Assembly: GCF_032854445.1 (NCBI RefSeq)
Contig: NC_088300.1
Span: forward strand, 69,786,984 to 69,850,983
Length of the DNA: 64,000 nt
Reading direction: 5' to 3'
DNA from: Liolophura sinensis
Lineage: Eukaryota; Mollusca; Polyplacophora; Chitonida; Chitonidae
The notes beneath the pieces are model-generated. The model was not told the DNA's origin. It saw only the letters and a list, made by a program, of their open reading frames with translations, and did not search any database. Below, piece by piece: positions 1 through 64,000 of this stretch. Both the position numbers and the translations under genes were made by a program. Each line of letters opens with the position of its first letter. Positions within the stretch are counted from its first letter, which is position 1.

Positions 1-258
1 TTTGTTAAGATTGCAACTCTAGCCTCATACACCTACTTCCATTGCTTGTGGTATCTTGACGACAATAAGCGCTAATAAATTCGTAGGAAAGATCGTCCGT
101 AGATTGACAAAGGTTGGTGGTTTACCCCGAACTGCCAGTTTTAACTGTCCACAAGAATGAGTAACTGAGTGCTTGGGGTTTAACGTCGTAACAATTTTTC
201 AGTCATATGACACCGAAGGAATCCTTAGTGTGCATGTAATGTGCCTCCTTGTTGCACG
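1..258. other. Unique left flank, nothing recognised
   Basis: This stretch lies outside the tandem array and does not recur in the window. I see no open reading frame worth calling, no tRNA or rRNA signature and no splice-flanked exon that would serve as a first exon for the adjoining CDC25 copy. It is moderately AT-rich, ordinary-looking intergenic DNA. Confidence 0.5.
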
Positions 259-450
259 ATGGACTTCACCGCTCTTTTACCTAGTGCTGCTTCATTGAGA
301 CGCCTTACCGAAGGCAAGTAAGCCACTCTACTCAACCACCACCACCACCCCACGCCCGAACCATTATACTAACACGGGTCAACCAATCGTTACACTATCC
401 CCTTCATGCTGAACGCCAATAAAGGAAGACACAAGAATGACTGTTATAGT
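259..450 (+). repeat. Dispersed molluscan-type repeat, partial
   Basis: The sequence from about 259 (ttcaccgctctttta) through the phrase cattatactaacacgggtc at 362-380 and the tract ending near 450 resembles, from memory, a repeat scattered widely in bivalve genomes. It includes a short run of cac triplets around 339-352. It is single-copy in this window and lies outside the array. Borders are approximate, and both the family name and its class (MITE-like or SINE-related) are uncertain. It is useful mainly as a clue to the taxon. Confidence 0.45.
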
Positions 451-459
451 GTAAGTGAA

Positions 460-642
460 GCTCATGCTGGCTTCCTCTCCGGCCGTACTTGGGAAGGCCT
501 GTCAGCAACCTGCAGATGGTCGTGGGTTTCCCCCGGGCTCTATCCGGTTTCCACCCACCATAATGCTGGCCGCCGTCGTATAAGTGAAGTATTCTTGAGT
601 ACGGCGTAAAATACCAATCAAATACATAAATAAATACCTCAA
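460..642 (+). mobile_element. SINE-like element, 3' portion (mollusc type)
   Basis: The core runs from gctggcttcctctccgg (466) through gtgggtttcccccgggctc and gctggccgccgtcgtataag to gagtacggcgtaaaatacc, and ends in an A/T-rich tail of aaatacataaataaat type near 620-640. From memory this matches a non-autonomous element very common in mollusc genomes and transcript 3' ends, of the kind described as V-SINE/RUDI-like. I recognise it by recall, not by search. No convincing tRNA-derived head with A and B boxes is visible, so this copy is probably 5'-truncated or merges with the repeat to its left. It is the best taxonomic clue in the window. Confidence 0.55.
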
Positions 643-706
643 AATGAGGCCCTAGCTGTCGTGGTTTACAAAAAGCATTAGTTCCACTGCTGATGCAACG
701 CCACTG
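643..706. other. Junction between unique flank and CDC25 array
   Basis: This short segment separates the SINE-like tail from the first base matching the repeat unit. Homology to the unit begins at about 705-707, in the last bases of canonical exon 1 (aataag) just before the intron 1 donor at 713. The preceding bases do not resemble the canonical exon 1. The frame leading into the donor is open from 656 only, after an in-frame TAG at 653-655, and has no ATG. It could be the end of an unrecognised alternative exon, but a recombination breakpoint is simpler. Confidence 0.5.
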
Positions 707-712
707 AATAAG

Positions 713-1924
713 GTAACAATCACCTATTTTCTTCACCTCATTTCCCAGTTACTTTACTACCTTATTCATTTTTAGTAGTCAGTACCAGCATTCTCTGTAA
801 TATCATTTTGGATAACAGTATTCATTGCATGATTTTCCAGTATACTGTAGCAATAAATCATAACATTTTTACGTCACAGGCGTGTGAAGATGGGAAAATC
901 CACAGCCAAAACAGTCGAAAGCGAAGCCGTTCTCAAAGCGACCAGGATGATTCACCTGTGCAGAAGAGAAAGAGACCCGACGCCATTCCCGAGCCAAGCA
1001 AATGTCCACTCAGGCTGTCCAATCTCCATTCGGAACATGAAATTAAAACTGCCCTAGACAGAGGTAATTATCAAATCTCAGCTGAATTTTACTCATATAT
1101 TTATAATAAACATTACAACCGCCAGTAAGCCTAAATGAAATCTGTCTAGTATATTTGTAAACGTATGCACGTTCATTTCTCCTCGGCAGTGTCGGAAAAT
1201 CCAGACCTGATCAGTGACGGCAGCGTGGCCTACTGTCTGCCAACTGTTCCAGGCAAGCATCAAGATCTCAAGTCCATCACGCCGGAAACTTTGGCGCGGC
1301 TTCAAAAGCACGAGTTTGATGACATAGTAGACGAATTCCTCATTGTGGACTGCAGATATCCCTATGAGTTTCAAGGCGGCCACATCAAAGGAGCTGTCAA
1401 CTATTACACCAAGGACAGTATTGTGGAAAACCTTATTTCCAAACCAGTCATTACCAGGAGTAGTGCAACGAAAAGAAGCATTCTAATATTTCACTGTGAA
1501 TTTTCATCCCAAAGAGGTCCAAAAATGTCTCGATTTTTAAGGAGCCAAGACAGACAGATGAACAAGGATCGATATCCGCAGCTGTGTTATCCTGAGATTT
1601 ACTTACTTCACGGCGGATACAAAAACTTCTTTGAGAAAGAAAAGGTAGGCGCATAAGCATTTTGTTGATATAGGCTTTTGGTAACCAGCAAGACTATATG
1701 CAAAAGTAATCACCAGAAACTTTGAGTCCGTGTACTTGGTATTATGCACAGGCACAATTCAGTGATGTTGTTTATTTTTTTCTTTCTAGGAGCTCTGCAC
1801 GCCACAGACCTATCTGCCGATGCACCATGAAGATTTCAAGAAGGACATGCGAACATTTCGTTGCCAGTCTAAGAGCTGGGCTGGGGAAAAGAAGAGTCGT
1901 TCTGCGTTGAGATTATTCCTTTAG
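713..1924 (+). pseudogene. cdc25: Copy 1: CDC25 edge copy lacking canonical exon 1
   Basis: Exons 2-4 lie at 880-1063, 1190-1644 and 1790-1924, with intron 1 sequence at 713-879. All three coding exons are open and would encode the basic region, the catalytic domain (HCEFSSQR loop) and the C-terminal tail. The canonical promoter and exon 1 are absent: homology stops at the exon 1/intron 1 boundary. The outer part is the most diverged in the array. Intron 1 differs from the others at about seven sites, including one missing T. Exon 2 begins gcg tgt gaa gat instead of gtg tgc gaa gaa, giving V86A and E89D, and also has I97S. The rest is near-identical to its neighbours. A poly(A) signal is at 2126-2131. 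It is probably not expressed as CDC25 unless an unrecognised upstream exon supplies a start. Confidence 0.8.
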
Positions 1925-3627
1925 GCGTGAAAGTCAGCCATTTCTTATGTTTAAAGGTGGATGTTGACCTCATTCAGTTTAAAAATACATCTGTTTTGTT
2001 TTTTACCTGGAATTTCTACTGATTTGTGTACATATGATCTTTTTGAAATCCTCTCATCTTTGTTTTCTTTCTTTACATATTATCCCAGTGCTGTCGTTTG
2101 TGTACGAATCAAATATATGTGCGCCAATAAATGATCCACGTTGAATATTATCTCAGTTTTCTTCCTAGTTTCTGCCATGATGTGGCGTGCCCTATGTGCA
2201 TGATAACATGACTGTTACATCGTAAACATAAACCTTGAAAAGTTGCGCATGAAACGTAACATTACACAAAGGAAACATTCGAAACTGATATCTAGTGCTG
2301 TTGACTTAAACCCTTATTGTACAAACAGGACTGCCATGCCCGGAGCCCAACCCCAAGCTTCCTTTAAGTGGCAGTTGTACATAGTGCTTGAAAGGTACGA
2401 GTAACGCTTGACACTCATAATGAAAATTATTGCTTGATGAAACAACATGAGATTCTCACGCAGTCGAGTACCAATGATTATGCACAGCATGTGGTACAGT
2501 TTCCACACCATTTCGCCTCGCACAACAGGTAGCAGGTTCGCTTCCGTTTTGAACAAAATTTAGCGCTTGATCTGTGTCCACATCTGAATTTAGAAGGATG
2601 GAGAGAAAATCCTGCGATTTAAAGTACACCGAGAATTTGTATATGCTGACGTTTCCGAGAACCTATCAAAAGCCATGTGTGGAGTAGTTCCCTTTCTCAA
2701 ACGTTGGTCTCCCTTAATATGGAAGACGAGTTTAAGCAGAATGTTGACACTCAAGCTGAAATATTTGAAACAAGTGTAAAATTCAAATGCATCCATGCAT
2801 GTGATAAGGCAATTACGGATATGAACTGATCTCCTTTGTAAACGACATATTCCCAATATGCTGTATCCTGTGCCAACAATTTACTTCTTGTAGAAAAGCA
2901 ACAATGTGCAGGCGAGATATAATACAAACGTACTATGTGCACTGTCACCATACACGAAACCTAATGAAAAGTGTAAATAGGTCGCTAAGGTAAACACAAC
3001 GTACACATATGTATTGTGGAAGAAGTGTACCATGCAAGTGGTGAAAATTATGTCTGACAAGGTTTCTTTCATCGAAAAATGGTGTGTGCAGCCAACATCT
3101 CTCCAACTCGCTTCTTGCTGACAAACTAAATTGTCTCCCACCGTTTTGGTGTATGTATATGTAAATGGTAGACTTCCCACTGGAAAGAAGTGACAGTGAC
3201 AAACTATGTTGAGTGAAATGCAAATTTCAACGCATTCTACTTAAACAAATGACGCGTGTAGCTGTACGATTAGGGGAAAATAGACTTACCGAGGTAAAAA
3301 ATATTTAATTTGTACACCGTGAACAATGTTATCTTTCTGACAGCGGCGTCTTGTACTGACAATGAGTGCCTTATACAAAGCCCTTTACATTTCCAGGCCC
3401 ATATACAGCCTAGTTCATTCTGCCGTCTTTAAAGAAGCTGACTATGATTCCTTCTCACCTCCGGCGGCCTTTTGTTTACGTGGTATCTTCCACACGACCT
3501 ACAGATAACAACACCAGCGGCATGGAGTGAAGCTGAGAGCTGAGTAAAGAACATCACGACTAATCCTATATTGCTTAACTGGATTATCGGAAAGTGAATA
3601 GAGCTCATAGATTAACTCATATTTCTG

Positions 3628-3652
3628 CAGACTGTCTCTTTCAAACAATCTG
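3628..3652 (+). promoter_or_regulatory. Variable inverted repeat upstream of copy 2
   Basis: CAGACTG and CAATCTG are separated by an 11-base spacer (TCTCTTTCAAA), about 160-183 bases before the start codon. In copies 3, 4, 7, 8 and 17 the second arm is CAGTCTG, a perfect 7-bp complement of the first arm; elsewhere an A breaks the pairing. Position in copy 3 is 6982-7006. Whether it acts as a hairpin or a paired protein site is unknown. Confidence 0.35.
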
Positions 3653-3710
3653 GAGATGACATGAATTTCTGTTGGCCGTTGAAATACAACTCCAGCTAGG
3701 TTTAACGACG

Positions 3711-3725
3711 GGGGAACTTTTCCCC
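3711..3725 (+). promoter_or_regulatory. Promoter-proximal palindrome GGGGAACTTTTCCCC
   Basis: This is a perfect 6-3-6 inverted repeat ending 7 bp before the TATA box. It is present at the same place (86-100 bases before the ATG) in every copy that has a promoter. The half-sites resemble a kappaB-type palindrome, but the spacing is longer than the classical 10-bp site, so the factor is unknown. It is a candidate activator site for the whole array. Confidence 0.4.
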
Positions 3726-3732
3726 AGCGAGA

Positions 3733-3740
3733 TATATATA
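3733..3740 (+). promoter_or_regulatory. TATA box of copy 2 (representative)
   Basis: TATATATA lies 71-78 bases before the ATG, and a start site about 25-30 bases downstream (around 3759-3765, within actcaacctaag) would give a 5' UTR of about 50 nt. The equivalent boxes in copies 3-20 begin at 7087, 10441, 13795, 17149, 20498, 23852, 27206, 30560, 33914, 37268, 40622, 44005, 45411, 48794, 52148, 55502, 58856 and 62210. Every copy except copy 1 therefore has its own RNA polymerase II core promoter and is not part of a polycistron. Confidence 0.7.
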
Positions 3741-3810
3741 CCAGAATTTAGTCCACTCAACCTAAGTCCCAGTATTTACTGAAGCCAACAGTTCAACAAA
3801 CATATCTATC

Positions 3811-5278
3811 ATGGCATCTTTACTTGCTAAGAAACTTTTTGATGACGACTCCTTCAATTTCCGCAGCCCACTTAAGCAATGTGATGATGCAGAGGAAGAC
3901 AATAGCTTTTCCCCAATGATGGATTATTTTTCAACCAAGGGAAGCTCGTCCTTTGTGGCAGAAGACGAAGATTCCAGAGATAGTGGGATAGGCCTCGACG
4001 ACAGTTTTAGCAACGATGACTGTCCGCTTTCCCTTCCTAGCAGACCTTTTGTACAGCTAAATAAGGTAACAATCACCTATTTTCTTCACCTCATTTCCCA
4101 GTTACTTTACTACCTTATTCATTTTTAGTAGTCAGTTCCAGCATTTTCTGTAAAATCATTTTGGATAACAGTATTCATTGCATGATTTTCCAGTACACTG
4201 TAGCAATAAATCATAACATTTTTTACGCCGCAGGTGTGCGAAGGAGGGAAAATCCACAGCCAAAACATTCGAAAGCGAAGCCGTTCTCAAAGCGACCAGG
4301 ATGATTCACCTGTGCAGAAGAGAAAGAGACCCGACGCCATTCCCGAGCCAAGCAAATGTCCACTCAGGCTGTCCAATCTCCATTCGGAACATGAAATTAA
4401 AACTGCCCTAGACAGAGGTAATTATCAAATCTCAGCTGAATTTTACTCATATATTTATAATAAACATTACAACCGCCAGTAAGCCTAAATGAAATCTGTC
4501 TAGTATATTTGTAAACGTATGCACGTTCATTTCTCCTCGGCAGTGTCGGAAAATCCAGACCTGATCAGTGACGGCAGCGTGGCCTACTGTCTGCCAACTA
4601 TTCCAGGCAAGCATCAAGATCTCAAGTCCATCACGCCGGAAACTTTGGCGCGGCTTCAAAAGCACGAGTTTGATGACATAGTAGACGAATTCCTCATTGT
4701 GGACTGCAGATATCCCTATGAGTTTCAAGGCGGCCACATCAAAGGAGCTGTCAACTATTACACCAAGGACAGTATTGTGGAAAACCTTATTTCCAAACCA
4801 GTCATTACCAGGAGTAGTGCAACGAAAAGAAGCATTCTAATATTTCACTGTGAATTTTCATCCCAAAGAGGTCCAAAAATGTCTCGATTTTTAAGGAGCC
4901 AAGACAGACAGATGAACAAGGATCGATATCCGCAGCTGTGTTATCCTGAGATTTACTTACTTCACGGCGGATACAAAAACTTCTTTGAGAAAGAAAAGGT
5001 AGGCGCATAAGCATTTTGTTGATATAGGCTTTTGGTAACCAGCAAGACTATATGCAAAAGTAATCACCAGAAACTTTGAGTCCGTGTACTTGGTATTATG
5101 CACAGGCACAATTCAGTGATGTTGTTTATTTTTTTCTTTCTAGGAGCTCTGCACGCCACAGACCTATCTGCCGATGCACCATGAAGATTTCAAGAAGGAC
5201 ATGCGAACATTTCGTTGCCAGTCTAAGAGCTGGGCTGGGGAAAAGAAGACTCGTTCAGCGTTGAGATTATTCCTTTAG
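3811..5278 (+). CDS. cdc25: Copy 2: CDC25-type M-phase inducer phosphatase
   Basis: CDC25 dual-specificity phosphatases remove inhibitory phosphates from Thr14/Tyr15 of cyclin-dependent kinases to trigger S or M phase. Exons: 3811-4065, 4234-4417, 4544-4998, 5144-5278; the product is 342 residues. The ATG is the first after the TATA box and opens exon 1. Residues 1-85 are acidic with DSGIGLDDS (57-65), like the beta-TrCP degron of vertebrate CDC25A, and two SP sites (19, 34). Residues 98-117 are basic in two clusters (RKRSR, KRKR), a likely bipartite NLS. Residues about 150-330 are the rhodanese-like catalytic domain: DCRYPYE (200-206), HCEFSSQR with nucleophile Cys249 and Arg255, and a [15 protein letters not shown] segment. 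The tail YLPMHHEDF and KSWAGEK is typical of animal CDC25. The protein is shorter than the vertebrate enzymes because of its N-terminus. Private changes are E89G, V166I and S334T. Confidence 0.93.
4066..4233 (+). other. Intron 1 of copy 2 (representative)
   Basis: A phase-0 intron of 168 bp, from GTAACA to a T-rich acceptor ending CCGCAG. Reading through it gives 20 extra residues before a stop. The same intron is present in all copies (167 bp in copy 1). Confidence 0.85.
4418..4543 (+). other. Intron 2 of copy 2 (representative)
   Basis: A phase-1 intron of 126 bp, from GTAATT to TCGGCAG, splitting the codon of Val147 (g|tg). In copy 18 the donor reads GTATAT instead of GTAATT. Joining across it restores the frame between the basic region and the catalytic domain. 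Confidence 0.85.
4999..5143 (+). other. Intron 3 of copy 2 (representative)
   Basis: A phase-0 intron of 145 bp, from GTAGGC to a strong pyrimidine tract (tttttttctttctag). Read-through would add Val-Gly-Ala and stop, removing the C-terminal tail. Copies differ here at one diagnostic site (gagtCCgtg or gagtGCgtg). Confidence 0.85.
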
Positions 5279-5479
5279 GCGTGAAAGTCAGCCATTTCTT
5301 ATGTTTAAAGGTGGATGTTGACCTCATTCAGTTTAAAAATACATCTGTTTTGTTTTTTACCTGGAATTTCTACTGATTTGTGTACATATGATCTTTTTGA
5401 AATCCTCTCATCTTTGTTTTCTTTCTTTACATATTATCCCAGTGCTGTCGTTTGTGTACGAATCAAATATATGTGCGCC

Positions 5480-5485
5480 AATAAA
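5480..5485 (+). terminator. AATAAA poly(A) signal of copy 2 (representative)
   Basis: A canonical AATAAA lies 202 bases after the stop codon and is followed within about 30 bases by a T-rich stretch (cagttttcttcctag) suited to cleavage. The same signal begins at 2126, 8834, 12188, 15542, 18891, 22245, 25599, 28953, 32307, 35661, 39015, 42398, 47187, 50541, 53895, 57249, 60603 and 63957 for the other copies. Copy 14 has lost its own. Confidence 0.75.
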
Positions 5486-7064
5486 TGATCCACGTTGAAT
5501 ATTATCTCAGTTTTCTTCCTAGTTTCTGCCATGATGTGGCGTGCCCTATGTGCAAGATAACATGACTGTTACATCGTAAACATAAACCTTGAAAAGTTGC
5601 GCATGAAACGTAACATTACACAAAGGAAACATTCGAAACTGATATCTAGTGCTGTTGACTTAAACCCTTATTGTACAAACAGGACTGCCATGCCCGGAGC
5701 CCAACCCCAAGCTTACTTTAAGTGACAGTTGTACATAGTGCTTGAAAGGTACGAGTAACGCTTGACACTCATAATGAAAATTATTGCTTGATGAAACAAC
5801 ATGAGATTCTCACGCAGTCGAGTACCAATGATTATGCACAGTATGTGGTACAGTTTCCACACCATTTCGCCTCGCACAACAGGTAGCAGGTTCGCTTCCG
5901 TTTTGAACAAAATTTAGCGCTTGATCTGTGTCCACATCTGAATTTAGAAGGATGGAGAGAAAATCCTGCGATTTAAAGTACACCGAGAATTTGTATATGC
6001 TGACGTTTCCGAGAACCTATCAAAAGCCATGTGTGGAGTAGTTCCCTTTCTCAAACGTTGGTCTCCCTTAATATGGAAGACGAGTTTAAGCAGAATGTTG
6101 ACACTCAAGCTGAAATATTTGAAACAAGTGTAAAATTCAAATGCATCCATGCATGTGATAAGGCAATTACGGATATGAACTGATCTCCTTTGTAAACGAC
6201 ATATTCCCAATATGCTGTATCCTGTGCCAACAATTTACTTCTTGTAGAAAAGCAACAATGTGCACGCGAGATATAATACAAACGTACTATGTGCACTGTC
6301 ACCATACACGAAACCTAATGAAAAGTGTAAATAGGTCGCTAAGGTAAACACAACGTACACATATGTATTGTGGAAGAAGTGTACCATGCAAGTGGTGAAA
6401 ATTATGTCTGACAAGGTTTCTTTCATCGAAAAATGGTGTGTGCAGCCAACATCTCTCCAACTCGCTTTTTGCTGACAAACTAAATTGTCTCCCACCGTTT
6501 TGGTGTATGTATATGTATATGGTAGACTTCCCACTGGAAAGAAGTGACAGTGACAAACTATGTTGAGTGAAATGCAAATTTCAACGCATTCTACTTAAAC
6601 AAATGACGCGTGTAGCTGTACGATTAGGGGAAAATAGACTTACCGAGGTAAAAAATATTTAATTTGTACACCGTGAACAATGTTATCTTTCTGACAGCGG
6701 CGTCTTGTACTGACAATGAGTGCCTTATACAAAGCCCTTTACATTTCCAGGCCCATATACAGCCTAGTTCATTCTGCCGTCTTTAAAGAAGCTGACTATG
6801 ATTCCTTCTCACCTCCGGCGGCCTTTTGTTTACGTGGTATCTTCCACACGACCTACAGATAACAACACCAGCGGCATGGAGTGAAGCTGAGAGCTGAGTA
6901 AAGAACATCACGACTAATCCTATATTGCTTAACTGGATTATCGGAAAGTGAATAGAGCTCATAGATTAACTCATATTTCTGCAGACTGTCTCTTTCAAAC
7001 AGTCTGGAGATGACATGAATTTCTGTTGGCCGTTGAAATACAACTCCAGCTAGGTTTAACGACG
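5486..7064. other. Intergenic spacer after copy 2 (representative)
   Basis: About 1.6 kb lies between the poly(A) signal and the next promoter, and recurs after every copy at +3,354 bp. It contains several minus-strand frames of 65-99 codons, none with recognisable domains, compositional bias of coding DNA or promoter context. An octamer ATGCAAAT is at 6572-6579. No tRNA, 5S, snRNA, histone or transposase sequence was recognised. The spacers are as similar between copies as the exons, so conservation here says nothing about function. Confidence 0.6.
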
Positions 7065-7164
7065 GGGGAACTTTTCCCCAGCGAGATATATATACCAGAA
7101 TTTAGTCCACTCAACCTAAGTCCCAGTATTTACTGAAGCCAACAGTTCAACAAACATATCTATC

Positions 7165-8632
7165 ATGGCATCTTTACTTGCTAAGAAACTTTTTGATGAC
7201 GACTCCTTCAATTTCCGCAGCCCACTTAAGCAATGTGATGATGCAGAGGAAGACAATAGCTTTTCCCCAATGATGGATTATTTTTCAACCAAGGGAAGCT
7301 CGTCCTTTGTGGCAGAAGACGAAGATTCCAGAGATAGTGGGATAGGCCTCGACGACAGTTTTAGCAACGATGACTGTCCGCTTTCCCTTCCTAGCAGACC
7401 TTTTGTACAGCTAAATAAGGTAACAATCACCTATTTTCTTCACCTCATTTCCCAGTTACTTTACTACCTTATTCATTTTTAGTAGTCAGTTCCAGCATTT
7501 TCTGTAAAATCATTTTGGATAACAGTATTCATTGCATGATTTTCCAGTACACTGTAGCAATAAATCATAACATTTTTTACGCCGCAGGTGTGCGAAGAAG
7601 GGAAAATCCACAGCCAAAACATTCGAAAGCGAAGCCGTTCTCAAAGCGACCAGGATGATTCACCTGTGCAGAAGAGAAAGAGACCCGACGCCATTCCCGA
7701 GCCAAGCAAATGTCCACTCAGGCTGTCCAATCTCCATTCGGAACATGAAATTAAAACTGCCCTAGACAGAGGTAATTATCAAATCTCAGCTGAATTTTAC
7801 TCATATATTTATAATAAACATTACAACCGCCAGTAAGCCTAAATGAAATCTGTCTAGTATATTTGTAAACGTATGCACGTTCATTTCTCCTCGGCAGTGT
7901 CGGAAAATCCAGACCTGATCAGTGACGGCAGCGTGGCCTACTGTCTGCCAACTGTTCCAGGCAAGCATCAAGATCTCAAGTCCATCACGCCGGAAACTTT
8001 GGCGCGGCTTCAAAAGCACGAGTTTGATGACATAGTAGACGAATTCCTCATTGTGGACTGCAGATATCCCTATGAGTTTCAAGGCGGCCACATCAAAGGA
8101 GCTGTCAACTATTACACCAAGGACAGTATTGTGGAAAACCTTATTTCCAAACCAGTCATTACCAGGAGTAGTGCAACGAAAAGAAGCATTCTAATATTTC
8201 ACTGTGAATTTTCATCCCAAAGAGGTCCAAAAATGTCTCGATTTTTAAGGAGCCAAGACAGACAGATGAACAAGGATCGATATCCGCAGCTGTGTTATCC
8301 CGAGATTTACTTACTTCACGGCGGATACAAAAACTTCTTTGAGAAAGAAAAGGTAGGCGCATAAGCATTTTGTTGATATAGGCTTTTGGTAACCAGCAAG
8401 ACTATATGCAAAAGTAATCACCAGAAACTTTGAGTCCGTGTACTTGGTATTATGCACAGGCACAATTCAGTGATGTTGTTTATTTTTTTCTTTCTAGGAG
8501 CTCTGCACGCCACAGACCTATCTGCCGATGCACCATGAAGATTTCAAGAAGGACATGCGAACATTTCGTTGCCAGTCTAAGAGCTGGGCTGGGGAAAAGA
8601 AGAGTCGTTCTGCGTTGAGATTATTCCTTTAG
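7165..8632 (+). CDS. cdc25: Copy 3: CDC25-type phosphatase, consensus protein
   Basis: Exons: 7165-7419, 7588-7771, 7898-8352, 8498-8632. It encodes the array consensus protein (domain layout as in copy 2), with Glu89, Val166 and Ser334. Copies 5, 7, 10, 12 and 19 encode the same 342 residues, which makes this the majority form. A silent C in the Pro codon of YPEIYLL (ccc gag) is shared with copies 5, 6, 9 and 16. The upstream inverted repeat is in its perfect form. The TATA box is at 7087-7094 and AATAAA at 8834-8839. Confidence 0.93.
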
Positions 8633-10518
8633 GCGTGAAAGTCAGCCATTTCTTATGTTTAAAGGTGGATGTTGACCTCATTCAGTTTAAAAATACATCT
8701 GTTTTGTTTTTTACCTGGAATTTCTACTGATTTGTGTACATATGATCTTTTTGAAATCCTCTCATCTTTGTTTTCTTTCTTTACATATTATCCCAGTGCT
8801 GTCGTTTGTGTACGAATCAAATATATGTGCGCCAATAAATGATCCACGTTGAATATTATCTCAGTTTTCTTCCTAGTTTCTGCCATGATGTGGCGTGCCC
8901 TATGTGCATGATAACATGACTGTTACATCGTAAACATAAACCTTGAAAAGTTGCGCATGAAACGTAACATTACACAAAGGAAACATTCGAAACTGATATC
9001 TAGTGCTGTTGACTTAAACCCTTATTGTACAAACAGGACTGCCATGCCCGGAGCCCAACCCCAAGCTTACTTTAAGTGGCAGTTGTACATAGTGCTTGAA
9101 AGGTACGAGTAACGCTTGACACTCATAATGAAAATTATTGCTTGATGAAACAACATGAGATTCTCACGCAGTCGAGTACCAATGATTATGCACAGCATGT
9201 GGTACAGTTTCCACACCATTTCGCCTCGCACAACAGGTAGCAGGTTCGCTTCCGTTTTGAACAAAATTTAGCGCTTGATCTGTGTCCACATCTGAATTTA
9301 GAAGGATGGAGAGAAAATCCTGCGATTTAAAGTACACCGAGAATTTGTATATGCTGACGTTTCCGAGAACCTATCAAAAGCCATGTGTGGAGTAGTTCCC
9401 TTTCTCAAACGTTGGTCTCCCTTAATATGGAAGACGAGTTTAAGCAGAATGTTGACACTCAAGCTGAAATATTTGAAACAAGTGTAAAATTCAAATGCAT
9501 CCATGCATGTGATAAGGCAATTACGGATATGAACTGATCTCCTTTGTAAACGACATATTCCCAATATGCTGTATCCTGTGCCAACAATTTACTTCTTGTA
9601 GAAAAGCAACAATGTGCACGCGAGATATAATACAAACGTACTATGTGCACTGTCACCATACACGAAACCTAATGAAAAGTGTAAATAGGTCGCTAAGGTA
9701 AACACAACGTACACATATGTATTGTGGAAGAAGTGTACCATGCAAGTGGTGAAAATTATGTCTGACAAGGTTTCTTTCATCGAAAAATGGTGTGTGCAGC
9801 CAACATCTCTCCAACTCGCTTCTTGCTGACAAACTAAATTGTCTCCCACCGTTTTGGTGTATGTATATGTATATGGTAGACTTCCCACTGGAAAGAAGTG
9901 ACAGTGACAAACTATGTTGAGTGAAATGCAAATTTCAACGCATTCTACTTAAACAAATGACGCGTGTAGCTGTACGATTAGGGGAAAATAGACTTACCGA
10001 GGTAAAAAATATTTAATTTGTACACCGTGAACAATGTTATCTTTCTGACAGCGGCGTCTTGTACTGACAATGAGTGCCTTATACAAAGCCCTTTACATTT
10101 CCAGGCCCATATACAGCCTAGTTCATTCTGCCGTCTTTAAAGAAGCTGACTATGATTCCTTCTCACCTCCGGCGGCCTTTTGTTTACGTGGTATCTTCCA
10201 CACGACCTACAGATAACAACACCAGCGGCATGGAGTGAAGCTGAGAGCTGAGTAAAGAACATCACGACTAATCCTATATTGCTTAACTGGATTATCGGAA
10301 AGTGAATAGAGCTCATAGATTAACTCATATTTCTGCAGACTGTCTCTTTCAAACAGTCTGGAGATGACATGAATTTCTGTTGGCCGTTGAAATACAACTC
10401 CAGCTAGGTTTAACGACGGGGGAACTTTTCCCCAGCGAGATATATATACCAGAATTTAGTCCACTCAACCTAAGTCCCAGTATTTACTGAAGCCAACAGT
10501 TCAACAAACATATCTATC

Positions 10519-11986
10519 ATGGCATCTTTACTTGCTAAGAAACTTTTTGATGACGACTCCTTCAATTTCCGCAGCCCACTTAAGCAATGTGATGATGCAG
10601 AGGAAGACAATAGCTTTTCCCCAATGATGGATTATTTTTCAACCAAGGGAAGCTCGTCCTTTGTGGCAGAAGACGAAGATTCCAGAGATAGTGGGATAGG
10701 CCTCGACGACAGTTTTAGCAACGATGACTGTCCGCTTTCCCTTCCTAGCAGACCTTTTGTACAGCTAAATAAGGTAACAATCACCTATTTTCTTCACCTC
10801 ATTTCCCAGTTACTTTACTACCTTATTCATTTTTAGTAGTCAGTTCCAGCATTTTCTGTAAAATCATTTTGGATAACAGTATTCATTGCATGATTTTCCA
10901 GTACACTGTAGCAATAAATCATAACATTTTTTACGCCGCAGGTGTGCGAAGAAGGGAAAATCCACAGCCAAAACATTCGAAAGCGAAGCCGTTCTCAAAG
11001 CGACCAGGATGATTCACCTGTGCAGAAGAGAAAGAGACCCGACGCCATTCCCGAGCCAAGCAAATGTCCACTCAGGCTGTCCAATCTCCATTCGGAACAT
11101 GAAATTAAAACTGCCCTAGACAGAGGTAATTATCAAATCTCAGCTGAATTTTACTCATATATTTATAATAAACATTACAACCGCCAGTAAGCCTAAATGA
11201 AATCTGTCTAGTATATTTGTAAACGTATGCACGTTCATTTCTCCTCGGCAGTGTCGGAAAATCCAGACCTGATCAGTGACGGCAGCGTGGCCTGCTGTCT
11301 GCCAACTGTTCCAGGCAAGCATCAAGATCTCAAGTCCATCACGCCGGAAACTTTGGCGCGGCTTCAAAAGCACGAGTTTGATGACATAGTAGACGAATTC
11401 CTCATTGTGGACTGCAGATATCCCTATGAGTTTCAAGGCGGCCACATCAAAGGAGCTGTCAACTATTACACCAAGGACAGTATTGTGGAAAACCTTATTT
11501 CCAAACCAGTCATTACCAGGAGTAGTGCAACGAAAAGAAGCATTCTAATATTTCACTGTGAATTTTCATCCCAAAGAGGTCCAAAAATGTCTCGATTTTT
11601 AAGGAGCCAAGACAGACAGATGAACAAGGATCGATATCCGCAGCTGTGTTATCCTGAGATTTACTTACTTCACGGCGGATACAAAAACTTCTTTGAGAAA
11701 GAAAAGGTAGGCGCATAAGCATTTTGTTGATATAGGCTTTTGGTAACCAGCAAGACTATATGCAAAAGTAATCACCAGAAACTTTGAGTGCGTGTACTTG
11801 GTATTATGCACAGGCACAATTCAGTGATGTTGTTTATTTTTTTCTTTCTAGGAGCTCTGCACGCCACAGACCTATCTGCCGATGCACCATGAAGATTTCA
11901 AGAAGGACATGCGAACATTTCGTTGCCAGTCTAAGAGCTGGGCTGGGGAAAAGAAGAGTCGTTCAGCGTTGAGATTATTCCTTTAG
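10519..11986 (+). CDS. cdc25: Copy 4: CDC25-type phosphatase, Y161C variant
   Basis: Exons: 10519-10773, 10942-11125, 11252-11706, 11852-11986. All splice sites and the frame are intact. Tyr161, just before the [14 protein letters not shown] segment at the N-terminal edge of the catalytic domain, is Cys (gcc tgc tgt), giving two adjacent cysteines. The only other copy with this change is copy 8, which also shares several silent and intronic markers, so copies 4 and 8 are recent duplicates. The catalytic Cys249/Arg255 loop is unchanged. TATA box at 10441-10448; AATAAA at 12188-12193. Confidence 0.92.
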
Positions 11987-13872
11987 GCGTGAAAGTCAGC
12001 CATTTCTTATGTTTAAAGGTGGATGTTGACCTCATTCAGTTTAAAAATACATCTGTTTTGTTTTTTACCTGGAATTTCTACTGATTTGTGTACATATGAT
12101 CTTTTTGAAATCCTCTCATCTTTGTTTTCTTTCTTTACATATTATCCCAGTGCTGTCGTTTGTGTACGAATCAAATATATGTGCGCCAATAAATGATCCA
12201 CGTTGAATATTATCTCAGTTTTCTTCCTAGTTTCTGCCATGATGTGGCGTGCCCTATGTGCAAGATAACATGACTGTTACATCGTAAACATAAACCTTGA
12301 AAAGTTGCGCATGAAACGTAACATTACACAAAGGAAACATTCGAAACTGATATCTAGTGCTGTTGACTTAAACCCTTATTGTACAAACAGGACTGCCATG
12401 CCCGGAGCCCAACCCCAAGCTTACTTTAAGTGGCAGTTGTACATAGTGCTTGAAAGGTACGAGTAACGCTTGACACTCATAATGAAAATTATTGCTTGAT
12501 GAAACAACATGAGATTCTCACGCAGTCGAGTACCAATGATTATGCACAGCATGTGGTACAGTTTCCACACCATTTCGCCTCGCACAACAGGTAGCAGGTT
12601 CGCTTCCGTTTTGAACAAAATTTAGCGCTTGATCTGTGTCCACATCTGAATTTAGAAGGATGGAGAGAAAATCCTGCGATTTAAAGTACACCGAGAATTT
12701 GTATATGCTGACGTTTCCGAGAACCTATCAAAAGCCATGTGTGGAGTAGTTCCCTTTCTCAAACGTTGGTCTCCCTTAATATGGAAGACGAGTTTAAGCA
12801 GAATGTTGACACTCAAGCTGAAATATTTGAAACAAGTGTAAAATTCAAATGCATCCATGCATGTGATAAGGCAATTACGGATATGAACTGATCTCCTTTG
12901 TAAACGACATATTCCCAATATGCTGTATCCTGTGCCAACAATTTACTTCTTGTAGAAAAGCAACAATGTGCACGCGAGATATAATACAAACGTACTATGT
13001 GCACTGTCACCATACACGAAACCTAATGAAAAGTGTAAATAGGTCGCTAAGGTAAACACAACGTACACATATGTATTGTGGAAGAAGTGTACCATGCAAG
13101 TGGTGAAAATTATGTCTGACAAGGTTTCTTTCATCGAAAAATGGTGTGTGCAGCCAACATCTCTCCAACTCGCTTCTTGCTGACAAACTAAATTGTCTCC
13201 CACCGTTTTGGTGTATGTATATGTATATGGTAGACTTCCCACTGGAAAGAAGTGACAGTGACAAACTATGTTGAGTGAAATGCAAATTTCAACGCATTCT
13301 ACTTAAACAAATGACGCGTGTAGCTGTACGATTAGGGGAAAATAGACTTACCGAGGTAAAAAATATTTAATTTGTACACCGTGAACAATGTTATCTTTCT
13401 GACAGCGGCGTCTTGTACTGACAATGAGTGCCTTATACAAAGCCCTTTACATTTCCAGGCCCATATACAGCCTAGTTCATTCTGCCGTCTTTAAAGAAGC
13501 TGACTATGATTCCTTCTCACCTCCGGCGGCCTTTTGTTTACGTGGTATCTTCCACACGACCTACAGATAACAACACCAGCGGCATGGAGTGAAGCTGAGA
13601 GCTGAGTAAAGAACATCACGACTAATCCTATATTGCTTAACTGGATTATCGGAAAGTGAATAGAGCTCATAGATTAACTCATATTTCTGCAGACTGTCTC
13701 TTTCAAACAATCTGGAGATGACATGAATTTCTGTTGGCCGTTGAAATACAACTCCAGCTAGGTTTAACGACGGGGGAACTTTTCCCCAGCGAGATATATA
13801 TACCAGAATTTAGTCCACTCAACCTAAGTCCCAGTATTTACTGAAGCCAACAGTTCAACAAACATATCTATC

Positions 13873-15340
13873 ATGGCATCTTTACTTGCTAAGAAACTTT
13901 TTGATGACGACTCCTTCAATTTCCGCAGCCCACTTAAGCAATGTGATGATGCAGAGGAAGACAATAGCTTTTCCCCAATGATGGATTATTTTTCAACCAA
14001 GGGAAGCTCGTCCTTTGTGGCAGAAGACGAAGATTCCAGAGATAGTGGGATAGGCCTCGACGACAGTTTTAGCAACGATGACTGTCCGCTTTCCCTTCCT
14101 AGCAGACCTTTTGTACAGCTAAATAAGGTAACAATCACCTATTTTCTTCACCTCATTTCCCAGTTACTTTACTACCTTATTCATTTTTAGTAGTCAGTTC
14201 CAGCATTTTCTGTAAAATCATTTTGGATAACAGTATTCATTGCATGATTTTCCAGTACACTGTAGCAATAAATCATAACATTTTTTACGCCGCAGGTGTG
14301 CGAAGAAGGGAAAATCCACAGCCAAAACATTCGAAAGCGAAGCCGTTCTCAAAGCGACCAGGATGATTCACCTGTGCAGAAGAGAAAGAGACCCGACGCC
14401 ATTCCCGAGCCAAGCAAATGTCCACTCAGGCTGTCCAATCTCCATTCGGAACATGAAATTAAAACTGCCCTAGACAGAGGTAATTATCAAATCTCAGCTG
14501 AATTTTACTCATATATTTATAATAAACATTACAACCGCCAGTAAGCCTAAATGAAATCTGTCTAGTATATTTGTAAACGTATGCACGTTCATTTCTCCTC
14601 GGCAGTGTCGGAAAATCCAGACCTGATCAGTGACGGCAGCGTGGCCTACTGTCTGCCAACTGTTCCAGGCAAGCATCAAGATCTCAAGTCCATCACGCCG
14701 GAAACTTTGGCGCGGCTTCAAAAGCACGAGTTTGATGACATAGTAGACGAATTCCTCATTGTGGACTGCAGATATCCCTATGAGTTTCAAGGCGGCCACA
14801 TCAAAGGAGCTGTCAACTATTACACCAAGGACAGTATTGTGGAAAACCTTATTTCCAAACCAGTCATTACCAGGAGTAGTGCAACGAAAAGAAGCATTCT
14901 AATATTTCACTGTGAATTTTCATCCCAAAGAGGTCCAAAAATGTCTCGATTTTTAAGGAGCCAAGACAGACAGATGAACAAGGATCGATATCCGCAGCTG
15001 TGTTATCCCGAGATTTACTTACTTCACGGCGGATACAAAAACTTCTTTGAGAAAGAAAAGGTAGGCGCATAAGCATTTTGTTGATATAGGCTTTTGGTAA
15101 CCAGCAAGACTATATGCAAAAGTAATCACCAGAAACTTTGAGTGCGTGTACTTGGTATTATGCACAGGCACAATTCAGTGATGTTGTTTATTTTTTTCTT
15201 TCTAGGAGCTCTGCACGCCACAGACCTATCTGCCGATGCACCATGAAGATTTCAAGAAGGACATGCGAACATTTCGTTGCCAGTCTAAGAGCTGGGCTGG
15301 GGAAAAGAAGAGTCGTTCTGCGTTGAGATTATTCCTTTAG
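13873..15340 (+). CDS. cdc25: Copy 5: CDC25-type phosphatase, consensus protein
   Basis: Exons: 13873-14127, 14296-14479, 14606-15060, 15206-15340. The product is the consensus 342-residue protein. At DNA level it belongs to a subgroup with copies 6 and 9: ccc in the YPEI codon, gagtGCgtg in intron 3, cattcAAttt in the 3' UTR and cagTatgtgg in the spacer. Copy 6, immediately downstream, looks like a tandem duplicate of this copy that later lost five bases. TATA box at 13795-13802; AATAAA at 15542-15547. Confidence 0.93.
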
Positions 15341-17226
15341 GCGTGAAAGTCAGCCATTTCTTATGTTTAAAGGTGGATGTTGACCTCATTCAATTTAAAA
15401 ATACATCTGTTTTGTTTTTTACCTGGAATTTCTACTGATTTGTGTACATATGATCTTTTTGAAATCCTCTCATCTTTGTTTTCTTTCTTTACATATTATC
15501 CCAGTGCTGTCGTTTGTGTACGAATCAAATATATGTGCGCCAATAAATGATCCACGTTGAATATTATCTCAGTTTTCTTCCTAGTTTCTGCCATGATGTG
15601 GCGTGCCCTATGTGCATGATAACATGACTGTTACATCGTAAACATAAACCTTGAAAAGTTGCGCATGAAACGTAACATTACACAAAGGAAACATTCGAAA
15701 CTGATATCTAGTGCTGTTGACTTAAACCCTTATTGTACAAACAGGACTGCCATGCCCGGAGCCCAACCCCAAGCTTACTTTAAGTGGCAGTTGTACATAG
15801 TGCTTGAAAGGTACGAGTAACGCTTGACACTCATAATGAAAATTATTGCTTGATGAAACAACATGAGATTCTCACGCAGTCGAGTACCAATGATTATGCA
15901 CAGTATGTGGTACAGTTTCCACACCATTTCGCCTCGCACAACAGGTAGCAGGTTCGCTTCCGTTTTGAACAAAATTTAGCGCTTGATCTGTGTCCACATC
16001 TGAATTTAGAAGGATGGAGAGAAAATCCTGCGATTTAAAGTACACCGAGAATTTGTATATGCTGACGTTTCCGAGAACCTATCAAAAGCCATGTGTGGAG
16101 TAGTTCCCTTTCTCAAACGTTGGTCTCCCTTAATATGGAAGACGAGTTTAAGCAGAATGTTGACACTCAAGCTGAAATATTTGAAACAAGTGTAAAATTC
16201 AAATGCATCCATGCATGTGATAAGGCAATTACGGATATGAACTGATCTCCTTTGTAAACGACATATTCCCAATATGCTGTATCCTGTGCCAACAATTTAC
16301 TTCTTGTAGAAAAGCAACAATGTGCACGCGAGATATAATACAAACGTACTATGTGCACTGTCACCATACACGAAACCTAATGAAAAGTGTAAATAGGTCG
16401 CTAAGGTAAACACAACGTACACATATGTATTGTGGAAGAAGTGTACCATGCAAGTGGTGAAAATTATGTCTGACAAGGTTTCTTTCATCGAAAAATGGTG
16501 TGTGCAGCCAACATCTCTCCAACTCGCTTCTTGCTGACAAACTAAATTGTCTCCCACCGTTTTGGTGTATGTATATGTATATGGTAGACTTCCCACTGGA
16601 AAGAAGTGACAGTGACAAACTATGTTGAGTGAAATGCAAATTTCAACGCATTCTACTTAAACAAATGACGCGTGTAGCTGTACGATTAGGGGAAAATAGA
16701 CTTACCGAGGTAAAAAATATTTAATTTGTACACCGTGAACAATGTTATCTTTCTGACAGCGGCGTCTTGTACTGACAATGAGTGCCTTATACAAAGCCCT
16801 TTACATTTCCAGGCCCATATACAGCCTAGTTCATTCTGCCGTCTTTAAAGAAGCTGACTATGATTCCTTCTCACCTCCGGCGGCCTTTTGTTTACGTGGT
16901 ATCTTCCACACGACCTACAGATAACAACACCAGCGGCATGGAGTGAAGCTGAGAGCTGAGTAAAGAACATCACGACTAATCCTATATTGCTTAACTGGAT
17001 TATCGGAAAGTGAATAGAGCTCATAGATTAACTCATATTTCTGCAGACTGTCTCTTTCAAACAATCTGGAGATGACATGAATTTCTGTTGGCCGTTGAAA
17101 TACAACTCCAGCTAGGTTTAACGACGGGGGAACTTTTCCCCAGCGAGATATATATACCAGAATTTAGTCCACTCAACCTAAGTCCCAGTATTTACTGAAG
17201 CCAACAGTTCAACAAACATATCTATC

Positions 17227-18689
17227 ATGGCATCTTTACTTGCTAAGAAACTTTTTGATGACGACTCCTTCAATTTCCGCAGCCCACTTAAGCAATGTGA
17301 TGATGCAGAGGAAGACAATAGCTTTTCCCCAATGATGGATTATTTTTCAACCAAGGGAAGCTCGTCCTTTGTGGCAGAAGACGAAGATTCCAGAGATAGT
17401 GGGATAGGCCTCGACGACAGTTTTAGCAACGATGACTGTCCGCTTTCCCTTCCTAGCAGACCTTTTGTACAGCTAAATAAGGTAACAATCACCTATTTTC
17501 TTCACCTCATTTCCCAGTTACTTTACTACCTTATTCATTTTTAGTAGTCAGTTCCAGCATTTTCTGTAAAATCATTTTGGATAACAGTATTCATTGCATG
17601 ATTTTCCAGTACACTGTAGCAATAAATCATAACATTTTTTACGCCGCAGGTGTGCGAAGAAGGGAAAATCCACAGCCAAAACATTCGAAAGCGAAGCCGT
17701 TCTCAAAGCGACCAGGATGATTCACCTGTGCAGAAGAGAAAGAGACCCGACGCCATTCCCGAGCCAAGCAAATGTCCACTCAGGCTGTCCAATCTCCATT
17801 CGGAACATGAAATTAAAACTGCCCTAGACAGAGGTAATTATCAAATCTCAGCTGAATTTTACTCATATATTTATAATAAACATTACAACCGCCAGTAAGC
17901 CTAAATGAAATCTGTCTAGTATATTTGTAAACGTATGCACGTTCATTTCTCCTCGGCAGTGTCGGAAAATCCAGACCTGATCAGTGACGGCAGCGTGGCC
18001 TACTGTCTGCCAACTGTTCCAGGCAAGCATCAAGATCTCAAGTCCATCACGCCGGAAACTTTGGCGCGGCTTCAAAAGCACGAGTTTGATGACATAGTAG
18101 ACGAATTCCTCATTGTGGACTGCAGATATCCCTATGAGTTTCAAGGCGGCCACATCAAAGGAGCTGTCAACTATTACACCAAGGACAGTATTGTGGAAAA
18201 TTTCCAAACCAGTCATTACCAGGAGTAGTGCAACGAAAAGAAGCATTCTAATATTTCACTGTGAATTTTCATCCCAAAGAGGTCCAAAAATGTCTCGATT
18301 TTTAAGGAGCCAAGACAGACAGATGAACAAGGATCGATATCCGCAGCTGTGTTATCCCGAGATTTACTTACTTCACGGCGGATACAAAAACTTCTTTGAG
18401 AAAGAAAAGGTAGGCGCATAAGCATTTTGTTGATATAGGCTTTTGGTAACCAGCAAGACTATATGCAAAAGTAATCACCAGAAACTTTGAGTGCGTGTAC
18501 TTGGTATTATGCACAGGCACAATTCAGTGATGTTGTTTATTTTTTTCTTTCTAGGAGCTCTGCACGCCACAGACCTATCTGCCGATGCACCATGAAGATT
18601 TCAAGAAGGACATGCGAACATTTCGTTGCCAGTCTAAGAGCTGGGCTGGGGAAAAGAAGAGTCGTTCTGCGTTGAGATTATTCCTTTAG
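17227..18689 (+). pseudogene. cdc25: Copy 6: CDC25 copy broken by a 5-bp deletion
   Basis: Exons: 17227-17481, 17650-17833, 17960-18409, 18555-18689. Exon 3 lacks five bases at about 18201 (gtggaaaatttcc instead of gtggaaaaccttatttcc). This shifts the frame after Asn227 and ends translation at a stop at 18226-18228, before the catalytic Cys249. Promoter, splice sites and poly(A) signal (18891-18896) are intact, so it could still be transcribed. A translated product would carry only the degron, the NLS-like region and the front half of the domain. The deletion also accounts for the 3,349-bp spacing to the next copy. Confidence 0.92.
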
Positions 18690-20575
18690 GCGTGAAAGTC
18701 AGCCATTTCTTATGTTTAAAGGTGGATGTTGACCTCATTCAATTTAAAAATACATCTGTTTTGTTTTTTACCTGGAATTTCTACTGATTTGTGTACATAT
18801 GATCTTTTTGAAATCCTCTCATCTTTGTTTTCTTTCTTTACATATTATCCCAGTGCTGTCGTTTGTGTACGAATCAAATATATGTGCGCCAATAAATGAT
18901 CCACGTTGAATATTATCTCAGTTTTCTTCCTAGTTTCTGCCATGATGTGGCGTGCCCTATGTGCATGATAACATGACTGTTACATCGTAAACATAAACCT
19001 TGAAAAGTTGCGCATGAAACGTAACATTACACAAAGGAAACATTCGAAACTGATATCTAGTGCTGTTGACTTAAACCCTTATTGTACAAACAGGACTGCC
19101 ATGCCCGGAGCCCAACCCCAAGCTTACTTTAAGTGGCAGTTGTACATAGTGCTTGAAAGGTACGAGTAACGCTTGACACTCATAATGAAAATTATTGCTT
19201 GATGAAACAACATGAGATTCTCACGCAGTCGAGTACCAATGATTATGCACAGTATGTGGTACAGTTTCCACACCATTTCGCCTCGCACAACAGGTAGCAG
19301 GTTCGCTTCCGTTTTGAACAAAATTTAGCGCTTGATCTGTGTCCACATCTGAATTTAGAAGGATGGAGAGAAAATCCTGCGATTTAAAGTACACCGAGAA
19401 TTTGTATATGCTGACGTTTCCGAGAACCTATCAAAAGCCATGTGTGGAGTAGTTCCCTTTCTCAAACGTTGGTCTCCCTTAATATGGAAGACGAGTTTAA
19501 GCAGAATGTTGACACTCAAGCTGAAATATTTGAAACAAGTGTAAAATTCAAATGCATCCATGCATGTGATAAGGCAATTACGGATATGAACTGATCTCCT
19601 TTGTAAACGACATATTCCCAATATGCTGTATCCTGTGCCAACAATTTACTTCTTGTAGAAAAGCAACAATGTGCACGCGAGATATAATACAAACGTACTA
19701 TGTGCACTGTCACCATACACGAAACCTAATGAAAAGTGTAAATAGGTCGCTAAGGTAAACACAACGTACACATATGTATTGTGGAAGAAGTGTACCATGC
19801 AAGTGGTGAAAATTATGTCTGACAAGGTTTCTTTCATCGAAAAATGGTGTGTGCAGCCAACATCTCTCCAACTCGCTTCTTGCTGACAAACTAAATTGTC
19901 TCCCACCGTTTTGGTGTATGTATATGTATATGGTAGACTTCCCACTGGAAAGAAGTGACAGTGACAAACTATGTTGAGTGAAATGCAAATTTCAACGCAT
20001 TCTACTTAAACAAATGACGCGTGTAGCTGTACGATTAGGGGAAAATAGACTTACCGAGGTAAAAAATATTTAATTTGTACACCGTGAACAATGTTATCTT
20101 TCTGACAGCGGCGTCTTGTACTGACAATGAGTGCCTTATACAAAGCCCTTTACATTTCCAGGCCCATATACAGCCTAGTTCATTCTGCCGTCTTTAAAGA
20201 AGCTGACTATGATTCCTTCTCACCTCCGGCGGCCTTTTGTTTACGTGGTATCTTCCACACGACCTACAGATAACAACACCAGCGGCATGGAGTGAAGCTG
20301 AGAGCTGAGTAAAGAACATCACGACTAATCCTATATTGCTTAACTGGATTATCGGAAAGTGAATAGAGCTCATAGATTAACTCATATTTCTGCAGACTGT
20401 CTCTTTCAAACAGTCTGGAGATGACATGAATTTCTGTTGGCCGTTGAAATACAACTCCAGCTAGGTTTAACGACGGGGGAACTTTTCCCCAGCGAGATAT
20501 ATATACCAGAATTTAGTCCACTCAACCTAAGTCCCAGTATTTACTGAAGCCAACAGTTCAACAAACATATCTATC

Positions 20576-22043
20576 ATGGCATCTTTACTTGCTAAGAAAC
20601 TTTTTGATGACGACTCCTTCAATTTCCGCAGCCCACTTAAGCAATGTGATGATGCAGAGGAAGACAATAGCTTTTCCCCAATGATGGATTATTTTTCAAC
20701 CAAGGGAAGCTCGTCCTTTGTGGCAGAAGACGAAGATTCCAGAGATAGTGGGATAGGCCTCGACGACAGTTTTAGCAACGATGACTGTCCGCTTTCCCTT
20801 CCTAGCAGACCTTTTGTACAGCTAAATAAGGTAACAATCACCTATTTTCTTCACCTCATTTCCCAGTTACTTTACTACCTTATTCATTTTTAGTAGTCAG
20901 TTCCAGCATTTTCTGTAAAATCATTTTGGATAACAGTATTCATTGCATGATTTTCCAGTACACTGTAGCAATAAATCATAACATTTTTTACGCCGCAGGT
21001 GTGCGAAGAAGGGAAAATCCACAGCCAAAACATTCGAAAGCGAAGCCGTTCTCAAAGCGACCAGGATGATTCACCTGTGCAGAAGAGAAAGAGACCCGAC
21101 GCCATTCCCGAGCCAAGCAAATGTCCACTCAGGCTGTCCAATCTCCATTCGGAACATGAAATTAAAACTGCCCTAGACAGAGGTAATTATCAAATCTCAG
21201 CTGAATTTTACTCATATATTTATAATAAACATTACAACCGCCAGTAAGCCTAAATGAAATCTGTCTAGTATATTTGTAAACGTATGCACGTTCATTTCTC
21301 CTCGGCAGTGTCGGAAAATCCAGACCTGATCAGTGACGGCAGCGTGGCCTACTGTCTGCCAACTGTTCCAGGCAAGCATCAAGATCTCAAGTCCATCACG
21401 CCGGAAACTTTGGCGCGGCTTCAAAAGCACGAGTTTGATGACATAGTAGACGAATTCCTCATTGTGGACTGCAGATATCCCTATGAGTTTCAAGGCGGCC
21501 ACATCAAAGGAGCTGTCAACTATTACACCAAGGACAGTATTGTGGAAAACCTTATTTCCAAACCAGTCATTACCAGGAGTAGTGCAACGAAAAGAAGCAT
21601 TCTAATATTTCACTGTGAATTTTCATCCCAAAGAGGTCCAAAAATGTCTCGATTTTTAAGGAGCCAAGACAGACAGATGAACAAGGATCGATATCCGCAG
21701 CTGTGTTATCCTGAGATTTACTTACTTCACGGCGGATACAAAAACTTCTTTGAGAAAGAAAAGGTAGGCGCATAAGCATTTTGTTGATATAGGCTTTTGG
21801 TAACCAGCAAGACTATATGCAAAAGTAATCACCAGAAACTTTGAGTCCGTGTACTTGGTATTATGCACAGGCACAATTCAGTGATGTTGTTTATTTTTTT
21901 CTTTCTAGGAGCTCTGCACGCCACAGACCTATCTGCCGATGCACCATGAAGATTTCAAGAAGGACATGCGAACATTTCGTTGCCAGTCTAAGAGCTGGGC
22001 TGGGGAAAAGAAGAGTCGTTCAGCGTTGAGATTATTCCTTTAG
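20576..22043 (+). CDS. cdc25: Copy 7: CDC25-type phosphatase, consensus protein
   Basis: Exons: 20576-20830, 20999-21182, 21309-21763, 21909-22043. It encodes the consensus protein. Downstream, at 22645-22654, its spacer reads aggtaAcagg, a change shared only with copy 10, and exon 4 uses tcA for Ser336. It therefore pairs with copy 10 in the same way that copy 8 pairs with copy 4. TATA box at 20498-20505; AATAAA at 22245-22250. Confidence 0.93.
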
Positions 22044-23929
22044 GCGTGAAAGTCAGCCATTTCTTATGTTTAAAGGTGGATGTTGACCTCATTCAGTTTA
22101 AAAATACATCTGTTTTGTTTTTTACCTGGAATTTCTACTGATTTGTGTACATATGATCTTTTTGAAATCCTCTCATCTTTGTTTTCTTTCTTTACATATT
22201 ATCCCAGTGCTGTCGTTTGTGTACGAATCAAATATATGTGCGCCAATAAATGATCCACGTTGAATATTATCTCAGTTTTCTTCCTAGTTTCTGCCATGAT
22301 GTGGCGTGCCCTATGTGCAAGATAACATGACTGTTACATCGTAAACATAAACCTTGAAAAGTTGCGCATGAAACGTAACATTACACAAAGGAAACATTCG
22401 AAACTGATATCTAGTGCTGTTGACTTAAACCCTTATTGTACAAACAGGACTGCCATGCCCGGAGCCCAACCCCAAGCTTACTTTAAGTGGCAGTTGTACA
22501 TAGTGCTTGAAAGGTACGAGTAACGCTTGACACTCATAATGAAAATTATTGCTTGATGAAACAACATGAGATTCTCACGCAGTCGAGTACCAATGATTAT
22601 GCACAGCATGTGGTACAGTTTCCACACCATTTCGCCTCGCACAACAGGTAACAGGTTCGCTTCCGTTTTGAACAAAATTTAGCGCTTGATCTGTGTCCAC
22701 ATCTGAATTTAGAAGGATGGAGAGAAAATCCTGCGATTTAAAGTACACCGAGAATTTGTATATGCTGACGTTTCCGAGAACCTATCAAAAGCCATGTGTG
22801 GAGTAGTTCCCTTTCTCAAACGTTGGTCTCCCTTAATATGGAAGACGAGTTTAAGCAGAATGTTGACACTCAAGCTGAAATATTTGAAACAAGTGTAAAA
22901 TTCAAATGCATCCATGCATGTGATAAGGCAATTACGGATATGAACTGATCTCCTTTGTAAACGACATATTCCCAATATGCTGTATCCTGTGCCAACAATT
23001 TACTTCTTGTAGAAAAGCAACAATGTGCACGCGAGATATAATACAAACGTACTATGTGCACTGTCACCATACACGAAACCTAATGAAAAGTGTAAATAGG
23101 TCGCTAAGGTAAACACAACGTACACATATGTATTGTGGAAGAAGTGTACCATGCAAGTGGTGAAAATTATGTCTGACAAGGTTTCTTTCATCGAAAAATG
23201 GTGTGTGCAGCCAACATCTCTCCAACTCGCTTCTTGCTGACAAACTAAATTGTCTCCCACCGTTTTGGTGTATGTATATGTATATGGTAGACTTCCCACT
23301 GGAAAGAAGTGACAGTGACAAACTATGTTGAGTGAAATGCAAATTTCAACGCATTCTACTTAAACAAATGACGCGTGTAGCTGTACGATTAGGGGAAAAT
23401 AGACTTACCGAGGTAAAAAATATTTAATTTGTACACCGTGAACAATGTTATCTTTCTGACAGCGGCGTCTTGTACTGACAATGAGTGCCTTATACAAAGC
23501 CCTTTACATTTCCAGGCCCATATACAGCCTAGTTCATTCTGCCGTCTTTAAAGAAGCTGACTATGATTCCTTCTCACCTCCGGCGGCCTTTTGTTTACGT
23601 GGTATCTTCCACACGACCTACAGATAACAACACCAGCGGCATGGAGTGAAGCTGAGAGCTGAGTAAAGAACATCACGACTAATCCTATATTGCTTAACTG
23701 GATTATCGGAAAGTGAATAGAGCTCATAGATTAACTCATATTTCTGCAGACTGTCTCTTTCAAACAGTCTGGAGATGACATGAATTTCTGTTGGCCGTTG
23801 AAATACAACTCCAGCTAGGTTTAACGACGGGGGAACTTTTCCCCAGCGAGATATATATACCAGAATTTAGTCCACTCAACCTAAGTCCCAGTATTTACTG
23901 AAGCCAACAGTTCAACAAACATATCTATC

Positions 23930-25397
23930 ATGGCATCTTTACTTGCTAAGAAACTTTTTGATGACGACTCCTTCAATTTCCGCAGCCCACTTAAGCAATG
24001 TGATGATGCAGAGGAAGACAATAGCTTTTCCCCAATGATGGATTATTTTTCAACCAAGGGAAGCTCGTCCTTTGTGGCAGAAGACGAAGATTCCAGAGAT
24101 AGTGGGATAGGCCTCGACGACAGTTTTAGCAACGATGACTGTCCGCTTTCCCTTCCTAGCAGACCTTTTGTACAGCTAAATAAGGTAACAATCACCTATT
24201 TTCTTCACCTCATTTCCCAGTTACTTTACTACCTTATTCATTTTTAGTAGTCAGTTCCAGCATTTTCTGTAAAATCATTTTGGATAACAGTATTCATTGC
24301 ATGATTTTCCAGTACACTGTAGCAATAAATCATAACATTTTTTACGCCGCAGGTGTGCGAAGAAGGGAAAATCCACAGCCAAAACATTCGAAAGCGAAGC
24401 CGTTCTCAAAGCGACCAGGATGATTCACCTGTGCAGAAGAGAAAGAGACCCGACGCCATTCCCGAGCCAAGCAAATGTCCACTCAGGCTGTCCAATCTCC
24501 ATTCGGAACATGAAATTAAAACTGCCCTAGACAGAGGTAATTATCAAATCTCAGCTGAATTTTACTCATATATTTATAATAAACATTACAACCGCCAGTA
24601 AGCCTAAATGAAATCTGTCTAGTATATTTGTAAACGTATGCACGTTCATTTCTCCTCGGCAGTGTCGGAAAATCCAGACCTGATCAGTGACGGCAGCGTG
24701 GCCTGCTGTCTGCCAACTGTTCCAGGCAAGCATCAAGATCTCAAGTCCATCACGCCGGAAACTTTGGCGCGGCTTCAAAAGCACGAGTTTGATGACATAG
24801 TAGACGAATTCCTCATTGTGGACTGCAGATATCCCTATGAGTTTCAAGGCGGCCACATCAAAGGAGCTGTCAACTATTACACCAAGGACAGTATTGTGGA
24901 AAACCTTATTTCCAAACCAGTCATTACCAGGAGTAGTGCAACGAAAAGAAGCATTCTAATATTTCACTGTGAATTTTCATCCCAAAGAGGTCCAAAAATG
25001 TCTCGATTTTTAAGGAGCCAAGACAGACAGATGAACAAGGATCGATATCCGCAGCTGTGTTATCCTGAGATTTACTTACTTCACGGCGGATACAAAAACT
25101 TCTTTGAGAAAGAAAAGGTAGGCGCATAAGCATTTTGTTGATATAGGCTTTTGGTAACCAGCAAGACTATATGCAAAAGTAATCACCAGAAACTTTGAGT
25201 GCGTGTACTTGGTATTATGCACAGGCACAATTCAGTGATGTTGTTTATTTTTTTCTTTCTAGGAGCTCTGCACGCCACAGACCTATCTGCCGATGCACCA
25301 TGAAGATTTCAAGAAGGACATGCGAACATTTCGTTGCCAGTCTAAGAGCTGGGCTGGGGAAAAGAAGAGTCGTTCAGCGTTGAGATTATTCCTTTAG
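23930..25397 (+). CDS. cdc25: Copy 8: CDC25-type phosphatase, Y161C variant
   Basis: Exons: 23930-24184, 24353-24536, 24663-25117, 25263-25397. It is intact and shares Y161C with copy 4, the gagtGCgtg intron 3 marker, tcA at Ser336, the gtgcAagat 3'-flank variant and the perfect upstream inverted repeat. Copy 4 lies 13,411 bp to the left, which is four units less the 5-bp deletion in copy 6. TATA box at 23852-23859; AATAAA at 25599-25604. Confidence 0.92.
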
Positions 25398-27283
25398 GCG
25401 TGAAAGTCAGCCATTTCTTATGTTTAAAGGTGGATGTTGACCTCATTCAGTTTAAAAATACATCTGTTTTGTTTTTTACCTGGAATTTCTACTGATTTGT
25501 GTACATATGATCTTTTTGAAATCCTCTCATCTTTGTTTTCTTTCTTTACATATTATCCCAGTGCTGTCGTTTGTGTACGAATCAAATATATGTGCGCCAA
25601 TAAATGATCCACGTTGAATATTATCTCAGTTTTCTTCCTAGTTTCTGCCATGATGTGGCGTGCCCTATGTGCAAGATAACATGACTGTTACATCGTAAAC
25701 ATAAACCTTGAAAAGTTGCGCATGAAACGTAACATTACACAAAGGAAACATTCGAAACTGATATCTAGTGCTGTTGACTTAAACCCTTATTGTACAAACA
25801 GGACTGCCATGCCCGGAGCCCAACCCCAAGCTTACTTTAAGTGGCAGTTGTACATAGTGCTTGAAAGGTACGAGTAACGCTTGACACTCATAATGAAAAT
25901 TATTGCTTGATGAAACAACATGAGATTCTCACGCAGTCGAGTACCAATGATTATGCACAGCATGTGGTACAGTTTCCACACCATTTCGCCTCGCACAACA
26001 GGTAGCAGGTTCGCTTCCGTTTTGAACAAAATTTAGCGCTTGATCTGTGTCCACATCTGAATTTAGAAGGATGGAGAGAAAATCCTGCGATTTAAAGTAC
26101 ACCGAGAATTTGTATATGCTGACGTTTCCGAGAACCTATCAAAAGCCATGTGTGGAGTAGTTCCCTTTCTCAAACGTTGGTCTCCCTTAATATGGAAGAC
26201 GAGTTTAAGCAGAATGTTGACACTCAAGCTGAAATATTTGAAACAAGTGTAAAATTCAAATGCATCCATGCATGTGATAAGGCAATTACGGATATGAACT
26301 GATCTCCTTTGTAAACGACATATTCCCAATATGCTGTATCCTGTGCCAACAATTTACTTCTTGTAGAAAAGCAACAATGTGCACGCGAGATATAATACAA
26401 ACGTACTATGTGCACTGTCACCATACACGAAACCTAATGAAAAGTGTAAATAGGTCGCTAAGGTAAACACAACGTACACATATGTATTGTGGAAGAAGTG
26501 TACCATGCAAGTGGTGAAAATTATGTCTGACAAGGTTTCTTTCATCGAAAAATGGTGTGTGCAGCCAACATCTCTCCAACTCGCTTCTTGCTGACAAACT
26601 AAATTGTCTCCCACCGTTTTGGTGTATGTATATGTATATGGTAGACTTCCCACTGGAAAGAAGTGACAGTGACAAACTATGTTGAGTGAAATGCAAATTT
26701 CAACGCATTCTACTTAAACAAATGACGCGTGTAGCTGTACGATTAGGGGAAAATAGACTTACCGAGGTAAAAAATATTTAATTTGTACACCGTGAACAAT
26801 GTTATCTTTCTGACAGCGGCGTCTTGTACTGACAATGAGTGCCTTATACAAAGCCCTTTACATTTCCAGGCCCATATACAGCCTAGTTCATTCTGCCGTC
26901 TTTAAAGAAGCTGACTATGATTCCTTCTCACCTCCGGCGGCCTTTTGTTTACGTGGTATCTTCCACACGACCTACAGATAACAACACCAGCGGCATGGAG
27001 TGAAGCTGAGAGCTGAGTAAAGAACATCACGACTAATCCTATATTGCTTAACTGGATTATCGGAAAGTGAATAGAGCTCATAGATTAACTCATATTTCTG
27101 CAGACTGTCTCTTTCAAACAATCTGGAGATGACATGAATTTCTGTTGGCCGTTGAAATACAACTCCAGCTAGGTTTAACGACGGGGGAACTTTTCCCCAG
27201 CGAGATATATATACCAGAATTTAGTCCACTCAACCTAAGTCCCAGTATTTACTGAAGCCAACAGTTCAACAAACATATCTATC

Positions 27284-28751
27284 ATGGCATCTTTACTTGC
27301 TAAGAAACTTTTTGATGACGACTCCTTCAATTTCCGCAGCCCACTTAAGCAATGTGATGATGCAGAGGAAGACAATAGCTTTTCCCCAATGATGGATTAT
27401 TTTTCAACCAAGGGAAGCTCGTCCTTTGTGGCAGAAGACGAAGATTCCAGAGATAGTGGGATAGGCCTCGACGACAGTTTTAGCAACGATGACTGTCCGC
27501 TTTCCCTTCCTAGCAGACCTTTTGTACAGCTAAATAAGGTAACAATCACCTATTTTCTTCACCTCATTTCCCAGTTACTTTACTACCTTATTCATTTTTA
27601 GTAGTCAGTTCCAGCATTTTCTGTAAAATCATTTTGGATAACAGTATTCATTGCATGATTTTCCAGTACACTGTAGCAATAAATCATAACATTTTTTACG
27701 CCGCAGGTGTGCGAAGAAGGGAAAATCCACAGCCAAAACATTCGAAAGCGAAGCCGTTCTCAAAGGGACCAGGATGATTCACCTGTGCAGAAGAGAAAGA
27801 GACCCGACGCCATTCCCGAGCCAAGCAAATGTCCACTCAGGCTGTCCAATCTCCATTCGGAACATGAAATTAAAACTGCCCTAGACAGAGGTAATTATCA
27901 AATCTCAGCTGAATTTTACTCATATATTTATAATAAACATTACAACCGCCAGTAAGCCTAAATGAAATCTGTCTAGTATATTTGTAAACGTATGCACGTT
28001 CATTTCTCCTCGGCAGTGTCGGAAAATCCAGACCTGATCAGTGACGGCAGCGTGGCCTACTGTCTGCCAACTGTTCCAGGCAAGCATCAAGATCTCAAGT
28101 CCATCACGCCGGAAACTTTGGCGCGGCTTCAAAAGCACGAGTTTGATGACATAGTAGACGAATTCCTCATTGTGGACTGCAGATATCCCTATGAGTTTCA
28201 AGGCGGCCACATCAAAGGAGCTGTCAACTATTACACCAAGGACAGTATTGTGGAAAACCTTATTTCCAAACCAGTCATTACCAGGAGTAGTGCAACGAAA
28301 AGAAGCATTCTAATATTTCACTGTGAATTTTCATCCCAAAGAGGTCCAAAAATGTCTCGATTTTTAAGGAGCCAAGACAGACAGATGAACAAGGATCGAT
28401 ATCCGCAGCTGTGTTATCCCGAGATTTACTTACTTCACGGCGGATACAAAAACTTCTTTGAGAAAGAAAAGGTAGGCGCATAAGCATTTTGTTGATATAG
28501 GCTTTTGGTAACCAGCAAGACTATATGCAAAAGTAATCACCAGAAACTTTGAGTGCGTGTACTTGGTATTATGCACAGGCACAATTCAGTGATGTTGTTT
28601 ATTTTTTTCTTTCTAGGAGCTCTGCACGCCACAGACCTATCTGCCGATGCACCATGAAGATTTCAAGAAGGACATGCGAACATTTCGTTGCCAGTCTAAG
28701 AGCTGGGCTGGGGAAAAGAAGAGTCGTTCTGCGTTGAGATTATTCCTTTAG
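27284..28751 (+). CDS. cdc25: Copy 9: CDC25-type phosphatase, S105R variant
   Basis: Exons: 27284-27538, 27707-27890, 28017-28471, 28617-28751. The frame is intact. Ser105 in the RSQSDQDD stretch between the two basic clusters is Arg (agg), found in no other copy. This adds charge to the NLS-like region and removes a possible phosphorylation site. The silent and non-coding markers match copies 5 and 6. TATA box at 27206-27213; AATAAA at 28953-28958. Confidence 0.92.
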
Positions 28752-30637
28752 GCGTGAAAGTCAGCCATTTCTTATGTTTAAAGGTGGATGTTGACCTCAT
28801 TCAATTTAAAAATACATCTGTTTTGTTTTTTACCTGGAATTTCTACTGATTTGTGTACATATGATCTTTTTGAAATCCTCTCATCTTTGTTTTCTTTCTT
28901 TACATATTATCCCAGTGCTGTCGTTTGTGTACGAATCAAATATATGTGCGCCAATAAATGATCCACGTTGAATATTATCTCAGTTTTCTTCCTAGTTTCT
29001 GCCATGATGTGGCGTGCCCTATGTGCATGATAACATGACTGTTACATCGTAAACATAAACCTTGAAAAGTTGCGCATGAAACGTAACATTACACAAAGGA
29101 AACATTCGAAACTGATATCTAGTGCTGTTGACTTAAACCCTTATTGTACAAACAGGACTGCCATGCCCGGAGCCCAACCCCAAGCTTACTTTAAGTGGCA
29201 GTTGTACATAGTGCTTGAAAGGTACGAGTAACGCTTGACACTCATAATGAAAATTATTGCTTGATGAAACAACATGAGATTCTCACGCAGTCGAGTACCA
29301 ATGATTATGCACAGTATGTGGTACAGTTTCCACACCATTTCGCCTCGCACAACAGGTAGCAGGTTCGCTTCCGTTTTGAACAAAATTTAGCGCTTGATCT
29401 GTGTCCACATCTGAATTTAGAAGGATGGAGAGAAAATCCTGCGATTTAAAGTACACCGAGAATTTGTATATGCTGACGTTTCCGAGAACCTATCAAAAGC
29501 CATGTGTGGAGTAGTTCCCTTTCTCAAACGTTGGTCTCCCTTAATATGGAAGACGAGTTTAAGCAGAATGTTGACACTCAAGCTGAAATATTTGAAACAA
29601 GTGTAAAATTCAAATGCATCCATGCATGTGATAAGGCAATTACGGATATGAACTGATCTCCTTTGTAAACGACATATTCCCAATATGCTGTATCCTGTGC
29701 CAACAATTTACTTCTTGTAGAAAAGCAACAATGTGCACGCGAGATATAATACAAACGTACTATGTGCACTGTCACCATACACGAAACCTAATGAAAAGTG
29801 TAAATAGGTCGCTAAGGTAAACACAACGTACACATATGTATTGTGGAAGAAGTGTACCATGCAAGTGGTGAAAATTATGTCTGACAAGGTTTCTTTCATC
29901 GAAAAATGGTGTGTGCAGCCAACATCTCTCCAACTCGCTTCTTGCTGACAAACTAAATTGTCTCCCACCGTTTTGGTGTATGTATATGTATATGGTAGAC
30001 TTCCCACTGGAAAGAAGTGACAGTGACAAACTATGTTGAGTGAAATGCAAATTTCAACGCATTCTACTTAAACAAATGACGCGTGTAGCTGTACGATTAG
30101 GGGAAAATAGACTTACCGAGGTAAAAAATATTTAATTTGTACACCGTGAACAATGTTATCTTTCTGACAGCGGCGTCTTGTACTGACAATGAGTGCCTTA
30201 TACAAAGCCCTTTACATTTCCAGGCCCATATACAGCCTAGTTCATTCTGCCGTCTTTAAAGAAGCTGACTATGATTCCTTCTCACCTCCGGCGGCCTTTT
30301 GTTTACGTGGTATCTTCCACACGACCTACAGATAACAACACCAGCGGCATGGAGTGAAGCTGAGAGCTGAGTAAAGAACATCACGACTAATCCTATATTG
30401 CTTAACTGGATTATCGGAAAGTGAATAGAGCTCATAGATTAACTCATATTTCTGCAGACTGTCTCTTTCAAACAATCTGGAGATGACATGAATTTCTGTT
30501 GGCCGTTGAAATACAACTCCAGCTAGGTTTAACGACGGGGGAACTTTTCCCCAGCGAGATATATATACCAGAATTTAGTCCACTCAACCTAAGTCCCAGT
30601 ATTTACTGAAGCCAACAGTTCAACAAACATATCTATC

Positions 30638-32105
30638 ATGGCATCTTTACTTGCTAAGAAACTTTTTGATGACGACTCCTTCAATTTCCGCAGCCCACTT
30701 AAGCAATGTGATGATGCAGAGGAAGACAATAGCTTTTCCCCAATGATGGATTATTTTTCAACCAAGGGAAGCTCGTCCTTTGTGGCAGAAGACGAAGATT
30801 CCAGAGATAGTGGGATAGGCCTCGACGACAGTTTTAGCAACGATGACTGTCCGCTTTCCCTTCCTAGCAGACCTTTTGTACAGCTAAATAAGGTAACAAT
30901 CACCTATTTTCTTCACCTCATTTCCCAGTTACTTTACTACCTTATTCATTTTTAGTAGTCAGTTCCAGCATTTTCTGTAAAATCATTTTGGATAACAGTA
31001 TTCATTGCATGATTTTCCAGTACACTGTAGCAATAAATCATAACATTTTTTACGCCGCAGGTGTGCGAAGAAGGGAAAATCCACAGCCAAAACATTCGAA
31101 AGCGAAGCCGTTCTCAAAGCGACCAGGATGATTCACCTGTGCAGAAGAGAAAGAGACCCGACGCCATTCCCGAGCCAAGCAAATGTCCACTCAGGCTGTC
31201 CAATCTCCATTCGGAACATGAAATTAAAACTGCCCTAGACAGAGGTAATTATCAAATCTCAGCTGAATTTTACTCATATATTTATAATAAACATTACAAC
31301 CGCCAGTAAGCCTAAATGAAATCTGTCTAGTATATTTGTAAACGTATGCACGTTCATTTCTCCTCGGCAGTGTCGGAAAATCCAGACCTGATCAGTGACG
31401 GCAGCGTGGCCTACTGTCTGCCAACTGTTCCAGGCAAGCATCAAGATCTCAAGTCCATCACGCCGGAAACTTTGGCGCGGCTTCAAAAGCACGAGTTTGA
31501 TGACATAGTAGACGAATTCCTCATTGTGGACTGCAGATATCCCTATGAGTTTCAAGGCGGCCACATCAAAGGAGCTGTCAACTATTACACCAAGGACAGT
31601 ATTGTGGAAAACCTTATTTCCAAACCAGTCATTACCAGGAGTAGTGCAACGAAAAGAAGCATTCTAATATTTCACTGTGAATTTTCATCCCAAAGAGGTC
31701 CAAAAATGTCTCGATTTTTAAGGAGCCAAGACAGACAGATGAACAAGGATCGATATCCGCAGCTGTGTTATCCTGAGATTTACTTACTTCACGGCGGATA
31801 CAAAAACTTCTTTGAGAAAGAAAAGGTAGGCGCATAAGCATTTTGTTGATATAGGCTTTTGGTAACCAGCAAGACTATATGCAAAAGTAATCACCAGAAA
31901 CTTTGAGTCCGTGTACTTGGTATTATGCACAGGCACAATTCAGTGATGTTGTTTATTTTTTTCTTTCTAGGAGCTCTGCACGCCACAGACCTATCTGCCG
32001 ATGCACCATGAAGATTTCAAGAAGGACATGCGAACATTTCGTTGCCAGTCTAAGAGCTGGGCTGGGGAAAAGAAGAGTCGTTCAGCGTTGAGATTATTCC
32101 TTTAG
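30638..32105 (+). CDS. cdc25: Copy 10: CDC25-type phosphatase, consensus protein
   Basis: Exons: 30638-30892, 31061-31244, 31371-31825, 31971-32105. The product is the consensus protein. Its 3' spacer has the aggtaAcagg variant also found after copy 7, and exon 4 has the silent tcA of that group. It differs from copy 7 in gtgcAtgat at the 3' flank, so exchange has mixed markers. TATA box at 30560-30567; AATAAA at 32307-32312. Confidence 0.93.
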
Positions 32106-33991
32106 GCGTGAAAGTCAGCCATTTCTTATGTTTAAAGGTGGATGTTGACCTCATTCAGTTTAAAAATACATCTGTTTTGTTTTTTACCTGGAATTTCTAC
32201 TGATTTGTGTACATATGATCTTTTTGAAATCCTCTCATCTTTGTTTTCTTTCTTTACATATTATCCCAGTGCTGTCGTTTGTGTACGAATCAAATATATG
32301 TGCGCCAATAAATGATCCACGTTGAATATTATCTCAGTTTTCTTCCTAGTTTCTGCCATGATGTGGCGTGCCCTATGTGCATGATAACATGACTGTTACA
32401 TCGTAAACATAAACCTTGAAAAGTTGCGCATGAAACGTAACATTACACAAAGGAAACATTCGAAACTGATATCTAGTGCTGTTGACTTAAACCCTTATTG
32501 TACAAACAGGACTGCCATGCCCGGAGCCCAACCCCAAGCTTACTTTAAGTGGCAGTTGTACATAGTGCTTGAAAGGTACGAGTAACGCTTGACACTCATA
32601 ATGAAAATTATTGCTTGATGAAACAACATGAGATTCTCACGCAGTCGAGTACCAATGATTATGCACAGCATGTGGTACAGTTTCCACACCATTTCGCCTC
32701 GCACAACAGGTAACAGGTTCGCTTCCGTTTTGAACAAAATTTAGCGCTTGATCTGTGTCCACATCTGAATTTAGAAGGATGGAGAGAAAATCCTGCGATT
32801 TAAAGTACACCGAGAATTTGTATATGCTGACGTTTCCGAGAACCTATCAAAAGCCATGTGTGGAGTAGTTCCCTTTCTCAAACGTTGGTCTCCCTTAATA
32901 TGGAAGACGAGTTTAAGCAGAATGTTGACACTCAAGCTGAAATATTTGAAACAAGTGTAAAATTCAAATGCATCCATGCATGTGATAAGGCAATTACGGA
33001 TATGAACTGATCTCCTTTGTAAACGACATATTCCCAATATGCTGTATCCTGTGCCAACAATTTACTTCTTGTAGAAAAGCAACAATGTGCACGCGAGATA
33101 TAATACAAACGTACTATGTGCACTGTCACCATACACGAAACCTAATGAAAAGTGTAAATAGGTCGCTAAGGTAAACACAACGTACACATATGTATTGTGG
33201 AAGAAGTGTACCATGCAAGTGGTGAAAATTATGTCTGACAAGGTTTCTTTCATCGAAAAATGGTGTGTGCAGCCAACATCTCTCCAACTCGCTTCTTGCT
33301 GACAAACTAAATTGTCTCCCACCGTTTTGGTGTATGTATATGTATATGGTAGACTTCCCACTGGAAAGAAGTGACAGTGACAAACTATGTTGAGTGAAAT
33401 GCAAATTTCAACGCATTCTACTTAAACAAATGACGCGTGTAGCTGTACGATTAGGGGAAAATAGACTTACCGAGGTAAAAAATATTTAATTTGTACACCG
33501 TGAACAATGTTATCTTTCTGACAGCGGCGTCTTGTACTGACAATGAGTGCCTTATACAAAGCCCTTTACATTTCCAGGCCCATATACAGCCTAGTTCATT
33601 CTGCCGTCTTTAAAGAAGCTGACTATGATTCCTTCTCACCTCCGGCGGCCTTTTGTTTACGTGGTATCTTCCACACGACCTACAGATAACAACACCAGCG
33701 GCATGGAGTGAAGCTGAGAGCTGAGTAAAGAACATCACGACTAATCCTATATTGCTTAACTGGATTATCGGAAAGTGAATAGAGCTCATAGATTAACTCA
33801 TATTTCTGCAGACTGTCTCTTTCAAACAATCTGGAGATGACATGAATTTCTGTTGGCCGTTGAAATACAACTCCAGCTAGGTTTAACGACGGGGGAACTT
33901 TTCCCCAGCGAGATATATATACCAGAATTTAGTCCACTCAACCTAAGTCCCAGTATTTACTGAAGCCAACAGTTCAACAAACATATCTATC

Positions 33992-35459
33992 ATGGCATCT
34001 TTACTTGCTAAGAAACTTTTTGATGACGACTCCTTCAATTTCCGCAGCCCACTTAAGCAATGTGATGATGCAGAGGAAGACAATAGCTTTTCCCCAATGA
34101 TGGATTATTTTTCAACCAAGGGAAGCTCGTCCTTTGTGGCAGAAGACGAAGATTCCAGAGATAGTGGGATAGGCCTCGACGACAGTTTTAGCAACGATGA
34201 CTGTCCGCTTTCCCTTCCTAGCAGACCTTTTGTACAGCTAAATAAGGTAACAATCACCTATTTTCTTCACCTCATTTCCCAGTTACTTTACTACCTTATT
34301 CATTTTTAGTAGTCAGTTCCAGCATTTTCTGTAAAATCATTTTGGATAACAGTATTCATTGCATGATTTTCCAGTACACTGTAGCAATAAATCATAACAT
34401 TTTTTACGCCGCAGGTGTGCGAAGAAGGGAAAATCCACAGCCAAAACATTCGAAAGCGAAGCCGTTCTCAAAGCGACCAGGATGATTCACCTGTGCAGAA
34501 GAGAAAGAGACCCGACGCCATTCCCGAGCCAAGCAAATGTCCACTCAGGCTGTCCAATCTCCATTCGGAACATGAAATTAAAACTGCCCTAGACAGAGGT
34601 AATTATCAAATCTCAGCTGAATTTTACTCATATATTTATAATAAACATTACAACCGCCAGTAAGCCTAAATGAAATCTGTCTAGTATATTTGTAAACGTA
34701 TGCACGTTCATTTCTCCTCGGCAGTGTCGGAAAATCCAGACCTGATCAGTGACGGCAGCGTGGCCTACTGTCTGCCAACTGTTCCAGGCAAGCATCAAGA
34801 TCTCAAGTCCATCACGCCGGAAACTTTGGCGCGGCTTCAAAGGCACGAGTTTGATGACATAGTAGACGAATTCCTCATTGTGGACTGCAGATATCCCTAT
34901 GAGTTTCAAGGCGGCCACATCAAAGGAGCTGTCAACTATTACACCAAGGACAGTATTGTGGAAAACCTTATTTCCAAACCAGTCATTACCAGGAGTAGTG
35001 CAACGAAAAGAAGCATTCTAATATTTCACTGTGAATTTTCATCCCAAAGAGGTCCAAAAATGTCTCGATTTTTAAGGAGCCAAGACAGACAGATGAACAA
35101 GGATCGATATCCGCAGCTGTGTTATCCTGAGATTTACTTACTTCACGGCGGATACAAAAACTTCTTTGAGAAAGAAAAGGTAGGCGCATAAGCATTTTGT
35201 TGATATAGGCTTTTGGTAACCAGCAAGACTATATGCAAAAGTAATCACCAGAAACTTTGAGTGCGTGTACTTGGTATTATGCACAGGCACAATTCAGTGA
35301 TGTTGTTTATTTTTTTCTTTCTAGGAGCTCTGCACGCCACAGACCTATCTGCCGATGCACCATGAAGATTTCAAGAAGGACATGCGAACATTTCGTTGCC
35401 AGTCTAAGAGCTGGGCTGGGGAAAAGAAGAGTCGTTCTGCGTTGAAATTATTCCTTTAG
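33992..35459 (+). CDS. cdc25: Copy 11: CDC25-type phosphatase, K186R/R339K
   Basis: Exons: 33992-34246, 34415-34598, 34725-35179, 35325-35459. It is intact with two conservative changes not seen elsewhere: Lys186 to Arg (LQRHEF) and Arg339 to Lys in the last four residues. The following spacer has attaTggat and a gcggCctctt variant; the latter is shared with the spacers after copies 15 and 17. TATA box at 33914-33921; AATAAA at 35661-35666. Confidence 0.92.
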
Positions 35460-37345
35460 GCGTGAAAGTCAGCCATTTCTTATGTTTAAAGGTGGATGTT
35501 GACCTCATTCAGTTTAAAAATACATCTGTTTTGTTTTTTACCTGGAATTTCTACTGATTTGTGTACATATGATCTTTTTGAAATCCTCTCATCTTTGTTT
35601 TCTTTCTTTACATATTATCCCAGTGCTGTCGTTTGTGTACGAATCAAATATATGTGCGCCAATAAATGATCCACGTTGAATATTATCTCAGTTTTCTTCC
35701 TAGTTTCTGCCATGATGTGGCGTGCCCTATGTGCATGATAACATGACTGTTACATCGTAAACATAAACCTTGAAAAGTTGCGCATGAAACGTAACATTAC
35801 ACAAAGGAAACATTCGAAACTGATATCTAGTGCTGTTGACTTAAACCCTTATTGTACAAACAGGACTGCCATGCCCGGAGCCCAACCCCAAGCTTACTTT
35901 AAGTGGCAGTTGTACATAGTGCTTGAAAGGTACGAGTAACGCTTGACACTCATAATGAAAATTATTGCTTGATGAAACAACATGAGATTCTCACGCAGTC
36001 GAGTACCAATGATTATGCACAGCATGTGGTACAGTTTCCACACCATTTCGCCTCGCACAACAGGTAGCAGGTTCGCTTCCGTTTTGAACAAAATTTAGCG
36101 CTTGATCTGTGTCCACATCTGAATTTAGAAGGATGGAGAGAAAATCCTGCGATTTAAAGTACACCGAGAATTTGTATATGCTGACGTTTCCGAGAACCTA
36201 TCAAAAGCCATGTGTGGAGTAGTTCCCTTTCTCAAACGTTGGTCTCCCTTAATATGGAAGACGAGTTTAAGCAGAATGTTGACACTCAAGCTGAAATATT
36301 TGAAACAAGTGTAAAATTCAAATGCATCCATGCATGTGATAAGGCAATTATGGATATGAACTGATCTCCTTTGTAAACGACATATTCCCAATATGCTGTA
36401 TCCTGTGCCAACAATTTACTTCTTGTAGAAAAGCAACAATGTGCACGCGAGATATAATACAAACGTACTATGTGCACTGTCACCATACACGAAACCTAAT
36501 GAAAAGTGTAAATAGGTCGCTAAGGTAAACACAACGTACACATATGTATTGTGGAAGAAGTGTACCATGCAAGTGGTGAAAATTATGTCTGACAAGGTTT
36601 CTTTCATCGAAAAATGGTGTGTGCAGCCAACATCTCTCCAACTCGCTTCTTGCTGACAAACTAAATTGTCTCCCACCGTTTTGGTGTATGTATATGTATA
36701 TGGTAGACTTCCCACTGGAAAGAAGTGACAGTGACAAACTATGTTGAGTGAAATGCAAATTTCAACGCATTCTACTTAAACAAATGACGCGTGTAGCTGT
36801 ACGATTAGGGGAAAATAGACTTACCGAGGTAAAAAATATTTAATTTGTACACCGTGAACAATGTTATCTTTCTGACAGCGGCCTCTTGTACTGACAATGA
36901 GTGCCTTATACAAAGCCCTTTACATTTCCAGGCCCATATACAGCCTAGTTCATTCTGCCGTCTTTAAAGAAGCTGACTATGATTCCTTCTCACCTCCGGC
37001 GGCCTTTTGTTTACGTGGTATCTTCCACACGACCTACAGATAACAACACCAGCGGCATGGAGTGAAGCTGAGAGCTGAGTAAAGAACATCACGACTAATC
37101 CTATATTGCTTAACTGGATTATCGGAAAGTGAATAGAGCTCATAGATTAACTCATATTTCTGCAGACTGTCTCTTTCAAACAATCTGGAGATGACATGAA
37201 TTTCTGTTGGCCGTTGAAATACAACTCCAGCTAGGTTTAACGACGGGGGAACTTTTCCCCAGCGAGATATATATACCAGAATTTAGTCCACTCAACCTAA
37301 GTCCCAGTATTTACTGAAGCCAACAGTTCAACAAACATATCTATC

Positions 37346-38813
37346 ATGGCATCTTTACTTGCTAAGAAACTTTTTGATGACGACTCCTTCAATTTCCGCA
37401 GCCCACTTAAGCAATGTGATGATGCAGAGGAAGACAATAGCTTTTCCCCAATGATGGATTATTTTTCAACCAAGGGAAGCTCGTCCTTTGTGGCAGAAGA
37501 CGAAGATTCCAGAGATAGTGGGATAGGCCTCGACGACAGTTTTAGCAACGATGACTGTCCGCTTTCCCTTCCTAGCAGACCTTTTGTACAGCTAAATAAG
37601 GTAACAATCACCTATTTTCTTCACCTCATTTCCCAGTTACTTTACTACCTTATTCATTTTTAGTAGTCAGTTCCAGCATTTTCTGTAAAATCATTTTGGA
37701 TAACAGTATTCATTGCATGATTTTCCAGTACACTGTAGCAATAAATCATAACATTTTTTACGCCGCAGGTGTGCGAAGAAGGGAAAATCCACAGCCAAAA
37801 CATTCGAAAGCGAAGCCGTTCTCAAAGCGACCAGGATGATTCACCTGTGCAGAAGAGAAAGAGACCCGACGCCATTCCCGAGCCAAGCAAATGTCCACTC
37901 AGGCTGTCCAATCTCCATTCGGAACATGAAATTAAAACTGCCCTAGACAGAGGTAATTATCAAATCTCAGCTGAATTTTACTCATATATTTATAATAAAC
38001 ATTACAACCGCCAGTAAGCCTAAATGAAATCTGTCTAGTATATTTGTAAACGTATGCACGTTCATTTCTCCTCGGCAGTGTCGGAAAATCCAGACCTGAT
38101 CAGTGACGGCAGCGTGGCCTACTGTCTGCCAACTGTTCCAGGCAAGCATCAAGATCTCAAGTCCATCACGCCGGAAACTTTGGCGCGGCTTCAAAAGCAC
38201 GAGTTTGATGACATAGTAGACGAATTCCTCATTGTGGACTGCAGATATCCCTATGAGTTTCAAGGCGGCCACATCAAAGGAGCTGTCAACTATTACACCA
38301 AGGACAGTATTGTGGAAAACCTTATTTCCAAACCAGTCATTACCAGGAGTAGTGCAACGAAAAGAAGCATTCTAATATTTCACTGTGAATTTTCATCCCA
38401 AAGAGGTCCAAAAATGTCTCGATTTTTAAGGAGCCAAGACAGACAGATGAACAAGGATCGATATCCGCAGCTGTGTTATCCTGAGATTTACTTACTTCAC
38501 GGCGGATACAAAAACTTCTTTGAGAAAGAAAAGGTAGGCGCATAAGCATTTTGTTGATATAGGCTTTTGGTAACCAGCAAGACTATATGCAAAAGTAATC
38601 ACCAGAAACTTTGAGTCCGTGTACTTGGTATTATGCACAGGCACAATTCAGTGATGTTGTTTATTTTTTTCTTTCTAGGAGCTCTGCACGCCACAGACCT
38701 ATCTGCCGATGCACCATGAAGATTTCAAGAAGGACATGCGAACATTTCGTTGCCAGTCTAAGAGCTGGGCTGGGGAAAAGAAGAGTCGTTCTGCGTTGAG
38801 ATTATTCCTTTAG
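37346..38813 (+). CDS. cdc25: Copy 12: CDC25-type phosphatase, consensus protein
   Basis: Exons: 37346-37600, 37769-37952, 38079-38533, 38679-38813. The product is the consensus protein and the coding sequence has no private change I can see. It is the last intact copy before the disrupted cluster of copies 13-15, and its markers (cct gag, gagtCCgtg, tcT, cagCatg) match those copies, so it resembles their unbroken parent. TATA box at 37268-37275; AATAAA at 39015-39020. Confidence 0.93.
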
Positions 38814-40699
38814 GCGTGAAAGTCAGCCATTTCTTATGTTTAAAGGTGGATGTTGACCTCATTCAGTTTAAAAATACATCTGTTTTGTTTTTTACCTGGA
38901 ATTTCTACTGATTTGTGTACATATGATCTTTTTGAAATCCTCTCATCTTTGTTTTCTTTCTTTACATATTATCCCAGTGCTGTCGTTTGTGTACGAATCA
39001 AATATATGTGCGCCAATAAATGATCCACGTTGAATATTATCTCAGTTTTCTTCCTAGTTTCTGCCATGATGTGGCGTGCCCTATGTGCATGATAACATGA
39101 CTGTTACATCGTAAACATAAACCTTGAAAAGTTGCGCATGAAACGTAACATTACACAAAGGAAACATTCGAAACTGATATCTAGTGCTGTTGACTTAAAC
39201 CCTTATTGTACAAACAGGACTGCCATGCCCGGAGCCCAACCCCAAGCTTACTTTAAGTGGCAGTTGTACATAGTGCTTGAAAGGTACGAGTAACGCTTGA
39301 CACTCATAATGAAAATTATTGCTTGATGAAACAACATGAGATTCTCACGCAGTCGAGTACCAATGATTATGCACAGCATGTGGTACAGTTTCCACACCAT
39401 TTCGCCTCGCACAACAGGTAGCAGGTTCGCTTCCGTTTTGAACAAAATTTAGCGCTTGATCTGTGTCCACATCTGAATTTAGAAGGATGGAGAGAAAATC
39501 CTGCGATTTAAAGTACACCGAGAATTTGTATATGCTGACGTTTCCGAGAACCTATCAAAAGCCATGTGTGGAGTAGTTCCCTTTCTCAAACGTTGGTCTC
39601 CCTTAATATGGAAGACGAGTTTAAGCAGAATGTTGACACTCAAGCTGAAATATTTGAAACAAGTGTAAAATTCAAATGCATCCATGCATGTGATAAGGCA
39701 ATTACGGATATGAACTGATCTCCTTTGTAAACGACATATTCCCAATATGCTGTATCCTGTGCCAACAATTTACTTCTTGTAGAAAAGCAACAATGTGCAC
39801 GCGAGATATAATACAAACGTACTATGTGCACTGTCACCATACACGAAACCTAATGAAAAGTGTAAATAGGTCGCTAAGGTAAACACAACGTACACATATG
39901 TATTGTGGAAGAAGTGTACCATGCAAGTGGTGAAAATTATGTCTGACAAGGTTTCTTTCATCGAAAAATGGTGTGTGCAGCCAACATCTCTCCAACTCGC
40001 TTCTTGCTGACAAACTAAATTGTCTCCCACCGTTTTGGTGTATGTATATGTATATGGTAGACTTCCCACTGGAAAGAAGTGACAGTGACAAACTATGTTG
40101 AGTGAAATGCAAATTTCAACGCATTCTACTTAAACAAATGACGCGTGTAGCTGTACGATTAGGGGAAAATAGACTTACCGAGGTAAAAAATATTTAATTT
40201 GTACACCGTGAACAATGTTATCTTTCTGACAGCGGCGTCTTGTACTGACAATGAGTGCCTTATACAAAGCCCTTTACATTTCCAGGCCCATATACAGCCT
40301 AGTTCATTCTGCCGTCTTTAAAGAAGCTGACTATGATTCCTTCTCACCTCCGGCGGCCTTTTGTTTACGTGGTATCTTCCACACGACCTACAGATAACAA
40401 CACCAGCGGCATGGAGTGAAGCTGAGAGCTGAGTAAAGAACATCACGACTAATCCTATATTGCTTAACTGGATTATCGGAAAGTGAATAGAGCTCATAGA
40501 TTAACTCATATTTCTGCAGACTGTCTCTTTCAAACAATCTGGAGATGACATGAATTTCTGTTGGCCGTTGAAATACAACTCCAGCTAGGTTTAACGACGG
40601 GGGAACTTTTCCCCAGCGAGATATATATACCAGAATTTAGTCCACTCAACCTAAGTCCCAGTATTTACTGAAGCCAACAGTTCAACAAACATATCTATC

Positions 40700-42196
40700 A
40701 TGGCATCTTTACTTGCTAAGAAACTTTTTGATGACGACTCCTTCAATTTCCGCAGCCCACTTAAGCAATGTGATGATGCAGAGGAAGACAATAGCTTTTC
40801 CCCAATGATGGATTATTTTTCAACCAAGGGAAGCTCGTCCTTTGTGGCAGAAGACGAAGATTCCAGAGATAGTGGGATAGGCCTCGACGACAGTTTTAGC
40901 AACGATGACTGTCCGCTTTCCCTTCTTAGCAGACCTTTTGTACAGCTAAATAAGGTAACAATCACCTATTTTCTTCACCTCATTTCCCAGTTACTTTACT
41001 ACCTTATTCATTTTTAGTAGTCAGTTCCAGCATTTTCTGTAAAATCATTTTGGATAACAGTATTCATTGCATGATTTTCCAGCACACTGTAGCAATAAAT
41101 CATAACATTTTTTACGCCGCAGGTGTGCGAAGAAGGGAAAATCCACAGCCAAAACATTCGAAAGCGAAGCCGTTCTCAAAGCGACCAGGATGATTCACCT
41201 GTGCAGAAGAGAAAGAGACCCGACGCCATTCCCGAGCCAAGCAAATGTCCACTCAGGCTGTCCAATCTCCATTCGGAACATGAAATTAAAACTGCCCTAG
41301 ACAGAGGTAATTATCAAATCTCAGCTGAATTTTACTCATATATTTATAATAAACATTACAACCGCCAGTAAGCCTAAATGAAATCTGTCTAGTATATTTG
41401 TAAACGTATGCACGTTCATTTCTCCTCGGCAGTGTCGGAAAATCCAGACCTGATCAGTGACGGCAGCATGGCCTACTGTCTGCCAACTGTTCCAGGCAAG
41501 CATCAAGATCTCAAGTCCATCACGCCGGAAACTTTGGCGCGGCTTCAAAAGCACGAGTTTGATGACATAGTAGACATAAAATATAAAAATAAAAATCAAA
41601 TAAACAATTCCTCATTGTGGACTGCAGATATCCCTATGAGTTTCAAGGCGGCCACATCAAAGGAGCTGTCAACTATTACACCAAGGACAGTATTGTGGAA
41701 AACCTTATTTCCAAACCAGTCATTACCAGGAGTAGTGCAACGAAAAGAAGCATTCTAATATTTCACTGTGAATTTTCATCCCAAAGAGGTCCAAAAATGT
41801 CTCGATTTTTAAGGAGCCAAGACAGACAGATGAACAAGGATCGATATCCGCAGCTGTGTTATCCTGAGATTTACTTACTTCACGGCGGATACAAAAACTT
41901 CTTTGAGAAAGAAAAGGTAGGCGCATAAGCATTTTGTTGATATAGGCTTTTGGTAACCAGCAAGACTATATGCAAAAGTAATCACCAGAAACTTTGAGTC
42001 CGTGTACTTGGTATTATGCACAGGCACAATTCAGTGATGTTGTTTATTTTTTTCTTTCTAGGAGCTCTGCACGCCACAGACCTATCTGCCGATGCACCAT
42101 GAAGATTTCAAGAAGGACATGCGAACATTTCGTTGCCAGTCTAAGAGCTGGGCTGGGGAAAAGAAGAGTCGTTCTGCGTTGAGATTATTCCTTTAG
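40700..42196 (+). pseudogene. cdc25: Copy 13: CDC25 copy broken by an AT-rich insertion
   Basis: Exons: 40700-40954, 41123-41306, 41433-41916, 42062-42196. In exon 3 a single G after Asp194 is replaced by 30 A/T-rich bases (41576-41605), a net gain of 29 that shifts the frame. Translation would end at 41756-41758, and Cys249 is never read. It also has P76L in exon 1 (cttcttagc) and V159M. The sequence beyond the insertion would still encode the catalytic loop in another frame. Promoter, splice sites and AATAAA (42398-42403) remain. Copy 15 has the same insertion. Confidence 0.92.
41576..41605. other. 30-base AT-rich insertion in copy 13 exon 3
   Basis: It replaces one G in gtagacGaattcctc. 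The only G/C bases are two C's, and the sequence is made of ataaa, tataaaaataaaa and tcaaataaac pieces. No target-site duplication or terminal repeat is obvious, which fits filler DNA at a repaired break, or slippage, better than a transposon. A SINE poly(A/T) tail fragment is another possibility. Confidence 0.8.
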
Positions 42197-44082
42197 GCGT
42201 GAAAGTCAGCCATTTCTTATGTTTAAAGGTGGATGTTGACCTCATTCAGTTTAAAAATACATCTGTTTTGTTTTTTACCTGGAATTTCTACTGATTTGTG
42301 TACATATGTTCTTTTTGAAATCCTCTCATCTTTGTTTTCTTTCTTTACATATTATCCCAGTGCTGTCGTTTGTGTACGAATCAAATATATGTGCGCCAAT
42401 AAATGATCCACGTTGAATATTATCTCAGTTTTCTTCCTAGTTTCTGCCATGATGTGGCGTGCCCTATGTGCATGATAACATGACTGTTACATCGTAAACA
42501 TAAACCTTGAAAAGTTGCGCATGAAACGTAACATTACACAAAGGAAACATTCGAAACTGATATCTAGTGCTGTTGACTTAAACCCTTATTGTACAAACAG
42601 GACTGCCATGCCCGGAGCCCAACCCCAAGCTTACTTTAAGTGGCAGTTGTACATAGTGCTTGAAAGGTACGAGTAACGCTTGACACTCATAATGAAAATT
42701 ATTGCTTGATGAAACAACATGAGATTCTCACGCAGTCGAGTACCAATGATTATGCACAGCATGTGGTACAGTTTCCACACCATTTCGCCTCGCACAACAG
42801 GTAGCAGGTTCGCTTCCGTTTTGAACAAAATTTAGCGCTTGATCTGTGTCCACATCTGAATTTAGAAGGATGGAGAGAAAATCCTGAGATTTAAAGTACA
42901 CCGAGAATTTGTATATGCTGACGTTTCCGAGAACCTATCAAAAGCCATGTGTGGAGTAGTTCCCTTTCTCAAACGTTGGTCTCCCTTAATATGGAAGACG
43001 AGTTTAAGCAGAATGTTGACACTCAAGCTGAAATATTTGAAACAAGTGTAAAATTCAAATGCATCCATGCATGTGATAAGGCAATTACGGATATGAACTG
43101 ATCTCCTTTGTAAACGACATATTCCCAATATGCTGTATCCTGTGCCAACAATTTACTTCTTGTAGAAAAGCAACAATGTGCACGCGAGATATAATACAAA
43201 CGTACTATGTGCACTGTCACCATACACGAAACCTAATGAAAAGTGTAAATAGGTCGCTAAGGTAAACACAACGTACACATATGTATTGTGGAAGAAGTGT
43301 ACCATGCAAGTGGTGAAAATTATGTCTGACAAGGTTTCTTTCATCGAAAAATGGTGTGTGCAGCCAACATCTCTCCAACTCGCTTCTTGCTGACAAACTA
43401 AATTGTCTCCCACCGTTTTGGTGTATGTATATGTATATGGTAGACTTCCCACTGGAAAGAAGTGACAGTGACAAACTATGTTGAGTGAAATGCAAATTTC
43501 AACGCATTCTACTTAAACAAATGACGCGTGTAGCTGTACGATTAGGGGAAAATAGACTTACCGAGGTAAAAAATATTTAATTTGTACACCGTGAACAATG
43601 TTATCTTTCTGACAGCGGCGTCTTGTACTGACAATGAGTGCCTTATACAAAGCCCTTTACATTTCCAGGCCCATATACAGCCTAGTTCATTCTGCCGTCT
43701 TTAAAGAAGCTGACTATGATTCCTTCTCACCTCCGGCGGCCTTTTGTTTACGTGGTATCTTCCACACGACCTACAGATAACAACACCAGCGGCATGGAGT
43801 GAAGCTGAGAGCTGAGTAAAGAACATCACGACTAATCCTATATTGCTTAACTGGATTATCGGAAAGTGAATAGAGCTCATAGATTAACTCATATTTCTGC
43901 AGACTGTCTCTTTCAAACAATCTGGAGATGACATGAATTTCTGTTGGCCGTTGAAATACAACTCCAGCTAGGTTTAACGACGGGGGAACTTTTCCCCAGC
44001 GAGATATATATACCAGAATTTAGTCCACTCAACCTAAGTCCCAGTATTTACTGAAGCCAACAGTTCAACAAACATATCTATC

Positions 44083-44511
44083 ATGGCATCTTTACTTGCT
44101 AAGAAACTTTTTGATGACGACTCCTTCAATTTCCGCAGCCCACTTAAGCAATGTGATGATGCAGAGGAAGACAATAGCTTTTCCCCAATGATGGATTATT
44201 TTTCAACCAAGGGAAGCTCGTCCTTTGTGGCAGAAGACGAAGATTCCAGAGATAGTGGGATAGGCCTCGACGACAGTTTTAGCAACGATGACTGTCCGCT
44301 TTCCCTTCCTAGCAGACCTTTTGTACAGCTAAATAAGGTAACAATCACCTATTTTCTTCACCTCATTTCCCAGTTACTTTACTACCTTATTCATTTTTAG
44401 TAGTCAGTTCCAGCATTTTCTGTAAAATCATTTTGGATAACAGTATTCATTGCATGATTTTCCAGTACACTGTAGCAATAAATCATAACATTTTTTACGC
44501 CGCAGGTGTGC
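44083..44511 (+). pseudogene. cdc25: Copy 14: truncated CDC25 copy, exon 1 only
   Basis: Exon 1 (44083-44337) and intron 1 (44338-44505, acceptor intact) are complete. Exon 2 stops after six bases (gtgtgc) and joins spacer sequence at ctttgtaaacgac. Compared with copy 2 this removes 1,948 bp, equivalent to 4240-6187: the rest of exon 2, exons 3-4, the poly(A) signal and about 700 bp of spacer. One C is shared at the junction, as in end-joining. The promoter (TATA at 44005-44012) is intact and, with no terminator of its own, transcription could run into copy 15. Confidence 0.93.
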
Positions 44512-44512
44512 C
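44511..44512. other. Deletion junction of copy 14
   Basis: Exon 2 sequence (gtgtgc) meets spacer sequence (ctttgtaaacg) with one base of ambiguity. The spacer beyond it carries cgaaaTct, a variant otherwise seen only after copy 16, and a private tatggtGgac. The right-hand partner was therefore probably not the adjoining spacer of copy 13. Confidence 0.85.
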
Positions 44513-45488
44513 TTTGTAAACGACATATTCCCAATATGCTGTATCCTGTGCCAACAATTTACTTCTTGTAGAAAAGCAACAATGTGCACGCGAGATATAA
44601 TACAAACGTACTATGTGCACTGTCACCATACACGAAATCTAATGAAAAGTGTAAATAGGTCGCTAAGGTAAACACAACGTACACATATGTATTGTGGAAG
44701 AAGTGTACCATGCAAGTGGTGAAAATTATGTCTGACAAGGTTTCTTTCATCGAAAAATGGTGTGTGCAGCCAACATCTCTCCAACTCGCTTCTTGCTGAC
44801 AAACTAAATTGTCTCCCACCGTTTTGGTGTATGTATATGTATATGGTGGACTTCCCACTGGAAAGAAGTGACAGTGACAAACTATGTTGAGTGAAATGCA
44901 AATTTCAACGCATTCTACTTAAACAAATGACGCGTGTAGCTGTACGATTAGGGGAAAATAGACTTACCGAGGTAAAAAATATTTAATTTGTACACCGTGA
45001 ACAATGTTATCTTTCTGACAGCGGCGTCTTGTACTGACAATGAGTGCCTTATACAAAGCCCTTTACATTTCCAGGCCCATATACAGCCTAGTTCATTCTG
45101 CCGTCTTTAAAGAAGCTGACTATGATTCCTTCTCACCTCCGGCGGCCTTTTGTTTACGTGGTATCTTCCACACGACCTACAGATAACAACACCAGCGGCA
45201 TGGAGTGAAGCTGAGAGCTGAGTAAAGAACATCACGACTAATCCTATATTGCTTAACTGGATTATCGGAAAGTGAATAGAGCTCATAGATTAACTCATAT
45301 TTCTGCAGACTGTCTCTTTCAAACAATCTGGAGATGACATGAATTTCTGTTGGCCGTTGAAATACAACTCCAGCTAGGTTTAACGACGGGGGAACTTTTC
45401 CCCAGCGAGATATATATACCAGAATTTAGTCCACTCAACCTAAGTCCCAGTATTTACTGAAGCCAACAGTTCAACAAACATATCTATC

Positions 45489-46985
45489 ATGGCATCTTTA
45501 CTTGCTAAGAAACTTTTTGATGACGACTCCTTCAATTTCCGCAGCCCACTTAAGCAATGTGATGATGCAGAGGAAGACAATAGCTTTTCCCCAATGATGG
45601 ATTATTTTTCAACCAAGGGAAGCTCGTCCTTTGTGGCAGAAGACGAAGATTCCAGAGATAGTGGGATAGGCCTCGACGACAGTTTTAGCAACGATGACTG
45701 TCCGCTTTCCCTTCCTAGCAGACCTTTTGTACAGCTAAATAAGGTAACAATCACCTATTTTCTTCACCTCATTTCCCAGTTACTTTACTACCTTATTCAT
45801 TTTTAGTAGTCAGTTCCAGCATTTTCTGTAAAATCATTTTGGATAACAGTATTCATTGCATGATTTTCCAGTACACTGTGGCAATAAATCATAACATTTT
45901 TTACGCCGCAGGTGTGCGAAGAAGGGAAAATCCACAGCCAAAACATTCGAAAGCGAAGCCGTTCTCAAAGCGACCAGGATGATTCACCTGTGCAGAAGAG
46001 AAAGAGACCCGACGCCATTCCCGAGCCAAGCAAATGTCCACTCAGGCTGTCCAATCTCCATTCGGAACATGAAATTAAAACTGCCCTAGACAGAGGTAAT
46101 TATCAAATCTCAGCTGAATTTTACTCATATATTTATAATAAACATTACAACCGCCAGTAAGCCTAAATGAAATCTGTCTAGTATATTTGTAAACGTATGC
46201 ACGTTCATTTCTCCTCGGCAGTGTCGGAAAATCCAGACCTGATCAGTGACGGCAGCGTGGCCTACTGTCTGCCAACTGTTCCAGGCAAGCATCAAGATCT
46301 CAAGTCCATCACGCCGGAAACTTTGGCGCGGCTTCAAAAGCACGAGTTTGATGACATAGTAGACATCAAATATAAAAATAAAAATCAAATAAACAATTCC
46401 TCATTGTGGACTGCAGATATCCCTATGAGTTTCAAGGCGGCCACATCAAAGGAGCTGTCAACTATTACACCAAGGACAGTATTGTGGAAAACCTTATTTC
46501 CAAACCAGTCATTACCAGGAGTAGTGCAACGAAAAGAAGCATTCTAATATTTCACTGTGAATTTTCATCCCAAAGAGGTCCAAAAATGTCTCGATTTTTA
46601 AGGAGCCAAGACAGACAGATGAACAAGGATCGATATCCGCAGCTGTGTTATCCTGAGATTTACTTACTTCACGGCGGATACAAAAACTTCTTTGAGAAAG
46701 AAAAGGTAGGCGCATAAGCATTTTGTTGATATAGGCTTTTGGTAACCAGCAAGACTATATGCAAAAGTAATCACCAGAAACTTTGAGTCCGTGTACTTGG
46801 TATTATGCACAGGCACAATTCAGTGATGTTGTTTATTTTTTTCTTTCTAGGAGCTCTGCACGCCACAGACCTATCTGCCGATGCACCATGAAGATTTCAA
46901 GAAGGACATGCGAACATTTCGTTGCCAGTCTAAGAGCTGGGCTGGGGAAAAGAAGAGTCGTTCTGCGTTGAGATTATTCCTTTAG
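45489..46985 (+). pseudogene. cdc25: Copy 15: CDC25 copy with the same AT-rich insertion
   Basis: Exons: 45489-45743, 45912-46095, 46222-46705, 46851-46985. Exon 3 has the 30-for-1 replacement seen in copy 13, at 46365-46394, with one base different (atcaaat versus ataaaat). The frame breaks after Asp194 and stops at 46545-46547. It lacks the P76L and V159M of copy 13, so the two copies are related but not identical. An intron 1 change (cactgtGgca) is private. AATAAA is at 47187-47192. The spacer that follows has the gcggCctctt marker. Confidence 0.92.
46365..46394. other. 30-base AT-rich insertion in copy 15 exon 3
   Basis: The same insertion as in copy 13 at the identical site, with a C for A at its third base. 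One origin followed by duplication or gene conversion is the simplest explanation. Confidence 0.8.
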
Positions 46986-48871
46986 GCGTGAAAGTCAGCC
47001 ATTTCTTATGTTTAAAGGTGGATGTTGACCTCATTCAGTTTAAAAATACATCTGTTTTGTTTTTTACCTGGAATTTCTACTGATTTGTGTACATATGATC
47101 TTTTTGAAATCCTCTCATCTTTGTTTTCTTTCTTTACATATTATCCCAGTGCTGTCGTTTGTGTACGAATCAAATATATGTGCGCCAATAAATGATCCAC
47201 GTTGAATATTATCTCAGTTTTCTTCCTAGTTTCTGCCATGATGTGGCGTGCCCTATGTGCATGATAACATGACTGTTACATCGTAAACATAAACCTTGAA
47301 AAGTTGCGCATGAAACGTAACATTACACAAAGGAAACATTCGAAACTGATATCTAGTGCTGTTGACTTAAACCCTTATTGTACAAACAGGACTGCCATGC
47401 CCGGAGCCCAACCCCAAGCTTACTTTAAGTGGCAGTTGTACATAGTGCTTGAAAGGTACGAGTAACGCTTGACACTCATAATGAAAATTATTGCTTGATG
47501 AAACAACATGAGATTCTCACGCAGTCGAGTACCAATGATTATGCACAGCATGTGGTACAGTTTCCACACCATTTCGCCTCGCACAACAGGTAGCAGGTTC
47601 GCTTCCGTTTTGAACAAAATTTAGCGCTTGATCTGTGTCCACATCTGAATTTAGAAGGATGGAGAGAAAATCCTGCGATTTAAAGTACACCGAGAATTTG
47701 TATATGCTGACGTTTCCGAGAACCTATCAAAAGCCATGTGTGGAGTAGTTCCCTTTCTCAAACGTTGGTCTCCCTTAATATGGAAGACGAGTTTAAGCAG
47801 AATGTTGACACTCAAGCTGAAATATTTGAAACAAGTGTAAAATTCAAATGCATCCATGCGTGTGATAAGGCAATTACGGATATGAACTGATCTCCTTTGT
47901 AAACGACATATTCCCAATATGCTGTATCCTGTGCCAACAATTTACTTCTTGTAGAAAAGCAACAATGTGCACGCGAGATATAATACAAACGTACTATGTG
48001 CACTGTCACCATACACGAAACCTAATGAAAAGTGTAAATAGGTCGCTAAGGTAAACACAACGTACACATATGTATTGTGGAAGAAGTGTACCATGCAAGT
48101 GGTGAAAATTATGTCTGACAAGGTTTCTTTCATCGAAAAATGGTGTGTGCAGCCAACATCTCTCCAACTCGCTTCTTGCTGACAAACTAAATTGTCTCCC
48201 ACCGTTTTGGTGTATGTATATGTATATGGTAGACTTCCCACTGGAAAGAAGTGACAGTGACAAACTATGTTGAGTGAAATGCAAATTTCAACGCATTCTA
48301 CTTAAACAAATGACGCGTGTAGCTGTACGATTAGGGGAAAATAGACTTACCGAGGTAAAAAATATTTAATTTGTACACCGTGAACAATGTTATCTTTCTG
48401 ACAGCGGCCTCTTGTACTGACAATGAGTGCCTTATACAAAGCCCTTTACATTTCCAGGCCCATATACAGCCTAGTTCATTCTGCCGTCTTTAAAGAAGCT
48501 GACTATGATTCCTTCTCACCTCCGGCGGCCTTTTGTTTACGTGGTATCTTCCACACGACCTACAGATAACAACACCAGCGGCATGGAGTGAAGCTGAGAG
48601 CTGAGTAAAGAACATCACGACTAATCCTATATTGCTTAACTGGATTATCGGAAAGTGAATAGAGCTCATAGATTAACTCATATTTCTGCAGACTGTCTCT
48701 TTCAAACAATCTGGAGATGACATGAATTTCTGTTGGCCGTTGAAATACAACTCCAGCTAGGTTTAACGACGGGGGAACTTTTCCCCAGCGAGATATATAT
48801 ACCAGAATTTAGTCCACTCAACCTAAGTCCCAGTATTTACTGAAGCCAACAGTTCAACAAACATATCTATC

Positions 48872-50339
48872 ATGGCATCTTTACTTGCTAAGAAACTTTT
48901 TGATGACGACTCCTTCAATTTCCGCAGCCCACTTAAGCAATGTGATGATGCAGAGGAAGACAATAGCTTTTCCCCAATGATGGATTATTTTTCAACCAAG
49001 GGAAGCTCGTCCTTTGTGGCAGAAGACGAAGATTCCAGAGATAGTGGGATAGGCCTCGACGACAGTTTTAGCAACGATGACTGTCCGCTTTCCCTTCCTA
49101 GCAGACCTTTTGTACAGCTAAATAAGGTAACAATCACCTATTTTCTTCACCTCATTTCCCAGTTACTTTACTACCTTATTCATTTTTAGTAGTCAGTTCC
49201 AGCATTTTCTGTAAAATCATTTTGGATAACAGTATTCATTGCATGATTTTCCAGTACACTGTAGCAATAAATCATAACATTTTTTACGCCGCAGGTGTGC
49301 GAAGAAGGGAAAATCCACAGCCAAAACATTCGAAAGCGAAGCCGTTCTCAAAGCGACCAGGATGATTCACCTGTGCAGAAGAGAAAGAGACCCGACGCCA
49401 TTCCCGAGCCAAGCAAATGTCCACTCAGGCTGTCCAATCTCCATTCGGAACATGAAATTAAAACTGCCCTAGATAGAGGTAATTATCAAATCTCAGCTGA
49501 ATTTTACTCATATATTTATAATAAACATTACAACCGCCAGTAAGCCTAAATGAAATCTGTCTAGTATATTTGTAAACGTATGCACGTTCATTTCTCCTCG
49601 GCAGTGTCGGAAAATCCAGACCTGATCAGTGACGGCAGCGTGGCCTACTGTCTGCCAACTGTTCCAGGCAAGCATCAAGATCTCAAGTCCATCACGCCGG
49701 AAACTTTGGCGCGGCTTCAAAAGCACGAGTTTGATGACATAGTAGACGAATTCCTCATTGTGGACTGCAGATATCCCTATGAGTTTCAAGGCGGCCACAT
49801 CAAAGGAGCTGTCAACTATTACACCAAGGACAGTATTGTGGAAAACCTTATTTCCAAACCAGTCATTACCAGGAGTAGTGCAACGAAAAGAAGCATTCTA
49901 ATATTTCACTGTGAATTTTCATCCCAAAGAGGTCCAAAAATGTCTCGATTTTTAAGGAGCCAAGACAGACAGATGAACAAGGATCGATATCCGCAGCTGT
50001 GTTATCCCGAGATTTACTTACTTCACGGCGGATACAAAAACTTCTTTGAGAAAGAAAAGGTAGGCGCATAAGCATTTTGTTGATATAGGCTTTTGGTAAC
50101 CAGCAAGACTATATGCAAAAGTAATCACCAGAAACTTTGAGTCCGTGTACTTGGTATTATGCACAGGCACAATTCAGTGATGTTGTTTATTTTTTTCTTT
50201 CTAGGAGCTCTGCACGCCACAGACCTATCTGCCGATGCACCATGAAGATTTCAAGAAGGACATGCGAACATTTCGTTGCCAGTCTAAGGGCTGGGCTGGG
50301 GAAAAGAAGAGTCGTTCAGCGTTGAGATTATTCCTTTAG
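48872..50339 (+). CDS. cdc25: Copy 16: CDC25-type phosphatase, S327G variant
   Basis: Exons: 48872-49126, 49295-49478, 49605-50059, 50205-50339. The frame is intact. Ser327 in the KSWAGEK tail is Gly (aag ggc tgg). This conserved C-terminal segment of animal CDC25s has been linked to CDK/cyclin substrate recognition, so the change could matter. Exon 2 has a silent gat for Asp145. The spacer after it has cgaaaTct, agccTtttac and, close to copy 17, actgaaAcc, a set that recurs near copies 18-20. TATA box at 48794-48801; AATAAA at 50541-50546. Confidence 0.92.
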
Positions 50340-52225
50340 GCGTGAAAGTCAGCCATTTCTTATGTTTAAAGGTGGATGTTGACCTCATTCAGTTTAAAAA
50401 TACATCTGTTTTGTTTTTTACCTGGAATTTCTACTGATTTGTGTACATATGATCTTTTTGAAATCCTCTCATCTTTGTTTTCTTTCTTTACATATTATCC
50501 CAGTGCTGTCGTTTGTGTACGAATCAAATATATGTGCGCCAATAAATGATCCACGTTGAATATTATCTCAGTTTTCTTCCTAGTTTCTGCCATGATGTGG
50601 CGTGCCCTATGTGCATGATAACATGACTGTTACATCGTAAACATAAACCTTGAAAAGTTGCGCATGAAACGTAACATTACACAAAGGAAACATTCGAAAC
50701 TGATATCTAGTGCTGTTGACTTAAACCCTTATTGTACAAACAGGACTGCCATGCCCGGAGCCCAACCCCAAGCTTACTTTAAGTGGCAGTTGTACATAGT
50801 GCTTGAAAGGTACGAGTAACGCTTGACACTCATAATGAAAATTATTGCTTGATGAAACAACATGAGATTCTCACGCAGTCGAGTACCAATGATTATGCAC
50901 AGTATGTGGTACAGTTTCCACACCATTTCGCCTCGCACAACAGGTAGCAGGTTCGCTTCCGTTTTGAACAAAATTTAGCGCTTGATCTGTGTCCACATCT
51001 GAATTTAGAAGGATGGAGAGAAAATCCTGCGATTTAAAGTACACCGAGAATTTGTATATGCTGACGTTTCCGAGAACCTATCAAAAGCCATGTGTGGAGT
51101 AGTTCCCTTTCTCAAACGTTGGTCTCCCTTAATATGGAAGACGAGTTTAAGCAGAATGTTGACACTCAAGCTGAAATATTTGAAACAAGTGTAAAATTCA
51201 AATGCATCCATGCATGTGATAAGGCAATTACGGATATGAACTGATCTCCTTTGTAAACGACATATTCCCAATATGCTGTATCCTGTGCCAACAATTTACT
51301 TCTTGTAGAAAAGCAACAATGTGCACGCGAGATATAATACAAACGTACTATGTGCACTGTCACCATACACGAAATCTAATGAAAAGTGTAAATAGGTCGC
51401 TAAGGTAAACACAACGTACACATATGTATTGTGGAAGAAGTGTACCATGCAAGTGGTGAAAATTATGTCTGACAAGGTTTCTTTCATCGAAAAATGGTGT
51501 GTGCAGCCAACATCTCTCCAACTCGCTTCTTGCTGACAAACTAAATTGTCTCCCACCGTTTTGGTGTATGTATATGTATATGGTAGACTTCCCACTGGAA
51601 AGAAGTGACAGTGACAAACTATGTTGAGTGAAATGCAAATTTCAACGCATTCTACTTAAACAAATGACGCGTGTAGCTGTACGATTAGGGGAAAATAGAC
51701 TTACCGAGGTAAAAAATATTTAATTTGTACACCGTGAACAATGTTATCTTTCTGACAGCGGCGTCTTGTACTGACAATGAGTGCCTTATACAAAGCCTTT
51801 TACATTTCCAGGCCCATATACAGCCTAGTTCATTCTGCCGTCTTTAAAGAAGCTGACTATGATTCCTTCTCACCTCCGGCGGCCTTTTGTTTACGTGGTA
51901 TCTTCCACACGACCTACAGATAACAACACCAGCGGCATGGAGTGAAGCTGAGAGCTGAGTAAAGAACATCACGACTAATCCTATATTGCTTAACTGGATT
52001 ATCGGAAAGTGAATAGAGCTCATAGATTAACTCATATTTCTGCAGACTGTCTCTTTCAAACAGTCTGGAGATGACATGAATTTCTGTTGGCCGTTGAAAT
52101 ACAACTCCAGCTAGGTTTAACGACGGGGGAACTTTTCCCCAGCGAGATATATATACCAGAATTTAGTCCACTCAACCTAAGTCCCAGTATTTACTGAAAC
52201 CAACAGTTCAACAAACATATCTATC

Positions 52226-53693
52226 ATGGCATCTTTACTTGCTAAGAAACTTTTTGATGACGACTCCTTCAATTTCCGCAGCCCACTTAAGCAATGTGAT
52301 GATGCAGAGGAAGACAATAGCTTTTCCCCAATGATGGATTATTTTTCAACCAAGGGAAGCTCGTCCTTTGTGGCAGAAGACGAAGATTCCAGAGATAGTG
52401 GGATAGGCCTCGACGACAGTTTTAGCAACGATGACTGTCCGCTTTCCCTTCCTAGCAGACCTTTTGTACAGCTAAATAAGGTAACAATCACCTATTTTCT
52501 TCACCTCATTTCCCAGTTACTTTACTACCTTATTCATTTTTAGTAGTCAGTTCCAGCATTTTCTGTAAAATCATTTTGGATAACAGTATTCATTGCATGA
52601 TTTTCCAGTACACTGTAGCAATAAATCATAACATTTTTTACGCCGCAGGTGTGCGAAGAAGGGAAAATCCACAGCCAAAACATTCGAAAGCGAAGCCGTT
52701 CTCAAAGCGACCAGGATGATTCACCTGTGCAGAAGAGAAAGAGACCCGACGCCATTCCCGAGCCAAGCAAATGTCCACTCAGGCTGTCCAATCTCCATTC
52801 GGAACATGAAATTAAAACTGCCCTAGACAGAGGTAATTATCAAATCTCAGCTGAATTTTACTCATATATTTATAATAAACATTACAACCGCCAGTAAGCC
52901 TAAATGAAATCTGTCTAGTATATTTGTAAACGTATGCACGTTCATTTCTCCTCGGCAGTGTCGGAAAATCCAGACCTGATCAGTGACGGCAGCGTGGCCT
53001 ACTGTCTGCCAACTGTTCCAGGCAAGCATCAAGATCTCAAGTCCATCACGCCGGAAACTTTGGCGCGGCTTCAAAAGCACGAGTTTGATGACATAGTAGA
53101 CGAATTCCTCATTGTGGACTGCAGATATCCCTATTAGTTTCAAGGCGGCCACATCAAAGGAGCTGTCAACTATTACACCAAGGACAGTATTGTGGAAAAC
53201 CTTATTTCCAAACCAGTCATTACCAGGAGTAGTGCAACGAAAAGAAGCATTCTAATATTTCACTGTGAATTTTCATCCCAAAGAGGTCCAAAAATGTCTC
53301 GATTTTTAAGGAGCCAAGACAGACAGATGAACAAGGATCGATATCCGCAGCTGTGTTATCCTGAGATTTACTTACTTCACGGCGGATACAAAAACTTCTT
53401 TGAGAAAGAAAAGGTAGGCGCATAAGCATTTTGTTGATATAGGCTTTTGGTAACCAGCAAGACTATATGCAAAAGTAATCACCAGAAACTTTGAGTCCGT
53501 GTACTTGGTATTATGCACAGGCACAATTCAGTGATGTTGTTTATTTTTTTCTTTCTAGGAGCTCTGCACGCCACAGACCTATCTGCCGATGCACCATGAA
53601 GATTTCAAGAAGGACATGCGAACATTTCGTTGCCAGTCTAAGAGCTGGGCTGGGGAAAAGAAGAGTCGTTCTGCGTTGAGATTATTCCTTTAG
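52226..53693 (+). pseudogene. cdc25: Copy 17: CDC25 copy with nonsense codon E206*
   Basis: Exons: 52226-52480, 52649-52832, 52959-53413, 53559-53693. A single G-to-T change turns the Glu codon of DCRYPYE into TAG at 53135-53137. The product would end at residue 205, before the HCX5R loop. Everything else, including splice sites, promoter (TATA 52148-52155, perfect upstream inverted repeat) and AATAAA at 53895-53900, is intact. Being one substitution away from functional, it is a very young pseudogene, or a sequencing error that reads could exclude. Confidence 0.9.
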
Positions 53694-55579
53694 GCGTGAA
53701 AGTCAGCCATTTCTTATGTTTAAAGGTGGATGTTGACCTCATTCAGTTTAAAAATACATCTGTTTTGTTTTTTACCTGGAATTTCTACTGATTTGTGTAC
53801 ATATGATCTTTTTGAAATCCTCTCATCTTTGTTTTCTTTCTTTACATATTATCCCAGTGCTGTCGTTTGTGTACGAATCAAATATATGTGCGCCAATAAA
53901 TGATCCACGTTGAATATTATCTCAGTTTTCTTCCTAGTTTCTGCCATGATGTGGCGTGCCCTATGTGCATGATAACATGACTGTTACATCGTAAACATAA
54001 ACCTTGAAAAGTTGCGCATGAAACGTAACATTACACAAAGGAAACATTCGAAACTGATATCTAGTGCTGTTGACTTAAACCCTTATTGTACAAACAGGAC
54101 TGCCATGCCCGGAGCCCAACCCCAAGCTTACTTTAAGTGGCAGTTGTACATAGTGCTTGAAAGGTACGAGTAACGCTTGACACTCATAATGAAAATTATT
54201 GCTTGATGAAACAACATGAGATTCTCACGCAGTCGAGTACCAATGATTATGCACAGCATGTGGTACAGTTTCCACACCATTTCGCCTCGCACAACAGGTA
54301 GCAGGTTCGCTTCCGTTTTGAACAAAATTTAGCGCTTGATCTGTGTCCACATCTGAATTTAGAAGGATGGAGAGAAAATCCTGCGATTTAAAGTACACCG
54401 AGAATTTGTATATGCTGACGTTTCCGAGAACCTATCAAAAGCCATGTGTGGAGTAGTTCCCTTTCTCAAACGTTGGTCTCCCTTAATATGGAAGACGAGT
54501 TTAAGCAGAATGTTGACACTCAAGCTGAAATATTTGAAACAAGTGTAAAATTCAAATGCATCCATGCATGTGATAAGGCAATTACGGATATGAACTGATC
54601 TCCTTTGTAAACGACATATTCCCAATATGCTGTATCCTGTGCCAACAATTTACTTCTTGTAGAAAAGCAACAATGTGCACGCGAGATATAATACAAACGT
54701 ACTATGTGCACTGTCACCATACACGAAACCTAATGAAAAGTGTAAATAGGTCGCTAAGGTAAACACAACGTACACATATGTATTGTGGAAGAAGTGTACC
54801 ATGCAAGTGGTGAAAATTATGTCTGACAAGGTTTCTTTCATCGAAAAATGGTGTGTGCAGCCAACATCTCTCCAACTCGCTTCTTGCTGACAAACTAAAT
54901 TGTCTCCCACCGTTTTGGTGTATGTATATGTATATGGTAGACTTCCCACTGGAAAGAAGTGACAGTGACAAACTATGTTGAGTGAAATGCAAATTTCAAC
55001 GCATTCTACTTAAACAAATGACGCGTGTAGCTGTACGATTAGGGGAAAATAGACTTACCGAGGTAAAAAATATTTAATTTGTACACCGTGAACAATGTTA
55101 TCTTTCTGACAGCGGCCTCTTGTACTGACAATGAGTGCCTTATACAAAGCCCTTTACATTTCCAGGCCCATATACAGCCTAGTTCATTCTGCCGTCTTTA
55201 AAGAAGCTGACTATGATTCCTTCTCACCTCCGGCGGCCTTTTGTTTACGTGGTATCTTCCACACGACCTACAGATAACAACACCAGCGGCATGGAGTGAA
55301 GCTGAGAGCTGAGTAAAGAACATCACGACTAATCCTATATTGCTTAACTGGATTATCGGAAAGTGAATAGAGCTCATAGATTAACTCATATTTCTGCAGA
55401 CTGTCTCTTTCAAACAATCTGGAGATGACATGAATTTCTGTTGGCCGTTGAAATACAACTCCAGCTAGGTTTAACGACGGGGGAACTTTTCCCCAGCGAG
55501 ATATATATACCAGAATTTAGTCCACTCAACCTAAGTCCCAGTATTTACTGAAGCCAACAGTTCAACAAACATATCTATC

Positions 55580-57047
55580 ATGGCATCTTTACTTGCTAAG
55601 AAACTTTTTGATGACGACTCCTTCAATTTCCGCAGCCCACTTAAGCAATATGATGATGCAGAGGAAGACAATAGCTTTTCCCCAATGATGGATTATTTTT
55701 CAACCAAGGGAAGCTCGTCCTTTGTGGCAGAAGACGAAGATTCCAGAGATAGTGGGATAGGCCTCGACGACAGTTTTAGCAACGATGACTGTCCGCTTTC
55801 CCTTCCTAGCAGACCTTTTGTACAGCTAAATAAGGTAACAATCACCTATTTTCTTCACCTCATTTCCCAGTTACTTTACTACCTTATTCATTTTTAGTAG
55901 TCAGTTCCAGCATTTTCTGTAAAATCATTTTGGATAACAGTATTCATTGCATGATTTTCCAGTACACTGTAGCAATAAATCATAACATTTTTTACGCCGC
56001 AGGTGTGCGAAGAAGGGAAAATCCACAGCCAAAACATTCGAAAGCGAAGCCGTTCTCAAAGCGACCAGGATGATTCACCTGTGCAGAAGAGAAAGAGACC
56101 CGACGCCATTCCCGAGCCAAGCAAATGTCCACTCAGGCTGTCCAATCTCCATTCGGAACATGAAATTAAAACTGCCCTAGACAGAGGTATATATCAAATC
56201 TCAGCTGAATTTTACTCATATATTTATAATAAACATTACAACCGCCAGTAAGCCTAAATGAAATCTGTCTAGTATATTTGTAAACGTATGCACGTTCATT
56301 TCTCCTCGGCAGTGTCGGAAAATCCAGACCTGATCAGTGACGGCAGCGTGGCCTACTGTCTGCCAACTGTTCCAGGCAAGCATCAAGATCTCAAGTCCAT
56401 CACGCCGGAAACTTTGGCGCGGCTTCAAAAGCACGAGTTTGATGACATAGTAGACGAATTCCTCATTGTGGACTGCAGATATCCCTATGAGTTTCAAGGC
56501 GGCCACATCAAAGGAGCTGTCAACTATTACACCAAGGACAGTATTGTGGAAAACCTTATTTCCAAACCAGTCATTACCAGGAGTAGTGCAACGAAAAGAA
56601 GCATTCTAATATTTCACTGTGAATTTTCATCCCAAAGAGGTCCAAAAATGTCTCGATTTTTAAGGAGCCAAGACAGACAGATGAACAAGGATCGATATCC
56701 GCAGCTGTGTTATCCTGAGATTTACTTACTTCACGGCGGATACAAAAACTTCTTTGAGAAAGAAAAGGTAGGCGCATAAGCATTTTGTTGATATAGGCTT
56801 TTGGTAACCAGCAAGACTATATGCAAAAGTAATCACCAGAAACTTTGAGTGCGTGTACTTGGTATTATGCACAGGCACAATTCAGTGATGTTGTTTATTT
56901 TTTTCTTTCTAGGAGCTCTGCACGCCACAGACCTATCTGCCGATGCACCATGAAGATTTCAAGAAGGACATGCGAACATTTCGTTGCCAGTCTAAGAGCT
57001 GGGCTGGGGAAAAGAAGAGTCGTTCTGCGTTGAGATTATTCCTTTAG
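55580..57047 (+). CDS. cdc25: Copy 18: CDC25-type phosphatase, C24Y, altered donor
   Basis: Exons: 55580-55834, 56003-56186, 56313-56767, 56913-57047. The frame is intact, with Cys24 changed to Tyr (LKQY) in the N-terminal region. The intron 2 donor reads gag|GTATAT instead of gag|GTAATT, altering intron positions +4 to +6; GT is kept but efficiency may differ. The following spacer carries catgtgGtaagg and agccTtttac, shared with copy 19, and cctcAcacaac, which is private. TATA box at 55502-55509; AATAAA at 57249-57254. Confidence 0.9.
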
Positions 57048-58933
57048 GCGTGAAAGTCAGCCATTTCTTATGTTTAAAGGTGGATGTTGACCTCATTCAG
57101 TTTAAAAATACATCTGTTTTGTTTTTTACCTGGAATTTCTACTGATTTGTGTACATATGATCTTTTTGAAATCCTCTCATCTTTGTTTTCTTTCTTTACA
57201 TATTATCCTAGTGCTGTCGTTTGTGTACGAATCAAATATATGTGCGCCAATAAATGATCCACGTTGAATATTATCTCAGTTTTCTTCCTAGTTTCTGCCA
57301 TGATGTGGCGTGCCCTATGTGCAAGATAACATGACTGTTACATCGTAAACATAAACCTTGAAAAGTTGCGCATGAAACGTAACATTACACAAAGGAAACA
57401 TTCGAAACTGATATCTAGTGCTGTTGACTTAAACCCTTATTGTACAAACAGGACTGCCATGCCCGGAGCCCAACCCCAAGCTTACTTTAAGTGGCAGTTG
57501 TACATAGTGCTTGAAAGGTACGAGTAACGCTTGACACTCATAATGAAAATTATTGCTTGATGAAACAACATGAGATTCTCACGCAGTCGAGTACCAATGA
57601 TTATGCACAGTATGTGGTACAGTTTCCACACCATTTCGCCTCACACAACAGGTAGCAGGTTCGCTTCCGTTTTGAACAAAATTTAGCGCTTGATCTGTGT
57701 CCACATCTGAATTTAGAAGGATGGAGAGAAAATCCTGCGATTTAAAGTACACCGAGAATTTGTATATGCTGACGTTTCCGAGAACCTATCAAAAGCCATG
57801 TGTGGAGTAGTTCCCTTTCTCAAACGTTGGTCTCCCTTAATATGGAAGACGAGTTTAAGCAGAATGTTGACACTCAAGCTGAAATATTTGAAACAAGTGT
57901 AAAATTCAAATGCATCCATGCATGTGGTAAGGCAATTACGGATATGAACTGATCTCCTTTGTAAACGACATATTCCCAATATGCTGTATCCTGTGCCAAC
58001 AATTTACTTCTTGTAGAAAAGCAACAATGTGCACGCGAGATATAATACAAACGTACTATGTGCACTGTCACCATACACGAAACCTAATGAAAAGTGTAAA
58101 TAGGTCGCTAAGGTAAACACAACGTACACATATGTATTGTGGAAGAAGTGTACCATGCAAGTGGTGAAAATTATGTCTGACAAGGTTTCTTTCATCGAAA
58201 AATGGTGTGTGCAGCCAACATCTCTCCAACTCGCTTCTTGCTGACAAACTAAATTGTCTCCCACCGTTTTGGTGTATGTATATGTATATGGTAGACTTCC
58301 CACTGGAAAGAAGTGACAGTGACAAACTATGTTGAGTGAAATGCAAATTTCAACGCATTCTACTTAAACAAATGACGCGTGTAGCTGTACGATTAGGGGA
58401 AAATAGACTTACCGAGGTAAAAAATATTTAATTTGTACACCGTGAACAATGTTATCTTTCTGACAGCGGCGTCTTGTACTGACAATGAGTGCCTTATACA
58501 AAGCCTTTTACATTTCCAGGCCCATATACAGCCTAGTTCATTCTGCCGTCTTTAAAGAAGCTGACTATGATTCCTTCTCACCTCCGGCGGCCTTTTGTTT
58601 ACGTGGTATCTTCCACACGACCTACAGATAACAACACCAGCGGCATGGAGTGAAGCTGAGAGCTGAGTAAAGAACATCACGACTAATCCTATATTGCTTA
58701 ACTGGATTATCGGAAAGTGAATAGAGCTCATAGATTAACTCATATTTCTGCAGACTGTCTCTTTCAAACAATCTGGAGATGACATGAATTTCTGTTGGCC
58801 GTTGAAATACAACTCCAGCTAGGTTTAACGACGGGGGAACTTTTCCCCAGCGAGATATATATACCAGAATTTAGTCCACTCAACCTAAGTCCCAGTATTT
58901 ACTGAAACCAACAGTTCAACAAACATATCTATC

Positions 58934-60401
58934 ATGGCATCTTTACTTGCTAAGAAACTTTTTGATGACGACTCCTTCAATTTCCGCAGCCCACTTAAGC
59001 AATGTGATGATGCAGAGGAAGACAATAGCTTTTCCCCAATGATGGATTATTTTTCAACCAAGGGAAGCTCGTCCTTTGTGGCAGAAGACGAAGATTCCAG
59101 AGATAGTGGGATAGGCCTCGACGACAGTTTTAGCAACGATGACTGTCCGCTTTCCCTTCCTAGCAGACCTTTTGTACAGCTAAATAAGGTAACAATCACC
59201 TATTTTCTTCACCTCATTTCCCAGTTACTTTACTACCTTATTCATTTTTAGTAGTCAGTTCCAGCATTTTCTGTAAAATCATTTTGGATAACAGTATTCA
59301 TTGCATGATTTTCCAGTACACTGTAGCAATAAATCATAACATTTTTTACGCCGCAGGTGTGCGAAGAAGGGAAAATCCACAGCCAAAACATTCGAAAGCG
59401 AAGCCGTTCTCAAAGCGACCAGGATGATTCACCTGTGCAGAAGAGAAAGAGACCCGACGCCATTCCCGAGCCAAGCAAATGTCCACTCAGGCTGTCCAAT
59501 CTCCATTCGGAACATGAAATTAAAACTGCCCTAGACAGAGGTAATTATCAAATCTCAGCTGAATTTTACTCATATATTTATAATAAACATTACAACCGCC
59601 AGTAAGCCTAAATGAAATCTGTCTAGTATATTTGTAAACGTATGCACGTTCATTTCTCCTCGGCAGTGTCGGAAAATCCAGACCTGATCAGTGACGGCAG
59701 CGTGGCCTACTGTCTGCCAACTGTTCCAGGCAAGCATCAAGATCTCAAGTCCATCACGCCGGAAACTTTGGCGCGGCTTCAAAAGCACGAGTTTGATGAC
59801 ATAGTAGACGAATTCCTCATTGTGGACTGCAGATATCCCTATGAGTTTCAAGGCGGCCACATCAAAGGAGCTGTCAACTATTACACCAAGGACAGTATTG
59901 TGGAAAACCTTATTTCCAAACCAGTCATTACCAGGAGTAGTGCAACGAAAAGAAGCATTCTAATATTTCACTGTGAATTTTCATCCCAAAGAGGTCCAAA
60001 AATGTCTCGATTTTTAAGGAGCCAAGACAGACAGATGAACAAGGATCGATATCCGCAGCTGTGTTATCCTGAGATTTACTTACTTCACGGCGGATACAAA
60101 AACTTCTTTGAGAAAGAAAAGGTAGGCGCATAAGCATTTTGTTGATATAGGCTTTTGGTAACCAGCAAGACTATATGCAAAAGTAATCACCAGAAACTTT
60201 GAGTGCGTGTACTTGGTATTATGCACAGGCACAATTCAGTGATGTTGTTTATTTTTTTCTTTCTAGGAGCTCTGCACGCCACAGACCTATCTGCCGATGC
60301 ACCATGAAGATTTCAAGAAGGACATGCGAACATTTCGTTGCCAGTCTAAGAGCTGGGCTGGGGAAAAGAAGAGTCGTTCTGCGTTGAGATTATTCCTTTA
60401 G
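58934..60401 (+). CDS. cdc25: Copy 19: CDC25-type phosphatase, consensus protein
   Basis: Exons: 58934-59188, 59357-59540, 59667-60121, 60267-60401. It encodes the consensus protein. Markers (gagtGCgtg, gtgcAagat, catgtgGtaagg, agccTtttac, actgaaAcc before the start) show that copies 18-20 form a local group, and the spacers of copies 18 and 19 are nearly identical. Private spacer changes are attgGacaaac near 60795 and cacctGcggcgg near 61937. TATA box at 58856-58863; AATAAA at 60603-60608. Confidence 0.93.
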
Positions 60402-62287
60402 GCGTGAAAGTCAGCCATTTCTTATGTTTAAAGGTGGATGTTGACCTCATTCAGTTTAAAAATACATCTGTTTTGTTTTTTACCTGGAATTTCTACTGAT
60501 TTGTGTACATATGATCTTTTTGAAATCCTCTCATCTTTGTTTTCTTTCTTTACATATTATCCCAGTGCTGTCGTTTGTGTACGAATCAAATATATGTGCG
60601 CCAATAAATGATCCACGTTGAATATTATCTCAGTTTTCTTCCTAGTTTCTGCCATGATGTGGCGTGCCCTATGTGCAAGATAACATGACTGTTACATCGT
60701 AAACATAAACCTTGAAAAGTTGCGCATGAAACGTAACATTACACAAAGGAAACATTCGAAACTGATATCTAGTGCTGTTGACTTAAACCCTTATTGGACA
60801 AACAGGACTGCCATGCCCGGAGCCCAACCCCAAGCTTACTTTAAGTGGCAGTTGTACATAGTGCTTGAAAGGTACGAGTAACGCTTGACACTCATAATGA
60901 AAATTATTGCTTGATGAAACAACATGAGATTCTCACGCAGTCGAGTACCAATGATTATGCACAGTATGTGGTACAGTTTCCACACCATTTCGCCTCGCAC
61001 AACAGGTAGCAGGTTCGCTTCCGTTTTGAACAAAATTTAGCGCTTGATCTGTGTCCACATCTGAATTTAGAAGGATGGAGAGAAAATCCTGCGATTTAAA
61101 GTACACCGAGAATTTGTATATGCTGACGTTTCCGAGAACCTATCAAAAGCCATGTGTGGAGTAGTTCCCTTTCTCAAACGTTGGTCTCCCTTAATATGGA
61201 AGACGAGTTTAAGCAGAATGTTGACACTCAAGCTGAAATATTTGAAACAAGTGTAAAATTCAAATGCATCCATGCATGTGGTAAGGCAATTACGGATATG
61301 AACTGATCTCCTTTGTAAACGACATATTCCCAATATGCTGTATCCTGTGCCAACAATTTACTTCTTGTAGAAAAGCAACAATGTGCACGCGAGATATAAT
61401 ACAAACGTACTATGTGCACTGTCACCATACACGAAACCTAATGAAAAGTGTAAATAGGTCGCTAAGGTAAACACAACGTACACATATGTATTGTGGAAGA
61501 AGTGTACCATGCAAGTGGTGAAAATTATGTCTGACAAGGTTTCTTTCATCGAAAAATGGTGTGTGCAGCCAACATCTCTCCAACTCGCTTCTTGCTGACA
61601 AACTAAATTGTCTCCCACCGTTTTGGTGTATGTATATGTATATGGTAGACTTCCCACTGGAAAGAAGTGACAGTGACAAACTATGTTGAGTGAAATGCAA
61701 ATTTCAACGCATTCTACTTAAACAAATGACGCGTGTAGCTGTACGATTAGGGGAAAATAGACTTACCGAGGTAAAAAATATTTAATTTGTACACCGTGAA
61801 CAATGTTATCTTTCTGACAGCGGCGTCTTGTACTGACAATGAGTGCCTTATACAAAGCCTTTTACATTTCCAGGCCCATATACAGCCTAGTTCATTCTGC
61901 CGTCTTTAAAGAAGCTGACTATGATTCCTTCTCACCTGCGGCGGCCTTTTGTTTACGTGGTATCTTCCACACGACCTACAGATAACAACACCAGCGGCAT
62001 GGAGTGAAGCTGAGAGCTGAGTAAAGAACATCACGACTAATCCTATATTGCTTAACTGGATTATCGGAAAGTGAATAGAGCTCATAGATTAACTCATATT
62101 TCTGCAGACTGTCTCTTTCAAACAATCTGGAGATGACATGAATTTCTGTTGGCCGTTGAAATACAACTCCAGCTAGGTTTAACGACGGGGGAACTTTTCC
62201 CCAGCGAGATATATATACCAGAATTTAGTCCACTCAACCTAAGTCCCAGTATTTACTGAAACCAACAGTTCAACAAACATATCTATC

Positions 62288-63755
62288 ATGGCATCTTTAC
62301 TTGCTAAGAAACTTTTTGATGACGACTCCTTCAATTTCCGCAGCCCACTTAAGCAATGTGATGATGCAGAGGAAGACAATAGCTTTTCCCCAATGATGGA
62401 TTATTTTTCAACCAAGGGAAGCTCGTCCTTTGTGGCAGAAGACGAAGATTCCAGAGATAGTGGGATAGGCCTCGACGACAGTTTTAGCAACGATGACTGT
62501 CCGCTTTCCCTTCCTAGCAGACCTTTTGTACAGCTAAATAAGGTAACAATCACCTATTTTCTTCACCTCATTTCCCAGTTACTTTACTACCTTATTCATT
62601 TTTAGTAGTCAGTTCCAGCATTTTCTGTAAAATCATTTTGGATAACAGTATTCATTGCATGATTTTCCAGTACACTGTAGCAATAAATCATAACATTTTT
62701 TACGCCGCAGGTGTGCGAAGAAGTGAAAATCCACAGCCAAAACATTCGAAAGCGAAGCCGTTCTCAAAGCGACCAGGATGATTCACCTGTGCAGAAGAGA
62801 AAGAGACCCGACGCCATTCCCGAGCCAAGCAAATGTCCACTCAGGCTGTCCAATCTCCATTCGGAACATGAAATTAAAACTGCCCTAGACAGAGGTAATT
62901 ATCAAATCTCAGCTGAATTTTACTCATATATTTATAATAAACATTACAACCGCCAGTAAGCCTAAATGAAATCTGTCTAGTATATTTGTAAACGTATGCA
63001 CGTTCATTTCTCCTCGGCAGTGTCGGAAAATCCAGACCTGATCAGTGACGGCAGCGTGGCCTACTGTCTGCCAACTGTTCCAGGCAAGCATCAAGATCTC
63101 AAGTCCATCACGCCGGAAACTTTGGCGCGGCTTCAAAAGCACGAGTTTGATGACATAGTAGACGAATTCCTCATTGTGGACTGCAGATATCCCTATGAGT
63201 TTCAAGGCGGCCACATCAAAGGAGCTGTCAACTATTACACCAAGGACAGTATTGTGGAAAACCTTATTTCCAAACCAGTCATTACCAGGAGTAGTGCAAC
63301 GAAAAGAAGCATTCTAATATTTCACTGTGAATTTTCATCCCAAAGAGGTCCAAAAATGTCTCGATTTTTAAGGAGCCAAGACAGACAGATGAACAAGGAT
63401 CGATATCCGCAGCTGTGTTATCCTGAGATTTACTTACTTCACGGCGGATACAAAAACTTCTTTGAGAAAGAAAAGGTAGGCGCATAAGCATTTTGTTGAT
63501 ATAGGCTTTTGGTAACCAGCAAGACTATATGCAAAAGTAATCACCAGAAACTTTGAGTGCGTGTACTTGGTATTATGCACAGGCACAATTCAGTGATGTT
63601 GTTTATTTTTTTCTTTCTAGGAGCTCTGCACGCCACAGACCTATCTGCCGATGCACCATGAAGATTTCAAGAAGGACATGCGAACATTTCGTTGCCAGTC
63701 TAAGAGCTGGGCTGGGGAAAAGAAGAGTCGTTCTGCGTTGAGATTATTCCTTTAG
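62288..63755 (+). CDS. cdc25: Copy 20: CDC25-type phosphatase, G90V variant
   Basis: Exons: 62288-62542, 62711-62894, 63021-63475, 63621-63755. The gene is complete and in frame, with Gly90 changed to Val (gaa gtg aaa) near the start of exon 2, just before the basic region. AATAAA is at 63957-63962 and the window ends 38 bases later inside the 3' flank, still in repeat-unit sequence, so the array continues to the right. TATA box at 62210-62217. Confidence 0.92.
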
Positions 63756-64000
63756 GCGTGAAAGTCAGCCATTTCTTATGTTTAAAGGTGGATGTTGACC
63801 TCATTCAGTTTAAAAATACATCTGTTTTGTTTTTTACCTGGAATTTCTACTGATTTGTGTACATATGATCTTTTTGAAATCCTCTCATCTTTGTTTTCTT
63901 TCTTTACATATTATCCCAGTGCTGTCGTTTGTGTACGAATCAAATATATGTGCGCCAATAAATGATCCACGTTGAATATTATCTCAGTTTTCTTCCTAGT

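Follow-up and report, generated by a model that had tools for sequence, protein, structure and literature searches.

Tandem arrays of a CDC25 gene at two loci of one chiton chromosome, probably a single array divided by an inversion

CDC25 removes inhibitory phosphates from CDK1/CDK2; it acts as a rate-limiting switch, and too much of it causes cells to divide prematurely. The family usually comprises one to a few genes. Although tandem arrays of protein-coding genes are known, CDC25 is unexpected as the gene of such an array. An earlier note on a 64,000-nucleotide stretch of the Liolophura sinensis genome (C6:69,786,984-69,850,983, hereafter the window) nevertheless described an rDNA-like array of this gene. 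This raises the questions of whether the array is genuine, how it arose and what so many CDC25 copies could serve for.

Counts of 21-mer spacing in the window gave 3,354 bp as the overwhelmingly dominant period. BLAST analysis of one unit against the window returned an uninterrupted run of 20 plus-strand copies between 704 and 64000, 99.3-99.9% identical, in agreement with the unit count of the earlier note. Tandem Repeats Finder, which is blind to periods above 500 bp, returned nothing on the window. This array, hereafter array A (array 1, as opposed to array B, or array 2, described below), contains no N in the window. Besides the first unit of the array, which is truncated at its 5' end, four units differ in length from 3,354 bp (two of 3,383 bp, one of 3,349 bp and one of 1,406 bp). 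The right border, which the note had proposed to look for, is reached after three further units, all intact (3/3), beyond which different flanking sequence begins. Array A thus ends at about C6:69,861,690 and totals 23 units over about 74 kb, with a mean identity of 99.5%. Units were considered intact when splicing on the reference exons (unit coordinates 576-830, 999-1182, 1309-1763 and 1909-2043) gave an open frame of 343 codons (342 aa and a stop) with GT/AG sites. Seventeen of the 23 units are intact, including exactly the 14 of 20 announced for the window (U02-05, U07-12, U16 and U18-20), and six are broken (U01, U06, U13, U14, U15 and U17). The features of the locus are the following.

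459 to 636, plus strand: SINE-like interspersed repeat directly left of array A; related elements also lie to the right of array A and close to the far end of array B
704 to 64000, plus strand: CDC25 tandem array A, 20 of 23 units inside the window, continuing to about C6:69,861,690
704 to 3235, plus strand: U01, 5'-truncated, on the breakpoint side; its first base is unit base 822 (nucleotide 247 of exon 1); promoter and the larger part of exon 1 missing
16652 to 20000, plus strand: U06, broken; exon 3 lacks 5 bp
40125 to 43507, plus strand: U13, broken; exon 3 has 29 bp more
43508 to 44913, plus strand: U14, broken; large internal deletion between unit bases 1004 and 2952
44914 to 48296, plus strand: U15, broken; 29-bp insertion at the position identical to that of U13
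51651 to 55004, plus strand: U17, broken; E206* stop in exon 3

The 29-bp insertion of U13 and U15 is common to both via duplication or conversion. No small-RNA or tRNA gene was found in the spacer (window positions 1-12,000). In the assembly, the window holds a head-to-tail array of CDC25 genes.

Each complete unit carries four exons, a TATA-like box and an AATAAA, in line with the promoter, introns and poly(A) signal that the note had attributed to every copy. The anatomy of a complete unit is illustrated by U02.

3236 to 6589, plus strand: U02, complete 3,354-bp unit
3321 to 3810, plus strand: upstream region, 79% identical between arrays A and B, the best-conserved non-coding stretch besides intron 3
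3731 to 3740, plus strand: TATA-like box, GATATATATA; its array B counterpart is GATATATAA
3811 to 4065, plus strand: exon 1, with the ATG; encodes the N-terminus with a DSGIGLDD degron-like motif
4234 to 4417, plus strand: exon 2
4544 to 4998, plus strand: exon 3, catalytic; encodes HCEFSSQR (aa 248-255); two introns present in the dispersed paralogues are missing; identity between arrays A and B 98.5%
5144 to 5278, plus strand: exon 4, including the stop codon
5480 to 5485, plus strand: AATAAA poly(A) signal

Motifs of the maternal-control type were noticed in the 3' UTR, a Pumilio-type TGTACATA in array A and TTTTTAT in array B; none is common to both arrays, and they were not counted as evidence of maternal control.

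The spliced product of array A is a CDC25 of 342 aa with a complete catalytic domain. Its best PDB match is human CDC25B (1cwr, phmmer E 9.1e-65, residues 138-336), in agreement with the gene assignment of the note, and the Pfam Rhodanese domain matches residues 192-294 with 47 bits. The N-terminal part is short (about 146 aa) and poorly conserved. No match of the product to the N-terminal M-inducer domain (PF06617) was obtained with hmmscan, and a genome search for PF06617 gave no match anywhere, the controls being likewise silent. The identification as CDC25 is thus based on the matches of the catalytic domain. With the CDC25 (M-phase inducer phosphatase) family, the array shares the rhodanese-fold domain, the HCX5R motif, the C-terminal WAGEKK tail and an N-terminal DSG motif. 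The latter (DSRDSGIGLDDSF), also present in most dispersed paralogues, presumably resembles the beta-TrCP degron of CDC25A.

The sequence HCEFSSQR is found in 16 of the 17 intact units of array A, the exception being U22 (H248Y). Wherever the P-loop is intact, the array copy has a Q in HCEFSS(E/Q)R, whereas an E is present in human CDC25 and in the seven dispersed CDC25 genes of this genome (HCEFS(S/T)ER). We take this E to Q change to lie at the position of Glu478 in CDC25B numbering. Most array copies retain the catalytic Cys, the Arg and the equivalent of Glu474, the Glu adjoining the catalytic Cys of CDC25B and the proposed acid (PMC10135228). The array units encode a putative CDK1/CDK2 phosphatase with an intact catalytic motif, whose full activity is not certain because Q replaces E in the P-loop.

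The note had also suggested searching the genome for separate CDC25 genes. A protein search of the 609,464,459 bases (632 contigs) identified seven dispersed loci (C9:11.012 and 11.063 Mb; C6:50.091, 58.283, 59.179, 59.187 and 59.203 Mb) and a second array, and none of the matches was a further copy on an unplaced contig. The genome DNA search skips very common words and left array A unlisted; the protein search listed it. The dispersed genes with inspected boundaries have their catalytic part interrupted by two additional introns, one following GGHI(K/Q) and the other PK(L/M); the remaining genes give a match pattern consistent with the same two introns. Both arrays are precisely without them. 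Compared with the CDC25 family and the dispersed chiton genes, the arrays are characterized by the P-loop E to Q change, two introns fewer and a short N-terminus. In a catalytic-domain tree, all chiton sequences formed one clade relative to human CDC25A/B/C (100/99), within which arrays A and B grouped together (98/94). One clear locus each was found for CDK1 (C1:2.15 Mb), cyclin B (C8:3.21 Mb) and Wee1 (C1:58.8 Mb).

Array B comprises 11 units on the minus strand at C6:40.49-40.535 Mb, 29 Mb from array A, with a period of about 3.6 kb. Its units are mostly 94-99% identical to one another, B01 (cut by a gap) reaching 86-89%, and the array abuts a 200-N scaffold gap at its upstream end. Lesions were found in several units: a frameshift in B04, a Cys to Ser change in B07 and B08, HCEFLSKR in B05 and loss of an acceptor site in B08. 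The consensus gene is open in both arrays, which together hold about 34 copies (23 + 11), most of them intact. Outside exon 3, arrays A and B are about 78% identical, and copies are closer within arrays than between them.

The ends of the two arrays are related. The downstream end of array B is a row of rearranged fragments, the last of which stops at unit base 821; array A starts at unit base 822 and directly complements it. The chance of such a match between random ends is about 1/3,354. Given the complementary ends, the opposite strands and the shared chromosome, the two arrays were probably once a single array, divided by an inversion with its breakpoint in exon 1. The right flank of array A contains array-B-type spacer at 78-85% identity, and therefore again indicates a common origin. 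We infer a simple inversion as the splitting event; a more complex rearrangement may also have produced this arrangement. The orphan pieces at the downstream end of array B are 89-94% identical to array A. This divergence of 6-11% points to an old break, and a mis-join of identical sequence does not explain it well.

The same divergence bears on the possibility that units were multiplied or mis-joined by the assembler, which we regard as very improbable. The assembly (GCA_032854445.1, from the Liolophura japonica genome paper) was built from only 14x HiFi reads with a mean length of 8,347 bp, plus Omni-C (PMC11068029), and a scaffold gap touches array B, both of which would leave room for error. 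However, array A is free of N, its units bear distinguishing variants and lesions, both of its borders are present, and a second array exists. The longest exact repeat within array A is 5,114 bp, shorter than the mean read, so that average reads can resolve its units. At 14x coverage some identical copies may have been collapsed, and the copy number is assembly-based.

We compared the two arrays to evaluate selection and gene conversion. Between A and B, synonymous divergence (dS) reaches 0.53 and 0.47 in exons 1 and 2, falls to 0.051 in exon 3 and is 0.18 in exon 4, and exon 3 differs from exons 1-2 at synonymous sites with p = 3e-8. Identity amounts to 98.5% in exon 3, 52% in intron 2, 90% in intron 3, 71% in the 3' UTR and 79% upstream. 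A DNA-level constraint behind the exon 3 identity was rejected: synonymous sites are saturated against the dispersed paralogues, and exon 3 codons for the same residue differ at 33 of 46 positions from a dispersed paralogue, as against 1 of 61 between the arrays. With exon 3 synonymous sites thus free to vary, we conclude that the sequence from this exon downstream has been homogenised between the arrays by gene conversion, which appears to be most recent in the catalytic exon. Synonymous divergence in exon 3 is below the divergence of intron 3, though not significantly (p = 0.16). Within array B it is 0.047, about equal to the A-B value, and in an exon 3 tree array A is nested among array B sequences, most forks being weakly supported. 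Conversion between the arrays may have continued after the split.

In exons 1-2, dN/dS between the arrays is 0.32 and 0.50 (p = 1.4e-4). As both consensus genes have kept an open frame while synonymous sites diverged strongly, both arrays have been under purifying selection for a large part of their history, acting on the array gene and not on each copy. Among recent variants of the array A core units, 13 missense changes and one stop were counted per 806 nonsynonymous sites, and 29 silent or non-coding changes per 2,545 sites; no signal of purifying selection was detected among these variants (p = 0.21). Such an equal density of recent missense and silent changes is what redundancy of single copies would lead one to expect.

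The comparison with rDNA made in the earlier note holds for organisation and homogenisation; it fails for copy number and nucleolar features. Like rDNA and histone arrays, array A consists of head-to-tail units of constant length with their own promoter and spacer, and evolves in concert, as seen from the 99.5% mean identity and from inter-array conversion. Unlike them, the array gene codes for a dosage-sensitive regulatory protein, is present in tens and not hundreds of copies, and is broken in 6 of 23 units. The note knew of no CDC25 array of this form, and we likewise found no published CDC25 array or comparable expansion in the open-access literature, to which the search was limited. In the pea aphid, Cdc25 is among the G2/M genes reported to have undergone lineage-specific duplication, together with Cdk1, Polo, Wee1 and Aurora, and the passage on the aphid genes mentions no long homogenised array (PMC2826372). 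In the chiton, by contrast, CDK1, cyclin B and Wee1 are each confined to a single locus. In Oikopleura, like the chiton a case of expanded core cell-cycle machinery and an animal with planktonic embryos, CDK1, CDC25, Wee1 and Emi2 are duplicated. The passage concerned reports CDK1 paralogues diversified under positive selection, in contrast to the near-identical chiton copies and the purifying selection between arrays, and describes no long homogenised array (PMC8832800).

Any explanation has to account for a CDC25 gene in two arrays with complementary breakpoints, homogenisation, long-term purifying selection and an intact catalytic motif. The reading we favour, to which as a whole we give about an even chance, is a lineage-specific tandem amplification of one chiton CDC25 paralogue, split by an inversion and selected for raising dosage. 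A CDC25 gene without the two catalytic-part introns would have been duplicated head to tail, unequal crossing over and gene conversion keeping the units near-identical as in rDNA. An inversion spanning about 29 Mb, which broke exon 1 of one unit, would then have cut the array in two, and the halves would have diverged, with homogenisation between them persisting in the catalytic exon. The benefit of the surplus copies would most likely be a larger supply of CDC25 phosphatase at a stage of high demand, probably gametogenesis or the first cleavages. A role in CDC25 dosage in the germline or early embryo seems the most likely one. The fuller picture, in which an rDNA-like array evolving in concert holds a mitosis trigger and provides germline or early embryo with CDC25 in bulk, conversion having made the catalytic exon uniform across both arrays, is put forward tentatively. 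The arrays would not be the sole source of CDC25, as seven dispersed genes exist. The single loci of CDK1, cyclin B and Wee1 and the Q in the P-loop count against the dosage reading.

A redundant CDC25 paralogue could also have been amplified by unequal crossing over, with a copy number that fluctuates without benefit and intact copies that last through recent homogenisation spreading one good version. This possibility, to which we give distinctly less than even credence, fits the data nearly as well as the dosage reading. Recent array A variants show no selection signal, 6 of 23 units are broken, array B is gathering active-site lesions and seven other CDC25 genes are present; the broken units and the active-site changes fit a drifting redundant family as well as a dosage need. 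Such drift is harder to reconcile with two consensus genes open at a synonymous divergence of about 0.5, with dN/dS of 0.32-0.50 in exons 1-2, and with an upstream region more conserved than the spacer. The high copy number of a cell-cycle trigger could alternatively reflect germline conflict or meiotic drive, with multicopy CDC25 paralogues favouring their own inheritance, for instance by driving spermatocytes on through meiosis. The two linked arrays in opposite orientation, a layout comparable to the Stellate/Su(Ste) arrays of Drosophila, would suit this idea, and the Cys-to-Ser copies of array B could serve as decoys. However, the coding exons bear no sign of positive selection (dN/dS < 1) and no suppressor locus was identified, and we consider drive improbable. 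We judge equally doubtful that a short CDC25 with altered activity, a competitor or substrate trap, was amplified for a new role. HCEFSSQR in place of the HCEFS(S/T)ER of the seven dispersed genes, the homogenised catalytic exon and the N-terminal part of about 146 aa point in this direction, but E to Q is a conservative change, and most copies keep the catalytic Cys, the Arg and the Cys-adjacent Glu. Besides maternal or germline dosage and a sex-linked or drive-related amplicon, the note had envisaged amplification in a proliferating or transmissible cell lineage. An origin of this tumour-type or transmissible kind is disfavoured because the arrays are old (A-B dS about 0.5). The interpretation given in the note is, as a whole, partly supported.

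Under the favoured dosage reading, the arrays would shift stoichiometry if expressed, because CDK1, cyclin B and Wee1 are not amplified. About 34 array copies beside single loci for these three partners constitute a natural dosage experiment, and expressed arrays would let one examine in chitons how extreme CDC25 dosage is tolerated or exploited by an embryo or germline. The nucleotide-exact breakpoint, together with a homogenised tract centred on one exon, provides a clean record of conversion between loci that are now 29 Mb apart.

The second CDC25 array of this genome (11 units, minus strand, C6:40.49-40.535 Mb) carries a second exon-4-like piece in the spacer of every unit (stretches L022-L025). 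This piece corresponds to unit bases 1915-2022, shares 83-90% identity with the array in the window and lies downstream of the gene, at a distance of about 0.9 kb. Two features were located in this region:

C6:40,513,714-40,513,822 (within L022-L025), example copy of the exon-4-like spacer piece
C6:40,534,216-40,534,415 (L026), scaffold gap of 200 N

Because this gap abuts the upstream end of the second array, the array may contain more than 11 units. Two neighbouring copies, B07 and B08 (within L022-L023), have HSEFSSQR in place of the usual P-loop HCEFSSQR. Replacement of the catalytic Cys by Ser is a classic inactive, substrate-trapping change.

The 10 kb left of the window (L019) contain a 318-aa open frame on the minus strand (about 1-954), which, judged by eye, looks like a putative Tc1/mariner-type transposase.

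The dispersed CDC25 genes are also clustered, with three located within 25 kb at C6:59.176-59.206 Mb (L034-L036) and two within 52 kb at C9:11.01-11.06 Mb (L032, L033). Local duplication of CDC25 is therefore a recurrent event in this lineage.
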